Shown: piece after piece, positions 1 to 64,000 of the stretch | Layout of the letters: each line of letters begins with the position of its first letter | Position numbering within the stretch: position 1 is the first letter of the stretch | Assembly: GCA_024276195.1 (NCBI GenBank) | Contig: JAJRXR010000032.1 | Span: 1 to 64,000 of the forward strand | Reading direction: 5' to 3' | Source: Planctomycetota bacterium | GTDB lineage: Bacteria; Planctomycetota; Phycisphaerae; Phycisphaerales; UBA1924 | Length of the DNA stretch: 64,000 nt | Made by a program: the position numbers and the translations under genes | Notes under the pieces: generated by a model | Told to the model about the DNA's origin: nothing | Seen by the model: only the letters and a program-made list of their open reading frames with translations | Database searches by the model: none

Positions 1-104
1 ATCTGGTTTCGCCGATGCCCGGCCAGCTCGACCAGCACGTCGCTCAGCTGTCCTTGGTCGGAACCCAGGATGGACGCAACCGCCTCAAAGCGCAAGCCTT
101 GCAC
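1..104 (-). CDS. 5' part of an unrecognised gene, cut by the window edge
   Basis: A minus-strand frame is open from a GTG at 104 to the window edge, giving about 34 residues that begin MQGLRFEAVASILGSDQ. The composition (AVASILG, LSDVLVELAGH) looks protein-like, and the other two minus frames close within this stretch. It lies just downstream of the glycosyltransferase on the same strand. There is too little sequence to name a family, and the GTG start is not confirmed by a clear ribosome binding site. Confidence 0.33.
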   Translation of the reverse strand, partial: MQGLRFEAVASILGSDQGQLSDVLVELAGHRRNQ

Positions 105-162
105 CCGTGGCGCAAAGGCCCTGACGCCTGGGGCTTGCTAGTGAGCGTGCTGGCGTGCGCTC

Positions 163-1677
163 TTAGCCCATGCCCGCGATCGCGCGTCCGTAGACCTTGA
201 CGCACTTCTCCGCAGCGCCGTCCCACGTCAGCCCCCGCAGCTCGTACTCGCCCTGCTGGCGCAGGGTCTGGCTCAGCGGGGGGTGCTTGAGGACCGCGAC
301 GATCTTGTTGGCCATCTCGTCCGTGTCCCAGAAATCAACCTTGAGCGCATGCGTGAGCACCTCGCTCACGCCCGACTGCTTCGAGATAATCACGGGCACG
401 TCGTGGCTCATCGCCTCGAGCGGCGCGATGCCGAACGGCTCGGAGACGCTGGGCATGACGTAGCAGTCCGCCATGCGGAAGACCGTGTCCACGTCCCGCC
501 CGCGCAGGAAGCCGGTGAACAGGACCTTGTGCCCGATGCCCATGGCCGCGGCCTGCTCGATCATCTTCACGGCCATATCGCCCGAGCCCGCGACCACAAA
601 CTTCACGTCCTCGACCTTCTCGAGCACACGCTTGGCAGCGCTGATGAAATACTCAGGCCCCTTCTGCATCGTGATGCGTCCGAGGAACAGCACGATCTTG
701 TCCTTGCGCTCGATCCGGTCTCCGGCTCGCGGCTGGGCGCCCTCCTGCTCGACGCCGTTGTAGACCACGTCCACCCGGTCCGGGTCGGCGCCGTAGCGGT
801 TCACCGCGATCGACTTCGTCAGGCGCGACACCGTGATGACCCGGTCCGCCCCGTGCATCCCGCTGCGTTCGATGTCGTACACGCCCTGGTTGACGTTCTC
901 GCCCGAGCGGTCAAACTCCGTCGCGTGAACGTGCGCCACCAGCGGCTTGCCTGTGAGCGCCCGCAGCGCCATCCCCGCGGGGTAGGTCAGCCAGTCGTGC
1001 GCATGGATCACGTCGAAGCGCTCACGCACGCACAGCGCGCACACGAGCTTGGCGTAGCGCTGCGCGTCGGCGAACAGGTCGCCCCCGTAATGATGCTCCC
1101 CGCCCTCGCCCGGGTCGATGTCCTGGAGGATGTGCTCCATGACCTTGAGCAGTTGAGGCGCTGAGCCCGAGCGCAGCCCCTCGACCTCGCCCAGGCCAGA
1201 CCCGCCCGAGACCGAGGCCTCGCCCTTGTGCTCGGGCGCGAGCGCTTCGAGCAGGCGCCCGAGATCACGCCGGGCGTCGCCCTGCGGGTACGGGCTGTTA
1301 AACCCGGCCTCGACCTCAAAGAACCTTGTTGTTTTTGCGGTTTTTGTGGTCGGAATCGGCGTCTCTGTCATGCCCGGCTCGATCGGCGCCCGCTCGGGGA
1401 CATCGACGCTCGTCTCGCGGGCCGGGAGAACACCCCGGCTCGCGGCGGGCGCCGCCTCGGCCTGCGCGCTGGCGCGGACGTCCTCGACCACGCGCTTGAG
1501 CGCGTCCGAGCCGAGCAGATCGACATGCCCGCCCGACGCTCCCCCGACGGACTTGGGCAGGATGAACGTGATCTCGTGCCCCTGGCGCGCCAGCCCCTTG
1601 GTCAGGCCCTGGCAGGCCGTGCCGAGACCGCCCGCAACAAACGGCGGGAACTCCCATCCCAGCATCAAGATCCGCAT
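163..1677 (-). CDS. GT4-type glycosyltransferase, glycogen-synthase-like
   Basis: This 504-residue protein probably transfers a sugar from a nucleotide-sugar donor, as in glycogen, polysaccharide or lipid glycosylation. The N-terminus has a starch/glycogen-synthase-type signature, WEFPPFVAGGLGTA (residues 8-21). Residues of about 60-200 form a low-conservation insert. The C-terminal GT-B donor domain has GRITMQKGPEYF and SEPFGIAPLE, which contains the EX7E motif. Its length is near the family norm of 400-500. A CGGAG-like ribosome site precedes the ATG. The 150-residue protein at 1706-2158 lies 28 bp upstream on the same strand, so they may be cotranscribed. The acceptor cannot be told from sequence. 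GT-B membership is firm; glycogen synthase versus another GT4 activity is open. Confidence 0.92.
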   Translation of the reverse strand: MRILMLGWEFPPFVAGGLGTACQGLTKGLARQGHEITFILPKSVGGASGGHVDLLGSDALKRVVEDVRASAQAEAAPAASRGVLPARETSVDVPERAPIEPGMTETPIPTTKTAKTTRFFEVEAGFNSPYPQGDARRDLGRLLEALAPEHKGEASVSGGSGLGEVEGLRSGSAPQLLKVMEHILQDIDPGEGGEHHYGGDLFADAQRYAKLVCALCVRERFDVIHAHDWLTYPAGMALRALTGKPLVAHVHATEFDRSGENVNQGVYDIERSGMHGADRVITVSRLTKSIAVNRYGADPDRVDVVYNGVEQEGAQPRAGDRIERKDKIVLFLGRITMQKGPEYFISAAKRVLEKVEDVKFVVAGSGDMAVKMIEQAAAMGIGHKVLFTGFLRGRDVDTVFRMADCYVMPSVSEPFGIAPLEAMSHDVPVIISKQSGVSEVLTHALKVDFWDTDEMANKIVAVLKHPPLSQTLRQQGEYELRGLTWDGAAEKCVKVYGRAIAGMG

Positions 1678-1705
1678 ACGCCCGCTCCGATCAGCACAAT
1701 CCCGC

Positions 1706-2158
1706 TCAATCCTCGTCCGCCTGGGCGTTCATGTCGCCCAGGTTCCGGAAGCATTGTTCGTACGCCAGAAGCCAGATCGCCGCCCGGTCGGCGTCCTGCG
1801 GGGCCTCCGACCGGAAGGTAAAGAACATGTCGTCCGAGCGAAAGTGCTGGCAGCCCGGGCTCTGCCCATCGAGCCCGAGATCGTCGAGCTCCTCTTCGAG
1901 CAGCTCCTCGATCTTGTCGCCCGAGTTCATCAGGTCGGACTCGATCGACTCGCTCTGCCAGCGGTCCTTCATCACGAGCGAGACCCAGAGGGCGCCGTCC
2001 TCCTGACAGAGGCGGTAGGTCGCACGCTCAGCCGACGCCTTGGCGTCGCACTCGAGGGCGTCGTCCGTGACCCGGACATCGCCGAACACGCCCGAGGCTC
2101 GCGCCCGCTCGCCCACCTTGCACAACAGATCTCGCAGCGCCTTGGTTGGCGTTGTCAT
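1706..2158 (-). CDS. Unknown soluble protein, 150 aa
   Basis: I do not recognise this family. The product is acidic and has no signal peptide or membrane segment. It has an alternating strand/helix pattern, an acidic stretch DKIEELLEEELDDLGLDG in the middle and a C-terminal QADED. A plausible domain runs through WVSLVMKDRWQSESIE and ends near AIWLLAYEQCFRNLG. It lies directly upstream of the glycosyltransferase on the same strand (28 bp gap). No good Shine-Dalgarno precedes the ATG. Confidence 0.75.
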   Translation of the reverse strand: MTTPTKALRDLLCKVGERARASGVFGDVRVTDDALECDAKASAERATYRLCQEDGALWVSLVMKDRWQSESIESDLMNSGDKIEELLEEELDDLGLDGQSPGCQHFRSDDMFFTFRSEAPQDADRAAIWLLAYEQCFRNLGDMNAQADED

Positions 2159-2352
2159 CGCGCCCAGCCCCGTTCATCAAAGATCACCAACCCATGGGCG
2201 GCGTGTCCACAACGCCTTCGCCCGAACAAGCCTAGGCGGCGCCCCCCCGACCGACACCCGAAACCACGCCCGGGCCAACGCCTGAACCACCGCCCGATCC
2301 GGCGTTGACGCGCGGACGCGCCGTGGGCGTCCGGAACCGGTGCGAGCGGGGC

Positions 2353-2358
2353 TATACT
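2353..2358 (+). promoter_or_regulatory. -10 element TATACT of the tRNA-Leu promoter
   Basis: TATACT lies 29 bases before the first base of tRNA-Leu, a normal distance for a tRNA promoter. No convincing -35 box is seen 16-18 bp upstream. The TTGACG at 2305-2310 is too far away (42 bp). Confidence 0.45.
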
Positions 2359-2387
2359 GGCTCGCGCGAGCGGACGCCCGCGCCAAA

Positions 2388-2471
2388 GCCCAGGTGGCGA
2401 AATTGGCAGACGCGCCACCTTGAGGTGGTGGTCCCGGAAACGGGGTGGAGGTTCGAGTCCTCTCCTGGGCA
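2388..2471 (+). tRNA. tRNA-Leu (anticodon GAG)
   Basis: The 84-base gene folds as a class II tRNA. The acceptor stem is GCCCAGG/CCTGGGC with discriminator A at 2471. The anticodon stem is CCACC/GGTGG around loop TTGAGGT, with anticodon GAG at 2422-2424, reading CUC and CUU. It has the long variable arm expected of tRNA-Leu (GTCCCGGAAACGGGGT) and T loop TTCGAGT. The 3' CCA is not encoded. Confidence 0.97.
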
Positions 2472-2473
2472 TT

Positions 2474-2518
2474 GACCGATCGAGGCGGGTATAGAACCCG
2501 CCTCGCGGTCGTTTTCTT
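2474..2518 (+). terminator. Rho-independent terminator after tRNA-Leu
   Basis: A 10-bp perfect stem (2481-2490 with 2496-2505, loop ATAGA) has an outer GACC/GGTC extension and is followed by GTTTTCTT. It starts three bases after the tRNA. Confidence 0.75.
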
Positions 2519-2552
2519 CGGGCGCCTCCCAAAAACCAGCAGGCGGACACAA

Positions 2553-2578
2553 CCGCAAGCGGTTCTTGCGGCTATAGA
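2553..2578 (+). promoter_or_regulatory. Inverted repeat and -10-like TATAGA before the CX4CH protein gene
   Basis: CCGCAAG (2553-2559) and CTTGCGG (2565-2571) form a 7-bp inverted repeat. It is followed at once by TATAGA (2573-2578), which ends five bases before the ATG at 2584. No Shine-Dalgarno is present. This fits a start-codon-proximal promoter overlapped by an operator-like repeat, but TATAGA is a weaker match than the TANNNT sites listed elsewhere. Confidence 0.3.
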
Positions 2579-2583
2579 CATCC

Positions 2584-3927
2584 ATGAGCAAGCCCCAGAG
2601 CAAACGCCATTCCAGCGGCGTCGCCCCCACAAAGCCCCAGGCCCGAGCCGCCTGGGTCGCGCGTCTGGCGCCGCCCGCCCTGGCTTCCCTGACGATCTTG
2701 TTGGGCGTCATCGCACTGGCGCCCTCGCCCGAACCCGGGCCGGCGATCGTGCTGATCGCCCAGGACCAGCCCGAGGAAAAGCCCGGCTCGGTCGAGTGCG
2801 TCGTCACCCGGCGCGACGGCAAAGAGATCACCGGCATCTTCGTGGACCAGAACGCCGACCGCGTCGTGGTCCGCGTCAGCGGCGTCCGCACCGTCATCCC
2901 GCGGGTGCAGATCCAGCGTGTCGAGTTTCTGGCGCCGGTCGAGGATCGGTACGAGGCGTTGCGGGCGACGATCGCCGACAACGACACCGAGGGGCTGCTG
3001 TACCTGGCTGAGTGGCTGCGCCAGCGTGAGCGGTACGAGCTGGCGCTCAAAGAGGTCAACACCGCCCTGCGGGTCGAGCCCTACAACGAGCAGGGCAAGT
3101 CGATGCGGTCCTGGCTCGAGCAGCAGATCAAGCTCGAAAATCGCGAGCGGACCGACCGGGGCGGCGCCTCGATCCCCGCGGTCAAGCGGAACCGCGGCAG
3201 CGCGTTCCCGATGCTCTCGCGCGACGAGATCAACCTGCTCCGCGTGTACGAGATCGACCTGGACAACCCGCCGCGCCTGCTGATCGGGCGCGACGTGATC
3301 GAGCGGTTCATGAGCGACTACGCCCAGAGCGAGCTGATCCCGGTGACGCGCGACGGGCGGGAGAGCTTCCTCCGCCTGCCCCCGGCCCGCATCCTCGAGA
3401 TCATGTTCCGGCTGCAGGCCCGCGAGTACTACCCCGATGTCCGCGTGATGGGCGACCCGGAGTCGATGCGCCAGTTCAAGCGCAACGTCCACGCGACATG
3501 GCTCAACAACGCCTGCGCCTCGGCCCGGTGCCACGGCGGCGAGAACGCCGGGCGCCTCTGGCTCCAGAACAAAAACATCAACTCCGACGCCACCACCTAC
3601 ACCAACTTCCTCATCCTCGACCGCTTCCGCCTGCCCGACGGGACCCCCATGATCAACTGGGACGAGCCCGCCCGCTCGCCCCTGCTCCAGATGGCCTTGC
3701 CGCGCAACTCGTCGCTGACCCCCCACCCCGACGTCGGGCGAGGCCCCGGCTCTCGCGGGTGGCGCCAGGTCTTCCGCACCACCGAGGACCGGCGCTTCGC
3801 CCAGGCCGTTGCCTGGATCGACTCCATGTACCGCCCCCGCCCGAACTACCAGATCGACTACACCCCGCCCGTGCCCTCTGGCGCCCGCGAGCGGGGCGAG
3901 CAGCCGGACACTCCGATCGATCGCTAA
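2584..3927 (+). CDS. Exported or membrane-anchored protein with a CX4CH cytochrome-like motif
   Basis: The 447-residue protein has a basic N-terminus and one hydrophobic segment at about residues 28-50 (APPALASLTILLGVIALAPS). It is therefore probably anchored in, or exported across, the cytoplasmic membrane. Residues of about 60-125 resemble a small beta domain (VECVVTRRDGKEITGIFVD), followed by a helical part with TPR-like character. Near the C-terminus ACASARCHGGENAG holds C311-X4-C316-H317. This is a heme-c-like site with four residues between the cysteines instead of two, followed by a region with conserved Trp and Pro residues. No other cytochrome gene is adjacent. It could instead be a metal-binding or structural site. 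Start: the ATG after the inverted repeat. Confidence 0.83.
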   Translation: MSKPQSKRHSSGVAPTKPQARAAWVARLAPPALASLTILLGVIALAPSPEPGPAIVLIAQDQPEEKPGSVECVVTRRDGKEITGIFVDQNADRVVVRVSGVRTVIPRVQIQRVEFLAPVEDRYEALRATIADNDTEGLLYLAEWLRQRERYELALKEVNTALRVEPYNEQGKSMRSWLEQQIKLENRERTDRGGASIPAVKRNRGSAFPMLSRDEINLLRVYEIDLDNPPRLLIGRDVIERFMSDYAQSELIPVTRDGRESFLRLPPARILEIMFRLQAREYYPDVRVMGDPESMRQFKRNVHATWLNNACASARCHGGENAGRLWLQNKNINSDATTYTNFLILDRFRLPDGTPMINWDEPARSPLLQMALPRNSSLTPHPDVGRGPGSRGWRQVFRTTEDRRFAQAVAWIDSMYRPRPNYQIDYTPPVPSGARERGEQPDTPIDR

Positions 3928-4167
3928 GAAAGTGCACGAAACCGCCCGCCGGTCCGCCCCGGATGGCCCAGGGCGCCCACCCAGGGGGTTGCTGGCCCCA
4001 GAGCCCGGCGTGATCGACGGGGCGGCGCGTGCTAAAGTCCCTTTCGCCGTACCAGTCGCGGGCGCCGACCGTGCTCGCGTCCTCCAGACGCCCCGGACCA
4101 CGCGCCTCCAGCCCCACACCGGGCGCCGAGGCGTGAATCCTCAACGCAGTTCCAACGAGGCCCAGCC

Positions 4168-5634
4168 ATGACCCGACCGACCCCAGGACCGAGCCGACGC
4201 CTGCGACGCAGCGTCCGTCGAGGCGCACCGATGATCCTCGCCGGCCTCGCTCTCGCGAACGTCAGCGCCTGCGGGCGGGGCGGAGAGGCCGAGACGGCCG
4301 TGTTCGAGGCGTCGGTCATCCTCAAGACGGGCGCCGAGACAGACGTCGCGACGCGCGGCTCCAACTCCGCCTCCGACTCCGCCGTGGACTTCCGGGTCCG
4401 CCGCCTTGAAGAGGCGCTCGCCAAGCTCAGCCCGCACGTCGGCGCGGGCGATTCGCCCTACGAAGGGGCCGCGGCGGTCCTCGCGGCGGTCGCGCAGAAC
4501 GGGCTCGCCATCGAGGACGAGGCCCGCATCATCACCCAGATGCGCGAGCTGGACAACCGCATGACGGTCCTCCGGGGCGTGCTGGGCGAGTGGTGGAAGT
4601 ACCGCGCCGTGAGCGAGGCGTCGCTGACGTTTGACCCCAAGGACTCGGTCGAAGAGCTGAACCAACTGACGACGATCCTCCAGGACGACGTCGAGCAGAT
4701 CAGCAAGAGCAAGGCCCTGCTCGACGAGAAAATTGCGAGCCTCAGGGCGCAGATCGACGAGGCGATGGCGCAGGGCGACAGCGAGCGGACCGAGGCGAGC
4801 CGCGTGCAGCTCGAATCGAACCGGGCGGACCCGACGGCGGTCCCCGAGCTGGCCGAACGTGTGCGTGAGCACACGCGCCGGGCCGATTCGTACGAGTTCC
4901 AGGCCCAGCGCCTTCGCACGCGTCTGAGCCAGATCGAGCCCGACGCCGAGGAGAAGGCCAAGCACATCGAGCGTCTGCAGACGCAGCTGAGACTGCTCGA
5001 AGAATCGCGCCAGCAGATCGCGGATCGCGTTCGGACCTCGGCCGACGACGCAGCCGCCGCGCGACGGGCCGCGAGCAAGACCGAGGCGACCCTGCTCGAG
5101 CAGGGCGGCGCCCTCAACGACGCGGTGGTGAATGATCTGGGCGAGCTGGCCTCGAACGCCGAGCGCCGCCTGCGCAGCGCCATCACCGCTGCGGGCCAGG
5201 CAAGCGACGCGACCCGCGACAGCGCCAACCTCGCCAAGGCGTCGGCCCAGCACCGCCTGGGCGACCTGCACACCTCCGTCGCCAACGCCCACGAATCGCT
5301 CAGCGACCTGTTCGCGTACATGGGCTCGCTCGCGCTGGAAAACGCCTCGCGCTTCCGGGAGCTGGGCGAGGCCCGCAAGGCCTCGGGCGAGCAGGCCCGC
5401 CAGAGCGCCAAGGACGCGTACGCCGGCGCTGCCCGCTCGCTCCGGGGCGTTCGCGTCCGCACGGACGCGAAGGACGCGCTCAACGCCCTGGCCGACCAAC
5501 TCGAAGGGGTAGAGCCCGAGTCGCTCGATGAGTTCGGGTCAGATGAGATGGAGCCGATCGAGGTCGATCCGGAGGCCGACCCGGACGCGATGGGTGACGC
5601 CGCCCCGGAACCCGATGACGGCGACGGCGGCTGA
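4168..5634 (+). CDS. Coiled-coil lipoprotein, 488 aa
   Basis: The N-terminus is basic, then hydrophobic, and ends in a lipobox-like ANVSAC, so Cys is the likely lipidation site near residue 35. Most of the rest is predicted coiled coil, rich in Glu, Arg, Ala and Gln with repeated leucine spacing (IERLQTQLRLLEESRQQIAD). The C-terminus is acidic (DPEADPDAMGDAAPEPDDGD). I know of no specific family. It is probably an envelope structural protein held in a membrane. The ferredoxin reductase follows 31 bp downstream on the same strand. Confidence 0.84.
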   Translation: MTRPTPGPSRRLRRSVRRGAPMILAGLALANVSACGRGGEAETAVFEASVILKTGAETDVATRGSNSASDSAVDFRVRRLEEALAKLSPHVGAGDSPYEGAAAVLAAVAQNGLAIEDEARIITQMRELDNRMTVLRGVLGEWWKYRAVSEASLTFDPKDSVEELNQLTTILQDDVEQISKSKALLDEKIASLRAQIDEAMAQGDSERTEASRVQLESNRADPTAVPELAERVREHTRRADSYEFQAQRLRTRLSQIEPDAEEKAKHIERLQTQLRLLEESRQQIADRVRTSADDAAAARRAASKTEATLLEQGGALNDAVVNDLGELASNAERRLRSAITAAGQASDATRDSANLAKASAQHRLGDLHTSVANAHESLSDLFAYMGSLALENASRFRELGEARKASGEQARQSAKDAYAGAARSLRGVRVRTDAKDALNALADQLEGVEPESLDEFGSDEMEPIEVDPEADPDAMGDAAPEPDDGDGG

Positions 5635-5665
5635 CCGGCTGGCTCGAGCGCCCAACAATCACCCG

Positions 5666-6676
5666 ATGACCACCCAGAGCGAACAGGCCCCCCGTCCCCG
5701 GCGCGCCCCGCCCGAGCCCCAGCCCGAGGGCGTGCCCGAGCTGTGCGATGTCGAGCAGCACCTGCTCACCCCCGCCGCCCCGGCCATCGGGCGCGTCGTC
5801 GAGTCGCGCGTCTGCACCAAGAGCAGCAAAGCCGCAGGCTTTGTCCGCCACATCGCGATTGATATCTCGGGCACGGACCTTGCCGGGCGGTTTCGCGCGG
5901 GCCAGTCCTTCGGCGTCATCCCCCCGGGCCTGACCGACAAGGGCAAGTCCCACAAGCTCCGCCTCTACTCCATCGCCAGCCCGACCCGCGGCGAAGACGG
6001 CCAGGGCCACGTCCTCGCCACGACCGTCAAACGCACCATCGACGAGCACTGGGACGACCACACCCTGCTCCTCGGTGTCGCGAGCAACTTCCTGTGCGAC
6101 CTCCAGATCGGCGACGAAGTCACGATCACCGGCCCCGCCGGCAAGCGGTTCGTCCTGCCCAAAGACCCGGCTTTGCACGACTACATCTTCTTCGCCACCG
6201 GAACCGGCATCGCCCCGTTCCGTTCGATGCTGCTCGAACTGCTCGAAGGACCGGATGGTCCGTGCCCGTCGGGGGTCACGCTCGTGATGGGGGCGCCGTA
6301 CGCGACGGATCTGCTCTACCACGACGAGTTGACCGCCCTGAGCGAGAAGCACCCCAACTTCACCTACCTCACCGCGATCTCGCGTGAACGCCAGGACGAC
6401 GTGGACCGGCGCCTGTACGTCCAGGGGCGTCTCGAAACCCACACCGAGCATTTTCAGCCCGTGCTCTCGTCCGAGCGAACGCTCGTCTACGTCTGCGGCA
6501 TCGCGGGCATGGAGCTGGGCGTGTTCAAGGGACTCGCGGCCCTGCTCGATCCCGAGGGGCTGGCCCAGTATCTCCGGGGCGAGCCAGAGCTGCTCGCCGA
6601 TACGTCAGCGTGGGAGCGAAAGATGATCCCCCGGGCGCTTCGCCCCACAAAGCGGGTGATGCTTGAGGTCTACTAG
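5666..6676 (+). CDS. Ferredoxin-NADP(+) reductase, plant type
   Basis: The 336-residue flavoenzyme moves electrons between NADP(H) and ferredoxin or flavodoxin in the cytoplasm. The FAD-binding motif is RLYSIASP. The NADP-binding glycine motif is FATGTGIAPFRSML, and VYVCGIAGMELGV matches the C-terminal nucleotide-contact region. The protein ends LEVY; a terminal Tyr stacking on the flavin is typical of plant-type reductases. The start was chosen at the ATG of MTTQSEQAPRP because it gives normal family length; a longer frame upstream would run into the preceding gene. No ferredoxin gene is next to it, so its partner is unknown. Confidence 0.93.
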   Translation: MTTQSEQAPRPRRAPPEPQPEGVPELCDVEQHLLTPAAPAIGRVVESRVCTKSSKAAGFVRHIAIDISGTDLAGRFRAGQSFGVIPPGLTDKGKSHKLRLYSIASPTRGEDGQGHVLATTVKRTIDEHWDDHTLLLGVASNFLCDLQIGDEVTITGPAGKRFVLPKDPALHDYIFFATGTGIAPFRSMLLELLEGPDGPCPSGVTLVMGAPYATDLLYHDELTALSEKHPNFTYLTAISRERQDDVDRRLYVQGRLETHTEHFQPVLSSERTLVYVCGIAGMELGVFKGLAALLDPEGLAQYLRGEPELLADTSAWERKMIPRALRPTKRVMLEVY

Positions 6677-6789
6677 CCCCCCAGGGCCTGTGCGCAGACG
6701 ATGAGGTTTGACCCCCCCGGGGGCGACCGCTAGCTTTCCGACCGCCGGGCGAAGACCGCCCGGGAGCCCGAGAACGAGGATCCGACGCG

Positions 6790-7911
6790 ATGAACCGAGC
6801 CCGAATCTGCGCAACCCTGCGTCCCCTGGCGGGCGCCGCCGTGCTTGGGCTCGGGTGCATCTCGGCCCACGCCCAGACCTCGACGATCGACCCGGGTGTG
6901 GTCGCGTCGGACTCGATCGGCTCGCGCGAGCGTGACGCGATCGCCCGGCACGTCAGCGACTGGGCGCCCGGGCTCAGCTCCGACGACATGGGGCGGGTCG
7001 CGACGAGCCGCCAGCGACTGAGCCGCCCGCTGTCGGGCTCGAGCGTGGCGGTGACGTTCCGCCAGGCCTACGCCGACGCGCTCGTGCCCGAGCTGGAAGC
7101 TCTGCTGGCGAGCGACAACATCGGCTCGCGACTCGCGGCCCTGCGACTCGCGGGCGAGCTTGCCACCGAAAGCAGCGCCGGGCTTCTTCTCAATGCGCTC
7201 ACAGACTCCGACGAGGCGGTCCGGTACTTCGCGATCGGGCGGATGGAGTCCGCGTTCGCGCAGGCCGCGGCCCACCCGCCCGCGCTCTCGCCCGAGACCA
7301 CGCTGGACATGGTCCACAAGCTGGGCGAGCTGATCGGTTCGCCCTCGCCCCTGGAGGCGGACGCGGCGGTCCGTGCCCTGGGCGGCGCCATGCGGATCGA
7401 CCAGAGCGGTTTCGACGCCCCGCGCAACGAGGCCGCGGTCCTGCTCGGCAATCGCGCCGGCGCCCGCGTCCGCGCCATGCGGACGAGCGAAATCGACGAG
7501 TCCGAGCTGATCGTCGCGCTCGACGCCTGCTCCGCGGCCCGATCGAGCGTCACCGCATCGGGCTGGAAGCCCGACGCCGGGGCGACGCGCGAGCTCATCG
7601 GCCTCGGGGGCGACGTGCTCGCGATCGTCTTCGAGCGGTTCGTCAACCAGGACCTGCCCGAGCCGGCGGACCGGGCCATTGATGTGCAGACCGTCCGCGC
7701 CGCGGAGAACCTGATCCACTTCGCACGCCGGCACGACGCCTCCCTGCGCCGGGCCAACGACGCCCGCTCCCCGACGCGCCTGGGCGATCTGCTCGAATCG
7801 GGCGACGACCGCGCCTTCCGCACCCAGGCCCTCGAGCTGATCGGGCGCGACGGCGAGCTGGTCCGCGCCTACCGCTTCGAGCCCGGGCGGTTCATCGAAC
7901 GCGAGCCCTGA
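6790..7911 (+). CDS. Exported helical-repeat protein of unknown function
   Basis: A 373-residue protein with a good signal peptide, cleaved after AHA (CISAHA|QTSTID, about residue 30). After it come Ala/Leu-rich helical units, such as LGSRLAALRLAGELATESS and a run with SDEAVRYFAIGRMESAFA. These look like HEAT or ARM repeats used for protein binding. A TAGCTT hexamer at 6731-6736 could be its -10, and GAGGA upstream of the ATG is a fair ribosome site. It lies 42 bp ahead of the oppA gene on the same strand. No enzyme motif is visible. Confidence 0.82.
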   Translation: MNRARICATLRPLAGAAVLGLGCISAHAQTSTIDPGVVASDSIGSRERDAIARHVSDWAPGLSSDDMGRVATSRQRLSRPLSGSSVAVTFRQAYADALVPELEALLASDNIGSRLAALRLAGELATESSAGLLLNALTDSDEAVRYFAIGRMESAFAQAAAHPPALSPETTLDMVHKLGELIGSPSPLEADAAVRALGGAMRIDQSGFDAPRNEAAVLLGNRAGARVRAMRTSEIDESELIVALDACSAARSSVTASGWKPDAGATRELIGLGGDVLAIVFERFVNQDLPEPADRAIDVQTVRAAENLIHFARRHDASLRRANDARSPTRLGDLLESGDDRAFRTQALELIGRDGELVRAYRFEPGRFIEREP

Positions 7912-7941
7912 TCCGATCAGGCCACGCCCCCGCAGGCGCGG

Positions 7942-7947
7942 TACAGT
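7942..7947 (+). promoter_or_regulatory. TANNNT -10 element directly before oppA (predicted leaderless start)
   Basis: TACAGT ends six bases before the ATG at 7954. Counting a -10 box at -12 to -7 puts +1 on the A of the ATG. No Shine-Dalgarno is present. Confidence 0.5.
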
Positions 7948-7953
7948 GCGCCC

Positions 7954-9855
7954 ATGATCAAGCTGCTTGTGCCGGTGGTGCTTCTGGCGGCGCTCGTTGT
8001 GGGCGCGGTGCTGTCTGACGGCGCGACCAAGCCCGCCGACTTCACCTACATCAACGGCACGGGCACGATCAACACGCTGGATCTTCAGCGCATGAGCTGG
8101 CAGCCCGATCTGCGGGCCGCGCGGATGTTCTTTGAGGGACTGACGCGGAACGACGTCTTCACCTGGGGCTACGACATCGTGCCCGCCATCGCCGAACGCT
8201 GGGAGATCTCTGGCGACGGGCGGACGTACACGTTCCACCTGCGTGAGAGCGCGAAGTGGTCCAACGGGCAGCCGGTCGTCGCGGGCGACTTTGTCTACTC
8301 CTGGCGCCGGGCGCTGCTGCCGGACATCGCGTCGGACTACATCGCGTTCTTCCGCCTGATCGAGGGCGCGGGCGGGTTTTATGACTGGCGCGTCGAGTCG
8401 CTCGCGGCCTACGAGGCCCTGCCCGACGCGCAGCGCACCCAGGACGCCGCCGACGCGCTCTGGCAGGAAACCGTCGAGCGGTTTGACCGGACCGTGGCGC
8501 TCAAGGCGATCGACGACCGGACGCTGACGATGACGCTGACCGAGCCGACGCCGTACTGGCTGGACATGTGCGCATTCGCGGTGTTCTACCCGGTCTACCC
8601 GGATCTGGTGAGCCAGTACGAGCGCCCAGCTCCCAAGAACGGGAGGCTGGACCTGCGCCAGGGCTGGACCAAGCCGGACCGCCTCGTGTGCAGCGGCCCG
8701 TTCATGCTCACGGAATGGAAGTTCCGGCGCTCCATGCGAGCGGAAAAAAACCCGTATTACTGGGACCGGGACTCGATCGCGATCGACTCGATCGAGATGC
8801 CCGCAGTTGACGAGCCCAACGCGATGATCCTCGCGTTCGAGACGGGCAGCGTGGACTTTGTGACGGATGTCACCGTCGGCTACCGGGCCGACATGTATGC
8901 GCGCAAGCTCGAGTTCTACGACGAGAACCGCGAGTTGTACGAATCGCTCAAGGCCCAGGGCCTCGACGCGATCGAGATCGACCGGCGCCTGCCCGACGAC
9001 CCGCGAAAGAACATCCACGTCTTCCCCGCCTTTGCGACGTACTGGTACAACTTCAACTGCCTGCCCGAGCTCCCCGACGGGCGGGACAACCCGTTCGCCG
9101 ACCCGCGCGTCCGGCGCGCCTTCGCGATGGCGGTTGACAAAGAAACCCTCGTCCGCGAGGTCAAACGCACGGGCGAGCCCGTCGCGAGCACGATCATCCC
9201 CCCCAACGCCATCGGCGGGTACGTCTCGCCCAAGGGCCTCGGCTTCGACCCGCAGGGCGCAAGAGCCCTGCTCGCCGAGGCCGGCTGGCCCGACCCGAGC
9301 CAGTTCCCGACCGTCGAGATCCTGTTCAACAAGGACGCCGGGCATGATCTCGTCGCGCAGTCGGTCGCCAAAGACTGGCACCGGCACCTGGGCGTGCCCA
9401 CCCGCCTCCAGCAGAAAGAGCTCAAGGTCTATCCCAACGACCTGAAGAAGGCGAACTACATGGTCAGCCGCGCGGGGTGGTACGCCGATTATGGTGATCC
9501 AACTACATTTCTTGAGATCAACCGCTCGACCGACGGCAACAACGACCGCAAATACAACAACCCCGTTTATGACGACCTGCTCGACCGGGCGAGCACCGAG
9601 ACCGACAGCGCCAAGCGCATGGCGCTGCTTAGCGAGGCTGAGCGGATCATCGTCGAAGAGGACCTGCCCATGGTCCCGCTGTTCCACTATGTGACTGTGT
9701 ATCTGTTCGACCCCGACACCATCAGCGGCATCAACCCGCACGCCCGCGCCATGCAGAACATGTTCCTGATCGATGTCCTGGGCGATGGCAAAGGCCCGGA
9801 CACGCCCAGGGCCATGCCCATCCTCAAACCAGCTCTTGGGGGGGCGACGCCATGA
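7954..9855 (+). CDS. oppA: Peptide ABC transporter substrate-binding protein (OppA/DppA type)
   Basis: The 633-residue periplasmic protein captures short peptides or similar ligands for import. The N-terminus is a hydrophobic signal (KLLVPVVLLAALVVGAVLS) without a lipobox Cys. The body shows family-5 solute-binding features: a DIVPAIAERWEISGDGRTYT strand pattern near the start, FHLRESAKWSNGQPVVAGDF, and later AEAGWPDPSQFPTVEILFN and DYGDPTTFLEI. The length matches OppA (500-650). It overlaps oppB by four bases (ATGA), so the two are translationally coupled. Specificity is unknown. Confidence 0.95.
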   Translation: MIKLLVPVVLLAALVVGAVLSDGATKPADFTYINGTGTINTLDLQRMSWQPDLRAARMFFEGLTRNDVFTWGYDIVPAIAERWEISGDGRTYTFHLRESAKWSNGQPVVAGDFVYSWRRALLPDIASDYIAFFRLIEGAGGFYDWRVESLAAYEALPDAQRTQDAADALWQETVERFDRTVALKAIDDRTLTMTLTEPTPYWLDMCAFAVFYPVYPDLVSQYERPAPKNGRLDLRQGWTKPDRLVCSGPFMLTEWKFRRSMRAEKNPYYWDRDSIAIDSIEMPAVDEPNAMILAFETGSVDFVTDVTVGYRADMYARKLEFYDENRELYESLKAQGLDAIEIDRRLPDDPRKNIHVFPAFATYWYNFNCLPELPDGRDNPFADPRVRRAFAMAVDKETLVREVKRTGEPVASTIIPPNAIGGYVSPKGLGFDPQGARALLAEAGWPDPSQFPTVEILFNKDAGHDLVAQSVAKDWHRHLGVPTRLQQKELKVYPNDLKKANYMVSRAGWYADYGDPTTFLEINRSTDGNNDRKYNNPVYDDLLDRASTETDSAKRMALLSEAERIIVEEDLPMVPLFHYVTVYLFDPDTISGINPHARAMQNMFLIDVLGDGKGPDTPRAMPILKPALGGATP

Positions 9856-10859
9856 TCGGGATGGTCCTGCGCCGACTCGCGGCCCTGCCCGTGATCCTGA
9901 TCGTGATCTACACGATCACGCTGACGCTGGCGTGGGCCGTGCCGGGCAATCCGCTGGAAAACCCCGAGGGGCGCCAGCCCCCGGCGGAAGTCATGGAGAA
10001 GATGAAACGCCAGTACAACCTCGACAGCTTCCCGAGGTTCTACGTCTCGTACCTCGCCAACGCCTCGGGCTTTGAGTACGCCCGCGACTGGGCCACAGGT
10101 CAGATCGCCCATGAACGCGCCCAGGCCCAGGACGCCGGGCTCGTCCCGCCCGTGCGCCCGATCTTTGACTTTGGCCCCTCGCTGCACAACGAGGACTGGA
10201 CGGTCAACGAGATCGTCGCCGGCGCCATGCCCGTCTCGATCACGCTCGGGGCGCTGGCGATCCTGATCGCCCTGGTCATCGGGCTGACGGCGGGCGTGGT
10301 CGGAGCCGTCAAGCCCAACTCCATCGCCGACCACGCCACCCTCGCCGTCGCGCTCATCGGCATCTCGCTGCCCACGTTCGTGATCGGCACCGTGCTGCTG
10401 CTCATCTTCGGCGTCTGGCTGCCCATCCTGCCCGTCGGCGGCTGGGGCGGGTTCAAGCAGCTCGTCCTGCCCTCGGTCACGCTCTCGCTCCCGTTCGCCG
10501 CGTACATCGCGCGCCTGACGCGCATGGGCATGATCGAGGCGCTCGACTCCGACTACGTTCGCACCGCCCGCGCCAAGGGCTTGTCTGAGCGCTCGGTCCT
10601 GCTGCGCCACGCGCTCAAAAACGCCTTCCTGCCCGTGCTCAGTTTCCTGGGCCCGGCGACCGCCCTGGCGATGACCGGCTCGTTCATCGTCGAGCGCGTG
10701 TTCACGATCCCGGGGATGGGCCAGCACTTCATCAACGCCGTGCAGAACAAGGACCTGTTCCTGATCATGGGCGTGGTGCTGATTTTCGCGACGATGCTGA
10801 TCCTGTTCAACCTGGCCGTGGACGTGATGTACCGGTGGGTGGATCCGAGGATTGAGTGA
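9852..10859 (+). CDS. oppB: Peptide ABC transporter permease (OppB/DppB type)
   Basis: The 335-residue inner-membrane permease has about six hydrophobic helices. The first is at residues 9-30, and an extended periplasmic loop follows (residues 30-125). The ABC-permease EAA loop is clear: YVRTARAKGLSERSVLLRHA. The C-terminus has the usual FTIPGMGQHFINA segment. The usual partners OppC, OppD and OppF are not present. Four bases downstream the M48 protease gene ends on the other strand. The transporter must therefore use partners encoded elsewhere, or it is a remnant. Confidence 0.96.
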   Translation: MIGMVLRRLAALPVILIVIYTITLTLAWAVPGNPLENPEGRQPPAEVMEKMKRQYNLDSFPRFYVSYLANASGFEYARDWATGQIAHERAQAQDAGLVPPVRPIFDFGPSLHNEDWTVNEIVAGAMPVSITLGALAILIALVIGLTAGVVGAVKPNSIADHATLAVALIGISLPTFVIGTVLLLIFGVWLPILPVGGWGGFKQLVLPSVTLSLPFAAYIARLTRMGMIEALDSDYVRTARAKGLSERSVLLRHALKNAFLPVLSFLGPATALAMTGSFIVERVFTIPGMGQHFINAVQNKDLFLIMGVVLIFATMLILFNLAVDVMYRWVDPRIE

Positions 10860-10863
10860 AGAC

Positions 10864-12255
10864 TTATGCGAGCGGAATCGGATCGTCATCCTTGGGCGGA
10901 CGATCACCGGGTCTCTGTTGCTGCTCGAGCAGCTCAGAGACCGGCGTGAGCTTGGCCGCCTGGTAGGCGCTGCCAATTTCACGCAAGTAGAGGTGCGCGG
11001 TCGCGATCTTGCACAGCGACTCAAAATCTACAAAGAGCGCTGCGGCATGCGCATCGCCGCCCATGATCCCCTTGTCCTGCCTCCTAGCGATCGCGGCGAC
11101 ACGATCGGGCATCGGGGGGTGCGATGACCAAACGCTGCGCTGCTCCTCGAAGCCTTCGATAAAGCCATCCTTCCGGCGCTTTCCTGTGGGCGCGAGCTTA
11201 ACCGCGAGCCCGGGGAGGTTGTCCGGAAGCCTCCGCCCGCCCGCACCCCACATCCCATCGGTTCGCTCTCCGGCCTGTCTCCAGCCCTCACCGAGCTCAA
11301 GAACCCGAGCCAACGCCCAGGTGGCGTTGCGTGCGCCAGCGACGCGCGAAGCCGCAGCGTCCGCGTCGTACTCCATCCTCCTGAGCAGGAATGCGCCCAT
11401 CATGATCCCCAGGATCATAAACACCCAGAGCACACCCCTGGCCAGCATGAGGCAGATTGTCGCGAGCAATGCAACGAGCTGAAATCCCCACCAGCTGTCC
11501 TCGAGGGTTTCTTCAACGAGCTCATCGAGCACACCCCGCTCGTACACCGTTGACGTGGCCCACGACTCGACGAGCGTCAGCAAAGTATGAGCCCGCGCAG
11601 CTCCGCCCTGCGTGAAGTGCGCCAGCTCGTGGGCGATCACACTCGTTAGCTCGCTGCGGCGCATCCCGCCCACAAGCGAGAGGCCGATCGTCAGCACAAG
11701 GCGCTTGCCGAACAGCGCCGCGAGTATGCCGCCCTCGCGTGCCGCCGCCGCGTTGGGTTCGCAGATGACATCGATGCGAACCGGGTTCGGCGCCCCCATC
11801 ACGGCAGCAAGCTGTTCGACGTAGGCGTAGATGAATCGCTGCTCGCGCCGATCGAGCTGCACCAAGGGGTATCTGTCTCGGCGCCTCGGGATCAACGGGC
11901 CGAGCATGGCCAGCACCAGCGTCCCCCCGGCCACGATCGGTGCGATGTACGCGATCATTCGAATGATCAGCATGAAGATGCCGCCACGCACACCCCCGCG
12001 GGGGTACCCCTCTTCGGTCGAAATGTCAATCAGGAACGTCCCGTGAGTCACCCAGAGCCAGACGCCCCAGCACGCCAGCGCAATCAACCCCAGATACACC
12101 ACGACCTGAACCAGAACCATCAGGATCACACCAACCGCAGCAACGCGGTACAGCAGCGGTATCCTCACCGGCCTGTACTTTCCTGTGAACAGCGCTCGCG
12201 CCGGCGCGCCAGCGCTCTGTCGTGAGCTCTTGTGGTGGGTGTCCGCTCCGCCCAT
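10864..12255 (-). CDS. M48-family membrane zinc metalloprotease (HtpX/Ste24-like)
   Basis: The 463-residue protein probably degrades misfolded membrane proteins. Hydrophobic helices lie near residues 36-65 and 90-125 and again around 250-290. The zinc motif is VIAHELAHFTQGG (HEXXH). EYDADAAASRVAG supplies the third-ligand Glu, with the ExxxD pattern typical of M48. A basic/acidic tail follows (GDRPPKDDDPIPLA). It is convergent with oppB at a 4-bp gap. There is no Shine-Dalgarno or TANNNT directly at the ATG, so the start is less sure than the family. Confidence 0.92.
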   Translation of the reverse strand: MGGADTHHKSSRQSAGAPARALFTGKYRPVRIPLLYRVAAVGVILMVLVQVVVYLGLIALACWGVWLWVTHGTFLIDISTEEGYPRGGVRGGIFMLIIRMIAYIAPIVAGGTLVLAMLGPLIPRRRDRYPLVQLDRREQRFIYAYVEQLAAVMGAPNPVRIDVICEPNAAAAREGGILAALFGKRLVLTIGLSLVGGMRRSELTSVIAHELAHFTQGGAARAHTLLTLVESWATSTVYERGVLDELVEETLEDSWWGFQLVALLATICLMLARGVLWVFMILGIMMGAFLLRRMEYDADAAASRVAGARNATWALARVLELGEGWRQAGERTDGMWGAGGRRLPDNLPGLAVKLAPTGKRRKDGFIEGFEEQRSVWSSHPPMPDRVAAIARRQDKGIMGGDAHAAALFVDFESLCKIATAHLYLREIGSAYQAAKLTPVSELLEQQQRPGDRPPKDDDPIPLA

Positions 12256-12273
12256 CGACGCCCCCGCGAATAA

Positions 12274-12726
12274 TCAGCCTTCGGGTGTAAACACCGCCCC
12301 GCGTTCAACATCGAAGCTCACAAAGTCGCCCGCCTCAAAGTCCGACGCCTTCTGGCGCTGGTCCGTCACGGCGCACGTGATCGGCGCCCCGGCGTTGACC
12401 GTGATCGTGTTCTTGGGCGCGTCCACCGCGATCACCGAGCCCTGGACCCGGCGCGGGCGCCCGCTGATGGGCTCGATGTACCGCCCCCCGGCGCCGACCT
12501 TGTCGATGCGCCTCGCCTTGGCCGTGATCCGCCCGATCACCGTCTTGCCCACGCGGTCCGCCAGCGCCTCAGCCCCGGCGGCGGGCACGAGACGCATCCG
12601 GTAGCTCGTGTTCGGGAAGCTGAGCACCACAAACGCGGGGTTCGGCGCGGTCGCTTCGCAGACCTCTTCGAGGCGTCCACGGGCGAGGGTCGGGTCGATC
12701 TTGGTCGTTGGGGCGGGGTCGATCAT
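12274..12726 (-). CDS. Unknown conserved protein, 150 aa
   Basis: This small soluble protein has no membrane segment. Strand-rich segments such as NTSYRMRLVPAAG and NTITVNAGAPITCAV suggest a beta domain, followed by the tail DFVSFDVERGAVFTPEG. I do not assign a family. The start was taken at MIDPAPTT because TACGCT ends exactly six bases before this ATG; the longer frame upstream crosses the amidotransferase gene. The palindromic repeat at 12753-12816 lies between it and pabA. Confidence 0.75.
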   Translation of the reverse strand: MIDPAPTTKIDPTLARGRLEEVCEATAPNPAFVVLSFPNTSYRMRLVPAAGAEALADRVGKTVIGRITAKARRIDKVGAGGRYIEPISGRPRRVQGSVIAVDAPKNTITVNAGAPITCAVTDQRQKASDFEAGDFVSFDVERGAVFTPEG

Positions 12727-12732
12727 GGGGCA

Positions 12733-12738
12733 AGCGTA
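12733..12738 (-). promoter_or_regulatory. TANNNT -10 element before the 150-aa gene (predicted leaderless start)
   Basis: On the minus strand TACGCT ends six bases before the ATG at 12726. No Shine-Dalgarno is present. Confidence 0.5.
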
Positions 12739-12752
12739 TCCGCCAAAGCCTT

Positions 12753-12816
12753 GGCGAGCCCGAAGCGCAAGCGAGGGAGAAGGATCGAGAACCCTCGCTT
12801 GCGCTTCGGGCTCGCC
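12753..12816. repeat. 25-bp-arm perfect palindrome between pabA and the 150-aa gene
   Basis: The arms 12753-12777 and 12792-12816 are perfect reverse complements of 25 bp, separated by a 14-base loop. Each arm carries the core GAGCCCGAAGCGCAAGCGAG. The hairpin has no T run on either side, so it is not a standard terminator. It differs in sequence from the two palindromes at 29213-29290 and 59130-59195 but has the same architecture. Confidence 0.85.
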
Positions 12817-12824
12817 CGGGGCCT

Positions 12825-13490
12825 CTACCGCTCGCCCATCGCCAGAAAGTTCGCCAGCAGCCTCGGCCCCTCGGGCGTCATGAAGCTCTCCGGGTGAAAC
12901 TGCACCCCCTCGAGCGCCGCCTTGCCCGCGTCCGCCCAGACCCGGCGCAGCCCCATCACCACCTCGACCCCGGGCGCCGCCGACCCCTCCGCCTCGACGC
13001 TCCACGCGCTGACCTCCCAGGCGTCTTCGCCCGGCGCGGGCGCGCCGGGCACACTCTCGCGCCGGACGACGAGCGAGTGGTAGCGCGTCGCGACCATCGG
13101 GCTCTCGATGCCGGCGAACAACCCGCGCCCGTCGTGCATGACCGGGCTGGTCTTGCCGTGCATGAGAACAGCGTGCTGCTCGACGAGCATGCCGTGCATC
13201 TGGCCCATGCACTGGTGCCCGAGGCACACGCCCAGCACCGGCACGCGACCGCTGAAGCGTTCGATGATCGACGCCGATACGCCCGACTGGTCGGGCGTGC
13301 AAGGCCCGGGCGAGATGATCACATGGCTCGGCCCACGCCCCGAGTCGAGCCTTTCAGCCTCGTCGGGCGTGATCTTGTCGTTGCGCACCACCAGCAGATC
13401 CCGCCCGGGCTCGAGGCTCGGGTCGATCTCGCCCAGGCGCTGGACGAGGTTCCAGGTGAAGCTGTCGTAGTTGTCGAGAAGCAGAATCAC
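12825..13490 (-). CDS. pabA: Anthranilate/aminodeoxychorismate synthase glutaminase subunit (TrpG/PabA)
   Basis: The 221-residue class I glutamine amidotransferase releases ammonia from glutamine for its chorismate-converting partner (TrpE or PabB) in tryptophan or folate synthesis. The sequence begins ILLLDNYDSFTWNLVQ. The catalytic Cys is in PVLGVCLGHQCMGQ, preceded by the ISPGPCTPDQSG oxyanion region. The His/Glu pair is in GVQFHPESFMTPEG. The partner subunit is not in the window, so the pathway is uncertain. The start is a GTG with TACACT six bases upstream. Confidence 0.95.
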   Translation of the reverse strand: MILLLDNYDSFTWNLVQRLGEIDPSLEPGRDLLVVRNDKITPDEAERLDSGRGPSHVIISPGPCTPDQSGVSASIIERFSGRVPVLGVCLGHQCMGQMHGMLVEQHAVLMHGKTSPVMHDGRGLFAGIESPMVATRYHSLVVRRESVPGAPAPGEDAWEVSAWSVEAEGSAAPGVEVVMGLRRVWADAGKAALEGVQFHPESFMTPEGPRLLANFLAMGER

Positions 13491-13496
13491 GGGCGG

Positions 13497-13522
13497 AGTG
13501 TAGGTCCGTGTGCCGCTACCCT
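13497..13522. promoter_or_regulatory. Divergent -10 elements shared by pabA and the nucleosidase gene
   Basis: The 38-bp gap between the two genes holds both hexamers. AGTGTA (13497-13502) reads TACACT on the minus strand and ends six bases before the pabA GTG. TACCCT (13517-13522) ends six bases before the ATG at 13529. Both predict transcription starting on the start codon. Any -35 boxes would lie inside the opposite gene. Confidence 0.55.
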
Positions 13523-13528
13523 GAGCCC

Positions 13529-14290
13529 ATGCTCACCGGCGTGATGTTCGCGATGCCCGAAGAGGGCCAGGCCCTGCTCGACGAGCTCGTCCCAAGCGCC
13601 GAGCCTGCTGAGCACGGCGGGCGAACCTTCCACCGCGGGCGCCTCTGGGGAGCCGACGTGGTGCTCGTGCAGGCGCGCATCGGCAAGACCGCCGCCGCGA
13701 CCACCGCGACCGAGCTCGCCGCACGCTTCAGGGTCGATCGCCTGCTCTTCACCGGCATCGCCGGGGGTCTGGCGCCGGGCGTGCATATCGGCGACCTGGT
13801 CGTCGCCGACCGCCTCGTCCACCACGACCTCGACGCCTCGCCCATCTTCCCCGCGCTCGAGATCCCTCTGCTCGGGCGGACCGAGCTCCCGACCGACCCC
13901 GCGCTGACCCGCTCGCTTGTCGCCGCGTGCGAATCGTTCATCGCGGACGGGCTGGCGCGGGATCTTCCCGCCCGGGACCGCGAACGAATGCACATGCGCA
14001 AGCCATCCACGCACACCGGCCTGATCGTCTCGGGCGATCAGTTTGTATCGTCCGAGGTCGGGCGGGGCGCGGTCCTGGCGCGCACACCCGCGGCGCTGTG
14101 CGTCGAGATGGAGGGAGCCGCGACGGCCCAGGTCGCGTGCGAGTACAACATCCCCATCGCCGTGGTGCGCGCTGTCTCGGACAGCGCCGACGACCACGCC
14201 GCGGCCCACTTTCCTGAATCACTCGGTCGCCTCGCCGCGGCCTGCTCGCACGGCGTGCTCGAACGTTTCTTCACACTGGAGCGATCCTGA
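13529..14290 (+). CDS. 5'-methylthioadenosine/S-adenosylhomocysteine nucleosidase-like protein
   Basis: The 253-residue enzyme probably cleaves MTA or SAH to adenine and a thiosugar, part of methionine salvage. It has family-like signatures: MFAMPEEGQALLDELV at the start, LLFTGIAGGLAPGVHIGDLV, VSGDQFVSS, and CVEMEGAATAQVACEYNIP with the purine-binding Met-Glu-Gly. VRAVSDSADDHAA supplies the active-site Asp. The ATG chosen is six bases after TACCCT. It overlaps ogt by one base (TGATG), so they are probably cotranscribed. Futalosine hydrolase is an alternative. Confidence 0.9.
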   Translation: MLTGVMFAMPEEGQALLDELVPSAEPAEHGGRTFHRGRLWGADVVLVQARIGKTAAATTATELAARFRVDRLLFTGIAGGLAPGVHIGDLVVADRLVHHDLDASPIFPALEIPLLGRTELPTDPALTRSLVAACESFIADGLARDLPARDRERMHMRKPSTHTGLIVSGDQFVSSEVGRGAVLARTPAALCVEMEGAATAQVACEYNIPIAVVRAVSDSADDHAAAHFPESLGRLAAACSHGVLERFFTLERS

Positions 14291-14838
14291 TGCCCATACC
14301 CATCGTGACACGCGAGATCGACTCGCCGGTCGGTCCGCTGCTCGCCGGCGCGTGCGCCCGGGGCGTGTGCCTGCTCGAGTTCGGCTCGCCCGAGCGCCAG
14401 AGCCGGGCGCTGCGCGATCTTGACTCGCTTCTCGATTCAACAGAGGGCGCCAGCGACGATCCGCAGATGTACCTGGAGCGGCTCGTCGCCGAGCTTGACG
14501 CGTTCTTCGCGGGCACGCTCGCTGAGTTCGGCGTCCGCCTCTGCGACCCGGGGACCGAGTTTCAGCGGTCCGTCTGGGCGCGGATGCGTGCGATCCCATG
14601 CGGCCAGACCCTGAGCTATGGACAGCTCGCCGACGAGATCGGCTCGCCCGGCGGCGCCCGGGCCGTCGGCGCCGCCTCCGGACACAACCGCATCGCCATC
14701 CTCATCCCCTGCCACCGCGTCGTCGAATCCACCGGCGCCCTGCGCGGCTACGGCGGCGGGCTCGACACCAAACGCTGGCTGCTCGACCACGAGCAGGCGA
14801 TCACCGGTCAGGGCGTGCTGTTCGAGCCGAGCCGGTAG
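14290..14838 (+). CDS. ogt: Methylated-DNA--protein-cysteine methyltransferase
   Basis: The 182-residue protein repairs O6-methylguanine by moving the methyl group to its own cysteine. The active site is the PCHRVV motif (ILIPCHRVVESTGALRGYGG). The Asn hinge and Arg finger region is GGARAVGAASGHNRIAI, and FQRSVWARMRAIPCGQTLSYG matches the DNA-binding helix-turn-helix. It overlaps the upstream nucleosidase by one base and ends 3 bp from the convergent pseudouridine synthase gene. Confidence 0.95.
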   Translation: MPIPIVTREIDSPVGPLLAGACARGVCLLEFGSPERQSRALRDLDSLLDSTEGASDDPQMYLERLVAELDAFFAGTLAEFGVRLCDPGTEFQRSVWARMRAIPCGQTLSYGQLADEIGSPGGARAVGAASGHNRIAILIPCHRVVESTGALRGYGGGLDTKRWLLDHEQAITGQGVLFEPSR

Positions 14839-14841
14839 GGC

Positions 14842-16029
14842 TCACGCCTCCGCCTCGAGTCCGAACCGCTCCATCGGGATCGCCGTCTGCACACTGACCT
14901 GCTCAGCGCCCGAGGCTCGCAGCGTATCAATCAGCTCGCGCATGTCGTCAGGCACTGGCGCCGTGAAGGTCATCGCCTCCCCGGTCGCGGGGTGCTCGAA
15001 GGCGAGCATGGCCGCGTGAAGCATCTGGCGGCTGATCTCTCGCCCATCGGGCAGCGCAAACGGGCGCCCCCCGTAGAGACCATCGCCGACGATGGGCCAG
15101 CTCTCGCTGGACAGGTGCACGCGGATCTGGTGTGTGCGACCGGTCTTGAGTTCGAGCTCGACGAGCGAGAACGCCTGGTCCCCCACCGCCCGCTCGTGCA
15201 GGCGGTACCGCTCGCGCACGCGGCAGATCGTCACGCTCGCCTTGCCCAGCTCGTCGTGCCGGACCACGATCTTCTCGCGGTAGCCTCGTTCTTTCGACTG
15301 GTGCGGACCGAGCGGCTTGTCGATCACCTGCGCGTCCGGCTCGACGCGCCCGCGCGCGATCGCCAGGTACCGCTTGTCAACGGTGCGCTCTTCAAACTGC
15401 TTGCCGATCTTCCAGTGCGCCTCATCGGTCTTGGCGAAGACGATGCACCCGGTGGTGTCGCGGTCGAGGCGATGGACGACGCCCGGGCGGGCGAACTGCT
15501 CGCCGACGCTCGAGAGCTCGCCCCCGGTCGGCGAGGCGTGCCGAAAGTGCCACGCCAGGGCGTTGATCATCGTGCCCGCGAGCTCGGAGCGGGCCGGGTG
15601 GACGATGATGCCGACGCTCTTGTTGAGCACGATCAGGTGCTCGTCCTCGTACAGCACGTCGATCGGGATGTTCTCTGGCTTGACCGACCGATCCGGCGGC
15701 GGCGGCAGCGACACCGACACCCGGTCGTTCTCGCGCAGCTTGGTCGAGGCCTTCGCCTCGCGCCCGTTGACCCGCACCGCGCCCGACTCGATCAGACGCT
15801 GGAGCTGGTTGCGGCTCATGAACGTGATGCGGCTCGTCAGGTACCGATCGAGCCTCGACTTGAGATCTCGCTGCAACTCGAAGCTCACACAGACATTGTG
15901 CGCCCCGTCGTCGCCGTGCGATTCATTCTCGCGGGCGCGGGACGCGACCTCTTCAAACGCGCGGCGCACCGCCTCGGGGTCCACCTTGCCCCCCGGCAGG
16001 ATCAGCTCGCGCGATTCGGGCTCGTGCAT
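14842..16029 (-). CDS. RluD-family 23S rRNA pseudouridine synthase with S4 domain
   Basis: The 395-residue enzyme isomerises uridines in rRNA (RluD type, possibly RluC). The S4 RNA-binding domain spans RLDRYLTSRITFMSRNQLQR to VRVNGREAKASTKLRENDRV. The catalytic domain has IDVLYEDEHLIVLNKSVGI and the catalytic Asp in HRLDRDTTGCIVFAKTDEA. GRTHQIRVHLSSESWPIVGD is the RNA-contact region. The start was set at MHEPESRE because the upstream gene ends 4 bp before it; a longer frame would overlap that gene. Confidence 0.95.
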   Translation of the reverse strand: MHEPESRELILPGGKVDPEAVRRAFEEVASRARENESHGDDGAHNVCVSFELQRDLKSRLDRYLTSRITFMSRNQLQRLIESGAVRVNGREAKASTKLRENDRVSVSLPPPPDRSVKPENIPIDVLYEDEHLIVLNKSVGIIVHPARSELAGTMINALAWHFRHASPTGGELSSVGEQFARPGVVHRLDRDTTGCIVFAKTDEAHWKIGKQFEERTVDKRYLAIARGRVEPDAQVIDKPLGPHQSKERGYREKIVVRHDELGKASVTICRVRERYRLHERAVGDQAFSLVELELKTGRTHQIRVHLSSESWPIVGDGLYGGRPFALPDGREISRQMLHAAMLAFEHPATGEAMTFTAPVPDDMRELIDTLRASGAEQVSVQTAIPMERFGLEAEA

Positions 16030-16033
16030 CGGA

Positions 16034-16927
16034 TCAGGGGGCGTCGTCGCCCGGCGCATCCGTTTCGGGATCGGGTGCAGCTTCGGGCTCGGCTTCGGGA
16101 TCAATCTCAGGCGGCGCCTCGTCCTGGGGCTCGTCCAGCTCTGGCAGCGGCGGCGCAAGCCCCTCGCTCTCTCCCCCGATCACCGGGATCCGCGTCTCGA
16201 CCGGATCCGGACGCTGCGGGGTGTACACGGGCAGCTCGGGCAGATCCGCCTCCGAGTACAGCGCCATCCGCTCGGGCACGCCCTCGCTCAGCTCCGCCCC
16301 GCGCCCATCGGCGACCCGCGCCAGCACCGGGCGCCCGTGCTCGTTGGCCATCTCCGACGCGGTCGCGTACGCCCGGCGCGCCGCCTCGGCGTCGCCCTTG
16401 GATTCCGCTACCGCCGCCAGCCCGAACGCGCTGTCGATCGACAGCACCGACCCGGATGTGCGCGAACGCTCGAGCACCTGCGCGTACAGGCTCTGGGCCT
16501 GGTCCAGATACCGCCCGATCTGCTCGTCGCTGAGCAGGTCGTCCTCATTCATCAGTTCACCCTCGGGCGTGTACTCCGCCCCGGGGCGCAGGCCCGAGCG
16601 GGCCGCCTGCAGATAAATATCGGCGCTGCGCAGACGCGAGAGATCCGGAATGGCGCGCACACCCTCAAACTCGTCAGCAACGCGGATCAACGCCTCCGGG
16701 TTCGGGTTGGCCGTGCCCGTCGCCCCCTCGTACGCCGCGAACGCCGAGTCCACCTTCTCGATCCGCTGGCGCTCGAGCCACTGGACCCCGGCGATGGACC
16801 CGAACCCCGCGGCCACCAGCAGCAGCATCCAGAACCCCCACTTCTCGAGGAACTCCTTGAAGTCCTCGTTGACGCGGGAGTCTTCAAGCCCGGCTCCGGC
16901 CTTGATCTGCTGTTGGCGTTCGTCCAT
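16034..16927 (-). CDS. Membrane-anchored YfgM-like protein
   Basis: A 297-residue protein with a cytoplasmic N-terminus and one transmembrane helix (about residues 32-49, WGFWMLLLVAAGFGSIAGV). A helical region follows with TPR-like character (DAFGLAAVAESKGDAEAARRAYATA). The C-terminus is a long Pro/Glu/Asp tail. This topology resembles YfgM-type proteins that assist the Sec translocon, but the similarity is by pattern, not by a firm motif. It is 4 bp upstream of the pseudouridine synthase gene on the same strand. Confidence 0.78.
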   Translation of the reverse strand: MDERQQQIKAGAGLEDSRVNEDFKEFLEKWGFWMLLLVAAGFGSIAGVQWLERQRIEKVDSAFAAYEGATGTANPNPEALIRVADEFEGVRAIPDLSRLRSADIYLQAARSGLRPGAEYTPEGELMNEDDLLSDEQIGRYLDQAQSLYAQVLERSRTSGSVLSIDSAFGLAAVAESKGDAEAARRAYATASEMANEHGRPVLARVADGRGAELSEGVPERMALYSEADLPELPVYTPQRPDPVETRIPVIGGESEGLAPPLPELDEPQDEAPPEIDPEAEPEAAPDPETDAPGDDAP

Positions 16928-17025
16928 CGCGGTTGGCCTCGTGGGAGTCTGATTCGGGTCGATCCGCTCGGGAACCTGCCGAGGGCGGGAATCCTAGGAA
17001 CCCCCGCCGCCCCGTGTGCGGCGCC

Positions 17026-18006
17026 TCACCCCGGATCATCGACCCAGAACCGCCACGGGCGCGGGTCGTTCAGGGCGGCGTCCGGGACCAGACGCTGGCG
17101 GACAAGGCGGGCCAGGGCCGAAACGCCCCGCCCCTCGGGCGCACAGACCGTGTGCTCCGCCCCCCACGCCGGCTCCCCCAGATCCGAGCGCAGCCCCAGG
17201 CGCAGCGAGCGAGACGCGGGCACGCCGATCTCCTCGGGCGTCGGCGGTTCCTGGGCCGAATCGCCGCACAGCAGCGCCAGGTCAGCGGCGCAGGCCATCT
17301 CCAGCGCCAGCTCCTGCGCGCGCGCGTCGGGCGCCCGCCCGCCCGCGACGAGCCCGGGCAGATCCAGACACCGGACGACGAGCCCGTCGAGCTCGAGCAT
17401 CACGCCCACGTGGTCGCGCGTCGTCCCCGCCTCGTCGGCGACCACCGAGACCCCCCGCCCGCTGAGCGCATTGACCAGCGTGGACTTGCCGATGTTCGCC
17501 CTCCCCGCGACCACAACCAGCGCAGGCGTCAGCAGACGGCCCAGATGATCCCCGGGGACCAGCGATTCATCCGGCGCGTCCTCGGGCACGCCCGCCCACC
17601 GCCCGGGCTGGGCGAGGAGCAGGTCGATCGCCCGTTCGCTCGCAGCCCCCGCCATCGCCTCGAGCATGCGCGCCTCGACCTCCGACTGCGCCTCGGGGTA
17701 GCGCTGGCGCGGGTCCGGCATGCCCTCCCGGCATCCATGCTCAATCAGCTCGGAGCGCAGGCGGCGCATGACCCCGATCCCGCCGTGCGCCATCAGGTCC
17801 GCGCGTGTCTCGCTCCACCGCGCCACCAGCCCCCGGTCCACGCCCAGCAGGTCGCGCAGCGCCACCTGCCCGACGCCGACCGCCCCGATCCCGAGGCGGG
17901 CCAGAGCCGCGTCCAGATCCTCGCTGTGCAGCGCGATCACCCCGATCGCGCCGGGCGTCGCGGGCGTCTCGATGGAGAAGCGGGCCTCGGGCACGGGCTC
18001 AGTCAT
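17026..18006 (-). CDS. Divergent MnmE-like GTPase, shortened
   Basis: The 326-residue protein resembles tRNA-modification GTPase MnmE, which works with MnmG to modify wobble uridine. The N-terminal part (ATPGAIGVIALHSEDLDAAL) fits the MnmE N domain. The G domain keeps the P-loop VAGRANIGKSTLVNALSG and AGTTRD, but the G3 motif is DLPG instead of the usual DTAG, and the NKxD motif appears as LRSD. The C-terminal CxGK(F) catalytic motif of MnmE is missing; the protein ends WRFWVDDPG. MnmE is normally about 450 residues. It overlaps the pantothenate kinase gene by eight bases. It may be a specialised paralogue, or the only copy with altered function. Confidence 0.83.
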   Translation of the reverse strand: MTEPVPEARFSIETPATPGAIGVIALHSEDLDAALARLGIGAVGVGQVALRDLLGVDRGLVARWSETRADLMAHGGIGVMRRLRSELIEHGCREGMPDPRQRYPEAQSEVEARMLEAMAGAASERAIDLLLAQPGRWAGVPEDAPDESLVPGDHLGRLLTPALVVVAGRANIGKSTLVNALSGRGVSVVADEAGTTRDHVGVMLELDGLVVRCLDLPGLVAGGRAPDARAQELALEMACAADLALLCGDSAQEPPTPEEIGVPASRSLRLGLRSDLGEPAWGAEHTVCAPEGRGVSALARLVRQRLVPDAALNDPRPWRFWVDDPG

Positions 18007-18805
18007 CGCCCTCGTCGGCGTCGGCCAGCGCCCCCACGCAGCAGGCGTGGATCCCGATGAGCTGCAAATCAGGCACGAAGTGCTCGATGAACCCGTCGTC
18101 CTCGAGCACAGCCATGTCGCCCCCCGTCGCGATCACCTGCGGGTACCCCTCAAACCGGATCGCAAGCTGCTCGATCGCGGCCCGCACAAGCCCGCGCAGC
18201 GCGGTCGTCACACCCAGTCGCATGGCGCTGGGCGTGTCCGTCCCGCACGGGCCGCTGTCCGGGGCGGGGCGCTCGTACTCGAGCGCGGGCAGGGCCGAGG
18301 CGTGCTCGCCGAGCGAGGTCAGCATCATGCGCAGCCCCGGCGCGATCAGCCCGCCGCGGAACACGCCGTCCGCGTCCACATAGTCGATCATCACCGCGGT
18401 CCCGGCGTCCACGATCACGCACGCCTGACGCGCCCGCGCCGAAGCCCCGATCGCGTTGAGCATCCGGTCTTGCCCCAGCGTCGAGGCGTCCTCGAGCGTG
18501 TGGACAAGCGGTATCGGCACGTCCCGCCCCATCCGCAAGGGGGCGCTGGGCAGACGCTCGCCCAGCGTTGTCTCAAGAGCGTCGGCGACCTCGTCGTTGA
18601 CCGACGCGATCACCATCACCGCGCCCTCACCCGACCCGAGCTCGGTCAGCGCCGACACCAGGGCTTGCATGTCGGCGTTGTCCATCGAACGCGGGTCGTC
18701 CAGCTCGCCCGAGACAAACACCCCCAGGCGGGTCCGGGTGTTGCCCACCGCGACCACAACCAGACGCTCGCTCTCCACAGCATGATGTTCCGGGCTCTCG
18801 CTCAT
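17999..18805 (-). CDS. coaX: Type III pantothenate kinase-like protein
   Basis: The 268-residue protein belongs to the CoaX family, which phosphorylates pantothenate in the first step of coenzyme A synthesis. Family motifs are GQDRMLNAIGA, the nucleotide-binding DAGTAVMIDYVDADG, and GGLIAPGLRMML. The N-terminal phosphate motif reads VVVAVGNTRTRLGVF, so the usual Asp of DxGNT is Ala here, confirmed from the DNA (GCG). It may be an inactive or altered kinase. The start at MSESPEHH is supported by TATCCT five bases upstream. It is followed, with an 8-bp overlap, by the MnmE-like gene. Confidence 0.88.
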   Translation of the reverse strand: MSESPEHHAVESERLVVVAVGNTRTRLGVFVSGELDDPRSMDNADMQALVSALTELGSGEGAVMVIASVNDEVADALETTLGERLPSAPLRMGRDVPIPLVHTLEDASTLGQDRMLNAIGASARARQACVIVDAGTAVMIDYVDADGVFRGGLIAPGLRMMLTSLGEHASALPALEYERPAPDSGPCGTDTPSAMRLGVTTALRGLVRAAIEQLAIRFEGYPQVIATGGDMAVLEDDGFIEHFVPDLQLIGIHACCVGALADADEGDD

Positions 18806-18810
18806 GCCCA

Positions 18811-18816
18811 AGGATA
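18811..18816 (-). promoter_or_regulatory. TANNNT -10 element before coaX (predicted leaderless start)
   Basis: On the minus strand TATCCT ends five bases before the ATG at 18805. There is no Shine-Dalgarno. Confidence 0.5.
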
Positions 18817-18917
18817 TCCGTCCCGGGTCGCCCCGCCCGCCCGACGCTACCCTCGACCGGACGGGGAAACGCCCCGAGAGCCCGCCCAGAGCCCGCACGA
18901 GAGGACCCCCGCACCAG

Positions 18918-19910
18918 ATGACGCACTGCCGAGTTGACCAGAGCCTCGAGCGGGTCGTGAGCAACGGGATGTCGTTCCCGCTGGGCGTCTACCCCGTCGA
19001 GGAGGTCCGCCCCCGCCAGGGATACACCATGGAGTTCGAGGCCTCCGACGGCGACGAGACCGGGGGCGACTGGGAGGCGTGGCCCGACCGCTATGTCTTT
19101 GACATCGTCATCACCGCCGAGCGTCTCGAAAGCCTGTGGCGCCAGCTCTTCGCCCTCCTGCCCGGGCGGATCTTCCCGATCCTCGACTACATCGGGCACG
19201 ACGCGTACCGCGAGATCGACCCCTACATCGCCTACGAGCTGGTCGGGCAGGACCGCGTGCTCGACGCCGTGCGCCGGTACCGGGAGTTTTTCCTCGAAGA
19301 CGGCATGATCGGCTTCGGCGCCATGTGCGACGACCCCTTCATCTACATCTTCGTCGATGAGCACAAAATCATCACCGTCCGCGTCACGCCCGAGGACAAG
19401 CCCAGGGTCGAGAGGATCCTCGCGGCCTTCGACCTCGACGAGATCGACGAGCCCCGCGGCGCCGACGCGAGCGCCCACGAGCACCGCGGCGTCCTCCTCG
19501 CCCCGCCCGACCGCCCGGATCTGCTCGTGGGCGAAGAAATTGTTGAACGCCTGCGCGACGAGTGGCGCCTGATCCTCAACGTCGATGCGGAGGAGAACCT
19601 CGACGACGAGGGAAACGAGCTGGGGCAGACGGACTGGCGTTGCCTGGTGCGTTGTTCGACGGAGAAGGAGCCTCGCGAGCGGTACCTGGAGGTGGTGCTG
19701 CGGGCGTCGAGCCTGAGCGAGGCCGAGGAGGTGGCCTCGGAGGTCGCCTCGGGGCGGATCGACCGCGACAGCGCCGGCTCGTGGGTGGACCTGATCATCA
19801 TCGCCTGCGACCGGATGCGCCCGGAGCAGACGAGTGAGCTGCTCCAGGCCTCCGCGGGCGAGGAATCGTCCATCCCCGAGCACGATGTTCTGTCCGTCCG
19901 CTGGCTCTGA
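18918..19910 (+). CDS. Unknown soluble protein, 330 aa
   Basis: No family recognised. The protein is acidic, with no signal peptide or transmembrane segment. It has a strand-rich N-terminal half (RYVFDIVITAERLESLWRQL, PGRIFPILDYIGHDAYREID) and a C-terminal half with alternating strands and helices (RYLEVVLRASSLSEAEEVA). An AGAGGA sequence sits upstream of the ATG. A TACCCT hexamer occurs about 70 bases upstream of the start, so it probably has a leader of about 60 bases. Confidence 0.82.
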   Translation: MTHCRVDQSLERVVSNGMSFPLGVYPVEEVRPRQGYTMEFEASDGDETGGDWEAWPDRYVFDIVITAERLESLWRQLFALLPGRIFPILDYIGHDAYREIDPYIAYELVGQDRVLDAVRRYREFFLEDGMIGFGAMCDDPFIYIFVDEHKIITVRVTPEDKPRVERILAAFDLDEIDEPRGADASAHEHRGVLLAPPDRPDLLVGEEIVERLRDEWRLILNVDAEENLDDEGNELGQTDWRCLVRCSTEKEPRERYLEVVLRASSLSEAEEVASEVASGRIDRDSAGSWVDLIIIACDRMRPEQTSELLQASAGEESSIPEHDVLSVRWL

Positions 19911-20270
19911 CCCAAACTGCCGGAACCGGGCGGCGTCGAGCGTCGAAGGGGACTGAAAGAAGGTTCTCGGCCCCGCTTTCGAGAACCGAACAAAGGCCGA
20001 TCACGGAAATCGGCTTCGACAAAGGTTTGCGATCCCTAGTCAACGCCGCTATCTTCTCGGCCCTGGGCCGAAAGGTCCGCGTCACGGGTGGGACGGGTCA
20101 ATCGTCGGGAGGCGACAGGCCCACACGCAGACGCCGCGGGTTGGGTCGGGCCTGCAAACACCGACCTGTCCGCCGAGCGGACGTCCGCTCGGTTCAGGGA
20201 TGAACCTGCACGAATCATCCGGCGCAAGACCCCGCGTCGGCACACACACCTCCGTCCTGTGGAGCTCGGG
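19911..20270. other. 360-bp leader region before the secretin gene, no gene seen
   Basis: This stretch holds an 8-bp inverted repeat, GGTTCTCG/CGAGAACC (19962-19969 and 19980-19987). A 6-bp repeat GCCGAT/ATCGGC lies just downstream. There is also a possible promoter, TTGCGA (20027-20032), 17 bp, TATCTT (20050-20055). An upstream in-frame extension of the secretin reading frame lacks a signal peptide and is not used. Nothing else stands out. Confidence 0.4.
20027..20055 (+). promoter_or_regulatory. Candidate sigma-70 promoter of the secretin gene
   Basis: TTGCGA and TATCTT with a 17-bp spacer, about 215 bases before the ATG, would leave a long leader. The match is moderate. Confidence 0.33.
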
Positions 20271-23200
20271 ATGACCAATCACGCGTATCAAACCGCCCGC
20301 TCACTCGTCCTGGCCGCCTCGGCGTTCGCCATAGGCGGCGCGGCGACAACCGCACTCGCCGAGCCCGAGGCGCCCGCGACCGAGACGGCCAGCGCCGCGC
20401 TCGGGACGAACGCGATGCTGTCGCGGGCCAACGACCTGATGGTCCAGGGCAAGCTCGTCCGCGCCAAGGCGATGCTCATAGAGCTCTCACGGGGGAGCTC
20501 GTCGGTCTCGCTGACGGACAAGCAGAGCCTGCGTCTGTTCCAGCTCCTGTCGTCGATCAACACCCGCCTGCAGTCGGCCGACCCGGTTGACGTCAAGCTC
20601 CAGAAGGCCGAGCTGGCGATGACCCGCCAGGACCTCGTTTCTGCTGAGCGGCATGCCAGCCAGGTTCGCCAGGCGCCCGACGCCAGCGCCGAGCAGCGCG
20701 AGGCGAGCGAGGCCGTGCTGATGCTCGTCAAGGGGCAGCGCCTGTCGATGCGCGCCCCGATGGCCCGCTTGGCCGAGCAGGGCGAGCTGAGCTTCGAGGC
20801 GGGTCGGTACGCCGAGGCGAAGGCCGCGTTCGAGCGGGTCAAGAATGTCGGCGCCGACATCGGCTCCCAGCGTCAGAACAAGGTCGAGCGGTACATCGGG
20901 CGGATCATCGAGCTCGAGCAGATCAACGGCTCCCTGTTCGACACCTCGGGCGTGAGCCTGGGCGTGTTCGAGGGCGGGCCTGCTGAGGACGCCGACTGGC
21001 TCCTGAGCGAGCAGCCCGACGACGACATCACCGAGATCACCGGGTCCGACCTGATCGATACGCAGCCCGCGCACACCGAGCCGGCCCACACCGAGCCGGC
21101 CGGGACGCCCTCGGTGGATCTGGTCGAGGTGGACGTGCAGCCGGGCGACGTGATCGACCGGGCCGAGGATTACCAGGCGAACGTGCTGCTGGGCGAGGCG
21201 GACAGCGCGTTCACCGAGCGCCGCCTGGTCGAGGCGGGCGACAAGTACCGCCAGGTGCTCAGCGTCTACAGCTCGCACATCACCGCCGACCAACGCTCGC
21301 ATATCCAGAACCGCCTCGACGAGATCGCTGTGAGCCTCGGCGCCCAGCCCGGCGGGCGGACGCCCCTGGATGAGGTGCGTGAACGCAATGACCTTGTCGA
21401 GCAGCGCACCGTGGCCCAGTTCCTCAATCAGATGGAGCAGGCCCGCGCGGCCCTCGCCTCGGGCGAAGTCTCTGCGGCCCGCAACCTCACGGCCCAGGCC
21501 CGCCTGACGATCAACGAGGGCTCCTCGGCCCTGACCGAGTCGGACCGTGAGGGCTACTTTGACGAGATCGACGAGCTGAACTCGCTCATCGCCCAGAGCG
21601 AAGAGCAGATCCGGATTCAGGAAAATAAGGATCGCGGCGATAAGATCGCGGCCCAGCAGGCGAAGCTCACCGCCGCTCGCCAGTCCGCCAACGACAAGCT
21701 GATTCTCGACGCGATCGAGCGGATCCGTCAGCTCCAGCTCGAGCTCAACTACGAGGAGGCGCTGCAGGTCGTGGACCAGATCCTGTTCATCGACCCGCAA
21801 AACCCGGCGGGGCTGCTGCTCAAGGACATCCTCGAAGACACGATCATCTACCGGGTGTGGACGGATACCCAGCGCAAAAAACGCAGGAGCTATTCCAAAG
21901 AATCGCTCCACAACGAGGAGGCGATGATCATCCCCGACCGCCTGATCGGGTACCCGGACGACTGGCCCTCGATCAGTTTCCTGCGCGGTGAGCCCTCGCA
22001 GTTCGCCGAGAGCGCCGCCAACCGCGCCACCCTCGCCTCCATCGCCGACAAGTCCATGCCCGTGAACTTCCAGGACAACGCCCTGGTCGATGTGTTCGGC
22101 TTCATCGAGAGCTTCGCGGGCGTGAGCATGGACGTGGACTGGCTCAGCCTCGACGACATCGGCATCGACCAGGAGACCACCGTCAACCTCACGCTCAGCG
22201 CCGTGCCCGTCGCGACCGTGCTCGACCGCGTGCTCGATAAGGTCTCGGACCCGGACCTGCCCGCGGCGTGGGCCATCAGCGACGGCATCCTGACCATCGC
22301 CTCCGACGAGGTTCTCCGGCGCAACACCAGCCTCGAGATCTACGACATCCGAGACCTGCTCATCGAGATCCCCGATTACGACGACGCCCCCAACTTCAAC
22401 CTCCAGTCCGTCCTCCAGGCCAGCAGAGGCGGCGGCGGCGGCGGGCAGAGCCCCTTCACCGGGCAATCCGCCGATCGCGATCGCGTCCCGCTCGGCGATC
22501 GCGTCCAGCAGATCACCGACATCATCCAGAACGTCGTTGATCCCGATGGCTGGACCGACCTCGGGGGCGATACCAGCTCTATCCAGGAACTCAACGGCAA
22601 CCTCATCATCACCACCACACCCAAGATCCACCGCGAGATCATCGGCCTGCTCGGCAAGCTCCGCAAGGTCCGCGCGATGCAGATCAACGTCGAGACTCGC
22701 TTCCTACTCGTCAACCAGGACTTCTTCGAGCAGATCGGCTTCGACCTCGACGTCGTCTTTGGCGCCAGCAACAACGAGGTCACCCTCGCCCGCCTGCTCG
22801 ACCCCTCCCTCACCGCCCAGGACTTCTTTGACCCCAACACCGGGCGTCCCCTCCGACGCGTCGGCTCGGGCAACTTTGACCTCAACGGCGACGGCACGAT
22901 TGGCGGTGTCGGCACACCCGGTGCGCCCGGCGACTTCGTCCCTGTCTTCGCCCCGGGCCTCCAGGGCGACGAGTTCACCGTCATCCCCGTCAACCAGAAC
23001 TCCTTCGGCATCACCAACTCGCTCGCCTCGGCCAGCGCGTTCGCCGGCAACATCCTCGCCCAGCAGCCCGCGCTGCAGGTCGCGGGCATGTTCCTCGACG
23101 ACATCCAGGTTGATTTCCTTGTCCAGGCGACTCAGGCCGATCAACGCTCGGTCTCGCTGACCGCCCCGCGCCTGACCTTCACCAACGGGCAGACGGCCAA

Positions 23201-23741
23201 CATCATCGTCGCGACCCAGACCGCGTTCATCTCGGGCCTGACCCCGGTCGTCTCCGACTCGGCCGTCGGCTTCGACCCCCAGGTCGCAACCATCTCCGAG
23301 GGTGTCCGCCTGCTGATCGACGGCGTCGTCAGCTCCGACCGTCGCTACGTCACACTCAACGTCGATGCCCAGATCGCCGACCTCCAGGGCTTTGAGGAGC
23401 GGACCATCACCGCCGTCGCGGGCGGCCAGCTCGTCAACTCGGGCGAGACCGGCTCGGTCATCCAGCTCCCGACCGTCACCGTGACGGCGGTCCAGACCAC
23501 CGTCACGGTCCCCGACCAGGGCACGATCCTGCTCGGCGGCCAGCGGATCCGAACCGAACTCGAGGTCGAGTCGGGCGTGCCGGTCCTGAGCAAGATCCCG
23601 CTGCTGTCGCGTTTCTTCTCCAACCGCCTGGAAGTGACGGAAGAGCAGACCCTGCTGATCCTCCTCAAGCCCACCATCCTCATCCAGAACGAGGAAGAGG
23701 AGCGGAACTTCCCGGGCCTGCTCGACTCGCTCCCCTACTGA
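20271..23741 (+). CDS. Very long type II/IV secretin (outer-membrane pore)
   Basis: The 1156-residue protein is probably an outer-membrane secretin for type II secretion or type IV pili. It has a signal peptide (residues 1-30, cleaved near TTALA). A long N-terminal half of about 600 residues shows TPR-like and coiled-coil character (RLVEAGDKYRQVLSVYSS, LDAIERIRQLQLELNYEEAL). The C-terminal secretin core runs from STN/N0-type modules (VDVFGFIESFAGVSMDVDW) to the gate domain TVTVPDQGTILLGGQRIR and VPVLSKIPLLSRFFSN. PulD-type secretins are about 650 residues, so the extra N-terminus is notable. The STAS and kinase-like genes follow on the same strand. An ATG with a GGAG-like site (GTGGAGCTCGGG) supports the start. 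Confidence 0.93.
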   Translation: MTNHAYQTARSLVLAASAFAIGGAATTALAEPEAPATETASAALGTNAMLSRANDLMVQGKLVRAKAMLIELSRGSSSVSLTDKQSLRLFQLLSSINTRLQSADPVDVKLQKAELAMTRQDLVSAERHASQVRQAPDASAEQREASEAVLMLVKGQRLSMRAPMARLAEQGELSFEAGRYAEAKAAFERVKNVGADIGSQRQNKVERYIGRIIELEQINGSLFDTSGVSLGVFEGGPAEDADWLLSEQPDDDITEITGSDLIDTQPAHTEPAHTEPAGTPSVDLVEVDVQPGDVIDRAEDYQANVLLGEADSAFTERRLVEAGDKYRQVLSVYSSHITADQRSHIQNRLDEIAVSLGAQPGGRTPLDEVRERNDLVEQRTVAQFLNQMEQARAALASGEVSAARNLTAQARLTINEGSSALTESDREGYFDEIDELNSLIAQSEEQIRIQENKDRGDKIAAQQAKLTAARQSANDKLILDAIERIRQLQLELNYEEALQVVDQILFIDPQNPAGLLLKDILEDTIIYRVWTDTQRKKRRSYSKESLHNEEAMIIPDRLIGYPDDWPSISFLRGEPSQFAESAANRATLASIADKSMPVNFQDNALVDVFGFIESFAGVSMDVDWLSLDDIGIDQETTVNLTLSAVPVATVLDRVLDKVSDPDLPAAWAISDGILTIASDEVLRRNTSLEIYDIRDLLIEIPDYDDAPNFNLQSVLQASRGGGGGGQSPFTGQSADRDRVPLGDRVQQITDIIQNVVDPDGWTDLGGDTSSIQELNGNLIITTTPKIHREIIGLLGKLRKVRAMQINVETRFLLVNQDFFEQIGFDLDVVFGASNNEVTLARLLDPSLTAQDFFDPNTGRPLRRVGSGNFDLNGDGTIGGVGTPGAPGDFVPVFAPGLQGDEFTVIPVNQNSFGITNSLASASAFAGNILAQQPALQVAGMFLDDIQVDFLVQATQADQRSVSLTAPRLTFTNGQTANIIVATQTAFISGLTPVVSDSAVGFDPQVATISEGVRLLIDGVVSSDRRYVTLNVDAQIADLQGFEERTITAVAGGQLVNSGETGSVIQLPTVTVTAVQTTVTVPDQGTILLGGQRIRTELEVESGVPVLSKIPLLSRFFSNRLEVTEEQTLLILLKPTILIQNEEEERNFPGLLDSLPY

Positions 23742-23930
23742 TCGACGCCTGATTGATACCTGATCGCAGGCGACCCACCGGCACCGGGGCTCTCCCCGGC
23801 GCCGGTTCTTTGCGCCTCGATCGCACAAATTGCCCCGGGGCGTCGCGGGATGGGAGATCGTTCTATAGTCTGGGCCTCGCCCGCCTGCAGGGCGCGATGA
23901 CGAGCAGTCCCCATGCACCGGAGGCGCCAC

Positions 23931-24287
23931 ATGGCGGCCGATTCCAGACTCCGTGTCCAGTCCATCGAGGGCATTACCCAGGTCGAGTTCATCGACCGGA
24001 ACATCCTCGACGAGGCCAACATCCAGGCGATCGGCGACGAGATCTCCGAGCTGATCGATCGGGCCGACGTCCCGAACCTGCTCCTGAGCTTCTCGAACGT
24101 GGACCACCTCTCCTCGGCGGCCCTTGGCGCGCTCATCACCATCAACAACAAGGTCAAGGACAAGGGCGGCTCGCTCCGCCTGGCCAACATCGACCCCCAG
24201 ATCTATGAGGTGTTCATGATCACACGCCTCAACAAGCTCTTTGACATCCACGAAACCACCGACGACGCCCTCAAGGCCTTCGCCTGA
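23931..24287 (+). CDS. STAS-domain anti-anti-sigma factor (SpoIIAA/RsbV type)
   Basis: The 118-residue protein probably acts in a partner-switching module and is phosphorylated by the kinase encoded next to it. The STAS motif SNVDHLSSAALGALITINN has the phosphorylatable Ser environment (DxSSAxL). The fold spans the whole protein. GGAGG six bases before the second ATG sets the start at 23931. It lies 16 bp ahead of the RsbW-type gene. A TATAGT at 23874-23879 may be its -10. The target sigma factor is not identified here. Confidence 0.95.
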   Translation: MAADSRLRVQSIEGITQVEFIDRNILDEANIQAIGDEISELIDRADVPNLLLSFSNVDHLSSAALGALITINNKVKDKGGSLRLANIDPQIYEVFMITRLNKLFDIHETTDDALKAFA

Positions 24288-24303
24288 GCCCCCCACCCGT
24301 CGC

Positions 24304-24750
24304 ATGAGTACCAGCAACGGTTCCAACCCAGGCGCCCCGCCCGAGACGGCGACCGTGAGCCTGCCTCACGATCGCGACCGGATCGACGCGTTGCAATCCG
24401 CGCTGATGTTCGCGGTTGAGCGGGCCGGGTACGCCAAGCCGTCGCGGTTCGCCATCAAGCTCGCGTTCGAGGAGGCGATCATGAACGCCTTCCACCACGG
24501 GCACAAGGGCCTGGACGAGAACCTTGAGATCCGGGTCGAGTACGCCGTGGCCCCGGGCGAGGTGCTCATCGTCGTCGAGGACCAGGGCCCGGGCTTCGAC
24601 CCCGACTCCATCCCCGACCCCACCCTCGACGAAAACCTGGCGCTCCCGTCCGGGCGCGGCATCATGCTCATGCGCGCGTACATGACCGAGGTCGCCCACA
24701 ACGCCTCGGGCAACCGTGTCGAGCTGCGCTACGTCCGCCCGCAGGACTGA
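24304..24750 (+). CDS. RsbW-type anti-sigma serine kinase (HATPase_c domain)
   Basis: The 148-residue protein has GHKL ATPase motifs: N-box FEEAIMNAFHHGHKG, G1 box VVEDQGPGFDPD, and G2 box GRGIMLMRAYMTEV. It probably phosphorylates the STAS protein encoded 16 bp upstream and binds a sigma factor or another partner. No clear Shine-Dalgarno is seen, so translation may be coupled. There is no PP2C phosphatase next to the pair. Confidence 0.93.
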   Translation: MSTSNGSNPGAPPETATVSLPHDRDRIDALQSALMFAVERAGYAKPSRFAIKLAFEEAIMNAFHHGHKGLDENLEIRVEYAVAPGEVLIVVEDQGPGFDPDSIPDPTLDENLALPSGRGIMLMRAYMTEVAHNASGNRVELRYVRPQD

Positions 24751-24776
24751 ACCCCTCGCCCGCCTACCCCCGCGTG

Positions 24777-24805
24777 TTGCCGGGTCAGCGGCGCCCTCCT
24801 ACCAT
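24777..24805 (+). promoter_or_regulatory. Candidate promoter for the isc genes
   Basis: TTGCCG (24777-24782), 17-bp spacer, TACCAT (24800-24805), about 97 bases before the iscS ATG. A possible operator follows just downstream. Confidence 0.45.
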
Positions 24806-24826
24806 ATTCTGGAATGATTCTAAGAC

Positions 24827-24846
24827 TCAGGACGAAATGGTCCTGA
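24827..24846 (+). promoter_or_regulatory. Operator-like inverted repeat in the isc leader
   Basis: TCAGGAC (24827-24833) and GTCCTGA (24840-24846) form a 7-bp perfect inverted repeat with a 6-base spacer. It lies about 15 to 35 bases after the predicted start of transcription, a position that suits repression. No regulator gene is adjacent. Confidence 0.4.
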
Positions 24847-24901
24847 ATACGCCTTGGCGGCGCGTCAACAACGCGAGCCGACTGTGGCGGGAGCCCGACC
24901 G

Positions 24902-26143
24902 ATGACACTCAAGCTGCCCATCTACCTCGACCACGCCGCCACGACGCCCTGCGACCCACGGGTCGTCGAGGCCATGCTCCCCTACTTCACCGAGAAGTTC
25001 GGCAACCCCGGCTCGCGCAACCACTCCTTCGGGTGGGAGGGCGAGGACGCGGTCGATACCGCGCGCCGCCAGGTCGCCTCGCTGCTCGGCGCCGACCGCA
25101 AAGAGGTCATCTTCACGTCCGGCTCGACCGAGTCGAACAACCTGGCGATCAAGGGCGCGGCGAACATGTACCAGAAGGCCGGCCCGGGCGAGGGCAAGCC
25201 CCGAGGGCACATCATCACGGAGATCATCGAGCACAAGGCCGTGCTCGACCCGTGCAAGCGCCTCGAGAAAGACGGCTTCGACGTGACCTACCTCGAGCCC
25301 GGACCCGACGGCGTCATCACCCGCGCCATGGTTGAGGGCGCCTTGCGCGACGACACCATCCTCGTCACCATCATGTGGGCCAACAACGAGATCGGCGTCA
25401 TCAACGAGATCCCCGAGATCGGCGCGCTCTGTCACGAGAAGAAGGTCGTCTTCCACACCGATGCCACGCAGTGGGTCGGCAAGGCCCCCACCGACGTCAA
25501 CAAAGACAACATCGACCTGCTCTCCATGAGTGGGCACAAGATCTACGGCCCCAAGGGCGTTGGCGCGCTGTACGTCCGCCGGCGTCGCCCGCGCATCCGC
25601 CTCGTCGCGCTGCAAGAGGGCGGCGGACAGGAACGAGGCTTCCGCTCGGGCACGCTCAACGTGACCGGGATCGTCGGGCTCGGCGCCGCGTGCGAGCTGT
25701 GCGCCCAGGACATGGACTCGGAGCGTGAACGCCTCCTCGCCCTGCGCAAAAAGATCGAGGCCAAGGTGATGAGCGAGCTGGATGTCGTGCAGATCAACGG
25801 GCACGCGGAGCGCCGGATGCCGCACCTGACGAATATCTCGTTCGGCTTTGTCGAAGGCGAGAGCCTGATGATGGCGACCAAAGAGATCGCCATGAGTTCG
25901 GGCTCGGCCTGCACCAGCGCCAGCCTCGAGCCGAGCTACGTGCTCAAGGGCCTGGGCGTGGGCGATGATCTGGCCCACAGCTCGCTGCGGATCAGCCTCG
26001 GGCGCTGGACCACCGAGGAGGAAGTTGATTACGCCGCGGACAAGATCGTCGAGGCGGTCCGCAAGCTGCGTGATCTGAGCCCGCTCTACGACATGCACAA
26101 CGAGGGCATCGACGTCTCGAAGATCGAATGGAACGCCCACTAG
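24902..26143 (+). CDS. iscS: Cysteine desulfurase (IscS type)
   Basis: The 413-residue PLP enzyme takes sulfur from L-cysteine for Fe-S cluster assembly on IscU. The sequence begins with [20 protein letters not shown] and has the PLP-Lys motif [12 protein letters not shown]. The persulfide Cys lies in [20 protein letters not shown], the class I (IscS/NifS) signature. [11 protein letters not shown] holds the PLP-aspartate. GGGAG precedes the ATG. iscU follows 40 bp downstream on the same strand. Confidence 0.97.
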
Positions 26144-26183
26144 GTGTTCATCAGAAAGCGCCCCTCGGCGCAAGGAGCCTGAT

Positions 26184-26594
26184 ATGGCGTACAGCGACAA
26201 GGTCATCCAGCATTACGAGAAGCCCAACAACGTTGGCAACTTCGGCACCACCGCCGAGGTCAAAGAGCGCAAGGACGTGGGCGTGGGCATCGTCGGCGCG
26301 CCCGAGTGCGGCGATGTCATGCAGCTCCAGATCAAGGTTGACGAGCAGGGCAACATCGAGGACGCGAGGTTCAAGTGCTTCGGGTGCGGCTCGGCCATCG
26401 CCTCATCCTCGCTGGCCACCGAGTGGCTCAAGGGCAGGACCGTGGACGAGGGGCTCGAGATCAAGAACACGCAGATCGTCGAGGAGCTGAGCCTCCCGCC
26501 GGTCAAGATCCACTGCTCGGTCCTGGCCGAGGACGCGATCCGGGCGGCGATCGCCGACTACAAGAAGAAGAACGGGCTCGAGGAGGCTGGCTGA
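26184..26594 (+). CDS. iscU: Iron-sulfur cluster scaffold IscU
   Basis: The 136-residue scaffold has the three conserved cysteines, in APECGDVMQLQI, FKCFGCGSAIASSSLATEW and KIHCSVLAEDAI. The LPPVK sequence normally recognised by the HscA chaperone is kept. AAGGAG lies six bases before the ATG. It sits between iscS and iscA on the same strand. Confidence 0.97.
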   Translation: MAYSDKVIQHYEKPNNVGNFGTTAEVKERKDVGVGIVGAPECGDVMQLQIKVDEQGNIEDARFKCFGCGSAIASSSLATEWLKGRTVDEGLEIKNTQIVEELSLPPVKIHCSVLAEDAIRAAIADYKKKNGLEEAG

Positions 26595-26707
26595 CCCGCC
26601 CCCCCGCCGCCGGCGTTCTTCTCGGACCGAGCCTGCGATCCAGACGAGGCGTGAACCGGTCGATGCAGGGTGCGTAGGATTGCAGGCAAACGCACGGAGA
26701 ACGACGC

Positions 26708-27076
26708 ATGAGCACCGAGACCGCGACCACCACCGACACGCAGAACGACATCATCCTGACCGAGGGAGCCGCCCGCGAGGTGATGCGCATCGTCAGCGAG
26801 CAAGATCTCGACGCGAGCAAGGTCCGCCTGCGCGTGGGCGTCAAGGGCGGCGGGTGCTCCGGGTTCAGCTATGTGCTCGACCTGACCGAGACCCAGAAGG
26901 ATTCGGACGAGGCCTTCGTCCAGCACGGCGTCACGATCATCTGCGACCCCAAGAGCCTGCTGTACCTGGGCGGGACGACCGTGGACTTCAAGGATGAGAT
27001 CATGGGGCGGGGCTTTGTCTTCTCGAACCCCAACGCGACCACCTCGTGCGGGTGTGGGTCGAGCTTCGCCGTCTGA
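26708..27076 (+). CDS. iscA: A-type iron-sulfur carrier (IscA family)
   Basis: The 122-residue protein carries or delivers Fe-S clusters. It has GGGCSGFSYVLDL with the first Cys and a TSCGCGSSF C-terminus with the CxC pair. The N-terminal extension of about 14 residues (MSTETATTTDTQND) is rich in Thr. ACGGAGAACG provides a ribosome site. A hairpin terminator follows at 27112-27136. Confidence 0.95.
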   Translation: MSTETATTTDTQNDIILTEGAAREVMRIVSEQDLDASKVRLRVGVKGGGCSGFSYVLDLTETQKDSDEAFVQHGVTIICDPKSLLYLGGTTVDFKDEIMGRGFVFSNPNATTSCGCGSSFAV

Positions 27077-27111
27077 GGCGTTGGCCCGCTCAAGCGTGGA
27101 ATCGATCCAGG

Positions 27112-27136
27112 CACGCCCCGATTGGGCGTGTTTTTT
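27112..27136 (+). terminator. Rho-independent terminator after iscA
   Basis: CACGCCC (27112-27118) pairs with GGGCGTG (27124-27130) around a 5-base loop and is followed by TTTTTT. This closes the isc operon. Confidence 0.85.
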
Positions 27137-27148
27137 CTTGCTCGGAGC

Positions 27149-27178
27149 TTGTCCGGGGCACGGCGACTCTGGTACATT
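27149..27178 (+). promoter_or_regulatory. Candidate promoter of the double-ACT gene
   Basis: TTGTCC (27149-27154), 18-bp spacer, TACATT (27173-27178), about 110 bases before the start of the ACT gene. Confidence 0.42.
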
Positions 27179-27290
27179 GGGGTGTTGGCGCGGAGGAGCA
27201 GGGATGTCTCCTCGGGGTGGGTGTCCTTCCCGGGGTCTTTGAGCGCGGGCGTTTCTGCTCGGCGCCGTATTGCTATCGGGAAGGGACGCG

Positions 27291-27770
27291 ATGAGCAGCG
27301 AGGCAGTGGCGCCCGAGACCGCGCGTGGGTTTTCACCGCCGACCGTGACGCAGTTCAGCGTTTTCCTCTCCAACAAGGTCGGCAAGCTGCTGGACCTCGT
27401 CGAGAACTTCGAGGAATCGCCCTGTCACATCTGCGCCCTGTCGGTGCACGAGGCCTCGGACCACGCGGTGGTGCGTCTGATCGCCAACAACGCGCAGATG
27501 GCCAAGAAGCTGCTGCGTGAGGACGGGCTCCCGTTCGCCGAGCACGATGTGCTTGTGGTCGAGCTGGGCGAGGGGCACTCGCTGTCGAGCATGTGCCTGA
27601 GCCTGCTCGGAGCGGAACTGAACATCCACTTTGCGTACCCGCTGATGGTCAAGCCAAACGGGGCGGCGACCATCGCCCTGGCCGTGGACGACCCGACCCT
27701 GGCCGGGCAGATCCTCCGGCGCAAGGGCTTTCGCCTGTTCGGCGAGAACGACCTGCCCACACACACCTAA
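27291..27770 (+). CDS. Double ACT-domain regulatory protein
   Basis: The 159-residue protein has two ACT-like modules. The first covers FLSNKVGKLLDLVENFE to VVRLIANNAQMAKKLLRE. The second covers VVVELGEGHSLSSMCLSLL to AVDDPTLAGQILRRKGF. There is no enzyme domain, so it is probably a small-ligand sensor, for amino acids by analogy with the family. GGAAGGGA precedes the ATG at 27291. It has its own terminator and promoter-like sequences upstream, so it is likely a separate transcript. Confidence 0.83.
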   Translation: MSSEAVAPETARGFSPPTVTQFSVFLSNKVGKLLDLVENFEESPCHICALSVHEASDHAVVRLIANNAQMAKKLLREDGLPFAEHDVLVVELGEGHSLSSMCLSLLGAELNIHFAYPLMVKPNGAATIALAVDDPTLAGQILRRKGFRLFGENDLPTHT

Positions 27771-27941
27771 CAGGCCTGCGGGGGTTTTTGCGGGGGCGTC
27801 AGGTTCGTCCGGATTTGTCCGAACACCACGCCCGGGCGCAGCGGTACGATGTTCGCACCGAGACGCCTCTGCGAGAGGGCGAGCGTGCAAGGCGACCATC
27901 GCCCCACAGAAGACGGGGCTGGCCGCCGGCCCAACCCGGCC

Positions 27942-27969
27942 CCCCCACACCCCCACACCCCCACACCCC
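27942..27969 (+). repeat. CCCCCACA octamer microsatellite before the TlpA-like gene
   Basis: Three full tandem copies of CCCCCACA (27942-27965) and part of a fourth end just before the ribosome site AGGAG of the gene at 27982. The tract is a slippage-prone sequence in a 5' leader. Confidence 0.8.
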
Positions 27970-27981
27970 AAGGAGCATCCG

Positions 27982-29127
27982 ATGACATCCCGTCTTTCCG
28001 CCGTGCTGCCCGCGACCCTGATCGCCCTGAGCGCGATGCTCATCGCCCCGGCCCGGGGCGGCCCCGAGTGCGGGCAGGACTGCGCCAAGCCCTGCTGTGC
28101 TGAGAAAAAGGAAGCCTGCGCCGACGGCTGCACCAAGCCCTGTTGCGCCGAGAAGAAAGAAGCCTGCGCCGACGATTGCGTCAAGGCGTGCTGCGCCAAC
28201 CTCGAGACGATGATCCCGGGCTTCAAGGCGCCCTCGCTCTGGATCGGCGACGAGGCGCCCAAGCTCCAGATCGCTCAGTTCATCAAGGGCGACTCCGTCG
28301 AAAAGTTCGAGGAAGGGCGGGTCTACGTCGTCGAGTTCTGGGCGACGTGGTGCGGCCCGTGCGTCAAGGCCTTCCCCCACCTCTCCGAGGTGCAGGAGAA
28401 GCTCCGCGAGAACGTCACGGTCATCGGCGTCAACATCAGAGATACCCAGGAAGGCGAGTCGCAGGGCGCACGCATCGAGCGCGTCTCCAACTTCATCAAA
28501 GAACACAGCGATAAGATCTCCTACACCGTCGCGATCGAGGTTGGGGACGAAATGCACAAGACCTGGCTCAAGCCTGCTGTGCAGAAGAGCATCCCGGTCG
28601 CGTTCATCGTTGATGGCGACGGCACGATCGCCTGGATCGGACACCCCGCTTCGATGGATGAGCCGCTGGAGCAGATCATCGCCGGCCAGTACGACCGCGA
28701 GACCGCCTCCAGGGAAGTCCTCGACGCCATGATCGTCCGGGCGGGCTGGAAGGCGTTCGCGAAGGGGATCAAGTCAGACGAGAAGAGCGAAGCCGAGAAC
28801 GGCTATCGCATCGGTCGCGCCCTGGCGGCCCAGCACCTGGGCGACAACGCCCAGGGCCTCAACGCCATGGCCTGGCCCGTGCTCTCGAGCGACCAGATCC
28901 CACACCCTGATTACGGATTCGCCATGGATCTGGCCCGCAAGGCGGGCGAGCTGACGGAGTGGAAGGACGCCGGCGTGCTCGACACCTACGCCATGGCGCT
29001 CTACAAGACGGGCGACACACCCGGCTCCATCGAGTACCAGACCAAGGCCATCGAGCTCACCCCCGAAGACGCCGAGGCCCGCGCCGAGATGGTCGAGCGT
29101 CTCGAAATGTTCAAGCGCGACGGCTGA
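27982..29127 (+). CDS. TlpA-like exported thioredoxin with Cys-rich N-terminal repeats
   Basis: The 381-residue protein has a signal peptide (residues 1-25) and then three Cys-rich units (CAKPCC, CTKPCC, CVKACC) separated by AEKKEACADG/D linkers. A thioredoxin-fold domain follows, with the redox motif FWATWCGPCVKAFPHLSE. The C-terminal region (residues of about 250-380) has helical, TPR-like character. It probably reduces or holds periplasmic thiols; the Cys-rich units could bind metal. AAGGAGCATCCG precedes the ATG. It is transcribed toward thioredoxin reductase, which lies on the opposite strand. Confidence 0.93.
   Translation: MTSRLSAVLPATLIALSAMLIAPARGGPECGQDCAKPCCAEKKEACADGCTKPCCAEKKEACADDCVKACCANLETMIPGFKAPSLWIGDEAPKLQIAQFIKGDSVEKFEEGRVYVVEFWATWCGPCVKAFPHLSEVQEKLRENVTVIGVNIRDTQEGESQGARIERVSNFIKEHSDKISYTVAIEVGDEMHKTWLKPAVQKSIPVAFIVDGDGTIAWIGHPASMDEPLEQIIAGQYDRETASREVLDAMIVRAGWKAFAKGIKSDEKSEAENGYRIGRALAAQHLGDNAQGLNAMAWPVLSSDQIPHPDYGFAMDLARKAGELTEWKDAGVLDTYAMALYKTGDTPGSIEYQTKAIELTPEDAEARAEMVERLEMFKRDG
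28081..28197 (+). repeat. 48-bp in-frame tandem repeat encoding Cys-rich units
   Basis: Two 48-bp copies (28081-28128 and 28129-28176) and a partial third (28177-28197) encode CxKPCCAEKKEACAD-type units of 16 residues. Confidence 0.8.
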
Positions 29128-29154
29128 GCAAATCGCGGCTGAGAAAGAAAGAAC

Positions 29155-29188
29155 AAGGGCGGGAGATGATGGTCTCCCGCCCTTTCTC
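29155..29188 (+). terminator. Terminator after the TlpA-like gene
   Basis: A 12-bp perfect stem, AAGGGCGGGAGA (29155-29166) with TCTCCCGCCCTT (29173-29184), has a 6-base loop and is followed by a short T/C run. It has a weaker T-tract than the iscA terminator. Confidence 0.68.
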
Positions 29189-29212
29189 ATGCGCTGATCT
29201 GGGCGTGCCAGT

Positions 29213-29290
29213 GCAAAACCGAGCCGCGAGCGTAAGCTCGCGAAAAAGCGGGGATGCCTGCGCGAGCTCACGCTCGCGGCTCGGTTTTGC
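29213..29290. repeat. Palindrome with 30-bp arms, shared motif with 59130-59195
   Basis: The arms 29213-29242 and 29261-29290 pair with one mismatch; the spacer is 18 bases. Each arm contains the core GAGCCGCGAGCG(T)AGCTCGCG in one form or the other, which can itself fold. It lies between the ends of the convergent TlpA-like and trxB genes. The AAAACC/GGTTTT ends give a T run on either strand, so it may also act as a bidirectional terminator. Confidence 0.85.
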
Positions 29291-29296
29291 TTGGGA

Positions 29297-30301
29297 TCAG
29301 AGCAGCCCGCGCTCGCCCAGATCATTCTCGGCGTCCAGGGCCGCCTGGCACCCCATCCCGGCCGCCGTCACCGCCTGGCGGTACGTCGCGTCGGCGACGT
29401 CCCCGGCGCCGTACACGCCCGGGATGCCCGTCCGGCTCGACCGCCCGGGCAGCACCAGGTATCCCGCGTCGTCAAAGCTCAGGGCGGTGTCGCGCAGGAA
29501 CTTGGTCGCCGGGGTGTGCCCGATGGCGACGAACAGGCCCTTGACCGCGAGGTCGCGTTCCTCGCCCGTCTTGGTGTCCTTGAGGCGAATGCCTGTGATC
29601 TTGTCCGAGCCGAAGCTGTCCTTCTCGCTCAGGCAATCAACGACGGTCGAGTTCCAGACCATCTCGACGTTGTCCTTGGAGAGGACGCGATCCTGCATGG
29701 TTTTGCTGGCGCGCAGCTCGTCGCGCCGGTGGATGACGTAGACGGTGCTGGCGAACTTGGTCAGGTGGTGGGCCTCTTCCATGGCGGTGTCGCCGCCGCC
29801 GACGACCGCCAGGGGCTGGTCGCGGAACATGGGCAGGGCGCCGTCGCACACGGCGCAGGCGCTCACGCCCCCGCCGGTGGTCGCCAGGCGCATCTCGCTC
29901 TCGAGCCCGAGCCAGTTGGCCGTGGCCCCGGTCGAGATAATGACCGCATGCGCCCGGACCGATTTCCCGTCGGAGGTGTGGAGGGTGTGGACCTTGCCCT
30001 CGGGGTCAAACTCGCAGCGTTCGACGTCCTCGCCGACGATCCTGGCGCCGAAGCGTTCGCCCTGCTTCTGGAACATCGCCATCATCTCGGGGCCGGAGAC
30101 GCCCTCGGGAAAGCCCGGGTAGTTCTCGACGTCGTTGGTGAGCATGAGCTGCCCGCCCGGGAGAACCGGGCCTGGGTCCTGCTTGGGCACGCCGACGTAG
30201 ATAATCGGTTCGAGCCCGGCCCGGGCGGCGTAGATCGCCGCGGTCCAGCCCGCAGGCCCGGAACCGATGATGACCACCTTCTTCACATCAGAGTCGCTCA
30301 C
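29297..30301 (-). CDS. trxB: Thioredoxin reductase
   Basis: The flavoprotein (334 residues from the chosen start) reduces thioredoxin with NADPH. FAD-binding VVIIGSGPAGWTAAIYAARAG is at the N-terminus, the redox pair is in SACAVCDGALPM, the NADP motif is AVVGGGDTAMEEA, and the C-terminal FAD motif is PGVYGAGDVADATYRQA. I chose the GTG at 30301 because GGAAAGGACGGC precedes it; an ATG 30 bases upstream is an alternative start with a weaker site. No thioredoxin gene is adjacent; the TlpA-like protein is a possible partner only by position. Confidence 0.95.
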   Translation of the reverse strand: MSDSDVKKVVIIGSGPAGWTAAIYAARAGLEPIIYVGVPKQDPGPVLPGGQLMLTNDVENYPGFPEGVSGPEMMAMFQKQGERFGARIVGEDVERCEFDPEGKVHTLHTSDGKSVRAHAVIISTGATANWLGLESEMRLATTGGGVSACAVCDGALPMFRDQPLAVVGGGDTAMEEAHHLTKFASTVYVIHRRDELRASKTMQDRVLSKDNVEMVWNSTVVDCLSEKDSFGSDKITGIRLKDTKTGEERDLAVKGLFVAIGHTPATKFLRDTALSFDDAGYLVLPGRSSRTGIPGVYGAGDVADATYRQAVTAAGMGCQAALDAENDLGERGLL

Positions 30302-30449
30302 ACGCCGTCCTTTCCGCCTTTGGGCGCCCATCGGGACGCCGTGATCCCGCACTCGGGCCAGTGTCTAGCCCGCTCGAGCCCTCGGGTATTCCGTCGAGCG
30401 GTGATCTTATCGCGGGCGCCGGCTCGCGGACGGCGTGTCGTCAGTTTGC

Positions 30450-30486
30450 GCAAGAAAGACGGGGCGCCCGGTCAAGGGGCGCCCCG
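30450..30486 (-). terminator. Rho-independent terminator of the sigma factor gene
   Basis: CGGGGCGCCC (30460-30469) pairs perfectly with GGGCGCCCCG (30477-30486) around a 7-base loop. On the minus strand it is followed by TCTTTCTTGC. Confidence 0.75.
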
Positions 30487-30517
30487 CTCGGGAATGTTGA
30501 GATAAAAAACCTGCCTG

Positions 30518-31483
30518 CTAGCCCGCGGCGACCCGCCCTGCCCCGGTCTGGCCCAGGCGCCTGAGCGGAGCGTCGGCCTCGGACCGTTCGTCCTCGATCG
30601 GCGTCGCGGCCCGCTTGAAGAACCGGCTCGGCTTGTCGTCCGTCAGGCGGTCGTGCAGGCGACCGAGCGCCTCCTCGACAATCTGGCGGACACGCTCGCG
30701 CGAGATCCCGACCTGGTCGGCGATCTGCTTGAGCGTCAGCGGCTCCTGCCCGTCGAGCCCGAATCGCAGACGCAGGATCGTCGCCTCGCGGTCGTCGATC
30801 GTCTCCATCAGGTTCCGGAGGATGCCCAGCTCCTCGGCGTGCAGCGTCCGGTCGTCGGGCGTTCCGATACGCTCGTCGGCGATCAGCTCGCCCATGCTGA
30901 CCAGATCGCCGTCGGAGTTGGTGGGCTCCTGGTTGGGCGTCTTGAACGCCTTGACGGCGCGCTTGATGATCTTGACCTTCTTGATGGGAAGCTCCATCGA
31001 GTCGGCCAGCTCTTCGATGGAGGGCGTGCGCCCAAGCTCGGCCTCGAGCTTGCGCGACGCCTGCTTCCACTTGGCGATCAGCTCGACCATGTAGGCCGGG
31101 ATGTGGATCGGCTGGGTCGCGTTGATGAGCGCCCGCTTGATTCCTTGCTTGATCCACCAGGAGCCGTAGGTGCTGAACCTCGCTCCCTGGGCCGGGTCGA
31201 AGCCCTCAACGGCGCGCAGGAGCCCGATGTTGCCTTCCTCGATGAGGTCGGTCAACGGCAGCCCGCGCCCGTTGTAGTTCTTCGCGATCGACACCACCAG
31301 ACGCAGGTTCGAGCGGATCATCCGCTCTCGCGCCGCGGGGCAGTTGTCGTTGATAATTGCCCAACCGAGCTCTCGCTCCTCCTCAGCGGTGAGGAGCGGA
31401 GTGCGGTTGATTTCACGCAGGTAGATCTGCAAATCAGATTGCAGACCCCTTGCCCGGGTCGGCTGACCAGTTGAACGGCTCAC
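30518..31483 (-). CDS. RNA polymerase sigma-70 family factor, group 2-like
   Basis: The 321-residue sigma factor has region 1.2/2.1 (SDLQIYLREINRTPLLTAEE) and region 2 with NLRLVVSIAKNYNGRGLPL, EEGNIGLLRAVEGFDP and FSTYGSWWIKQGIKRALI. Region 3 follows, and region 4 has LTLKQIADQVGISRERVRQI. It lacks the long acidic region 1.1 of the primary sigma factor and ends in an Arg/Gly-rich tail, so a non-primary (group 2) or planctomycete-specific factor is likely. The start is a GTG. A CCGCGG N6 CCGCGG repeat is in its leader. It is divergent from the UVR-domain gene. Confidence 0.95.
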   Translation of the reverse strand: MSRSTGQPTRARGLQSDLQIYLREINRTPLLTAEEERELGWAIINDNCPAARERMIRSNLRLVVSIAKNYNGRGLPLTDLIEEGNIGLLRAVEGFDPAQGARFSTYGSWWIKQGIKRALINATQPIHIPAYMVELIAKWKQASRKLEAELGRTPSIEELADSMELPIKKVKIIKRAVKAFKTPNQEPTNSDGDLVSMGELIADERIGTPDDRTLHAEELGILRNLMETIDDREATILRLRFGLDGQEPLTLKQIADQVGISRERVRQIVEEALGRLHDRLTDDKPSRFFKRAATPIEDERSEADAPLRRLGQTGAGRVAAG

Positions 31484-31785
31484 GATTTCCTACCCACCTT
31501 TCCGCGGTCTTCACCGCGGTTACTTTCTCTCCGGGCCGGCGCCCAGACTCCTACCTGTCGATTCGCGAGCATAGCCACACCGGTTCATCGTCCGCCACAC
31601 TTTTCGACTGAACTTTGCCCCTTTCTCGGGGGTTTTTGGGGCCTGAAACCGATGGTTTGAGACAACTGGACCGCTTGCTCTGGAAGGTGAAGAATCTTGG
31701 CGTGAATCTGAAAAACCGCTGGCACGCCGTCACGACCGGTGTACCTTTCCTTGTTTTTGCCCCTGCGAAAGGATGCTGCGAATTT
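31484..31785. other. 302-bp gap between the sigma factor and UVR-domain genes
   Basis: No gene is seen. Near the sigma gene a pair of CCGCGG (31502-31507 and 31514-31519) flanks a 6-base spacer and could form a short hairpin in its leader. The rest has lower G+C than the neighbours. Possible A/T-rich promoter sequences lie here, but no convincing -35/-10 pair is found for either gene. Confidence 0.35.
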
Positions 31786-32727
31786 ATGGAACGCGACCTG
31801 TCCGAGGTTCTCAGCGAGTGGCCCTACGAGCCGGGCAAGATCAACGTCCGCCTCATCCAGGGCAGCGACGGCGAACCCCTCATCCAGGTCCGACTCGACC
31901 TGGGCTTTCTCCAGATGCGCTCCGAAGGACGCCCCGACGGCGCCATGCCCCACGGCTTCGGCAGCGTCCTGGAGTATCAGGAGGCCCGCCTGGACCAGAT
32001 CCTCCAGACCGGCGTCGATAGCCCGCCCCCGCCGCCCCCGGGCGCCCCCATCGACGAGCACACCGCCGACGCGCTCTCGACGGGCGATACTCCGCCTGAC
32101 CCCGACGACCCCGACGACCCGAACCCCGACGCGGAGACGGATGCAGGCGACGGGCTGGGCGCCGACGAGACGGTGCTCGAGCCGGGCGCCGAGGGCGGTG
32201 AGACGCCCCGGTTCCTCTCGCCGGACGATTGCCGGGCCTTGCGCGAGGAGGCGCTCCAGTACTACCACCGATATGTGGCGTTGCTGGTGCTCGAGGATTA
32301 CGACGGCGTCATCCGCGACACGACCCGGAACATGCGCGTGCTCGATCTGTGCCGGGAGGGCGCGATCGAGACGAGCGACCGGCGGGCGCTCGAACAGTTC
32401 CGCCCCTACATCCTGATGATGCGCGCCCGGGCGCTGGCCTCGCAGGCGCTCAAGGATTCGGAATCCAAGGCGGCGATCCTCGCGATCGACGAGGGGCTCG
32501 ATGCCCTGCGGGCGTACCTCAGCGAGGGCGAGGACGAGCCGGACCTGGGCGCCTCGCGCGAGTACCAGGCACTGAAATCCATGCGCGACGCGCTGGTCCC
32601 CAAGCTCCCGCTGAGCCAGAAGGCCGAGCTTCGTCAGCGCCTGAGCGACGCGCTGGCGGCGGAGAACTACGAGCTGGCCGCGATCCTGCGCGACGAGCTG
32701 CGGATGCTCCCGCACACCGGCGCCTGA
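31786..32727 (+). CDS. Unknown protein with a C-terminal UVR motif
   Basis: The 313-residue protein starts with VLSEWPYEPGKINVRLIQ and a beta-like segment. Then comes a proline- and aspartate-rich linker (DTPPDPDDPDDPNPDAETD, about residues 95-125). The helical C-terminal part ends in KAELRQRLSDALAAENYELA and AILRDELRMLP. That last segment matches the UVR (UvrB/UvrC) interaction motif, seen also in McsA-type proteins. It could bind a UvrA/B-like or Clp-related partner. I chose the ATG of MERDLSEV, but no Shine-Dalgarno is near it. Confidence 0.83.
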   Translation: MERDLSEVLSEWPYEPGKINVRLIQGSDGEPLIQVRLDLGFLQMRSEGRPDGAMPHGFGSVLEYQEARLDQILQTGVDSPPPPPPGAPIDEHTADALSTGDTPPDPDDPDDPNPDAETDAGDGLGADETVLEPGAEGGETPRFLSPDDCRALREEALQYYHRYVALLVLEDYDGVIRDTTRNMRVLDLCREGAIETSDRRALEQFRPYILMMRARALASQALKDSESKAAILAIDEGLDALRAYLSEGEDEPDLGASREYQALKSMRDALVPKLPLSQKAELRQRLSDALAAENYELAAILRDELRMLPHTGA

Positions 32728-32737
32728 GTCTGTGCTG

Positions 32738-32842
32738 CTGACCCGTCTTCGGGTCAGTGTAGATGCACGGGTGGCGTGCAGACGGCGCCAGCCTTCTGCA
32801 CGGTTCGTGTTCGTTCGTGGAGAAGCCGAAGCGGCGTCTCCA
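32738..32842 (+). other. Hairpins in the intergenic gap after the UVR-domain gene
   Basis: CTGACCCG/CGGGTCAG (32738-32757) is an 8-bp stem with a TCTT loop. TGGAGA/TCTCCA around 32818-32842 is a second, imperfect hairpin. Neither has a T run, so they may be weak terminators for the convergent genes, or chance. Confidence 0.35.
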
Positions 32843-32895
32843 CGGCACCCGGCGCCTGAGACCCCGCCCACGGGTTCAAGGCGCCGATCAGGACC

Positions 32896-33636
32896 TTATT
32901 CGCTCGTCTTGATCTCGAGGCGCTTGAGCACGCGCTGGGCCATCAGCTCGGCCCCGGCCAGCTCCTCGACCACCACCTCGTCGGCGCCCAGCTCACGCGC
33001 CTGCATCGACTTGCTCACCACCCCCGTGCGGGCCGCGATCATCACGTCCGGACGCATCGACCGGACCGTGCGGACCGCCCGCAGCATCGCCTCGGCGTCG
33101 AGCATGGTCAGGATCACTGCGGGCGCCCGGAAGACGCCGGCGTGTTCGAGCACGTCGCGGTTGGTGATGTCGCCGTAGTAGGCGACGCGTCCGAGCTCGA
33201 GCTGTGTGCGCACGGTCTTGGCGTTGAGCTCGATGATGGCGATGGGGACATTGGCGCGTTCGAGGCGTTCGGCGCAGGCGCGCCCGGTGGGGCCGAAGCC
33301 GGCGATGAGCACGCGCCCCGGCGCATCGTCGTCCGAATCATCATCGCTGGACGCGGGGGTCTCTCGGAGCGAGGCGCCGCCCCAGGGCGCCATGGGCGCA
33401 CGCGAGGCCAGGCGCCCGACCACCCCAGACCGCCCGATGAGCGCGGGTGTGACGACCAGCGAGCACGCGATCACGCCGATCGCTAGGCCCTCGGTCCCGG
33501 GCGAGAGCACGCCCGCCGCCGCCGCGACCGAGAGCAGCACGAGCGAAAACTCTCCACTCTGTGCGAGGCAAACGCCTGTTCGGGCCGCGATCATGGGCGA
33601 TGTGCCCGCGACCCAGGCGGTCATCGAGATGACCAC
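32896..33636 (-). CDS. Downstream half of a split KefB-type antiporter (RCK domain)
   Basis: The frame is the same as that of the gene at 33679-34638 and is interrupted only by TAG. Without the stop the protein would continue through NVGLFTLGVIAIKG into VVISMTAW, RTGVCLAQSGEFSLVLLS and the RCK domain GRVLIAGFGPTGRACAERL. That is the usual KefB layout (Na/H exchanger domain plus NAD-binding RCK). The GTG at 33636 could restart translation to give a 246-residue product with an unusual N-terminus, but its membrane helix would be incomplete. I read this as a fragment, not an independent gene. Confidence 0.72.
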   Translation of the reverse strand: MVISMTAWVAGTSPMIAARTGVCLAQSGEFSLVLLSVAAAAGVLSPGTEGLAIGVIACSLVVTPALIGRSGVVGRLASRAPMAPWGGASLRETPASSDDDSDDDAPGRVLIAGFGPTGRACAERLERANVPIAIIELNAKTVRTQLELGRVAYYGDITNRDVLEHAGVFRAPAVILTMLDAEAMLRAVRTVRSMRPDVMIAARTGVVSKSMQARELGADEVVVEELAGAELMAQRVLKRLEIKTSE

Positions 33637-33678
33637 ACCCTTGATTGCAATAACGCCCAGCGTGAACAGCCCAACGTT

Positions 33679-34638
33679 CTACCACGACGCGGCCAGTTCG
33701 GGCAGATCGACGCGCAGGCCGACGGTGGTAAAGAAGACGGCCATGAACAGGTCGCGCAGGGGCGAGATCTGCCCGGCAAGCTGATAGCGGAAGGGTGTGC
33801 CCGCGAGAAGGAACCCGGCCAGGAAAGCCCCCAGCTCGGCGCTGAGCCCGCAGGCGCCCGTGACAACCGCCGCCCCGAGCGCGGCGGCCACCGCGACAAC
33901 CAGCATCACCTCTGTGGACGACGACTTGGACGCCTCGTGCATGATCCGGGGCAGCACGAGCTTGCCGACGAGCACAACGCCCAGCACACCCGCGACCGAG
34001 AGGGCCGCGTCGCCCAGGGCGAGCAACGCGCCATCAGGATCCACCGATGCGGCGATCGGGATACTGGTCGGGGCCTTGTCGAGCAGCGGCACCGCTGCGA
34101 GCATCCCGATGACCATCAGATCCTGAACCAGCAGGACGCCCAGGCTCACCCGCCCGGCGGTGGTGTACAGCTCACGGCGCTGCTGGAGCACGCGCAGGAC
34201 CACGGCGGTGGACGAGAGCGACATCGCCATGCCGATCACGATGCTCTCGCTCATCCCCAGGGCGAACAGGCGCGAGCAGAGCATCATGATCGCCCCGGTC
34301 GCCAGGGTGCTCACGACGCCGATGGTGAGGATGGTCCCCGCGCCTCGGCGCAGGACCGAGGCGTCCAGGTGCATCCCGATGCCGAACATCAGCAGCACCG
34401 TCGCCAGCGAGGCGATGCCCTTGATCTCGTCGGCGTCGCTGACAAGCCCGATCGCATCCGGCCCGATCAGGGCGCCGGCGACGAGATACCCCGGGATCAC
34501 CGCGATGCCCAGGCGCCCGAAGACCACCGCGACCAGACCCGCGCACGCGAGAATCATCAAGAGGTCGATCGCCATCGTCCCGCCCGGGGCGCCCCCGGCC
34601 GCGAGCGTGAGCATGTTGGTCGTTAGCAACGTCGGCAC
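33679..34638 (-). CDS. Upstream half of a split KefB-type cation/proton antiporter
   Basis: The 319-residue membrane half of a CPA2 antiporter has multiple hydrophobic helices (for example LLMILACAGLVAVVFGRLGI and LATVLLMFGIGMHLDAS). The cation/proton site region is LGVLLVQDLMVIGMLAAVPL. It ends ...DLPELAASW followed by TAG (33679-33681 on the plus strand reads CTA). A Trp codon (TGG to TAG) is the simplest explanation. In combination with the downstream half the protein would be 580 residues, the normal size. The start is GTG with CAGAAT six bases upstream. mnmG lies 17 bp upstream on the same strand. Confidence 0.8.
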   Translation of the reverse strand: MPTLLTTNMLTLAAGGAPGGTMAIDLLMILACAGLVAVVFGRLGIAVIPGYLVAGALIGPDAIGLVSDADEIKGIASLATVLLMFGIGMHLDASVLRRGAGTILTIGVVSTLATGAIMMLCSRLFALGMSESIVIGMAMSLSSTAVVLRVLQQRRELYTTAGRVSLGVLLVQDLMVIGMLAAVPLLDKAPTSIPIAASVDPDGALLALGDAALSVAGVLGVVLVGKLVLPRIMHEASKSSSTEVMLVVAVAAALGAAVVTGACGLSAELGAFLAGFLLAGTPFRYQLAGQISPLRDLFMAVFFTTVGLRVDLPELAASW

Positions 34639-34655
34639 GGACCCATTCTGACCGA

Positions 34656-36605
34656 TCAGACGCCGGCCTGCGCTCGCACGCCCCCGCCCGCCCCGCGCCC
34701 GCGCCCCACGAGCACACTGAGCAGGATCAGGTCCGCCGGCGTGACACCCTCGAGACGCCCGGCCTGCCCGTATGTCTCAGGCTGGAACCGTGCCAACGCC
34801 TCGCGCGCCTCGGCGCGCAGACCCTCGAACGACCCGTACTCGACCCACCCCGGAATGCGGCGTGATTCCATCTCTCGCTGGCGCCGGATCTCGCCGCGCT
34901 GGCGCACGATGTACGGCGCGTACAGACGCTCGGCGTAGGCCGTCTCCCACACCCCCCGCGCGACCGTCGGATCCAGCTCCACATCCGCAAGCGCCTCGCG
35001 CAGCGTCCCGACGCCCGAGCCCGGGCGCCGGAGCACCAGGTCCAATGGCTCCGGGGCGGCGCTGGCCCGGTCGATCTCACGCCGGACGCGATCGAGCGCC
35101 TCGGTCCGCCGGTCAAAGACCTGCCCTCGCAGGGCGCCGAGCCCGGTTGATGACAGCAGCCCGAGCTCGCGCGCGATGGGTGTCAGGCGGTCGGGCGCGT
35201 TGTCGGAGCGCAGCAGCAGCCGATGCTCAGCCCGGCTCGTGAACATGCGGTACGGCTCGACGGGCGTCCGAGTGACGAGATCGTCCATCAGCACACCGAT
35301 GTACGCCTCGTCGCGCGCCAGCGTCCAGTCGCCCTCGGCGCGCGCGCGCCGAGCGCCGTTGACGCCCGCGACAAGGCCCTGAGCCGCGGCTTCCTCGTAC
35401 CCGCTTGTGCCGTTGATCTGGCCCGCGAGAAACAGGCCCTCGACCGCCTTGGTCTCGCCCGTCGCCCGGATCTGATGCGGGCGGACCGAGTCGTACTCCA
35501 CGGCGTACCCGTACTGAATGATCTTGGCGTTCTCACACCCGGGCATCGTGCGCACGATGACGTCCTGCACATCGGTGGGCAGGCTGGTGGCGATGCCGTT
35601 GCAGTAGACAGAGTCGCACGAGAGCGATTCGGGCTCGAGGAAGACGCCGTGGGATTCGCGGTCGGGGAAGCGGACGACCTTGTCCTCCACGCTCGGGCAG
35701 TAGCGCGGGCCTCGGGAGGTGATCTGCCCGGAGAACATCGGGGCGCGGTGGAGGTTCTGGCGGATCGCCTCGTGGGCCTCGGGGCTGGTGCGCGTCTGGC
35801 GGCAGGCGATCTGCTCGATGAGCGGGAAGCGATCGAGTTTGAGCCCCCCCACGCCTCCCGCCGACCATGAGGCGGGCGCGAGATCGGAAAACGGCGCCGG
35901 ATCATCGTCGCCCCACTGGGCCTGGAGCGAGTCCCAGTCGATGGAGCGCCGGTCGAGCCTGGGCGGGGTCCCGGTTTTGAGGCGTCCGAGCTCGAAGCCC
36001 ATGGACTCGAGGTCGCGCGATAAGGCGCCGGAAGTGGGCGCGCCGGCGCGCCCGCCGGGGGTGCGCGTCTCGCCCGTGTGCATGAGCCCGCGCATGAAGG
36101 TGCCGGTGGTGAGGATGACGGCGCCGGCGCGCAGGGAGATGGTCTGATCGTCGGCGCCTTGCGTCAGCTCGACGCCGACGGCGCGTCTTCGTGACGAGCC
36201 CCTGATCGGCTCGGTGATGATGCGTCCGACCATGCCGGGGATGATGTCGATCTCGGGGCGGGACTCGATCATGGCGCGGACGGCGTGGGCGTAGGCGTGC
36301 TTGTCGCTCTGGCATCGCGGGCCTCGGACGGCCGGGCCGCGCGAGCTGTTGAGGACCTTGAACATGATGCCCGAAGCGTCCGCAGCGAGGCCCATGAGCC
36401 CGCCGAGAGCGTCGATCTCGCGGACGAGCTGGCCCTTGGCGAGGCCCCCGATGGCGGGGTTGCAGCTCATGACGCCGATCGAGGCGGGGTCTGGCGTGAC
36501 GAGGGCGACGCTGCCCGCGTTCGGGAGGAGATTTGCAGCGGCCCAGGCCGCCTCGGCGCCCGCGTGCCCGCCCCCGATGATGATGACCTCGTAGCCACAA
36601 CGCAT
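34656..36605 (-). CDS. mnmG: tRNA uridine 5-carboxymethylaminomethyl modification enzyme MnmG
   Basis: The 649-residue FAD enzyme modifies the wobble uridine of tRNAs together with MnmE. The start EVIIIGGGHAGAEAAWAAAN is the FAD-binding motif. SIGVMSCNPAIGGLAKGQLV is the MnmG signature, and NGTSGYEEAAAQGLVAGVN is the second FAD-contact motif. The length is near normal (620-650). Its normal MnmE partner may be the shortened protein at 17026-18006. The ATG is preceded by TACGAT five bases upstream, without a Shine-Dalgarno. The antiporter gene follows 17 bp downstream. Confidence 0.97.
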   Translation of the reverse strand: MRCGYEVIIIGGGHAGAEAAWAAANLLPNAGSVALVTPDPASIGVMSCNPAIGGLAKGQLVREIDALGGLMGLAADASGIMFKVLNSSRGPAVRGPRCQSDKHAYAHAVRAMIESRPEIDIIPGMVGRIITEPIRGSSRRRAVGVELTQGADDQTISLRAGAVILTTGTFMRGLMHTGETRTPGGRAGAPTSGALSRDLESMGFELGRLKTGTPPRLDRRSIDWDSLQAQWGDDDPAPFSDLAPASWSAGGVGGLKLDRFPLIEQIACRQTRTSPEAHEAIRQNLHRAPMFSGQITSRGPRYCPSVEDKVVRFPDRESHGVFLEPESLSCDSVYCNGIATSLPTDVQDVIVRTMPGCENAKIIQYGYAVEYDSVRPHQIRATGETKAVEGLFLAGQINGTSGYEEAAAQGLVAGVNGARRARAEGDWTLARDEAYIGVLMDDLVTRTPVEPYRMFTSRAEHRLLLRSDNAPDRLTPIARELGLLSSTGLGALRGQVFDRRTEALDRVRREIDRASAAPEPLDLVLRRPGSGVGTLREALADVELDPTVARGVWETAYAERLYAPYIVRQRGEIRRQREMESRRIPGWVEYGSFEGLRAEAREALARFQPETYGQAGRLEGVTPADLILLSVLVGRGRGAGGGVRAQAGV

Positions 36606-36610
36606 CCCCC

Positions 36611-36616
36611 ATCGTA
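36611..36616 (-). promoter_or_regulatory. TANNNT -10 element before mnmG (predicted leaderless start)
   Basis: On the minus strand TACGAT ends five bases before the ATG at 36605, separated by GGGGG. Confidence 0.45.
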
Positions 36617-36668
36617 CGCGGAAGAAACCCCGCTGACGCCCCGGAAGCGGGGGCGGCTCGGCGTGTGT

Positions 36669-36697
36669 TTGGTTCTGGGGAGGCTCTCATGTAGACT
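36669..36697 (+). promoter_or_regulatory. Candidate sigma-70 promoter for the ClpP/SppA-like gene
   Basis: TTGGTT (36669-36674), 17-bp spacer, TAGACT (36692-36697), 56 bases before the ATG at 36753. Confidence 0.48.
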
Positions 36698-36752
36698 CAC
36701 GGATGGGCGTTCGCCCCTTTGGCCAGACCAGGATTCCGCAGGAGAACTCGCG

Positions 36753-38243
36753 ATGACGCGCCAGAACCGACCCCGTGCGTTTGCTCGGACAGCGCCGCTT
36801 GTGCTGCTGATGATGCTCATGCCGCTGGGCGTATTCGCCGGGGGCGCGCTGGCCGACGACGTCATCATCACAACGACCGGACGACGGTACGTCGGGACGA
36901 TCATCCTGCAGACCGCCTCCAAGGTGCATATCAAGACGGTGCTGCACAACATCTCCACCACGGTCAAGCTGCGGCGCAGCGAGATTGCGCGGATCGAGAA
37001 GACCAAGGACGAGGCGCCGAAAGCTGATACCGGCGAGGACGCGGAAACGAATACAGAGAAAGAAGTAAAGAAGGAAGCAGAGAAGGCGGTTGAGAAGGAG
37101 GCGCCGAGCGCGACCGACGCGGGGGGTCCGTCCGCGGCGCCCGCGGAGGACGAGGCGCCCGTGATCCTCAGCGATGAGGGGCCTTCGACGTTTACGCGCA
37201 CGCGCAGCTCCAGCCTGACGCGCGGGCTGAATGTGACACCCGCGCCCGCAAAGCGCGACGGCATCCCGATGTACCTCGAAATCCCGCTTCAGGGCACGTT
37301 CGGCGAGGATATCTACCCCAAGGGCGTTGGCGAGGCGCTGCTGTGGGCCAGCGACAACGGCGTGACTGACATCGTCTTCCGCATCGAATCACCCGGGGGC
37401 GCGGTGTGGGTGGCCGAACGGATTGTTGAGCTGATGAACGAGCAGCGGGGCGACCTGACCTACCACGCGCTGATCGAGCGGTCGATCAGCGCGTCGATCT
37501 GGCCGAGCTTTGCGTGCGAGACGATCTCGATGGCGCCGCGGAGCGATTTCGGCGGGGCCGTGGCGTTCCGGATGGACGCGGCGACCGGATCGGCGGAGGT
37601 CGATATGAAGATGAACTCGATCCGCATGGCGGATGTTGTCACCGAGGCCGAGGAGAACGGGCACTCGGGGCCGGTGGTCCGGGCGATGATGATCTCGGAC
37701 CAGGAGCTGTACGCGGTGCTGCCTGCGGGCGAGAGCGAGTGGGAGCTTCGCGGGTCAGAGCCGATCGACAAGAGCCGGTACGACGATTATGAGGCGCTCG
37801 ACTCGGGCGAGAGCATCCTGACACTCACGGCCAACCAGGCGGAGCGGTTCGGCATCGCGCCCAAGCTCAAGAGCGAGCGCGCCGACGCGCTGCGCGAGCG
37901 CCTCGGGATTGAGGTGTGGGACGACGCCGGGCCTGCGGGGTACGAGCTGACCGAGCACTACGCCAAGGCCTGCGACGACATGATGGGCAAGATCCAGGCC
38001 CAGTCGGCGACGATCAACTCATCGATCGCCCGGTACCTAGCGTCCAAGTACGTCCGCCCCTCGATCCGGGCGCTCGAACAATACAAGAAAGATGTCGCGG
38101 TGTTCGCCCGCTTGAGACGTCAGGCGCAGGAGCTGGACCTCGGGGTGGTGATCTCCGAGATGGACTCAAACTGGCGGCAGTACAACTCGCAAGAGGTCGA
38201 GCGGATCCTCAAGGTGCTGCGTCGCCAGCTCCGCGGCCCGTGA
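36753..38243 (+). CDS. ClpP/SppA-like exported protein
   Basis: The 496-residue protein has a signal or anchor (residues 10-34), then a small beta domain (VIITTTGRRYVGTIILQTAS) and a long charged linker. The ClpP/crotonase-like fold has VTDIVFRIESPGGAVWVAER and a serine-rich SISASIWPSFACETISMAP, which lies where SppA/NfeD proteases have the nucleophile. The rest is helical (KYVRPSIRALEQYKKDVAVF). It may be a membrane-associated serine protease or a nonpeptidase relative. AGGAGAACTC precedes the ATG. A strong terminator follows at 38274-38304. Confidence 0.85.
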   Translation: MTRQNRPRAFARTAPLVLLMMLMPLGVFAGGALADDVIITTTGRRYVGTIILQTASKVHIKTVLHNISTTVKLRRSEIARIEKTKDEAPKADTGEDAETNTEKEVKKEAEKAVEKEAPSATDAGGPSAAPAEDEAPVILSDEGPSTFTRTRSSSLTRGLNVTPAPAKRDGIPMYLEIPLQGTFGEDIYPKGVGEALLWASDNGVTDIVFRIESPGGAVWVAERIVELMNEQRGDLTYHALIERSISASIWPSFACETISMAPRSDFGGAVAFRMDAATGSAEVDMKMNSIRMADVVTEAEENGHSGPVVRAMMISDQELYAVLPAGESEWELRGSEPIDKSRYDDYEALDSGESILTLTANQAERFGIAPKLKSERADALRERLGIEVWDDAGPAGYELTEHYAKACDDMMGKIQAQSATINSSIARYLASKYVRPSIRALEQYKKDVAVFARLRRQAQELDLGVVISEMDSNWRQYNSQEVERILKVLRRQLRGP

Positions 38244-38273
38244 TCTGGCGGACCAATCGCGTGTGGCTATGAA

Positions 38274-38304
38274 ACAGGGCGCCCGATCGGGCGCCCTGTT
38301 TTTT
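38274..38304 (+). terminator. Rho-independent terminator after the ClpP/SppA-like gene
   Basis: A 26-base perfect palindrome (38274-38299) has the core GGGCGCCCGATCGGGCGCCC and runs into TTTTTT on the plus strand. On the minus strand there is a short T run too, so it may also stop transcription from the pseudopilin array. Confidence 0.88.
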
Positions 38305-38333
38305 GGTTGATCGGTTGCGGGCGGGGCTGTTGC

Positions 38334-39380
38334 TCAGGGATCTCTGCGGGGCTGGCCTGTGTTGATCTCGGAGCCGCCGTAGTCCACGCCCCGGAGCCCG
38401 CCGCGGGTCCATTTGTAGTGCCCGATGACATGGTCGAAGCCGTCGGAGCCGGGCATGGCGGGTGTCTCGAAGGAGAGGTCGGGGCGGTACCGATATGTGG
38501 TGGGGACATTGGCTCTGGGCTGGTTGGGACGGAAGCCGGGGTTGGACTCGCTCGTCACGAGCGCCCGGACAGAGCCATCAAAGAAGAGCTGCGAGGCCTT
38601 GGCCTGCTCGTGGGCGTGGAAGAAACCGAGCGCCGAAGAGTGTCGGTCGTGGAACTCGAACCACGCGACTTTCTGTGATGGGAAGCTGACCTGGGTGAGC
38701 TTGCGTCCGCCGAGAGGGAGAAAGCCGGGGAGGTAGAAGTTGTGCCCGCCCGGAGCCTGCTGGATCGTGTTCAGCCAGCCGCCAGTAGAACTGCGCCGTT
38801 TCTGGTCCTGAGCCCAGGCGAAGGGGATGACCTGGTAGGTCGAGCTGTAGGGCCACATGCGTTTCCAGGATTCAGAGCCGTCGGGACGCTGCGGGTATTC
38901 ACCCCGGTCGTACGTCCCGATCGGATCTTCTTGCCACTGGAGCAGGACACGATCCTCCGGACAGGCGGCGATGGCATCGGGCATGGGCTCATCGCGGTAA
39001 TCAAGCAGGACAAGGTGCGAGTAGCGCCGGTGCGGGTAGCGATCGATCAGCGGGGGGAACTGGTCACGCCCGGTCAGGCGGCGGATGATGTCGGTGGACT
39101 GAAGCATGGGCGCAACATCGTTGCTGGTGTTGCCGTTGAGATCGGGGAACGAACTGCGGTAGTTGCCCGGGGCCCAGGAATACGCGGCGACGAGATCGTT
39201 GTAGTCGGTCCCGTAGCCGATCATGAGGATGCCGTACTGGCGGAGGTTGGAGATGCAGACGGAACGCCGGGCGGCTCTGCGGGCGGAGCCGAGCGCGGGC
39301 AGGAGGATGCCGATGAGCAGCGCGATGATCGCGATGACCACCAGCAGCTCGATGAGCGTGAAGGCGCGTTGACGTTTCAT
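38334..39380 (-). CDS. Pseudopilin-like protein P1 of a seven-gene array
   Basis: The 348-residue protein starts MKRQRA then [20 protein letters not shown], a class III prepilin signal with Glu at +5. It should be cleaved by a prepilin peptidase after Ala. Conserved blocks follow: [39 protein letters not shown], the AACPED Cys, [40 protein letters not shown], and the tail [26 protein letters not shown] ends six bases before the ATG. It is probably a minor pseudopilin or pilus-like subunit; the exact role is unknown. It is the last gene of the array. Confidence 0.9.
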
Positions 39381-39419
39381 GGGAAGATTCTAACCGATTG
39401 CGGCGTGAAAGCCTAGGAA
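39381..39419 (-). promoter_or_regulatory. Leader shared with P3; TAGAAT six bases before P1
   Basis: The 39-bp gap between P2 and P1 is almost identical to that between P4 and P3 (41546-41584). It contains TAGAAT (39387-39392 on the minus strand), which ends six bases before the P1 ATG. Confidence 0.6.
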
Positions 39420-40454
39420 TCAGGGGACTTCGCGGGGCTGGCCGGTGTTGATCTCGGAGCCGCCGAAATCAACGCCCCGGAGTCCGCCGCGGGTCCATTT
39501 GTAATATCCAATAACGTCTTCGCGCATCTCGCCCGAGAGCGTGGGCGGCTCGAAGGTCAGATCCGGAGAGTACTTGTATTCCGTCGGATCGGGCAGACGC
39601 GGGAAGTTGGGGCGCCCGCCCGGGTTGGCGTCGGCGGTAAGCCGGGCGCTGCACGAGCCGTCAAACATCTGCATGGAGGCCTTCGCCTCGGGGTAGGCGT
39701 GGAAGACACCCTCGCCCGAGACGTGGCGGTCGTGGAACTCGAACCAGGCGACCTTCTGGGCGGGGAATCTGACTTGGGTGAGCTTGCGTCCGCCGAGAGG
39801 CGTGTCGAATGGCTGGAGCGAGTTGTGGTCGGCGGGAGACTGCTGGATGGTGCGGATCACCACGCCGTTCGGAGCGCGTCGTTTCTGGTCCGGCGCCCAG
39901 GAGAAGGGCACGACCTGATAGGTGGTGCCGTAGGGCCACATCTGGGTGTACGACGGCGAGTGCTGGTATGAATCCGGCACGGGATCGATGTTGAGCGGGT
40001 CCGATGCCCAGCCGATCTGGATCCGGTCCTCCGGGCACGCGGCGATCGGATCGGGTAGGGTCGCGTTGTTGTAATCCATCACGATCAGATGGGTGAAGCG
40101 ACGGTGCGGATAGCGCTCGCTCAGCGCCGGGAATGTGTCGCGCCCGGTCAGACGCCGGATGATGTCGGTGGACTGGTAGCCCGAGGCCACGAGATCGTTG
40201 CCGGGGTCTTCCAGATCGACGAACCGGGTCCGGTAGTTGCCCGGCTTCCAGCTGTAGGCGGTGATGAGGTCGTCGAAATCGGCGCCGTAGCTCGCCATCG
40301 CGACGGCGTACTGACGGATGTTCGACAGGCACTTGACACGCCGGGCGGTCTTCCGGGCGGAGCCGAGGGCGGGCAGGAGGATGCCGATAAGCAGCGCGAT
40401 GATCGCGATGACAACCAGCAGCTCGATGAGTGTGAAGGCGCGCTTGGGTCGCAT
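39420..40454 (-). CDS. Pseudopilin-like protein P2 of a seven-gene array
   Basis: The 344-residue paralogue of P1 starts MRPKRA then the same [20 protein letters not shown] segment. It has [54 protein letters not shown] and [19 protein letters not shown]. The tail is [18 protein letters not shown]. The middle differs clearly from P1. Neither a Shine-Dalgarno nor a TANNNT is directly before the ATG, so its start or promoter is unclear. Confidence 0.9.
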
Positions 40455-40492
40455 GGGAGGCTCGTCTCCGTCGGCGGGCGTTTCGGGAAAGG

Positions 40493-41545
<1,053 letters not shown>

Positions 41546-41584
41546 GGAAAGATTCTAACCGATTGCGGCGTGAAGGCCTAGGAA
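41546..41584 (-). promoter_or_regulatory. Leader shared with P1; TAGAAT six bases before P3
   Basis: Nearly the same sequence as 39381-39419. TAGAAT (41552-41557 on the minus strand) ends six bases before the P3 ATG. Confidence 0.6.
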
Positions 41585-42625
41585 TCAGGGCGTAAGACGA
41601 GGCTGGCCGGTGTTGATCTCGGAGCCACCGAAATCTACGCCGCCCAGGCCGCCGCGGGTCCATCGGAATCGCCCGGGCAGGAGGCGGCTGGAGTCTCCCA
41701 GCACAGGCGGATCGGTCGAGAGCGGCGAATACCGGACCTCAACGGGGTCTGGAGAGGACGGATCGTTCGGATCGAACCCGAGATTGGACGCCTCGGAACG
41801 CAACGCCCGGGCCGAGCCATCAAAGAACGAGAGCGAGCAGGTCGCCTGCTCGTAGGCGTACCAAGCCTGGGTCGCGGAGTGGCGGTCGTGCGCCTCGTAC
41901 ATGTGGACCTTCTGGGCGGGGAAGCGGACCTGGGTGAGCTTGCGTCCGCCGAACGGGAGCGAGCCGGGCGAGACGGTCAGGGAGTTGGGTCCTGGCCCGA
42001 GCGTGCGTCGTGGGCCGCGCCTCTGGTCCTGCGAGAAGGACGCGGGCGTGACGATGTAGGTCGCGGAATAGGCCCAGCGCTGCGCGATCTCGGGACGGTT
42101 GATCAGGCCCGCTGCGATATCCGACGTCGGGATATCGCTCAGGTCCAGCGGGTCCGCGGCCCATTGCAGACGCGAGCGATCCTCCGGGCAGATCGCGATC
42201 TGGGCCGGGAGCTGGCGGGACATGTAATCGAGCAGCACGAGATGCGAGAACATCGCGTGCGGCAGAAGGAACGAGGCGTTGCGGATCTTGTTCTCGCCCG
42301 TGGCGCGCCCGGTGCGCCTCCGCAGAATGTCGGTGTGCTGCCACTGGGCGCCGGCGGTGTGGCTGATGGGTGTCACCTCGCCCTGGGGATGCCCGAGCAC
42401 GGGGTAGGTCTCGCCGCGCTTCCAGGAGAAGGACGGGATGAGGTCGTCCGTGTCCACGGCGTACGAGCCGTTGGTAATCCCGAACTGCTTGAGGTTTGAC
42501 AGGCACACCGTTCGTCGGGCGGCGCGCCGGGCCGAGCCGAGCGCGGGCAGGAGAATGCCGATGAGCAGCGCAATGATCGCGATGACGACAAGCAACTCGA
42601 TCAGCGTAAACGCACGTTTGCGCAT
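41585..42625 (-). CDS. Pseudopilin-like protein P4 of a seven-gene array
   Basis: The 346-residue paralogue starts MRKRA and the standard pilin segment. The start at MRKRAFTL was chosen because a longer frame would precede the pilin leader. [97 protein letters not shown] and the tail [20 protein letters not shown] follow. The tail differs by Gly for Arg from the other six. No clear ribosome site or TANNNT is next to the ATG. Confidence 0.88.
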
Positions 42626-42788
42626 GGAGACCCATCTGGCGATGTAAGAATGATGCGATGACTCAAAACAGACCCAGAGAACACAGCGCACCCGAGACCG
42701 GCGCCGATCAGAAACTCATCAAACGCCCAGTATCTCGTGAAAGAAACGCTCATGCAAGCACGGCGTTGAGCACACGCTCAGCGCAAGA

Positions 42789-42821
42789 AAGCGGCAGCCC
42801 CAATGAACAGGGCTGCCGCTT
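42789..42821 (-). terminator. Terminator between P4 and P5
   Basis: AAGCGGCAGCCC (42789-42800) and GGGCTGCCGCTT (42810-42821) form a perfect 12-bp stem with a 9-base loop. On the minus strand TTTCTTGC follows. It ends the P5 transcript, so P5/P6/P7 and P4-P1 are probably separate transcription units. Confidence 0.7.
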
Positions 42822-42880
42822 GAAGATGCGTCGAATGAATCAGGGGAAATCCCCGGTATCACGCTGGTATCACGGGACGA

Positions 42881-43990
<1,110 letters not shown>

Positions 43991-44192
43991 GTGACAGCCT
44001 CCTGTGTTCGTCCGGCTTCGTACCGATGCCGGCGTTGTATTTCCCAGAACCCAGCACATGAGCGTCTAAAACGCCGCAGGAGCCCGGCTCAGTTGTCGAT
44101 TCAAGCAATGCGCGTCGGGGCGGTTGTCAGCCCCGAGACCCGTGCACTGGAATGCGCTCGCCCCTCTCTCGAGAGGCGGGCGAGAACGTTCG
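43991..44192. other. Gap between P5 and P6
   Basis: No gene is seen in these 202 bp. CTCGCCC (44157-44163) and GGGCGAG (44178-44184) form a hairpin with an imperfect inner stem but no T run. It may be a weak terminator of P6. Confidence 0.35.
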
Positions 44193-45299
44193 TTATTGAC
44201 ACACGCCGGGGATGTACCCGCGGGTCTGCCCTGTGTTGATCTCCGAGCCGCCGTAGTCAACGCCCCGGAGCCCGCCGCGGGTGAAGCGGTACCAGACCTT
44301 GAGGAGCTGGGTCGGGTTGCCGATCGGCTGAGGGTCGGTTGTCAGTGGTGTGTACTGAAGACACGGGGTGGTGTCCGCCGTCGGATCGTTCGGGTTGAAG
44401 CCGGGGTTGGAATCGCTGGTGACCAGCGCCCGGACGGAGCTGTCGAAGAAGAGCTGCGAGCTCTTGGCCTGCTCGTAGGCGTAGAAGAGGCCATCCGCGG
44501 TGGTGTGCCGGTCGTGCAGCTCGAACATGTGGACCTTGGACGAGGCGAAGCTGACGTCGTTGTAGCTGCGATCGCCGAGGTTGGTGGATCCGACCGTGAA
44601 CAGGTTCGTGGTCATGGCCGGGCCAACGGTCGCGCCGCCGCTTCGGTTTGAATCCAGCGACCACGCCGCGGGGACAACCTGGTAGCTCGAACTGAACGGC
44701 CAGCGCTGGACGATGGGGTCGGACGTTCCGTCACCGTCGAACTGCGTGCCCTGCTCGGCCGGGTACGGACCACTTTCCTCGAAGAGGAGCGGGTCCGCAG
44801 CCCAGTCCTGGGTCTGCTTGTCCTCGGGGCAGATCGCGACCGGCGCCGGCATCTGATCGCCCATGTAGTCGAGCATGACGAAGTGCGTGTAGCGCCGGTG
44901 CGGGAAGAGGTTCTGGAGGCGTCTGATCTTCCGATCCCCAGTACGGCGACCGGTCGCTCGGCGGAGGATATCGGTGTTCTGCCACTGGGCGGCATCTCGC
45001 TCGCGTGCGTTGCCATTGGCGTCCGGTGGGATCGCTATCGGCCCCTCTTCTTGACCGCCAGCGCCAGCGACTTGGTACGTCTGTCCGTCCTCCCAGCTGT
45101 AGGCGGGGATCTTGTCCTGGAAGTCCGCAGCGTATCCCGCGGCGCCAACACCGAACTGCTTGAGGTTCGAGAGGCAGACGCCGCGTCGCGCCGTGCGCCG
45201 TGCGCTGCCCAGAGCAGGCAAGAGAATACCGATGAGCAACGCGATAATCGCGATGACAACCAGCAACTCGATGAGCGTGAATCCCTTGCGTTGCTTCAT
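44193..45299 (-). CDS. Pseudopilin-like protein P6 of a seven-gene array
   Basis: The 368-residue paralogue is close to P5: the same MKQRKG leader, [60 protein letters not shown], and a tail ending GYIPGVCQ. It too has TTPCLQY and the extra Cys near the end. GGAGGCTTCCGG precedes the ATG. P5 and P6 are probably the most recent duplicates of the array. Confidence 0.91.
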
Positions 45300-45706
45300 C
45301 CGGAAGCCTCCTCGTTCGCCGCAGACGCCGGTTTCGAGAAACGGGCGTAGACAGTCTCCATAATCGTAGGTCAAACTTCACCCACAGCGAGAGCGAAGAT
45401 CCTCACCCAGATTGTCTGTCTCTTCGAGGAGAATTGCAACCGGGTTCCCGAACCCTCCAATAAACGGCGACCATCGACACGAACAAAGACCGAGTTTCAA
45501 TGGGCCGCAACGGGGGATCCCCGGTGCAGCCCAGGAGAGAGGAGGTCAATCAATGTTCGGCTCATGCTCGGCCGCACGAGCCATCGTGCCGCAAGCGCCC
45601 CGGGATCGAGTCACAGACGAGTATCGCCGCACGGACAGCGGGCGCCCGGATGCGCACATGTCAGGATTGGTGGGGCGAGCAGGCCAGGAGGCGCGAGCGA
45701 GAGGGG
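45300..45706. other. 407-bp gap between P6 and P7, no gene seen
   Basis: The stretch has somewhat lower G+C than the rest. A strong-looking GGAGG (45541-45545) followed by ATG at 45553 opens an 80-codon plus-strand frame, but it overlaps the end of P7 antisense and has low-complexity composition, so I do not call it a gene. On the minus strand TTGACC occurs near 45370 and may belong to the P6 promoter. Nothing else stands out. Confidence 0.35.
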
Positions 45707-46807
45707 TCAGTCGCCGCGTTGGCCCGTGTGGATCTCGGCGCCGCCGTAATCCACTCCCCGGAGGCCGTCCCGCGTCCAGCGGTACTGGCCCTTGAGCGTG
45801 TCCCCGGAGGGATCGTGGAGCGGCGGTGGGTCCGCCGATCCGGGCGCCGGGTCGTATATGACCGCGGGCGCTGCGCCTGTTGGGTTATTCGGATCGAAGC
45901 CGGGGTTGGATGCACTCGTTCGCTCAGCCCGGACCGAGTTGTCAAAAAAGAGCTGATTGCTTCGGGCCTGGGGGTAGGCGTAGAAGGCGTCAGGCCCGCC
46001 CGAGTGTCGGTCGTGGAACTCGAAGAAGAAGACCTTGGAGGCGGGGAAGTCCACCTCGGTGTACTTGCGCCCGCCCAGGCGCAGGCCCCGGTCGATGCGG
46101 TTGAACAGGTTGTAAAAACGCTCGACCGGCCCGACGGTGAGCATGTCGCCCACGCGCGTGTCCGGAGCCCACGACGCGGGAACCGCCTGATAGGTGGAGG
46201 AATAGGCCCAGCGCTGGCGGATCTCGATGCGGCTCTCGGTGCTCGAATCGTCGTCGGCTGCCGTCGGCACCGTGGACATGTCCATCGGATCGCTCGCCCA
46301 CTCGAGCAAACGCCGGTCCTCGGGGCACGCGGCCCGCGGGTCGGGCAGCGACGTGTCCATGTAGTCAAGCAGCACCAGGTGCGTGAACCGACGGTGCGGG
46401 TAGCGGAGCGTGTTGTTGACGATCTTCTCGGGCGCCTGCCCCTCGCTGCGACCGGTGCGGCGGCGCAGGATGTCCGTCGCCTGGGCCTGGGCGCCGTTGA
46501 GCGTGTCCGAGTTTGCGCGGTTCATGAAGAAGTTGAGCCCGGCCCACTGGCTCGGGTTGGAACCGGGCGCCCACCAGAACGAAGGGATCAGGTCGGGCGA
46601 GTCCACCGCGTACGACGCGCCGGCGATGCCGAGCTGACGCATGTTGGACTTGCACACCACGTTGCGCGCGATGCCGCGCGTCCGGCTGATCGCGGGCAGC
46701 AGCAGCGCGATCAGCGTCGAGATGATCGCGATCACGAGCATCAGCTCGATGATCGAGAATCCCGCTCCGCGCCGAGCGCAGCATGTCCGCCTTGTCCCAG
46801 CCAGCAT
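45707..46807 (-). CDS. Divergent pseudopilin-like protein P7, first gene of the array
   Basis: The 366-residue paralogue has a longer leader (MLAGTRRTCCARRGAG) and the pilin segment FSIIELMLVIAIISTLIALL, cleaved after Gly. Conserved blocks: [80 protein letters not shown] and NQLFFDNSVRAERTSASNPG. The tail is [18 protein letters not shown]. It is the most different member. The sugar transferase gene lies 165 bp upstream on the same strand. Confidence 0.88.
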   Translation of the reverse strand: MLAGTRRTCCARRGAGFSIIELMLVIAIISTLIALLLPAISRTRGIARNVVCKSNMRQLGIAGASYAVDSPDLIPSFWWAPGSNPSQWAGLNFFMNRANSDTLNGAQAQATDILRRRTGRSEGQAPEKIVNNTLRYPHRRFTHLVLLDYMDTSLPDPRAACPEDRRLLEWASDPMDMSTVPTAADDDSSTESRIEIRQRWAYSSTYQAVPASWAPDTRVGDMLTVGPVERFYNLFNRIDRGLRLGGRKYTEVDFPASKVFFFEFHDRHSGGPDAFYAYPQARSNQLFFDNSVRAERTSASNPGFDPNNPTGAAPAVIYDPAPGSADPPPLHDPSGDTLKGQYRWTRDGLRGVDYGGAEIHTGQRGD

Positions 46808-46972
46808 GTGCAGACCCCTGAGACCCTCATCCGGAGGGTACGAACGCGAGTTCGTTATACGGGCTACGCCTCCCGGACGCAAGAGATCAGCCCCGAGCGG
46901 CAACCTTGAACCACGCCACATGCCACAATACCCAAGCACAGCCCTTACACGACTGCCCGCGGCGTCAGGAAA

Positions 46973-48496
46973 TCAGTGGGCGTTGTGATTGACAAAGCCC
47001 TTGAAGGGCGTGAGGAAGAGAATGCGGATATCGAACCAGATCGACCAGTGACGGACGTAGAAAAGGTCGTACTGGAGGCGTTTTCGCAGTGAGGTGTCGC
47101 CGCGGAGGCCGTTGACCTGGGCCCAGCCGGTGATGCCTGCCTTGACGTGCTGGCGCAGCATGTACCCGCGCCAGTCGTCGCGGAAGCGGGCGATGAGCTC
47201 GGGGCGCTCGGGGCGTGGGCCGACGAGGGCCATGTCGCCCTTGAGCACGTTGATGAGCTGGGGCAGCTCGTCGATGCTGGTCTTGCGGAGCCAGGCGCCG
47301 ACGCGGGTGATGCGCGGGTCGTTGCGCTGCGTCCAGGCGGTGTCGGGCTGCTCGTCGTCGATGTGCGCCATGGTCCTGAACTTGTAGATTTTGAAGACCT
47401 CGCCTGCGAGGCTGACGCGGCGCTGCTTGAAAATCACCGGACCCGGGCTCGTCAGGCGGATGGCGATCGCGATGCCGATCATCAGGGGCGAGAAGAGCAC
47501 GAGGGCCGTCGAAGCGCCGACGATATCGAGCAGTCGCTTGGAAAACCCGCCCAGGCCCGTGATCGGGCACTCGCGGTAGCTGAGGATCGGCATGCCCTCG
47601 AGCTCGTTGACCGTCATGCTCTGCGGCACATACCTCGGGTGGACATCCGGCACGATGCGCACATCCACCGCGAACCGCTCCAGACGCTTGAGCAGCTCGG
47701 GCACACGCCCGCCCTGCGAGCTGGGCAGCGCAAGATACACCGCGTCGGCCCGCTTGCCCTCGAGGATGCGCTCGAGATCATCGAGCCCCCCCACCACCGG
47801 CTTGCCCATGCACGTCTCGCCCCGGGGCTGGTCGTGGTGGGAGATGAAAAAGGAGACGTTGATCCCGGTCCAGCTGTTGCGCCCGAGGGTGCGGGCGGTG
47901 ATCTGGCCCAAGCGCCCGACGCCGATGATTGCGACGTGGCAGAGGTTGTACCCCCGCCTGCGGATGAATCGCAGACCCGAGCGGAAGATAAACCGTTGCC
48001 CCCCGATCAGGACCGGCATCGTGATCGCCAGCACCAGCAGTTGCAGGCGGGCCGGGTCCGTGATCAGGCGCGAGCCGATCCCCCACAGCTCCGCATCCTC
48101 GATCCGACCCCGGTTGAGAAAGTCCGAGCCCACCGCCCAGAGCGCCACCACCAGCACCACGATCGAGACGAACGAGCTTTTGAGGATCTGGCCCTGCTCG
48201 TTCCAGGGGCTCCGGTCTCGCTTGGGGCGGTACAGGCGGAACGCGGCCATCGTGTAGAGCACGATCGGCAGCGCGAACAAAACCAGCGGCTCTTTGAAGT
48301 AGCCCTCCCAGTCCGCCGGGGGGCTTTGCTCGAAAACCCACAGACGTGAGGCCCAGGCGATCAGGCAGGCAAGGATGACAGCCGCCGCGTCGGCTCCGAC
48401 AAGCAGTGAGACAAAGAGTTGATGACGCTGTTTGAGCACGGACGGACCGCTCCCCTCATGGCGCTGATCGTCGGTCGCGAGGGCACTATTGGACAT
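46973..48496 (-). CDS. Undecaprenyl-phosphate sugar phosphotransferase (exopolysaccharide type)
   Basis: The 507-residue membrane enzyme probably starts exopolysaccharide repeat synthesis by moving a sugar phosphate to undecaprenyl phosphate (WcaJ family). There are four or five N-terminal transmembrane helices (first at about residues 27-50). A CoA-binding-like domain follows ([20 protein letters not shown]). The catalytic C-terminal bacterial sugar transferase domain has a helix at about residues 320-340, then [40 protein letters not shown] and [10 protein letters not shown]. The sugar is not known. Confidence 0.95.
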
Positions 48497-48553
48497 GCCC
48501 GGCGCCCTGTCAAATCGGGCCGATATACCCGATCGAATGAATCCCGGATCGCG

Positions 48554-49510
48554 TCAGGACGGGCGATCCGCCTCGCGGATGTTCCCCTGGCGGGCGGAGA
48601 GCGCCTCCAGAGCGTTTCGGAGCTGATCGTCCACGAGCGAGGGGTCGGGCGGGATGATCTTGACCTGGGCGTACAGATCGCCTTTTTTGCCGCTCGCGTC
48701 CTCGAGCCCTGCGCCCTTGACGCGCAGGCGGGCGGCGCTGGGCGTCGCGGGGGGGATGGTGATGGTCACCTCCGAGCCGAGCAGGAGGGTGAGCGAGACC
48801 TTGGCGCCGAGGGTCGCCTCGCTGATCGTCAGGGGCAGGTCGGTGCTCAAGTCGAGGCTCGACGCGCCCGCGCCGCGGGTGAAGCGCGGGTGCGGGCGGA
48901 CACGGATGGTCAGGATCAGGTCGCTGGGTGTGGCGCCTGGCGCGCGCGCGGGCTGGCCCTCGCCGCGGACGCGGAGGCGGGCGCCGTCGCCGACGCCCTT
49001 GGGGATGGTGACGTCGATGGTGCGGGACTGATCGCCCCGCTTGATGACGATCCGCTGGGAGCCGCCGCGGGCGGCGGTCTCGAGGTCGATGGTGGACTCG
49101 TGCGTGAGATCGGGCGGGCGCTGGGGCGCAGCGCGGGGCGCCGACCGGGTTCGAGCGCCGTGCGTCGATCCAAAGCCCCCGAAGCCAGCGCCGACATCGC
49201 GGGCGCCGAAGAAGGTATCGAACATCGAGCCGAAATCATCCAGATCGGGCGGGGCGCTCTCCGCCCAGGCGCCGCCCGCGGGCGGGGCCTCGAAGCCGGC
49301 GTGCCCGGCGCGGTCGTACAGGCGGCGCTTGTCCGGATCGGACAGCACGTCGTACGCCTCTTGCACCTCGGCGAAGCGGGCGGCCGCGTCCGGGGCGTCG
49401 TTGACGTCCGGGTGGAGCTTGCGGGCCAGCGCGCGGTAGGCGGCTTTGATCTCGTCGTCGGAGGCGGTGCGAGCGACGCCCAGCGTCTTATAGAAATCGG
49501 CTTTGCTCAT
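48554..49510 (-). CDS. DnaJ/CbpA-type co-chaperone
   Basis: The 318-residue protein has an N-terminal J domain (about residues 1-65; ARKLHPDVND has the HPD motif). It has a Gly/Phe-rich linker (GARDVGAGFGGFGSTHGAR) and a C-terminal DnaJ_C substrate-binding region (IDVTIPKGVGDGARLRVRGE, LILTIRVRPHPRFTRGA). It lacks the CxxCxGxG zinc repeats, so it is CbpA-type. It stimulates DnaK. The chosen start MSKADFYK has TAGAGT seven bases upstream. Confidence 0.94.
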   Translation of the reverse strand: MSKADFYKTLGVARTASDDEIKAAYRALARKLHPDVNDAPDAAARFAEVQEAYDVLSDPDKRRLYDRAGHAGFEAPPAGGAWAESAPPDLDDFGSMFDTFFGARDVGAGFGGFGSTHGARTRSAPRAAPQRPPDLTHESTIDLETAARGGSQRIVIKRGDQSRTIDVTIPKGVGDGARLRVRGEGQPARAPGATPSDLILTIRVRPHPRFTRGAGASSLDLSTDLPLTISEATLGAKVSLTLLLGSEVTITIPPATPSAARLRVKGAGLEDASGKKGDLYAQVKIIPPDPSLVDDQLRNALEALSARQGNIREADRPS

Positions 49511-49517
49511 GGCGAGG

Positions 49518-49523
49518 ACTCTA
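49518..49523 (-). promoter_or_regulatory. TANNNT -10 element before the dnaJ-like gene (predicted leaderless start)
   Basis: On the minus strand TAGAGT ends seven bases before the ATG at 49510. Confidence 0.42.
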
Positions 49524-49595
49524 TGGGCGCGCACAAGAACGGGCGACGCCCGAGAGCGCCGCCCGCAAGGAAAGGCTTCAGATATCCGGATCGAT

Positions 49596-50744
49596 CTACG
49601 GGTGGTTGTGCCCGGTGTGGTCAATGCCGTCGCCCTGGGTTCCGCCGGCGGGCTGTACGCCCTCGCCCTGGCCACCCTCGCCCTCGGCGGGCGTCTCGGG
49701 GTGCTCAAGGTAGAGGCACTCGATCTGGAAGATCAGGTCGGCCTGGCTGGGGATTTTGGCGGCGGGGTTGCCGCGCTCGCCGTAGGCGACCTCCCAGGGG
49801 AGGTAGACCTTGCGGTGGGTTCCGACGGAGATCCCGTTGATGCCCGTGGACCAGCCGGCGATCATCCGCCCGGCGGGGGCGGGATGGTCGAAGATGAAGG
49901 CGCGACCACGATCGCGGGAAGAATCGAACTTGGCGCCCGTGGCGAGCCAGCCGGTGTAGTGGGTGTGGACCTTGTCGCCAGCGCGGACGACATCCTCGCC
50001 CGGGTTGACGAAGTCGATGACGATGATGCCGTCGGCGCGATGGTCGGCGGCGACGAGCGGGTCGATGCGCTCAAAGGTGTAGGTATCGTTCTCGCCAGCG
50101 CCCCAGACGATGTTTCCATCGGCGTCGAAGCCGCGGTCGGCGGTGGTGAAGCTCGTGGGGCTCAGCGAGACCTCGCTGGTCATCTCGACCGCCCCGCCGA
50201 TGCCCGTGGGGTAGGGGTAGGGCGTGGAACCGGCGTAGGCGCCGTTGCGCTCGGTCAGCGTGACGTCGAGCGTCGCGATCAGGTCGTCGCGGGTCAGCGC
50301 GGGGAAGAGCTCCGGGGCGGCGTACAGGCCCGCGAACATGCCGCGCGTGACGTCGTCGGTCAGCAGCTCGTAGGTGCGCAGGCGGAGATCGCCCTTGAAG
50401 CGGTAGACCTGGAAGATCGCCTGGCGGTAGGGCGCGTAGAGGGTGTCGGACCGGGCGGTCTCGACGTAGAGCGTGTCGCTGGCGCCGTCGATCGCGATGG
50501 GCGAGATGCTCATGACAATGTCGGACTGGCCCGCGTCGCCGAACTCGGCCACGGGGCGGGTGGTGCGCCAGGTTCCAGCGAGCATGGTGGCGACGCTGGC
50601 GATGCCGTCGTCGCTCCAGGTCGGGGTCCACGCCTCGGCGGCGTCGTCTTGCGCCACAGCCGGGGCGGGGGCGCTCAGGGCGGGGGCGCCCAGGGCCGCA
50701 GTCGCAAGCAACGCGGCCGCAATGAGTCCTCGTCGATCCGTCAT
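49596..50744 (-). CDS. CpcT/CpeT-like domain fused to an FKBP peptidyl-prolyl isomerase
   Basis: The 382-residue exported protein (signal peptide 1-32, ALSAPAPAVAQ) has an N-terminal domain of about 170 residues. It matches the CpcT/CpeT chromophore-lyase family in layout: MLAGTWRTTRP, DTLYVETARSDTLYAPYRQA, and RGFDADGNIVWGAGENDTYT. A C-terminal FKBP domain follows, with VHTHYTGWLATGAKFDSSRD, GRMIAGWSTGINGISVGTHR and KVYLPWEVAYGERG. This combination is unusual outside phycobilisome biology, where CpcT attaches bilins. Here it may bind another tetrapyrrole or ligand. GGAGGACACG sits just before the chosen ATG. Confidence 0.9.
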   Translation of the reverse strand: MTDRRGLIAAALLATAALGAPALSAPAPAVAQDDAAEAWTPTWSDDGIASVATMLAGTWRTTRPVAEFGDAGQSDIVMSISPIAIDGASDTLYVETARSDTLYAPYRQAIFQVYRFKGDLRLRTYELLTDDVTRGMFAGLYAAPELFPALTRDDLIATLDVTLTERNGAYAGSTPYPYPTGIGGAVEMTSEVSLSPTSFTTADRGFDADGNIVWGAGENDTYTFERIDPLVAADHRADGIIVIDFVNPGEDVVRAGDKVHTHYTGWLATGAKFDSSRDRGRAFIFDHPAPAGRMIAGWSTGINGISVGTHRKVYLPWEVAYGERGNPAAKIPSQADLIFQIECLYLEHPETPAEGEGGQGEGVQPAGGTQGDGIDHTGHNHP

Positions 50745-50756
50745 CGTGTCCTCCAT

Positions 50757-50988
50757 CCCCGGTGCTCGGGGGTGCTGTATCCAGTGAAATCAGGCGTCAA
50801 CTATAGGCTCTCGCGGGCGGGGTCCGCCCGGCAATCGAGGCCCGGATTCGAGCGTTCAGGCGGGGACGAGCCTGGCAGTCGCCCGCGAAACCGCACTGAA
50901 CGGGAACCGAATCACTCATCAGAACATCGGTTCCGCGCCGTCGTATACGATGATGGTGTACGGCACGGGGTTGGGGGGAGTTGCACCT
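50757..50988. other. Divergent promoter gap between the CpcT-FKBP gene and the two-TM gene
   Basis: No gene is seen in these 232 bp. The CpcT-FKBP gene leaves on the minus strand and the two-TM gene on the plus strand, so both promoters lie here. I see no convincing -35/-10 pair. Confidence 0.35.
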
Positions 50989-51516
50989 ATGGGCGAACGT
51001 CGGGACGAGCCTGATCTGTCCGACACCAACGCGGACCTGAGCGAGACCGACCCGGCGCTCGACGACACCGTCACCGATGTCGAACTCGACGAGGCGCTCG
51101 ACGAGATCGAGACCCGAGCGACGCCCGGCGATCACGACGCCGAGCTTGATGATGGCTCGCGCCTGCTCGAGGGCTTCGACCCCGAGGCCCACCACAGCAA
51201 CGTCTCGCAGAAGCGCTCGGTCAAGCGGGCGATCTCGAGCGAGGGCGGACGGTTTGTGATCGGGCTGGTCGTGCTGGCGTTGACGCTGGGGCTGCTCGCG
51301 CTCGCGGCGACGATCCGGACGCAGGCGTGGTACATCGCGGCGGGGGTGATCGCGCCGCCAGCGCTGCTGTGGTTCTTCTTCAAGTGGAAGAAGTGGCTGG
51401 CCGGAGCGCCGTACGCCTATCGCCTGCTGACCTCGCTGGGTGAGGACGCGGACAACCTGCTCGATGAGCGTCGCCAGAAGATGCTGCGTCAGGGGATCGA
51501 CCCGGACGAGGAGTAG
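50989..51516 (+). CDS. Small two-TM membrane protein
   Basis: The 175-residue protein has an acidic N-terminal half (DLSDTNADLSETDPALDDTV) and two hydrophobic helices at about residues 88-108 and 114-132. The C-terminus is charged (DNLLDERRQKMLRQGIDPDE). No family is recognised. GGGGGGAG is upstream of the ATG at 50989. Confidence 0.82.
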   Translation: MGERRDEPDLSDTNADLSETDPALDDTVTDVELDEALDEIETRATPGDHDAELDDGSRLLEGFDPEAHHSNVSQKRSVKRAISSEGGRFVIGLVVLALTLGLLALAATIRTQAWYIAAGVIAPPALLWFFFKWKKWLAGAPYAYRLLTSLGEDADNLLDERRQKMLRQGIDPDEE

Positions 51517-51652
51517 CTCGGGCAAGGAATAGTCCGGGCGAGGACAAATCGCGCATCGACGCCGGGGGCTCCCCCCCAGGGGCCACCCGGCGCCGAAACG
51601 CGGCGCGTCACCCGTCTCTGCGCGGACGCCCCCGATCTCTCAGCACACCAAC

Positions 51653-51681
51653 AAAAAAACCGCCCGCAAATCGCGGGCGGT
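51653..51681 (-). terminator. Rho-independent terminator of mdh
   Basis: ACCGCCCGC/GCGGGCGGT (51659-51681) is a hairpin. On the minus strand it is followed by TTTTTTT (51653-51659). Confidence 0.88.
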
Positions 51682-51705
51682 CTCTGGTTCGTGATCCGAT
51701 CGCGT

Positions 51706-52671
51706 TTACGCGAGGTCGGGGAACATCGTGGTGACGACGTTCACGAGATCCTGGACGTGACTGGCCGACTCGTCGAAGAGCTTCTGCTCAGCCTCATCGA
51801 GCTTGAACTCGACAATTTTCTCGACGCCATTGGCGCCGAGCATCGCGGGCACGCCCACGAACAGGCCCTTGGCCCCGAAGTTGCCGTCGCAGTACGCGGC
51901 GGAGGGGATGATCCGCTTCTTGTCCTTGATGATGGCCTCGACCATCTGGATCGTCCCGGCGGCCGGGGCGTACCAGGCGCTGGTGCCCATGAGCTTGACG
52001 ATCTCGCCGCCGCCCTTTTTGGCGCGATCGACGCAGGCGTTGATGGTCTCGGTGGAGAGCAGATCGGTGACGGGGATGCCGTGGACGGAGGTGCAGCGTG
52101 GGAGGGGGACCATGTCGTCGCCATGCCCGCCCAAGAGCAGCGCGGAGACATCCTCGACCGAGCACCCGATCTCCCAGGCGATGAAGGTGCTAAAGCGGGC
52201 GACATCGAGCGAGCCGGCCTGGCCCATGATGCGGTTGGTCGGGAAGCCCGTCGCCTTCCAGGCGGTGTAGACCATCGCGTCGAGCGGGTTGGAGACGACG
52301 ATGACCTTGGAATCGGGCGCGAACTCGGCGACCTTCTCCGAGACGCTGCGCACGATCTTGACGTTGGTCTCGATCAGATCATCGCGGCTCATGCCGGGCT
52401 TGCGGGGGATGCCCGCGGTGATGACGACAACGTCGGAGCCGGCGATGTCCTTGTAGTCGAAGGTGCCGAGGATGTTTGAGTCGAAGCGTTCGATCGGGCC
52501 GCAGCAGGCGAGGTCGAGCATCTTGCCCTTGGGCATGTGCTGGTCGGGCTGGTCCTTGCGGGGGATGTCGAGGACGACGATGTCGCCGAGTTCTTTGGCC
52601 GCGGCCCAGTGGGCGCAGGTGGCGCCGACGTTGCCGGCTCCGATGATGCTGATTTTTGCACGCTTGGGCAT
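51706..52671 (-). CDS. mdh: Malate dehydrogenase
   Basis: The 321-residue NAD-dependent enzyme oxidises malate to oxaloacetate in the TCA cycle. NAD-binding ISIIGAGNVGATCAHWAA starts the protein. The substrate loop ITAGIPRKPGMSRDDL has Arg at the position that makes it a malate and not a lactate dehydrogenase. VVVSNPLDAMVYTAWKATGF and the catalytic His region LLLGGHGDDMVPLPRCTSV follow. GGAGGAAG precedes the ATG. Confidence 0.97.
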   Translation of the reverse strand: MPKRAKISIIGAGNVGATCAHWAAAKELGDIVVLDIPRKDQPDQHMPKGKMLDLACCGPIERFDSNILGTFDYKDIAGSDVVVITAGIPRKPGMSRDDLIETNVKIVRSVSEKVAEFAPDSKVIVVSNPLDAMVYTAWKATGFPTNRIMGQAGSLDVARFSTFIAWEIGCSVEDVSALLLGGHGDDMVPLPRCTSVHGIPVTDLLSTETINACVDRAKKGGGEIVKLMGTSAWYAPAAGTIQMVEAIIKDKKRIIPSAAYCDGNFGAKGLFVGVPAMLGANGVEKIVEFKLDEAEQKLFDESASHVQDLVNVVTTMFPDLA

Positions 52672-52719
52672 GGCCTGTCTTCCTCCGGATCTCGGGTGTT
52701 TTTGCCTTGGGTTGGGATG

Positions 52720-53535
52720 CTAGGCCCGCTCGGGCGTCTCGCTGCTGGGGCTGAACACCTCGACAGCAACCGGCTCGATCCGGGCGCCGCCCTTGGCCTC
52801 GGGCGCGACCGAGCAGGCCTGTCCTCGCTCCATCGCCAGCACCAGCAACGGCTGGCCCGGGGGCAGATCCTCGTTCATGGGGATGACGAGGTCTCGGGTG
52901 ATCGAGCCGGTCGCAAAGTCGAGCTGGCGGTAGACCTGGCGCGGGACGCCGATGCGTTCTGGGGGTGAGACCTTTCCGCCTCGTCGTGTGAGAAACGACT
53001 CGATGGCTTTGGTTTCGCTCTCGGTTGTGGGCGAGCCGCCCGGTCCCCGGGCGAAGGCCGCGACTGAGCCCTTGAACAGAGGCACGCCGGGCGCCGGCAG
53101 GAAGAGATCGCCCGCGAACCCCAGGGCGCCCAGCTTCTCGCACAGGTCCGCCGGGTGGGGGGCCTGGAGGCGCTCGGAATCGACGAGCCACTCGACGCCC
53201 GCGTTGGCCGCGAGCTCGAAGGCGATGCGTGAATCTGTGACCAGCTCCCCCAGTTCTGTGGGCAGGGACTCGCCGCGCCACAGCTCGTTCAGGCGAGCGA
53301 CGGACTCGCGGCACGCGATCTCGGCCCGGTCGAGCGCCAGCGGACGCTCGCCCGGGTCCAGCTCGTCAAGCTCGCCCAGGGCGTGGGTGATGGCCTGGAG
53401 GGTGATGATCGGGGCGACGCTGTCGCGCCAGCGCCCGCCGTCGCCGTCCGTTGGCAGCGCGACGGCGGCCTGGGCGAACTCCGTCCACTTGCCCAGCAGG
53501 GTCGCCCAGGTCAGGACTCGGTCGGCGCTGTCCAT
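52720..53535 (-). CDS. Unknown protein, 271 aa
   Basis: I do not recognise a family. The soluble protein has a helical N-terminal part (TWATLLGKWTEFAQAAVALP) and a region of strands and turns (GDLFLPAPGVPLFKGSVAAF). The C-terminal half is beta-rich (VYRQLDFATGSITRDLVIPM) and carries no clear motif. TACCCT ends six bases before the ATG. It lies 48 bp upstream of mdh on the same strand. Confidence 0.75.
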   Translation of the reverse strand: MDSADRVLTWATLLGKWTEFAQAAVALPTDGDGGRWRDSVAPIITLQAITHALGELDELDPGERPLALDRAEIACRESVARLNELWRGESLPTELGELVTDSRIAFELAANAGVEWLVDSERLQAPHPADLCEKLGALGFAGDLFLPAPGVPLFKGSVAAFARGPGGSPTTESETKAIESFLTRRGGKVSPPERIGVPRQVYRQLDFATGSITRDLVIPMNEDLPPGQPLLVLAMERGQACSVAPEAKGGARIEPVAVEVFSPSSETPERA

Positions 53536-53541
53536 GGGGCG

Positions 53542-53547
53542 AGGGTA
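53542..53547 (-). promoter_or_regulatory. TANNNT -10 element before the 271-aa gene (predicted leaderless start)
   Basis: On the minus strand TACCCT ends six bases before the ATG at 53535. Confidence 0.5.
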
Positions 53548-53604
53548 GGGGCGGACGCCCCCACCATCACGAGCCGGTTGGAAACCGGCTCTACCGGGAG
53601 TGGG

Positions 53605-54402
53605 TCAGGCGGCTTCTTCTTCGGTGCCGGCGACGCCGTCGCGGGTGACGTAGAAGAGGTTTTTACAGATCGGGTACGGCATGCGCTGGTAGTCCTCCTC
53701 GATACGTCCGCTCAGGCGGCTGAGGAAAGGCTTGGGCTCGCACGACAGCGCGATGAACATATCACGCGCCGGGGTGGCGACGTAGAAGTCGCCCCCGAGC
53801 TGGGGCGCGAGCTTGCCGAAGAGGTCGCTCATGAGCAGGCGCGCGGCGTCGTAGCCGTCCTGCTCGGCGACGATGACGGCCCGACCGCCCTCCTTGGACT
53901 CGATGATCTGCATCTCAAGATCGGGCGCGTACCGGTCAAGATTCTCGCGGGCGACCGTCTCGAGCTCGTCCATGTCGATGCCCCAGCGCAGGACCTGCTC
54001 GGTCGTGATGCTGACGGTCATGTGGGGCAGGTCCGTCACGAAGACAACGACGGTGTCGTTGACGAAGGGGACGTGGGCGACAAGCTCGCGCGAAAGGTGG
54101 TCGAAGATCGACTCCGGCTGGATCCGGGGCATGATGCGGGCACGGGCAAACTCGTATGGGACTTCGGTCATATCGAGTGGGTCGCCAGCGAAGAGCTGGT
54201 CCAGAAAGTGCTCCACGATCTCTGTCCCACGGTCCGGCTCGTGCTGGACCATGCGAAAGAGGTTGTCAAGGTCCAGGCGGCGCCCGTTGACGAGCAGCTC
54301 TCGAGGCCCGGTGAGGTCGATCTGAAAGCCCGGCTGCATACGCCGGACGAGACCCGCGACCTGCTCGGCAAACGCCTCTGGTTCCATCGGCATGTACGCC
54401 AT
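53605..54402 (-). CDS. YtpQ/DUF1444-like protein
   Basis: The 265-residue protein matches the YtpQ-type layout: LTGPRELLVNGRRLDLDNLF, VPFVNDTVVVFVTDLPHMTV, and a C-terminal VAEQDGYDAARLLMSDLFGK. The function of this family is not established. It has no signal peptide or membrane segment. The start MAYMPMEP follows GGAGGCGTCA. A longer frame upstream has no translational signals and crosses the divergent acpP region. Confidence 0.85.
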   Translation of the reverse strand: MAYMPMEPEAFAEQVAGLVRRMQPGFQIDLTGPRELLVNGRRLDLDNLFRMVQHEPDRGTEIVEHFLDQLFAGDPLDMTEVPYEFARARIMPRIQPESIFDHLSRELVAHVPFVNDTVVVFVTDLPHMTVSITTEQVLRWGIDMDELETVARENLDRYAPDLEMQIIESKEGGRAVIVAEQDGYDAARLLMSDLFGKLAPQLGGDFYVATPARDMFIALSCEPKPFLSRLSGRIEEDYQRMPYPICKNLFYVTRDGVAGTEEEAA

Positions 54403-54762
54403 TGACGCCTCCGAAGATTCCGGGATCTGGCCCCGGGCGGCCCCGGGCTCCCTCATGGAGGCCCGTCCGCCTCCGATCGACCCCACGGCGAGCGGGGTCA
54501 AGGGGTGTTGGGGGCGTTTTGACGCCCCGGGGGCGTGGTACGGGGCGCGTGCGGCGCATCCGTTCCGACCGGACCCGGGCAGGTCCGTTTCCGGGCTGGC
54601 GGGCGATGGGTAGAGATAGCGGGTGTGTGGACTTGGCGGTCTGCGCGGGCGCAGGCTAGAATCGTCGAGGCGGGCTTGGAACCGCCCGTGCCGAGCCAGG
54701 CTGGACCCGTGGGCGTGACCCGGGAACCGGGGGAGTTCGACGACATCTGCGGAGAACCGAGC
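54403..54762. other. 360-bp divergent region between the YtpQ-like gene and acpP
   Basis: No gene is seen. It contains a candidate promoter for acpP, TTGGCG (54633-54638), 18 bp, TAGAAT (54657-54662), about 100 bases before the start. Small GC-rich inverted repeats (for example around 54515-54535) are present. The YtpQ-like gene's promoter is presumably here on the other strand. Confidence 0.4.
54633..54662 (+). promoter_or_regulatory. Candidate sigma-70 promoter of acpP
   Basis: TTGGCG and TAGAAT with an 18-bp spacer. Confidence 0.45.
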
Positions 54763-55011
54763 GTGACCGAACAAGAGATTGAGGCTAAGGTGATCGAAAT
54801 CGTGGCCGAGCAAATGGGCGCCGACCGCGAGAAGATCTCCCGCGAAACGAGCTTCGTCGAGGACCTCAACGCCGACAGCCTCGACACCGTCGAGCTGGTG
54901 ATGGAGTTCGAGGACGAGTTCGAGACCTCCATCCCGGATGAGCAGGCCGAGAAGATCCAGACCGTCGGCCAGGCGATCGACTTCATCAAGCAGGCCCAGG
55001 GCGTTGACTGA
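54763..55011 (+). CDS. acpP: Acyl carrier protein
   Basis: The 82-residue carrier holds growing fatty acids on a phosphopantetheine attached to the Ser of [11 protein letters not shown]. The helix II and III pattern ([20 protein letters not shown]) is typical. The start is a GTG with GGAGAACC upstream. fabF follows on the same strand after 109 bp. Confidence 0.96.
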
Positions 55012-55120
55012 CCCGATGGGCGCGTGATCTCTGGCGGCGCGCCCGTTCTGACGGGCAACGCGTCGAAGGGATGAGCGAGTGAGGCGGGCGGATCTTCCCG
55101 GGTCCGCCCATTGCGACTTG

Positions 55121-56416
55121 ATGAGCACCAACGCAACAACCCATGACCCGGCCCGTCGCGTGGTCATCACCGGCATCGGAGCCGTGACCAACCTCGGGAT
55201 CGGAGCCGGGGCGACCTGGAACGCCATGCGCGAGGGGCGCTCGGGCATCAGCGCGATCGAAGAGTCGATGTTCGAGCGCTACCCCGAGCCCTGGGACGTC
55301 AAGATCGGCGGACAGGTCAAGGACTTCTCGCCCGAGCCCGTGCTCGAACGGCGCGAGGCGCGCCGCCTGGACCGGACCGCGCAGCTGGGCATCGTCGCTG
55401 CGGCAGAGGCCGCGGCTGATTCCGGGCTGGACTTCGGCTCGGGCGACTTCGAGCGGCGCGGGACGGTCATCGGCTCTGGCATCGGCGGCATCCGGACCAT
55501 AGAGGATGGGCTCAACACGATGCGCGACCGGGGCTGGTCGCGCATGAGCCCGTTCACGGTCCCGCGTCTGATGGTCAACGCCGTCACCGGGAACATCTCG
55601 ATCCGGTACAACCTGCAAGGCCCGTCGGCGGCTCACGCAACGGCCTGCGCCAGCTCCGGGCACGCCATCGGCGACGCCATGGGCTACATCCAGCGGGGCC
55701 TGGCCGACGTCATGCTCGCGGGGGGCTCTGAGGCCGCGGTCTCGCCCCTGTGCATCGGCGCCTTCTCCACGATGAAAGCGCTCTCCAAGCGCAACGACGA
55801 CCCGCAACGCGCGTCGCGCCCGTTCGACCAGGACCGCGACGGGTTCGTGCTCAGTGAGGGCGCCGCGGTGTATGTGCTCGAGTCGCTCGCGCACGCCAAG
55901 GCCCGCGGGGCGACGATCTACGCCGAGCTTGTCGGGTTCGGCAACTCGTGCGACGCGGGGCACATCACGGCTCCCGACGCGGAGGGGCGCGGCGCCGGAC
56001 GCTCGATGCGCCTGGCCATGCGCGACGCGGGCATCGAGCCCGGGCAGATCGGGTACGTCAACGCCCACGGCACCTCGACCTCGCTCGGCGACAAGGCCGA
56101 GGTCGCGGCGGTGCTCGAGGTCTTCGGCGAGCACGCCCGCGCGTCCAGCGGCGGCACGCTGATTATGAGCTCGACCAAGTCCATGATCGGACACTGCCTG
56201 GGCGCTTCGGGCGCCGTGGAGATGATCGCGTGTGTCCACGCGGTCCGCGACAGCGTCATCGCCCCGACGATCAACCTCGACAGCCCGGACGAGGGGTTCG
56301 ACCTGGACTTCGCCGCCGGTGACGCCCGCGAGCGCCCCAGCCAGTTTGTGATGAACAACACGTTCGGCTTCGGCGGGCACAACGTCTCGCTGATCGTCGC
56401 CCGGTTCGACGGGTAG
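55121..56416 (+). CDS. fabF: 3-oxoacyl-ACP synthase II (KAS II, FabF)
   Basis: The 431-residue enzyme extends fatty acids by condensation of malonyl-ACP. The catalytic Cys176 lies in HATACASSGHAIGDAMG. The two His are in NAHGTSTSLGDKAEV and STKSMIGHCLGASG. It follows acpP on the same strand. The start MSTNATTHD gives normal length, but no Shine-Dalgarno is near it. FabF catalyses the chain-elongation step that supplies long acyl chains. Confidence 0.97.
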   Translation: MSTNATTHDPARRVVITGIGAVTNLGIGAGATWNAMREGRSGISAIEESMFERYPEPWDVKIGGQVKDFSPEPVLERREARRLDRTAQLGIVAAAEAAADSGLDFGSGDFERRGTVIGSGIGGIRTIEDGLNTMRDRGWSRMSPFTVPRLMVNAVTGNISIRYNLQGPSAAHATACASSGHAIGDAMGYIQRGLADVMLAGGSEAAVSPLCIGAFSTMKALSKRNDDPQRASRPFDQDRDGFVLSEGAAVYVLESLAHAKARGATIYAELVGFGNSCDAGHITAPDAEGRGAGRSMRLAMRDAGIEPGQIGYVNAHGTSTSLGDKAEVAAVLEVFGEHARASSGGTLIMSSTKSMIGHCLGASGAVEMIACVHAVRDSVIAPTINLDSPDEGFDLDFAAGDARERPSQFVMNNTFGFGGHNVSLIVARFDG

Positions 56417-56563
56417 CGCAAGGCCCGCGCGAAGCGCCCTTCACACATCGAATACACCCGCCCTGGAGCGATCCCGGGCGATGGCACGCGGGTTGCGATT
56501 CTCCGTCGGGCGAGCGTGCGCGCGTGGGTCAAGGCGCGTCCGGGCTAGTCCGATGGAGGCAGT

Positions 56564-56908
56564 ATGGCGTCGCCGATCGAGTCGTATTCAAGCCTCGAGG
56601 TCCCGATCATCGTCCGTCTGGGCGAGCGTGAGATGCCGATGCGCGAGGTGCTCAAGCTCGTGCCCGGGTCGATCATCGAGCTGCCCAAGAGCACGGACGA
56701 GGAGCTGGATCTGATGGTGAACAACCGCCAGATCGGCAGCGGGACGGCCGTGAAAATTGGCGAGAACTTCGGGATCCGGATCAGCTACGTCGGGCCAGAG
56801 ATCGAGCGGGCCAGAGCCGCCAAGGGCGAAGACGACGACGACTTAGGCGCCGCGCTCGGCTCCGACCCGAGTATTGAGCAACTCGCCAATCAGTTGATGT
56901 CGGGCTGA
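56564..56908 (+). CDS. FliN-type SpoA-domain protein
   Basis: The 114-residue protein has the C-terminal domain of flagellar switch proteins FliN/FliM or of type III secretion YscQ: VLKLVPGSIIELPKSTDEEL and NRQIGSGTAVKIGENFGIRI. It is short and without the usual long N-terminus. No flagellar or type III secretion genes are near. GATGGAGGCAGT precedes the ATG. Confidence 0.9.
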   Translation: MASPIESYSSLEVPIIVRLGEREMPMREVLKLVPGSIIELPKSTDEELDLMVNNRQIGSGTAVKIGENFGIRISYVGPEIERARAAKGEDDDDLGAALGSDPSIEQLANQLMSG

Positions 56909-57094
56909 TACTCGCCGGGGGCGTTGGCCAGTGACTGCGGGCAAGCCTCGGTTCACACCGGCGAGATCGCGTTCTTGATATCGCCCGGGATTCGCGGACC
57001 GGAGATGGCTCGCGGGGATCGGATGGTCGATATCCTGTGACGGGTCGGCGATCGCCAGCCTTACATATTCCGAACCTGCTCGCAAGGACTGCGC

Positions 57095-59092
57095 ATGCCC
57101 CGCGATATCCCCGTCGGCAACGGCGACCTGCTGATTACCTTCGACCACCTGTACCGGGTGCGGGATCTGTATTTTCCGCGTGTGGGCAAGCACAACCACA
57201 CCGCTGGGCACGTCCAGCGGTTCGGGGTGTGGGCCGACGGGCAGTTCGCGTGGATCGAGGACGAGGGGTGGACGCGTGAGCTGCGCTACAAGGCGGACAC
57301 GCTGGTGACGGATGTCCACCTGGTCCACGAGGAGCTGGGTCTTGAGATCACCTGCAACGACGCCGTGGACTTTCACGAGCCGGTGTTCTTCCGCCGGATG
57401 ACGGTGCGAGATCTGAAGAACAAGCCGCGCGATGTTCGCCTGTTTTTCCATACCGACCTGTCGATCAACGGCAGCGCCGTTGGCGACACGGCCAACTATG
57501 ACCCGACAACGCGGGCCGTGGTGATGTACAAGGACGACGCGTACTTCCTGATCAACGCGGGCGACAAGCAGAAGTGCGGGATCGACCACTGGGCGATCGG
57601 CGCCAAGCGTGTGGGCGGCGCCGAGGGGACGTGGCGCGACGCCGAGGATGGGCAGCTCGGGCGCAACGCGATCAGCCAGGGCTCGGTGGACTCGACCGTC
57701 GGGTTCAACCTGCAGGTGCAGCCCGGGGGCGAAGCGACCGTCACGTCGTGGATCGCGTGCGGGCACTCGTACGACGATGTCCGCAAGCTCAACGACCGGA
57801 TCTGGACCAAGGGAACCGACAAGATGATGGGGCGGACCGAGGCGTACTGGCGCCTGTGGTGCCGCAAGGAGCCGGTGGACACCGCCCCCCTGCCCGAGCC
57901 GGTGCGCGACCTGTTCTACCGCTCGCAGCTGATCCTGCGCACACAGATCGACAACGGCGGGGCGATCATCGCCGCGAACGATTCGGACATCACGCACTTC
58001 GCCGGGGATCACTATTCGTACTGCTGGATGCGTGACGGGGCGTTGGTGGCGCACGCGCTGATCGCCGCGGGCCAGAGCGAGCTGTCGCGGTCGTTCTTTC
58101 GGTTCGCGTCGGATTGCATCGGGGACCGCGGATACTTCCTGCACAAGTACACGCCCGACGGGCGACTGGCCTCGAGCTGGCACCCGTGGATGCTCGATGG
58201 CAAGAAAATCCTGCCGATCCAGCAGGACGAGACGGCATTGGTTCTCTGGGCGCTGCGCCGACACTTCGAGAAGTTCCGCGACGTGGAGTTCATCAAGCCG
58301 CTGTACTCGCGCCTGATCGCGTGGCCCGCGGAGTGGATGCTCGAATACCGAGACCACAACGGGCTGCCCAAGCCCTCGTGGGATCTGTGGGAAGAGCGGC
58401 GCGGGGTTCACCTGTTCACGTGCGCCTCGACGATCGGGGCGCTGGTGGCGGCGAGCGAGTTCGCCGAGGACTTTGGCGAGCCCGAGCGGGCCGTCGCGTT
58501 CCGCGAGGGCGCCGAGCGGATGCGCGGCGCCGTCCGCCGGCACCTCTGGCACCCGGAGCGAAAGTGCTTCGCCCGGATGGCCGTCCCGCTCGAAGACGGG
58601 ACGTACCGCCTGGACATGACCCGCGACAGCGCCAACTACGCGCTGTTCGCCATCGCCGGCTTCGATATTGACGACCCGATGATCGAGGCCGAGATGCGCT
58701 CGATCCACGAGCGCCTCGCGGTGCGCACCGACGTGGGCGGCATGGCCCGATACGAACGCGACTACTACCACCAGGTCGAATCGGAAAAGGTCGAAGACGT
58801 CCCGGGCAACCCGTGGGTGATCTGCACGCTCTGGCAGGCGCTGTACGAGATCGCCAAAGCCAAAGACGTTGACGAACTCAAGGGCGCGATGGACCGCCTG
58901 TCGTGGGCGGTGGACCGCTCGCACGACTCGGGCGTGCTCGCCGAGCAGTACCACCCGTACTCGGGCGACCCGATCTCGGTCTCGCCGCTGACGTGGTCGC
59001 ACTCGACGTTCGTCGTGACGTGCCTGCAATACCTTGAGAAACTGAGCGAGCTGACGAACGCTCCGAAAGACGCGAAGGCCAGCAAAGCCTGA
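57095..59092 (+). CDS. GH15 glucoamylase-like glycoside hydrolase
   Basis: The 665-residue enzyme probably hydrolyses alpha-glucan ends or alpha-linked oligosaccharides. A beta-sandwich N-terminal domain (YFPRVGKHNHTAGHVQRFGV) precedes the (alpha/alpha)6 barrel, with HYSYCWMRDGALVAHAL, PSWDLWEERRGVHLFTCAST holding a catalytic Glu, and VLAEQYHPYSGDPISVSPLT holding the second Glu. No signal peptide is visible, so it is probably cytoplasmic and may act with the glycogen-synthase-like enzyme at 163-1677. AAGGACTGCGC precedes the ATG. Confidence 0.94.
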   Translation: MPRDIPVGNGDLLITFDHLYRVRDLYFPRVGKHNHTAGHVQRFGVWADGQFAWIEDEGWTRELRYKADTLVTDVHLVHEELGLEITCNDAVDFHEPVFFRRMTVRDLKNKPRDVRLFFHTDLSINGSAVGDTANYDPTTRAVVMYKDDAYFLINAGDKQKCGIDHWAIGAKRVGGAEGTWRDAEDGQLGRNAISQGSVDSTVGFNLQVQPGGEATVTSWIACGHSYDDVRKLNDRIWTKGTDKMMGRTEAYWRLWCRKEPVDTAPLPEPVRDLFYRSQLILRTQIDNGGAIIAANDSDITHFAGDHYSYCWMRDGALVAHALIAAGQSELSRSFFRFASDCIGDRGYFLHKYTPDGRLASSWHPWMLDGKKILPIQQDETALVLWALRRHFEKFRDVEFIKPLYSRLIAWPAEWMLEYRDHNGLPKPSWDLWEERRGVHLFTCASTIGALVAASEFAEDFGEPERAVAFREGAERMRGAVRRHLWHPERKCFARMAVPLEDGTYRLDMTRDSANYALFAIAGFDIDDPMIEAEMRSIHERLAVRTDVGGMARYERDYYHQVESEKVEDVPGNPWVICTLWQALYEIAKAKDVDELKGAMDRLSWAVDRSHDSGVLAEQYHPYSGDPISVSPLTWSHSTFVVTCLQYLEKLSELTNAPKDAKASKA

Positions 59093-59129
59093 GAGCGCGC
59101 CGCCCGGCGACGCGCAAGCGTGCGCCTTG

Positions 59130-59195
59130 TCCGAGCCGCGAGCGTGAGCTCGCGGAGTTGGCGTATTCAGCGCGAGCTCACGCTCGCGGCTCGGA
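59130..59195. repeat. Palindrome with 25-bp arms, same family as 29213-29290
   Basis: Perfect arms 59130-59154 and 59171-59195 are separated by 16 bases. The 24-bp core of each arm (from CCGAGCCGCGAG to CGCG) is the same as in the palindrome at 29213-29290 except one base. It lies 38 bp after the GH15 gene and near the end of a convergent gene, without T runs. Confidence 0.87.
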
Positions 59196-59231
59196 TCAGA
59201 GGATCCGAGAGGCGCCGGCGCCCGCCGGGGG

Positions 59232-59507
59232 CTACTTCCCGTTCGAGGCCTGGCCCGCGAGGCGCCCGAGCCCCTCAAGATCACGGTCCCGCAGGACCTG
59301 CTGGATCTTGGACTTGTTCAGCCCCGAGCGGGCCAGCGCCTTCTCGGCACGGATCCAGAGCTGGTTGGTCTTCTTCTCGTTGCCGAGCGCGAGGAAGATC
59401 TCCGTCACCAGCTCGCCGAGGCGCTGGGCGACGATGGTGTCCTGGTTGTCGTAGTAGCGGTCGATGATCTTCCGCTGGGTCTTTGAGAAATCGCGTCCGG
59501 TGGCCAT
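59232..59507 (-). CDS. Small unknown protein, 91 aa
   Basis: A basic, helical 91-residue protein (FSKTQRKIIDRYYDNQDTIV, LGNEKKTNQLWIRAEKALAR). It may bind nucleic acid, but no motif proves it. AAGGACACGACC precedes the ATG. Confidence 0.82.
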   Translation of the reverse strand: MATGRDFSKTQRKIIDRYYDNQDTIVAQRLGELVTEIFLALGNEKKTNQLWIRAEKALARSGLNKSKIQQVLRDRDLEGLGRLAGQASNGK

Positions 59508-59519
59508 TGGTCGTGTCCT

Positions 59520-60338
59520 TCAGGGTGTGGTTCTTGGAGGGTACCAGTCCGAATCGATGATCGGTATGGTGTGCCGCTCAGCAAAGGAGCGAAGCTCGCT
59601 TTCCGGGCGAGGTTCGAGAGAGTCATTCGTCAGCCCGACGCGATACACACTGCCATCATCAAACACGACGACCATGTGCCTATCCTGTACTTCACGTCCG
59701 TTCGGGGCCGTGTGCATCCGCACCCGGTAGATGCCAGCGACCGATTCGGCCAAGTGAGTCCGGACTCGGAGGGAATACCAGCGGCTGGCCGTGATCGAGT
59801 CCGCATCAATCCTGATGAACCACGTCAACCCGATCAGGAAGAGCGGCAAAACGCTCAACGAGATAAACACAACCAGCCCGTTGACGAGGCGGAGCATCCC
59901 GTGAGCGCCGCGTTTTGAGCCCGATTTCGACGCCGACGCGGCCATCAGACGCGGCGCCTCCGCGAAGAGTATCCTCGCACCCAGATCGATCAGCGCGGTA
60001 GCGTGGATCATGCCCAGGAATAACGCGGGAATCACCCAGTAGCGCACGCCCGGGGTGCATAGGACACCACTTCCGGACGCCGTGCTCCACACGAGCCGAG
60101 CCACAACAACGAGCACGCCCAGCCAGACGCTCCCCACCACCGCAGCGGAGCCAAGAACCAGCAGTACCATCGCCATGTTGTATACCGCGAGCGCCCCCGC
60201 AGAGGGTCGGTCTGTCTCGTCGTACGCGTCGATGTCCCGCTTGATCCGTCCGAGCGTGCGCCAAATGAATACCACACCCACGATGTTCAGTCCGGTGATG
60301 GCAACAAATCCGAGACCGATTGCCCACCACGTTGGCAC
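59520..60338 (-). CDS. Polytopic membrane protein of unknown function
   Basis: The 272-residue protein has about four membrane helices (first VGVVFIW near residues 20-26, then about 50-85 and 95-115, and one near 145-165), with a soluble C-terminus (YRVRMHTAPNGREVQDRHMV). I use the GTG at 60338 because GAAGGA precedes it at normal spacing. The ribosome site lies within the end of purM, so the genes are coupled. No family is recognised. Confidence 0.8.
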   Translation of the reverse strand: MPTWWAIGLGFVAITGLNIVGVVFIWRTLGRIKRDIDAYDETDRPSAGALAVYNMAMVLLVLGSAAVVGSVWLGVLVVVARLVWSTASGSGVLCTPGVRYWVIPALFLGMIHATALIDLGARILFAEAPRLMAASASKSGSKRGAHGMLRLVNGLVVFISLSVLPLFLIGLTWFIRIDADSITASRWYSLRVRTHLAESVAGIYRVRMHTAPNGREVQDRHMVVVFDDGSVYRVGLTNDSLEPRPESELRSFAERHTIPIIDSDWYPPRTTP

Positions 60339-60340
60339 AG

Positions 60341-61483
60341 TCAATCCTTCAACCTCACCCGCCCCTGACCCTTGGTGATTGTGCCCAGGCGGTAGACCCG
60401 CTCGCCGAGCTTCTCGAGCCTCCGCGCGATCGAGTCGGCGAAGGTCGGGCGGACGATCAGGCAGTAGCCCACGCCCATGTTGAAGACTTTGGCCATCTCG
60501 TCGTCGCTGACGCCGCCGCGGGCTTGCAGGAACGGGAAGATCGGGGGGACGTCCCAGGCGCCGGGGTCGATCACGGCGTCAACGCCCCCGTGCAGCGCCC
60601 GGCACAGGTTGCCCGCGAGCCCGCCGCCGGTGATGTGGGCCATGCCCGTGACTACTTTTTTGACCTTGTACGCGCGGAGCGTGCGGACAATCGGCCTGGC
60701 GTACAGGCGCGTCGGCGTCAGCAGCACGTCGCCCAGCGTGGGCGCGTCGCCGTTGTCCCCGCCCAGCTCCGGGTAGGCCTTGCCAAGATCCAGCTTCGCG
60801 TGGTCCACAACGTTGCGCACAAGGCTGAACCCGTTGGAATGCACCCCGTCGGACGCAAGGCCCAGCACCACGTCGCCCGGCTCGACCCGCGCCGTGTCGG
60901 TGGCGCGCTTGAGCTCGACCACCCCCACCGCGAACCCGGCCAGGTCAAAGTCGCCCGGCGCGTACAGGTCGTTCATCTCCGCCGTCTCGCCCCCGATCAG
61001 CGCGCACCCGGACAGTTCACACCCCTTGCCGATGCCCGCCATCAGCTCCGTCAGCACCGCCTGGTCCACCGCGTTGACGGCGATGTAATCCAGAAACAAC
61101 AGCGGCTCGGCGGATTCAACCACCAGGTCGTTGATGCTCATCGCGACCAGATCGATCCCGACCGTGTCGTAGCGCCCGAGTTCGATCGCCAGGCGGAGCT
61201 TGGTGCCCACGCCGTCGCAGCAGGCGACGAGCACGGGATCCTTGAAGTTGTGCTTGAACAGGCTCTCGTTGTAATCGAGGCGCACGAGACCCGCAAAGCC
61301 CCCGCCCCGCTCGAGCACGCGAGGCCCGAACGTGCGGCGCATCATCGACTGGATCGATCCGGCGAACCGGTCGCCCGCCTCGATGTCCACGCCCGAGGCG
61401 GCGTACGTCAGCCCGCCCGGACGCCCGGGCTTGCTCTGGTCCTTGCTCTGGCCCTTGTTCTGTCTGCCGCCCGATCCGCCCAT
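60341..61483 (-). CDS. purM: Phosphoribosylformylglycinamidine cyclo-ligase
   Basis: The 380-residue enzyme makes AIR from FGAM in purine synthesis. [20 protein letters not shown] starts the enzyme core. [60 protein letters not shown] and [20 protein letters not shown] are PurM motifs. The first 20 residues form a Gly/Gln/Lys-rich extension not usual in PurM. The ATG at 61483 has TATCCT six bases upstream. Confidence 0.96.
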
Positions 61484-61489
61484 GGGCAA

Positions 61490-61495
61490 AGGATA
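61490..61495 (-). promoter_or_regulatory. TANNNT -10 element before purM (predicted leaderless start)
   Basis: On the minus strand TATCCT ends six bases before the ATG at 61483. Confidence 0.5.
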
Positions 61496-61568
61496 CCCAC
61501 GCGCCCGACCCGGGCGCAGCGGGCATAGGATGACTCTCTCAGTCCGCTTTCACGCCGCAGGAGCCACC

Positions 61569-62717
61569 ATGCCCGCTCAGCTTTTCACCTCCGAATCCGT
61601 CTCGATGGGGCACCCCGACAAGGTCGCCGACCAGATTTCTGACGCAATCCTCGACGCGATGCTCGAGCGGGACCCGTACTCGCGCGTGGCGGTGGAGACG
61701 ATGGTCTCGACGGGCATGGCCGTGATCGCGGGCGAGGTGACGACCACCGCCTATGTGGACATCCCCGAGATCGTCCGCGAGACGATCCGGGCCATCGGCT
61801 ACACCGACGGCGCCATGCGCTTCGACGCCGAGTCCTGCGCCGTGCTCAACTCCATCGACCGCCAGTCGCCCGACATCGCGATGGGCGTCGACAAGGAGGG
61901 CGCGGGTGACCAGGGCATGATGTTCGGCTTTGCGTGCAACGAGACGCCCGAGCTGATGCCGCTGCCGATCCAGCTCGCGCACCGCCTCGTCGAGCGCCAG
62001 GCCCATGTCCGGGCGGACGGGCTGATCCCGGGCCTGCGCCCGGACGCAAAGAGCCAGGTGACGGTAGAGTACGACGCCTCGCGCCCCGTGGGCGTCAACA
62101 CCGTCGTCCTCTCCACCCAGCACGACAAGACCTGGAATGACCGTCAGGATGAGCTGAAAAAACAGATCACCGAGCACGTCATCAGGCCCGTCCTCGGCGA
62201 GCACTGGAACCCGGGCATCACCATCCACGTCAACCCCACAGGACGCTTCGAGATCGGCGGCCCCCACGGTGACTGCGGCCTGACCGGACGCAAGATCATC
62301 GTCGATACCTACGGCGGACGCGGGAGGCACGGCGGCGGCGCCTTCTCCGGCAAGGACCCCACCAAGGTTGACCGCTCCGCCGCCTACATGGCCCGGTACA
62401 TCGCCAAGAACATCGTCAGCGCGGGCCTCGCTGACCAGTGCGAGATCCAGCTCTCGTACGCCATCGGCGTCGCCGAGCCGACGAGCGTGTATGTGGACTG
62501 CTTCGGGACAGAGAAAGCCGACACGGGCAAGATCTCGTCCGCCGTGCGCGAGATTTTCCAGCTCACCCCCCGCGGCATCATCGAGCAGCTCAACCTCCGC
62601 AAGCCCATCTACGCCCAGACCGCCCGCCACGGGCACTTCGGGCGCCAGCCCCAGGGCGACTTTTTCACCTGGGAAAAAACGGACAAAGCCGACGCGCTCA
62701 AGTCACTCGTCGGCTGA
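61569..62717 (+). CDS. metK: S-adenosylmethionine synthetase
   Basis: The 382-residue enzyme makes SAM from methionine and ATP. It has [20 protein letters not shown] (ATP and substrate region), [20 protein letters not shown], and [20 protein letters not shown] (P-loop-like). AGGAGCCACC precedes the ATG. The gene ends inside the 3' end of nadD on the other strand (15-bp overlap). No SAM riboswitch structure was found in the 85 bp between purM and metK. Confidence 0.97.
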
Positions 62718-63437
62718 GGCTTCAACAGGCGGATACAACCCGTGCTCGACGATGTACGCGCGGACCCGCTCGTCGAGATGCTCGATCGGCTTCTCACGCT
62801 GCGCCGGGTCGCCCAGGGCATCGCGGATCGCCGTGGCGCTGACCTCGATCACCGGCGTCCGCACGAACCCCTCCCGCCAACGCTCCAGCTCCCCCTCGGA
62901 CCACACCCCGACGCCCCGCATCGCCTCGACGAGCGCCCCGGGCGAATCCAGCCCGCCCCGGGGCAGCACCAGCGCCCGGGCAAGGCCCAGGATCCGGCGC
63001 GCCTCACGCCAGCGGTGGAACGCGAGCGCCTGGTCGGCGCCGATGAGGAAGCGAATGTCAGCGGCGCCCAACGCCGCAGCCCGCTCGAGCGTGTCGATCC
63101 AGTAGCTTGCCTGGGTCGCTGAGGACCGGTCCAGCTCCTCGGTCCAGATGCTCGCCCGGTCAAGGTCAGCGATTGCTAGGCGGAGCATCTCGACGCGCTG
63201 GGCGTCGCTGGCCTGCGGCGGCTGGCCCTTGTGCGGTGAGCGAGCCGCGGGAACAAAGACGATCGTCCCGCGCCCCCCCATCGCCAGGCGCCGGGCCTGG
63301 TCGGCGAGCGTGACATGCGCCTCGTGGACCGGGTCGAACGTCCCCCCGACGAGCAGGACAGGCCCGCCCGCCCAGGCTGGGACGCCGGGGGGGACAGGGG
63401 AGACGGCGCGGTCGGGCTGGAAGGGCGGAAGTTCCAT
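62703..63437 (-). CDS. nadD: Nicotinate-nucleotide adenylyltransferase
   Basis: The 244-residue enzyme joins nicotinate mononucleotide and ATP in NAD synthesis. [20 protein letters not shown] has the (H/T)xGH-like start motif of the family, here [22 protein letters not shown] and the ISxTxIR-like [10 protein letters not shown] follow. The N-terminus has a 25-residue proline-rich extension. TAGCAT ends six bases before the ATG. It overlaps metK by 15 bp at the 3' end. Confidence 0.95.
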
Positions 63438-63443
63438 CGATCG

Positions 63444-63449
63444 ATGCTA
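63444..63449 (-). promoter_or_regulatory. TANNNT -10 element before nadD (predicted leaderless start)
   Basis: On the minus strand TAGCAT ends six bases before the ATG at 63437. Confidence 0.5.
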
Positions 63450-63496
63450 CGCAGGCGTGAAGATTGCCCGCCCGGTGGCTACCATGGTCCCGCATC

Positions 63497-63571
63497 GGCC
63501 CCATCGTCTAGTCTGGTCCAGGACACCAGGTTTTCATCCTGGTAACACGGGTTCGAATCCCGTTGGGGTCA
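63497..63571 (+). tRNA. tRNA-Glu (anticodon TTC)
   Basis: A 75-base tRNA with acceptor stem GGCCCCA/TGGGGTC and discriminator A at 63571. The anticodon stem is CCAGG/CCTGG with loop TTTTCAT and anticodon TTC at 63533-63535. The T loop is TTCGAAT. CCA is not encoded. Confidence 0.97.
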
Positions 63572-63573
63572 TT

Positions 63574-63609
63574 GAGCGGAACGCGGGCGCGTTCCGCTCG
63601 TTGCATTTT
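63574..63609 (+). terminator. Terminator after tRNA-Glu
   Basis: GAGCGGAACG (63574-63583) pairs with CGTTCCGCTC (63590-63599) and is followed by GTTGCATTTTT. Confidence 0.65.
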
Positions 63610-63623
63610 TGGCAGCACAGAAA

Positions 63624-63678
63624 TGCCGCCCGAGGGCGGGTCGGCTCATCGCTGAGCGTCCCCGCCGCCCGGGCGGCA
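63624..63678 (-). terminator. Hairpin after the PEP-CTERM-like gene, possible terminator
   Basis: TGCCGCCCG (63624-63632) and CGGGCGGCA (63670-63678) can pair over a long loop that itself holds a further GGGCGGG/CCCGCC pair. A short T run (CATTTCTG) follows on the minus strand. Confidence 0.45.
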
Positions 63679-63705
63679 CAGGTGATTCGAGGGTTGGGCT
63701 CGGGC

Positions 63706-64000
63706 TTAGCGCCTGCGTCGGCGCGTCGCCAGGAGCAGGCCGGCGCCGAGAGTCGCTACGCCGCCGGGGGCGGGGATGTAGACCATCATGGCGCCGTCGA
63801 AGTCGCCGACATCGCCATCGTTGAAGTTGTCGCTGACGATGCCGAACTGCGTGGCGTACATGGACATGTCGAAGCGGTTGTCGTCGGTCCAGATGAGCTG
63901 GTCGTTGTAGTAGTAGGTGGCGGTGTTGGCGCCGCCGGTGTAGTCGATCTCGACGCGGGTCTCGCGCCACTCGCCCGGGTCGTACTCGAAGCCGGTATTG
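63706..64000 (-). CDS. C-terminal part of an exported PEP-CTERM-like protein
   Basis: About 98 residues are in the window, cut at the right edge. The visible part has beta-type sequence (YDPGEWRETRVEIDYTGGTN, DNFNDGDVGDFDGAMM) and ends IPAPGGVATLGAGLLLATRR with a run of Arg. This is a PEP-CTERM-type sorting signal (small Pro/Ala-rich motif, hydrophobic helix, basic tail), in a variant with PAPGG instead of the usual PEP. It implies an exosortase-like system elsewhere in the genome. Confidence 0.85.
   Translation of the reverse strand, partial: NTGFEYDPGEWRETRVEIDYTGGANTATYYYNDQLIWTDDNRFDMSMYATQFGIVSDNFNDGDVGDFDGAMMVYIPAPGGVATLGAGLLLATRRRRR

What the first reader, a model, noticed from the sequence alone, without database searches (positions are those of the whole stretch)
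7942..63449. Start-codon-proximal TANNNT boxes suggest common leaderless transcription
Seen: TANNNT ends 5-7 bases before the start of twelve genes, mostly exactly 6: oppA-like 7954, pabA 13490, 12726, nucleosidase 13529, coaX 18805, mnmG 36605, P1 39380, P3 41545, dnaJ-like 49510, 53535, purM 61483 and nadD 63437. A -10 box at -12 to -7 plus six bases puts +1 on the start codon. These genes mostly lack a Shine-Dalgarno, while many others in the window have strong ones. By hand, at about 66% G+C the chance of TANNNT at a given position is near 0.5%. Over about 57 genes and three spacings, less than one hit is expected. Leaderless mRNA with this geometry is known in actinobacteria and Deinococcus; in this lineage it is my inference.
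Basis: partly seen in the sequence, partly recalled or inferred. Interest (0 to 1): 0.78.

Follow-up and report, generated by a model that had tools for sequence, protein, structure and literature searches.

The report
Leaderless genes in Phycisphaerales planctomycetes
Roughly one gene in nine in this planctomycete bacterium appears to start its messenger RNA directly at the start codon, with the promoter box touching the gene, a layout known from actinobacteria and Deinococcus but apparently not described for this order.

Summary
All 12 boxes are in the window, 5-7 bases from the start, none with a Shine-Dalgarno (SD: 0 of 12, against 22 of 45 other genes). In a 651-kb sample of the same genome TANNNT ends exactly 6 bases before 36 of 513 starts (2.7 expected; shuffles mean 1.2, maximum 6). 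Whole-genome counts of TANNNT-N6-ATG and TANNNT-N12-ATG are 241 and 61. Boxed genes rarely have SD (5 of 69 against 190 of 444), more often follow a divergent neighbour (61 of 115 against 231 of 768), and none overlaps the same-strand gene before it (0 of 115 against 80 of 768). purM carries the box in 34 of 34 loci held from the order, 7 of 21 from the rest of the class, 5 of 26 from the rest of the phylum. Best reading: a sigma-70-type -10 element putting +1 on or near the start codon, giving leaderless mRNA for about 11% of genes. The kind is known; my searches found no description of it in this order (Phycisphaerales). No 5' end is mapped, so the transcription start is inferred, not shown.

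The parts
7942..7947 (+). TACAGT box, gap 6 to ATG 7954 (OppA-like solute-binding protein, PF00496)
   Evidence: a box is kept in the G001 ortholog
12733..12738 (-). TACGCT box, gap 6 to ATG 12726 (150 aa, no Pfam or NCBIfam hit)
   Evidence: kept in the G001 ortholog
13497..13502 (-). TACACT box, gap 6 to GTG 13490 (TrpG/PabA-type glutamine amidotransferase)
   Evidence: kept in the G001 ortholog
13517..13522 (+). TACCCT box, gap 6 to ATG 13529 (MTA/SAH nucleosidase); back to back with the previous box in a 38-bp intergenic stretch
   Evidence: kept in the G001 ortholog
18811..18816 (-). TATCCT box, gap 5 to ATG 18805 (coaX, type III pantothenate kinase)
   Evidence: kept in G001 and G002; flagged in 21 of 30 ortholog rows, genome G013 listed twice
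36611..36616 (-). TACGAT box, gap 5 to ATG 36605 (mnmG)
   Evidence: kept in G001 and G002; flagged in 6 of the 10 loci held, of 30 genomes with a match
39387..39392 (-). TAGAAT box, gap 6 to ATG 39380 (P1, pseudopilin-like, N_methyl)
   Evidence: no clear ortholog: none of 11 relatives' cluster members is boxed
41552..41557 (-). TAGAAT box, gap 6 to ATG 41545 (P3, paralogue of P1, near-identical upstream)
   Evidence: none of 11 relatives' cluster members is boxed
49518..49523 (-). TAGAGT box, gap 7 to ATG 49510 (DnaJ-like)
   Evidence: kept in G001 and G002
53542..53547 (-). TACCCT box, gap 6 to ATG 53535 (271 aa, no Pfam or NCBIfam hit)
   Evidence: no ortholog in the genus loci held
61490..61495 (-). 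TATCCT box, gap 6 to ATG 61483 (purM)
   Evidence: boxed in 34 of 34 loci held from the order
63444..63449 (-).
   Evidence: kept in G001, G002 and G003; flagged in 13 of 30 ortholog rows, four of them over 100 bases from the aligned region

Best explanation
The boxes are -10 elements of the housekeeping (sigma-70/SigA-type) RNA polymerase, placed so that transcription starts on, or within about 3 bases of, the first base of the start codon. The mRNAs are leaderless or nearly so and are translated from a 5'-terminal AUG or GUG without an SD sequence. Shown: the genome-wide excess at a sharp spacing, the need for T1, A2 and T6, the lack of SD, promoter-like gene context, and conservation in the genus and, for purM, across the order. 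Inferred: the transcription start, the sigma factor, and 5'-terminal initiation by the ribosome. By the strict TANNNT criterion about 11% of genes are of this kind (70 observed minus 13 expected, of 513); SD-led genes coexist.
For: Gap 6: 36 of 513, expected 2.7, p 1.5e-28; gaps 5-9: 70 against 13.3. Other start rules agree: longest ORF 39 of 507, longest ATG ORF 36 of 510. Reverse test: 88 TANNNT-N6-[A/G]TG sites against 29-50 at each other gap from 0 to 20, 37 of the 88 on called starts. Whole genome 241 against 61. SD in 5 of 69 against 190 of 444. Divergent upstream neighbour in 61 of 115 against 231 of 768, p 2e-6; same-strand overlap 0 of 115 against 80 of 768; within each context gaps 5-9 exceed gaps 14-53 except for overlapping genes. 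At gap 6, C at -1 in 44 of 62 genes against about 48% elsewhere, p 6e-4. Genus-level orthologs of nine window genes keep a box in 16 of 16 pairs. purM 34 of 34 loci in the order, the box following the start as N-terminal length changes. The genome has an open frame for a primary-type sigma factor (region reading recalled). The geometry equals the usual -12 to -7 numbering of a -10 box (recalled).
Against: No 5' end is mapped. No -35 or extended -10 element is detectable in 122 boxed genes, so the box stands alone as promoter evidence, though the M. tuberculosis TSS study also found no conserved -35 (PMC3898074, passages). About 13 of the 70 boxes at gaps 5-9 are expected by chance. Of 12 other hexamer forms counted at gaps 5-7, three rise about twofold: AANNNT 13 against 5.3, GANNNT 28 against 15.2, TNNNAT 23 against 10.4; TANNNT itself is 54 in the same call. 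In G043 the gene sample has 4 boxes at gap 5 and only 1 at gap 6. Gaps of 8-10, frequent in purM of other families of the order, imply leaders of a few bases or a longer discriminator. In closely spaced same-strand pairs 4 of 7 boxes reuse the TAG stop codon of the gene before, which can arise by chance. P1 and P3 boxes are not seen in relatives' members of the same gene cluster (0 of 11).
Confidence: 0.9

Rival explanations
1. The box is a translation signal (AT-rich site for ribosomal protein S1, or relief of mRNA structure) on a leadered mRNA, not a promoter.
For: Nakagawa 2017 (PMC5397173, passages) could not separate leaderless from S1 signals in its frequency biases. Boxed genes lack SD. 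AANNNT and GANNNT also rise about twofold at gaps 5-7.
Against: TTNNNT, TCNNNT, TANNNC and TANNNG show no excess; the spacing is sharp at 6; a translation signal should also occur before genes that overlap the previous gene, but there is none in 80; divergent context is favoured.
Confidence: 0.05
2. The boxes are true -10 elements but most transcripts begin 1-5 nt upstream of the start codon, giving ultra-short leaders rather than strictly leaderless mRNA. This overlaps with the best explanation.
For: Gaps 7-10 make up 27 of the 72 boxes at gaps 5-10 in the own genome, about 11 of them expected by chance (2.7 per gap); several purM orthologs have gaps 8-10.
Against: The mode is exactly 6, with C preferred at -1 and A or G at +1 by virtue of the start codon, the usual start for a -10 box.
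Confidence: 0.25
3. Chance or gene-start artefact.
For: About 13 boxes at gaps 5-9 are expected by chance in 513 genes.
Against: 200 shuffles give at most 6 at gap 6 against 36; three start rules agree; the site counts of the reverse test and the whole-genome gap-6 and gap-12 counts use no gene calls.
Confidence: 0.01

Closest known systems
TANNNT-led leaderless genes of Deinococcus-Thermus
   Same: TANNNT about 6-7 bp before the ORF, T1, A2 and T6 nearly invariant, an RBS motif before other genes (PMC12340547, outline and section 7 read).
   Different: Nearly one third of D. radiodurans genes there; here about 11% by strict TANNNT. There RNA levels support it; here there are no RNA data.
Leaderless transcripts of Mycobacterium tuberculosis
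   Same: TANNNT -10, no conserved -35, C common at -1, purine at +1 (PMC3898074, passages).
   Different: TSSs are mapped there (26% of genes with a primary TSS leaderless). There 49% of TANNNT promoters are preceded by [G/C][A/G]N; the column frequencies here show no strong preference of that kind.
TA-led genes of Zheng et al. 2011
   Same: The same computed signal, about 10 bp upstream of the start, taken to mean leaderless (PMC3160421, abstract and section 7 read).
   Different: The groups listed in section 7 as having leaderless genes do not include Planctomycetes, and the search listing shows no occurrence of 'planctomycet' in that paper.
Non-SD genes of one planctomycete in Nakagawa et al. 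2017
   Same: Few SD genes and a leaderless or S1-type frequency bias (PMC5397173, passages).
   Different: One species, no motif or spacing in the passages seen, leaderless and S1 not separated.

Membership tests
TANNNT-type bacterial leaderless genes | -10-like TANNNT at -12 to -7 of the start codon in genome-wide excess | tested here: met
   36 of 513 against 2.7 expected; 241 against 61 in the whole genome
TANNNT-type bacterial leaderless genes | No Shine-Dalgarno before these genes while others have one | tested here: met
   5 of 69 against 190 of 444; window 0 of 12 against 22 of 45
TANNNT-type bacterial leaderless genes | Genes tend to lie first in a transcription unit | tested here: met
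   divergent neighbour 61 of 115 against 231 of 768; overlapping 0 of 115 against 80 of 768, with composition control. A proxy: transcription units are not mapped.
TANNNT-type bacterial leaderless genes | No conserved -35 element (as in M. tuberculosis) | tested here: inconclusive
   none seen in 122 boxed genes, about 20% of them expected to be chance boxes
TANNNT-type bacterial leaderless genes | Start codon ATG or GTG | tested here: met
   boxed genes: 103 ATG, 19 GTG, 1 TTG; the caller itself favours ATG
TANNNT-type bacterial leaderless genes | Mapped transcription start at the start codon | not testable with these tools
   no RNA data for this genome
TANNNT-type bacterial leaderless genes | Translation from a 5'-terminal start codon | not testable with these tools
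   needs ribosome profiling or reporter assays

The most novel reading that the evidence does not exclude
The Phycisphaerales are a further major bacterial lineage, beside Actinobacteria and Deinococcota, in which leaderless expression is a stable, order-wide system. Particular genes, purM above all, have been kept leaderless across six families of the order, while others differ in start type between close relatives (the P1/P3 gene cluster is boxed here and mostly SD-led in the genus). The start has its own context (C-rich -3 to -1, proline more often as second residue). Outside the order the trait is patchy, as if gained or lost several times.
Probability: 0.6. Interest if true: 0.6.

Novelty: new member of a known kind. 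Interest (0 to 1): 0.5.

Why it matters
Leaderless initiation is the simplest form of translation start and bears on how bacterial ribosomes choose start codons. A planctomycete order that uses it for about a tenth of its genes, next to related lineages with little sign of it, gives a natural comparison for what in the ribosome, the sigma factor or base composition permits it. In practice, gene callers that ignore the box can misplace such starts, as my own did for coaX, and promoters for genetic work in this order should be sought directly at the start codon. The gap-6 against gap-12 count is a quick screen for the trait in unannotated genomes.

Tried and rejected
Looked for a -35 or extended -10 element aligned to the box: nothing above noise (TTG at most 4 of 122 at any offset from -32 to -3). 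Looked for weaker -10 variants among genes with neither box nor SD: AANNNT (10 at gap 5 against a mean of 1.6) and TANNNG (6 at gap 9 against 1.2) rise, the other seven stay within about twofold; not pursued. Tested whether the trait is phylum-wide: pooled samples outside the order show no excess (class without f9, 9 of 173 against 10.8; phylum 16 of 248 against 12.9). Family f9 of the class looked promising from purM (6 of its 6 loci boxed), but its gene sample (4 of 38 against 1.5, p 0.065) and whole-genome counts (median ratio 1.11 in 22 genomes) show no clear excess. The reversed-pattern control printed by the search tool is a poor baseline at high G+C (own genome 241 against 160), so I used gap 12, but only for the class; for the phylum only the reversed control exists. 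Random in-frame internal starts are a weak control, because in frame the box would need a TAC or TAT codon. The first pooled counts held 3 genes of G001 twice (overlapping stretches); removes them and the results stand. In one search I first looked for coaX on the wrong strand. I first took the P1 and P3 best hits as orthologs that had switched to SD; one search shows that the hit in L055 is closer to P2, so I withdrew that as a one-gene switch and dropped the four P1/P3 pairs (17 of 20 pairs had a box; 16 of 16 without them).
Full report
What was checked. The window is part of a 3.04-Mb draft genome in 88 contigs. The named relatives found are three Phycisphaerales MAGs. None of the 12 has GGAG, GAGG or AGGA in the SD region, against 22 of 45 other window genes.

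Beyond chance. I wrote a gene caller that uses codon usage and start-codon type only, never upstream sequence. Applied to the window plus 40 further stretches (36 of these 41 sources held bases, 650,782 in all) it gave 524 genes, of which 513 have 60 bases of readable upstream sequence. TANNNT at gaps 4 to 10: 3, 9, 36, 9, 10, 6, 2, with 2.7 expected per gap. The window gives 9 of 57 at gap 6, the rest of the sample 27 of 456. In 200 dinucleotide-preserving shuffles the whole set gives mean 1.2 and maximum 6 at gap 6. Taking the longest ORF or the longest ATG ORF instead gives 39 of 507 and 36 of 510. Read the other way, TANNNT-N6-[A/G]TG occurs 88 times in the sample and each other gap from 0 to 20 gives 29-50; 37 of the 88 are called starts. 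Over the whole genome TANNNT-N6-ATG occurs 241 times and TANNNT-N12-ATG 61 times.

What the box is. Of 12 other hexamer forms counted at gaps 5-7, TTNNNT, TCNNNT, TANNNC and TANNNG show no excess (3, 4, 5 and 3 against 8.0, 16.2, 6.9 and 4.2), while AANNNT, GANNNT and TNNNAT rise about twofold; TANNNT is 54. Boxed genes have SD in 5 of 69 cases, others in 190 of 444. Pooling the own genome and six genomes of the order without duplicates, the upstream neighbour is divergent for 61 of 115 boxed genes and 231 of 768 others, and no boxed gene overlaps a same-strand gene before it, against 80 of 768. Because intergenic DNA is richer in A+T, I compared gaps 5-9 with gaps 14-53 within each context: divergent 61 against 12.0 expected (292 genes), same strand at 60 bp or more 29 against 7.4 (319), 21-59 bp 18 against 2.9 (129), 0-20 bp 7 against 0.5 (63), overlapping 0 against 0.75 (80). 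This fits a promoter better than a ribosome signal. In the 0-20 bp class 4 of the 7 boxes reuse the TAG stop of the gene before, so that small class is weak. At gap 6 the base before the start codon is C in 44 of 62 genes against about 48% elsewhere. No -35 or extended -10 is visible. The genome has an open frame for a primary-type sigma factor (the reading of its regions is mine, from recall), two exact matches to the usual 16S 3' end with anti-SD, and IF3. So SD-led initiation should also work.

Conservation in the genus. In the loci held from three genomes of the same genus, matches to 11 of the 12 window genes could be compared, 20 pairs in all; rows under 45% identity or too near a locus end were left out, and no spacing control was run. 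Nine genes keep a box at gaps 5-9 in 16 of 16 pairs. P1 and P3 belong to a cluster of paralogues: best hits in relatives are not clear orthologs (the L055 hit of P1 is 60% identical to P1 and 74% to P2). In the own cluster P1 and P3 are boxed, P2 has SD, P4 neither; of 11 distinct cluster members in L054-L056 none is boxed and 7 have SD. Column identity printed is conditioned on finding a box and is not independent evidence.

Conservation in the order. purM was searched in 35 genomes of the order (31, four more); 34 loci are held, since G015 matched in two pieces and was not fetched. A box at gaps 5-10 before a candidate start occurs in 22 of 22 loci of the family and 12 of 12 of five other families. 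Control spacings give 0-1 of 22 and 1-4 of 12; five other hexamer forms at the same gaps give 0-4 of 22 and 0-6 of 12. In the rest of the class it is 7 of 21 loci held (best-scoring of 52 genomes searched; control spacings 1-4, other forms 0-3), in the rest of the phylum 5 of 26 (of 55 searched; controls 2-6, other forms 1-7). The boxed start moves by tens of bases relative to the conserved protein between genomes, and the box moves with it. Other genes, without spacing control: coaX flagged in 21 of 30 rows (G013 twice), mnmG in 6 of 10 loci held, nadD in 13 of 30 rows, four of those over 100 bases from the aligned region.

Distribution. Gene samples, boxes at gaps 5-9 with expectation in brackets: G001 8 of 58 (1.0), G002 8 of 62 (1.7), G018 10 of 84 (1.4), G043 8 of 74 (1.8, only one of them at gap 6), G022 13 of 82 (3.2), G026 7 of 68 (1.9); together 54 of 428 (11.0), p 1.5e-21. 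Outside the order: class without f9 9 of 173 (10.8), f9 4 of 38 (1.5), phylum 16 of 248 (12.9). Named controls: Deinococcus radiodurans MP1 6 of 38 (1.2), E. coli K-12 0 of 37 (1.8), and 50 kb of a Phycisphaera mikurensis plasmid 4 of 40 (0.1, a baseline resting on a single background hit); with its annotated starts 4 of 46 at gaps 5-9 and 3 at all other gaps from 0 to 45. Whole-genome gap-6 to gap-12 ratio: 9 of 9 in the family, own genome included, at 1.5 or more (median 2.76); 13 of 15 in the rest of the order (median 1.90, up to 9.17; below are G023 at 1.41 and G219 at 1.08); 8 of 126 in the rest of the class (median 1.12). Two class genomes of family f11 (G143, G148) reach about 4. In the phylum only the reversed-pattern control is available; some genomes stand out, such as G297 (103 against 23), G282 (268 against 74), G227 (130 against 36) and G230 (196 against 63). 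So the trait is near order-wide and patchy beyond.

Prior work. TANNNT-led leaderless genes are established in Actinobacteria and Deinococcus-Thermus (PMC3160421 abstract and section 7; PMC3898074 passages; PMC12340547 outline and section 7). PMC3160421 does not name Planctomycetes among the groups with leaderless genes. PMC5397173 (passages) counts one planctomycete among species with a leaderless or S1-type bias. PMC10783764 (passages) names Phycisphaerae once, in an anti-SD table. My searches for leaderless genes or mapped starts with Planctomycetes or Phycisphaerae (listings only apart from the papers named, and searches listed 20 of 112 and 20 of 31) showed no description of them in this order. 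Most subscription journals are not in that library.

Verdict. Observation confirmed, interpretation supported, mechanism known, lineage apparently new. What remains is RNA: no 5' end has been seen.

Noticed in passing
13491-13528: A 38-bp intergenic stretch between the pabA-like gene (-) and the nucleosidase gene (+) holds two back-to-back boxes, one for each gene; both genes also keep a box in G001.
   Followed up: partly
38334-42625; L054, L055, L056: A cluster of pseudopilin-like paralogues: here P1 and P3 are boxed with near-identical upstream sequence and P2 has SD; of 11 relatives' members none is boxed and 7 have SD. Start type changes within the cluster.
   Followed up: partly
own sample and six genomes of the order: Boxed genes use proline (CCN) as second codon more often: 25 of 123, against 38 of 352 SD-led and 19 of 466 with neither (p 0.013 against SD-led).
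   Followed up: partly
30518-31432: The window encodes a sigma factor with a Sigma70 region 3 match over the curated cut-off.
   Followed up: no
L007, L012, L041, L048: In four closely spaced same-strand pairs the TAG of the box is the stop codon of the preceding gene.
   Followed up: no
G143, G148 (class); G297, G282, G227, G230 (phylum): Genomes outside the order with strong gap-6 counts, candidates for separate gains of leaderless starts; the phylum ones lack the gap-12 control.
   Followed up: no
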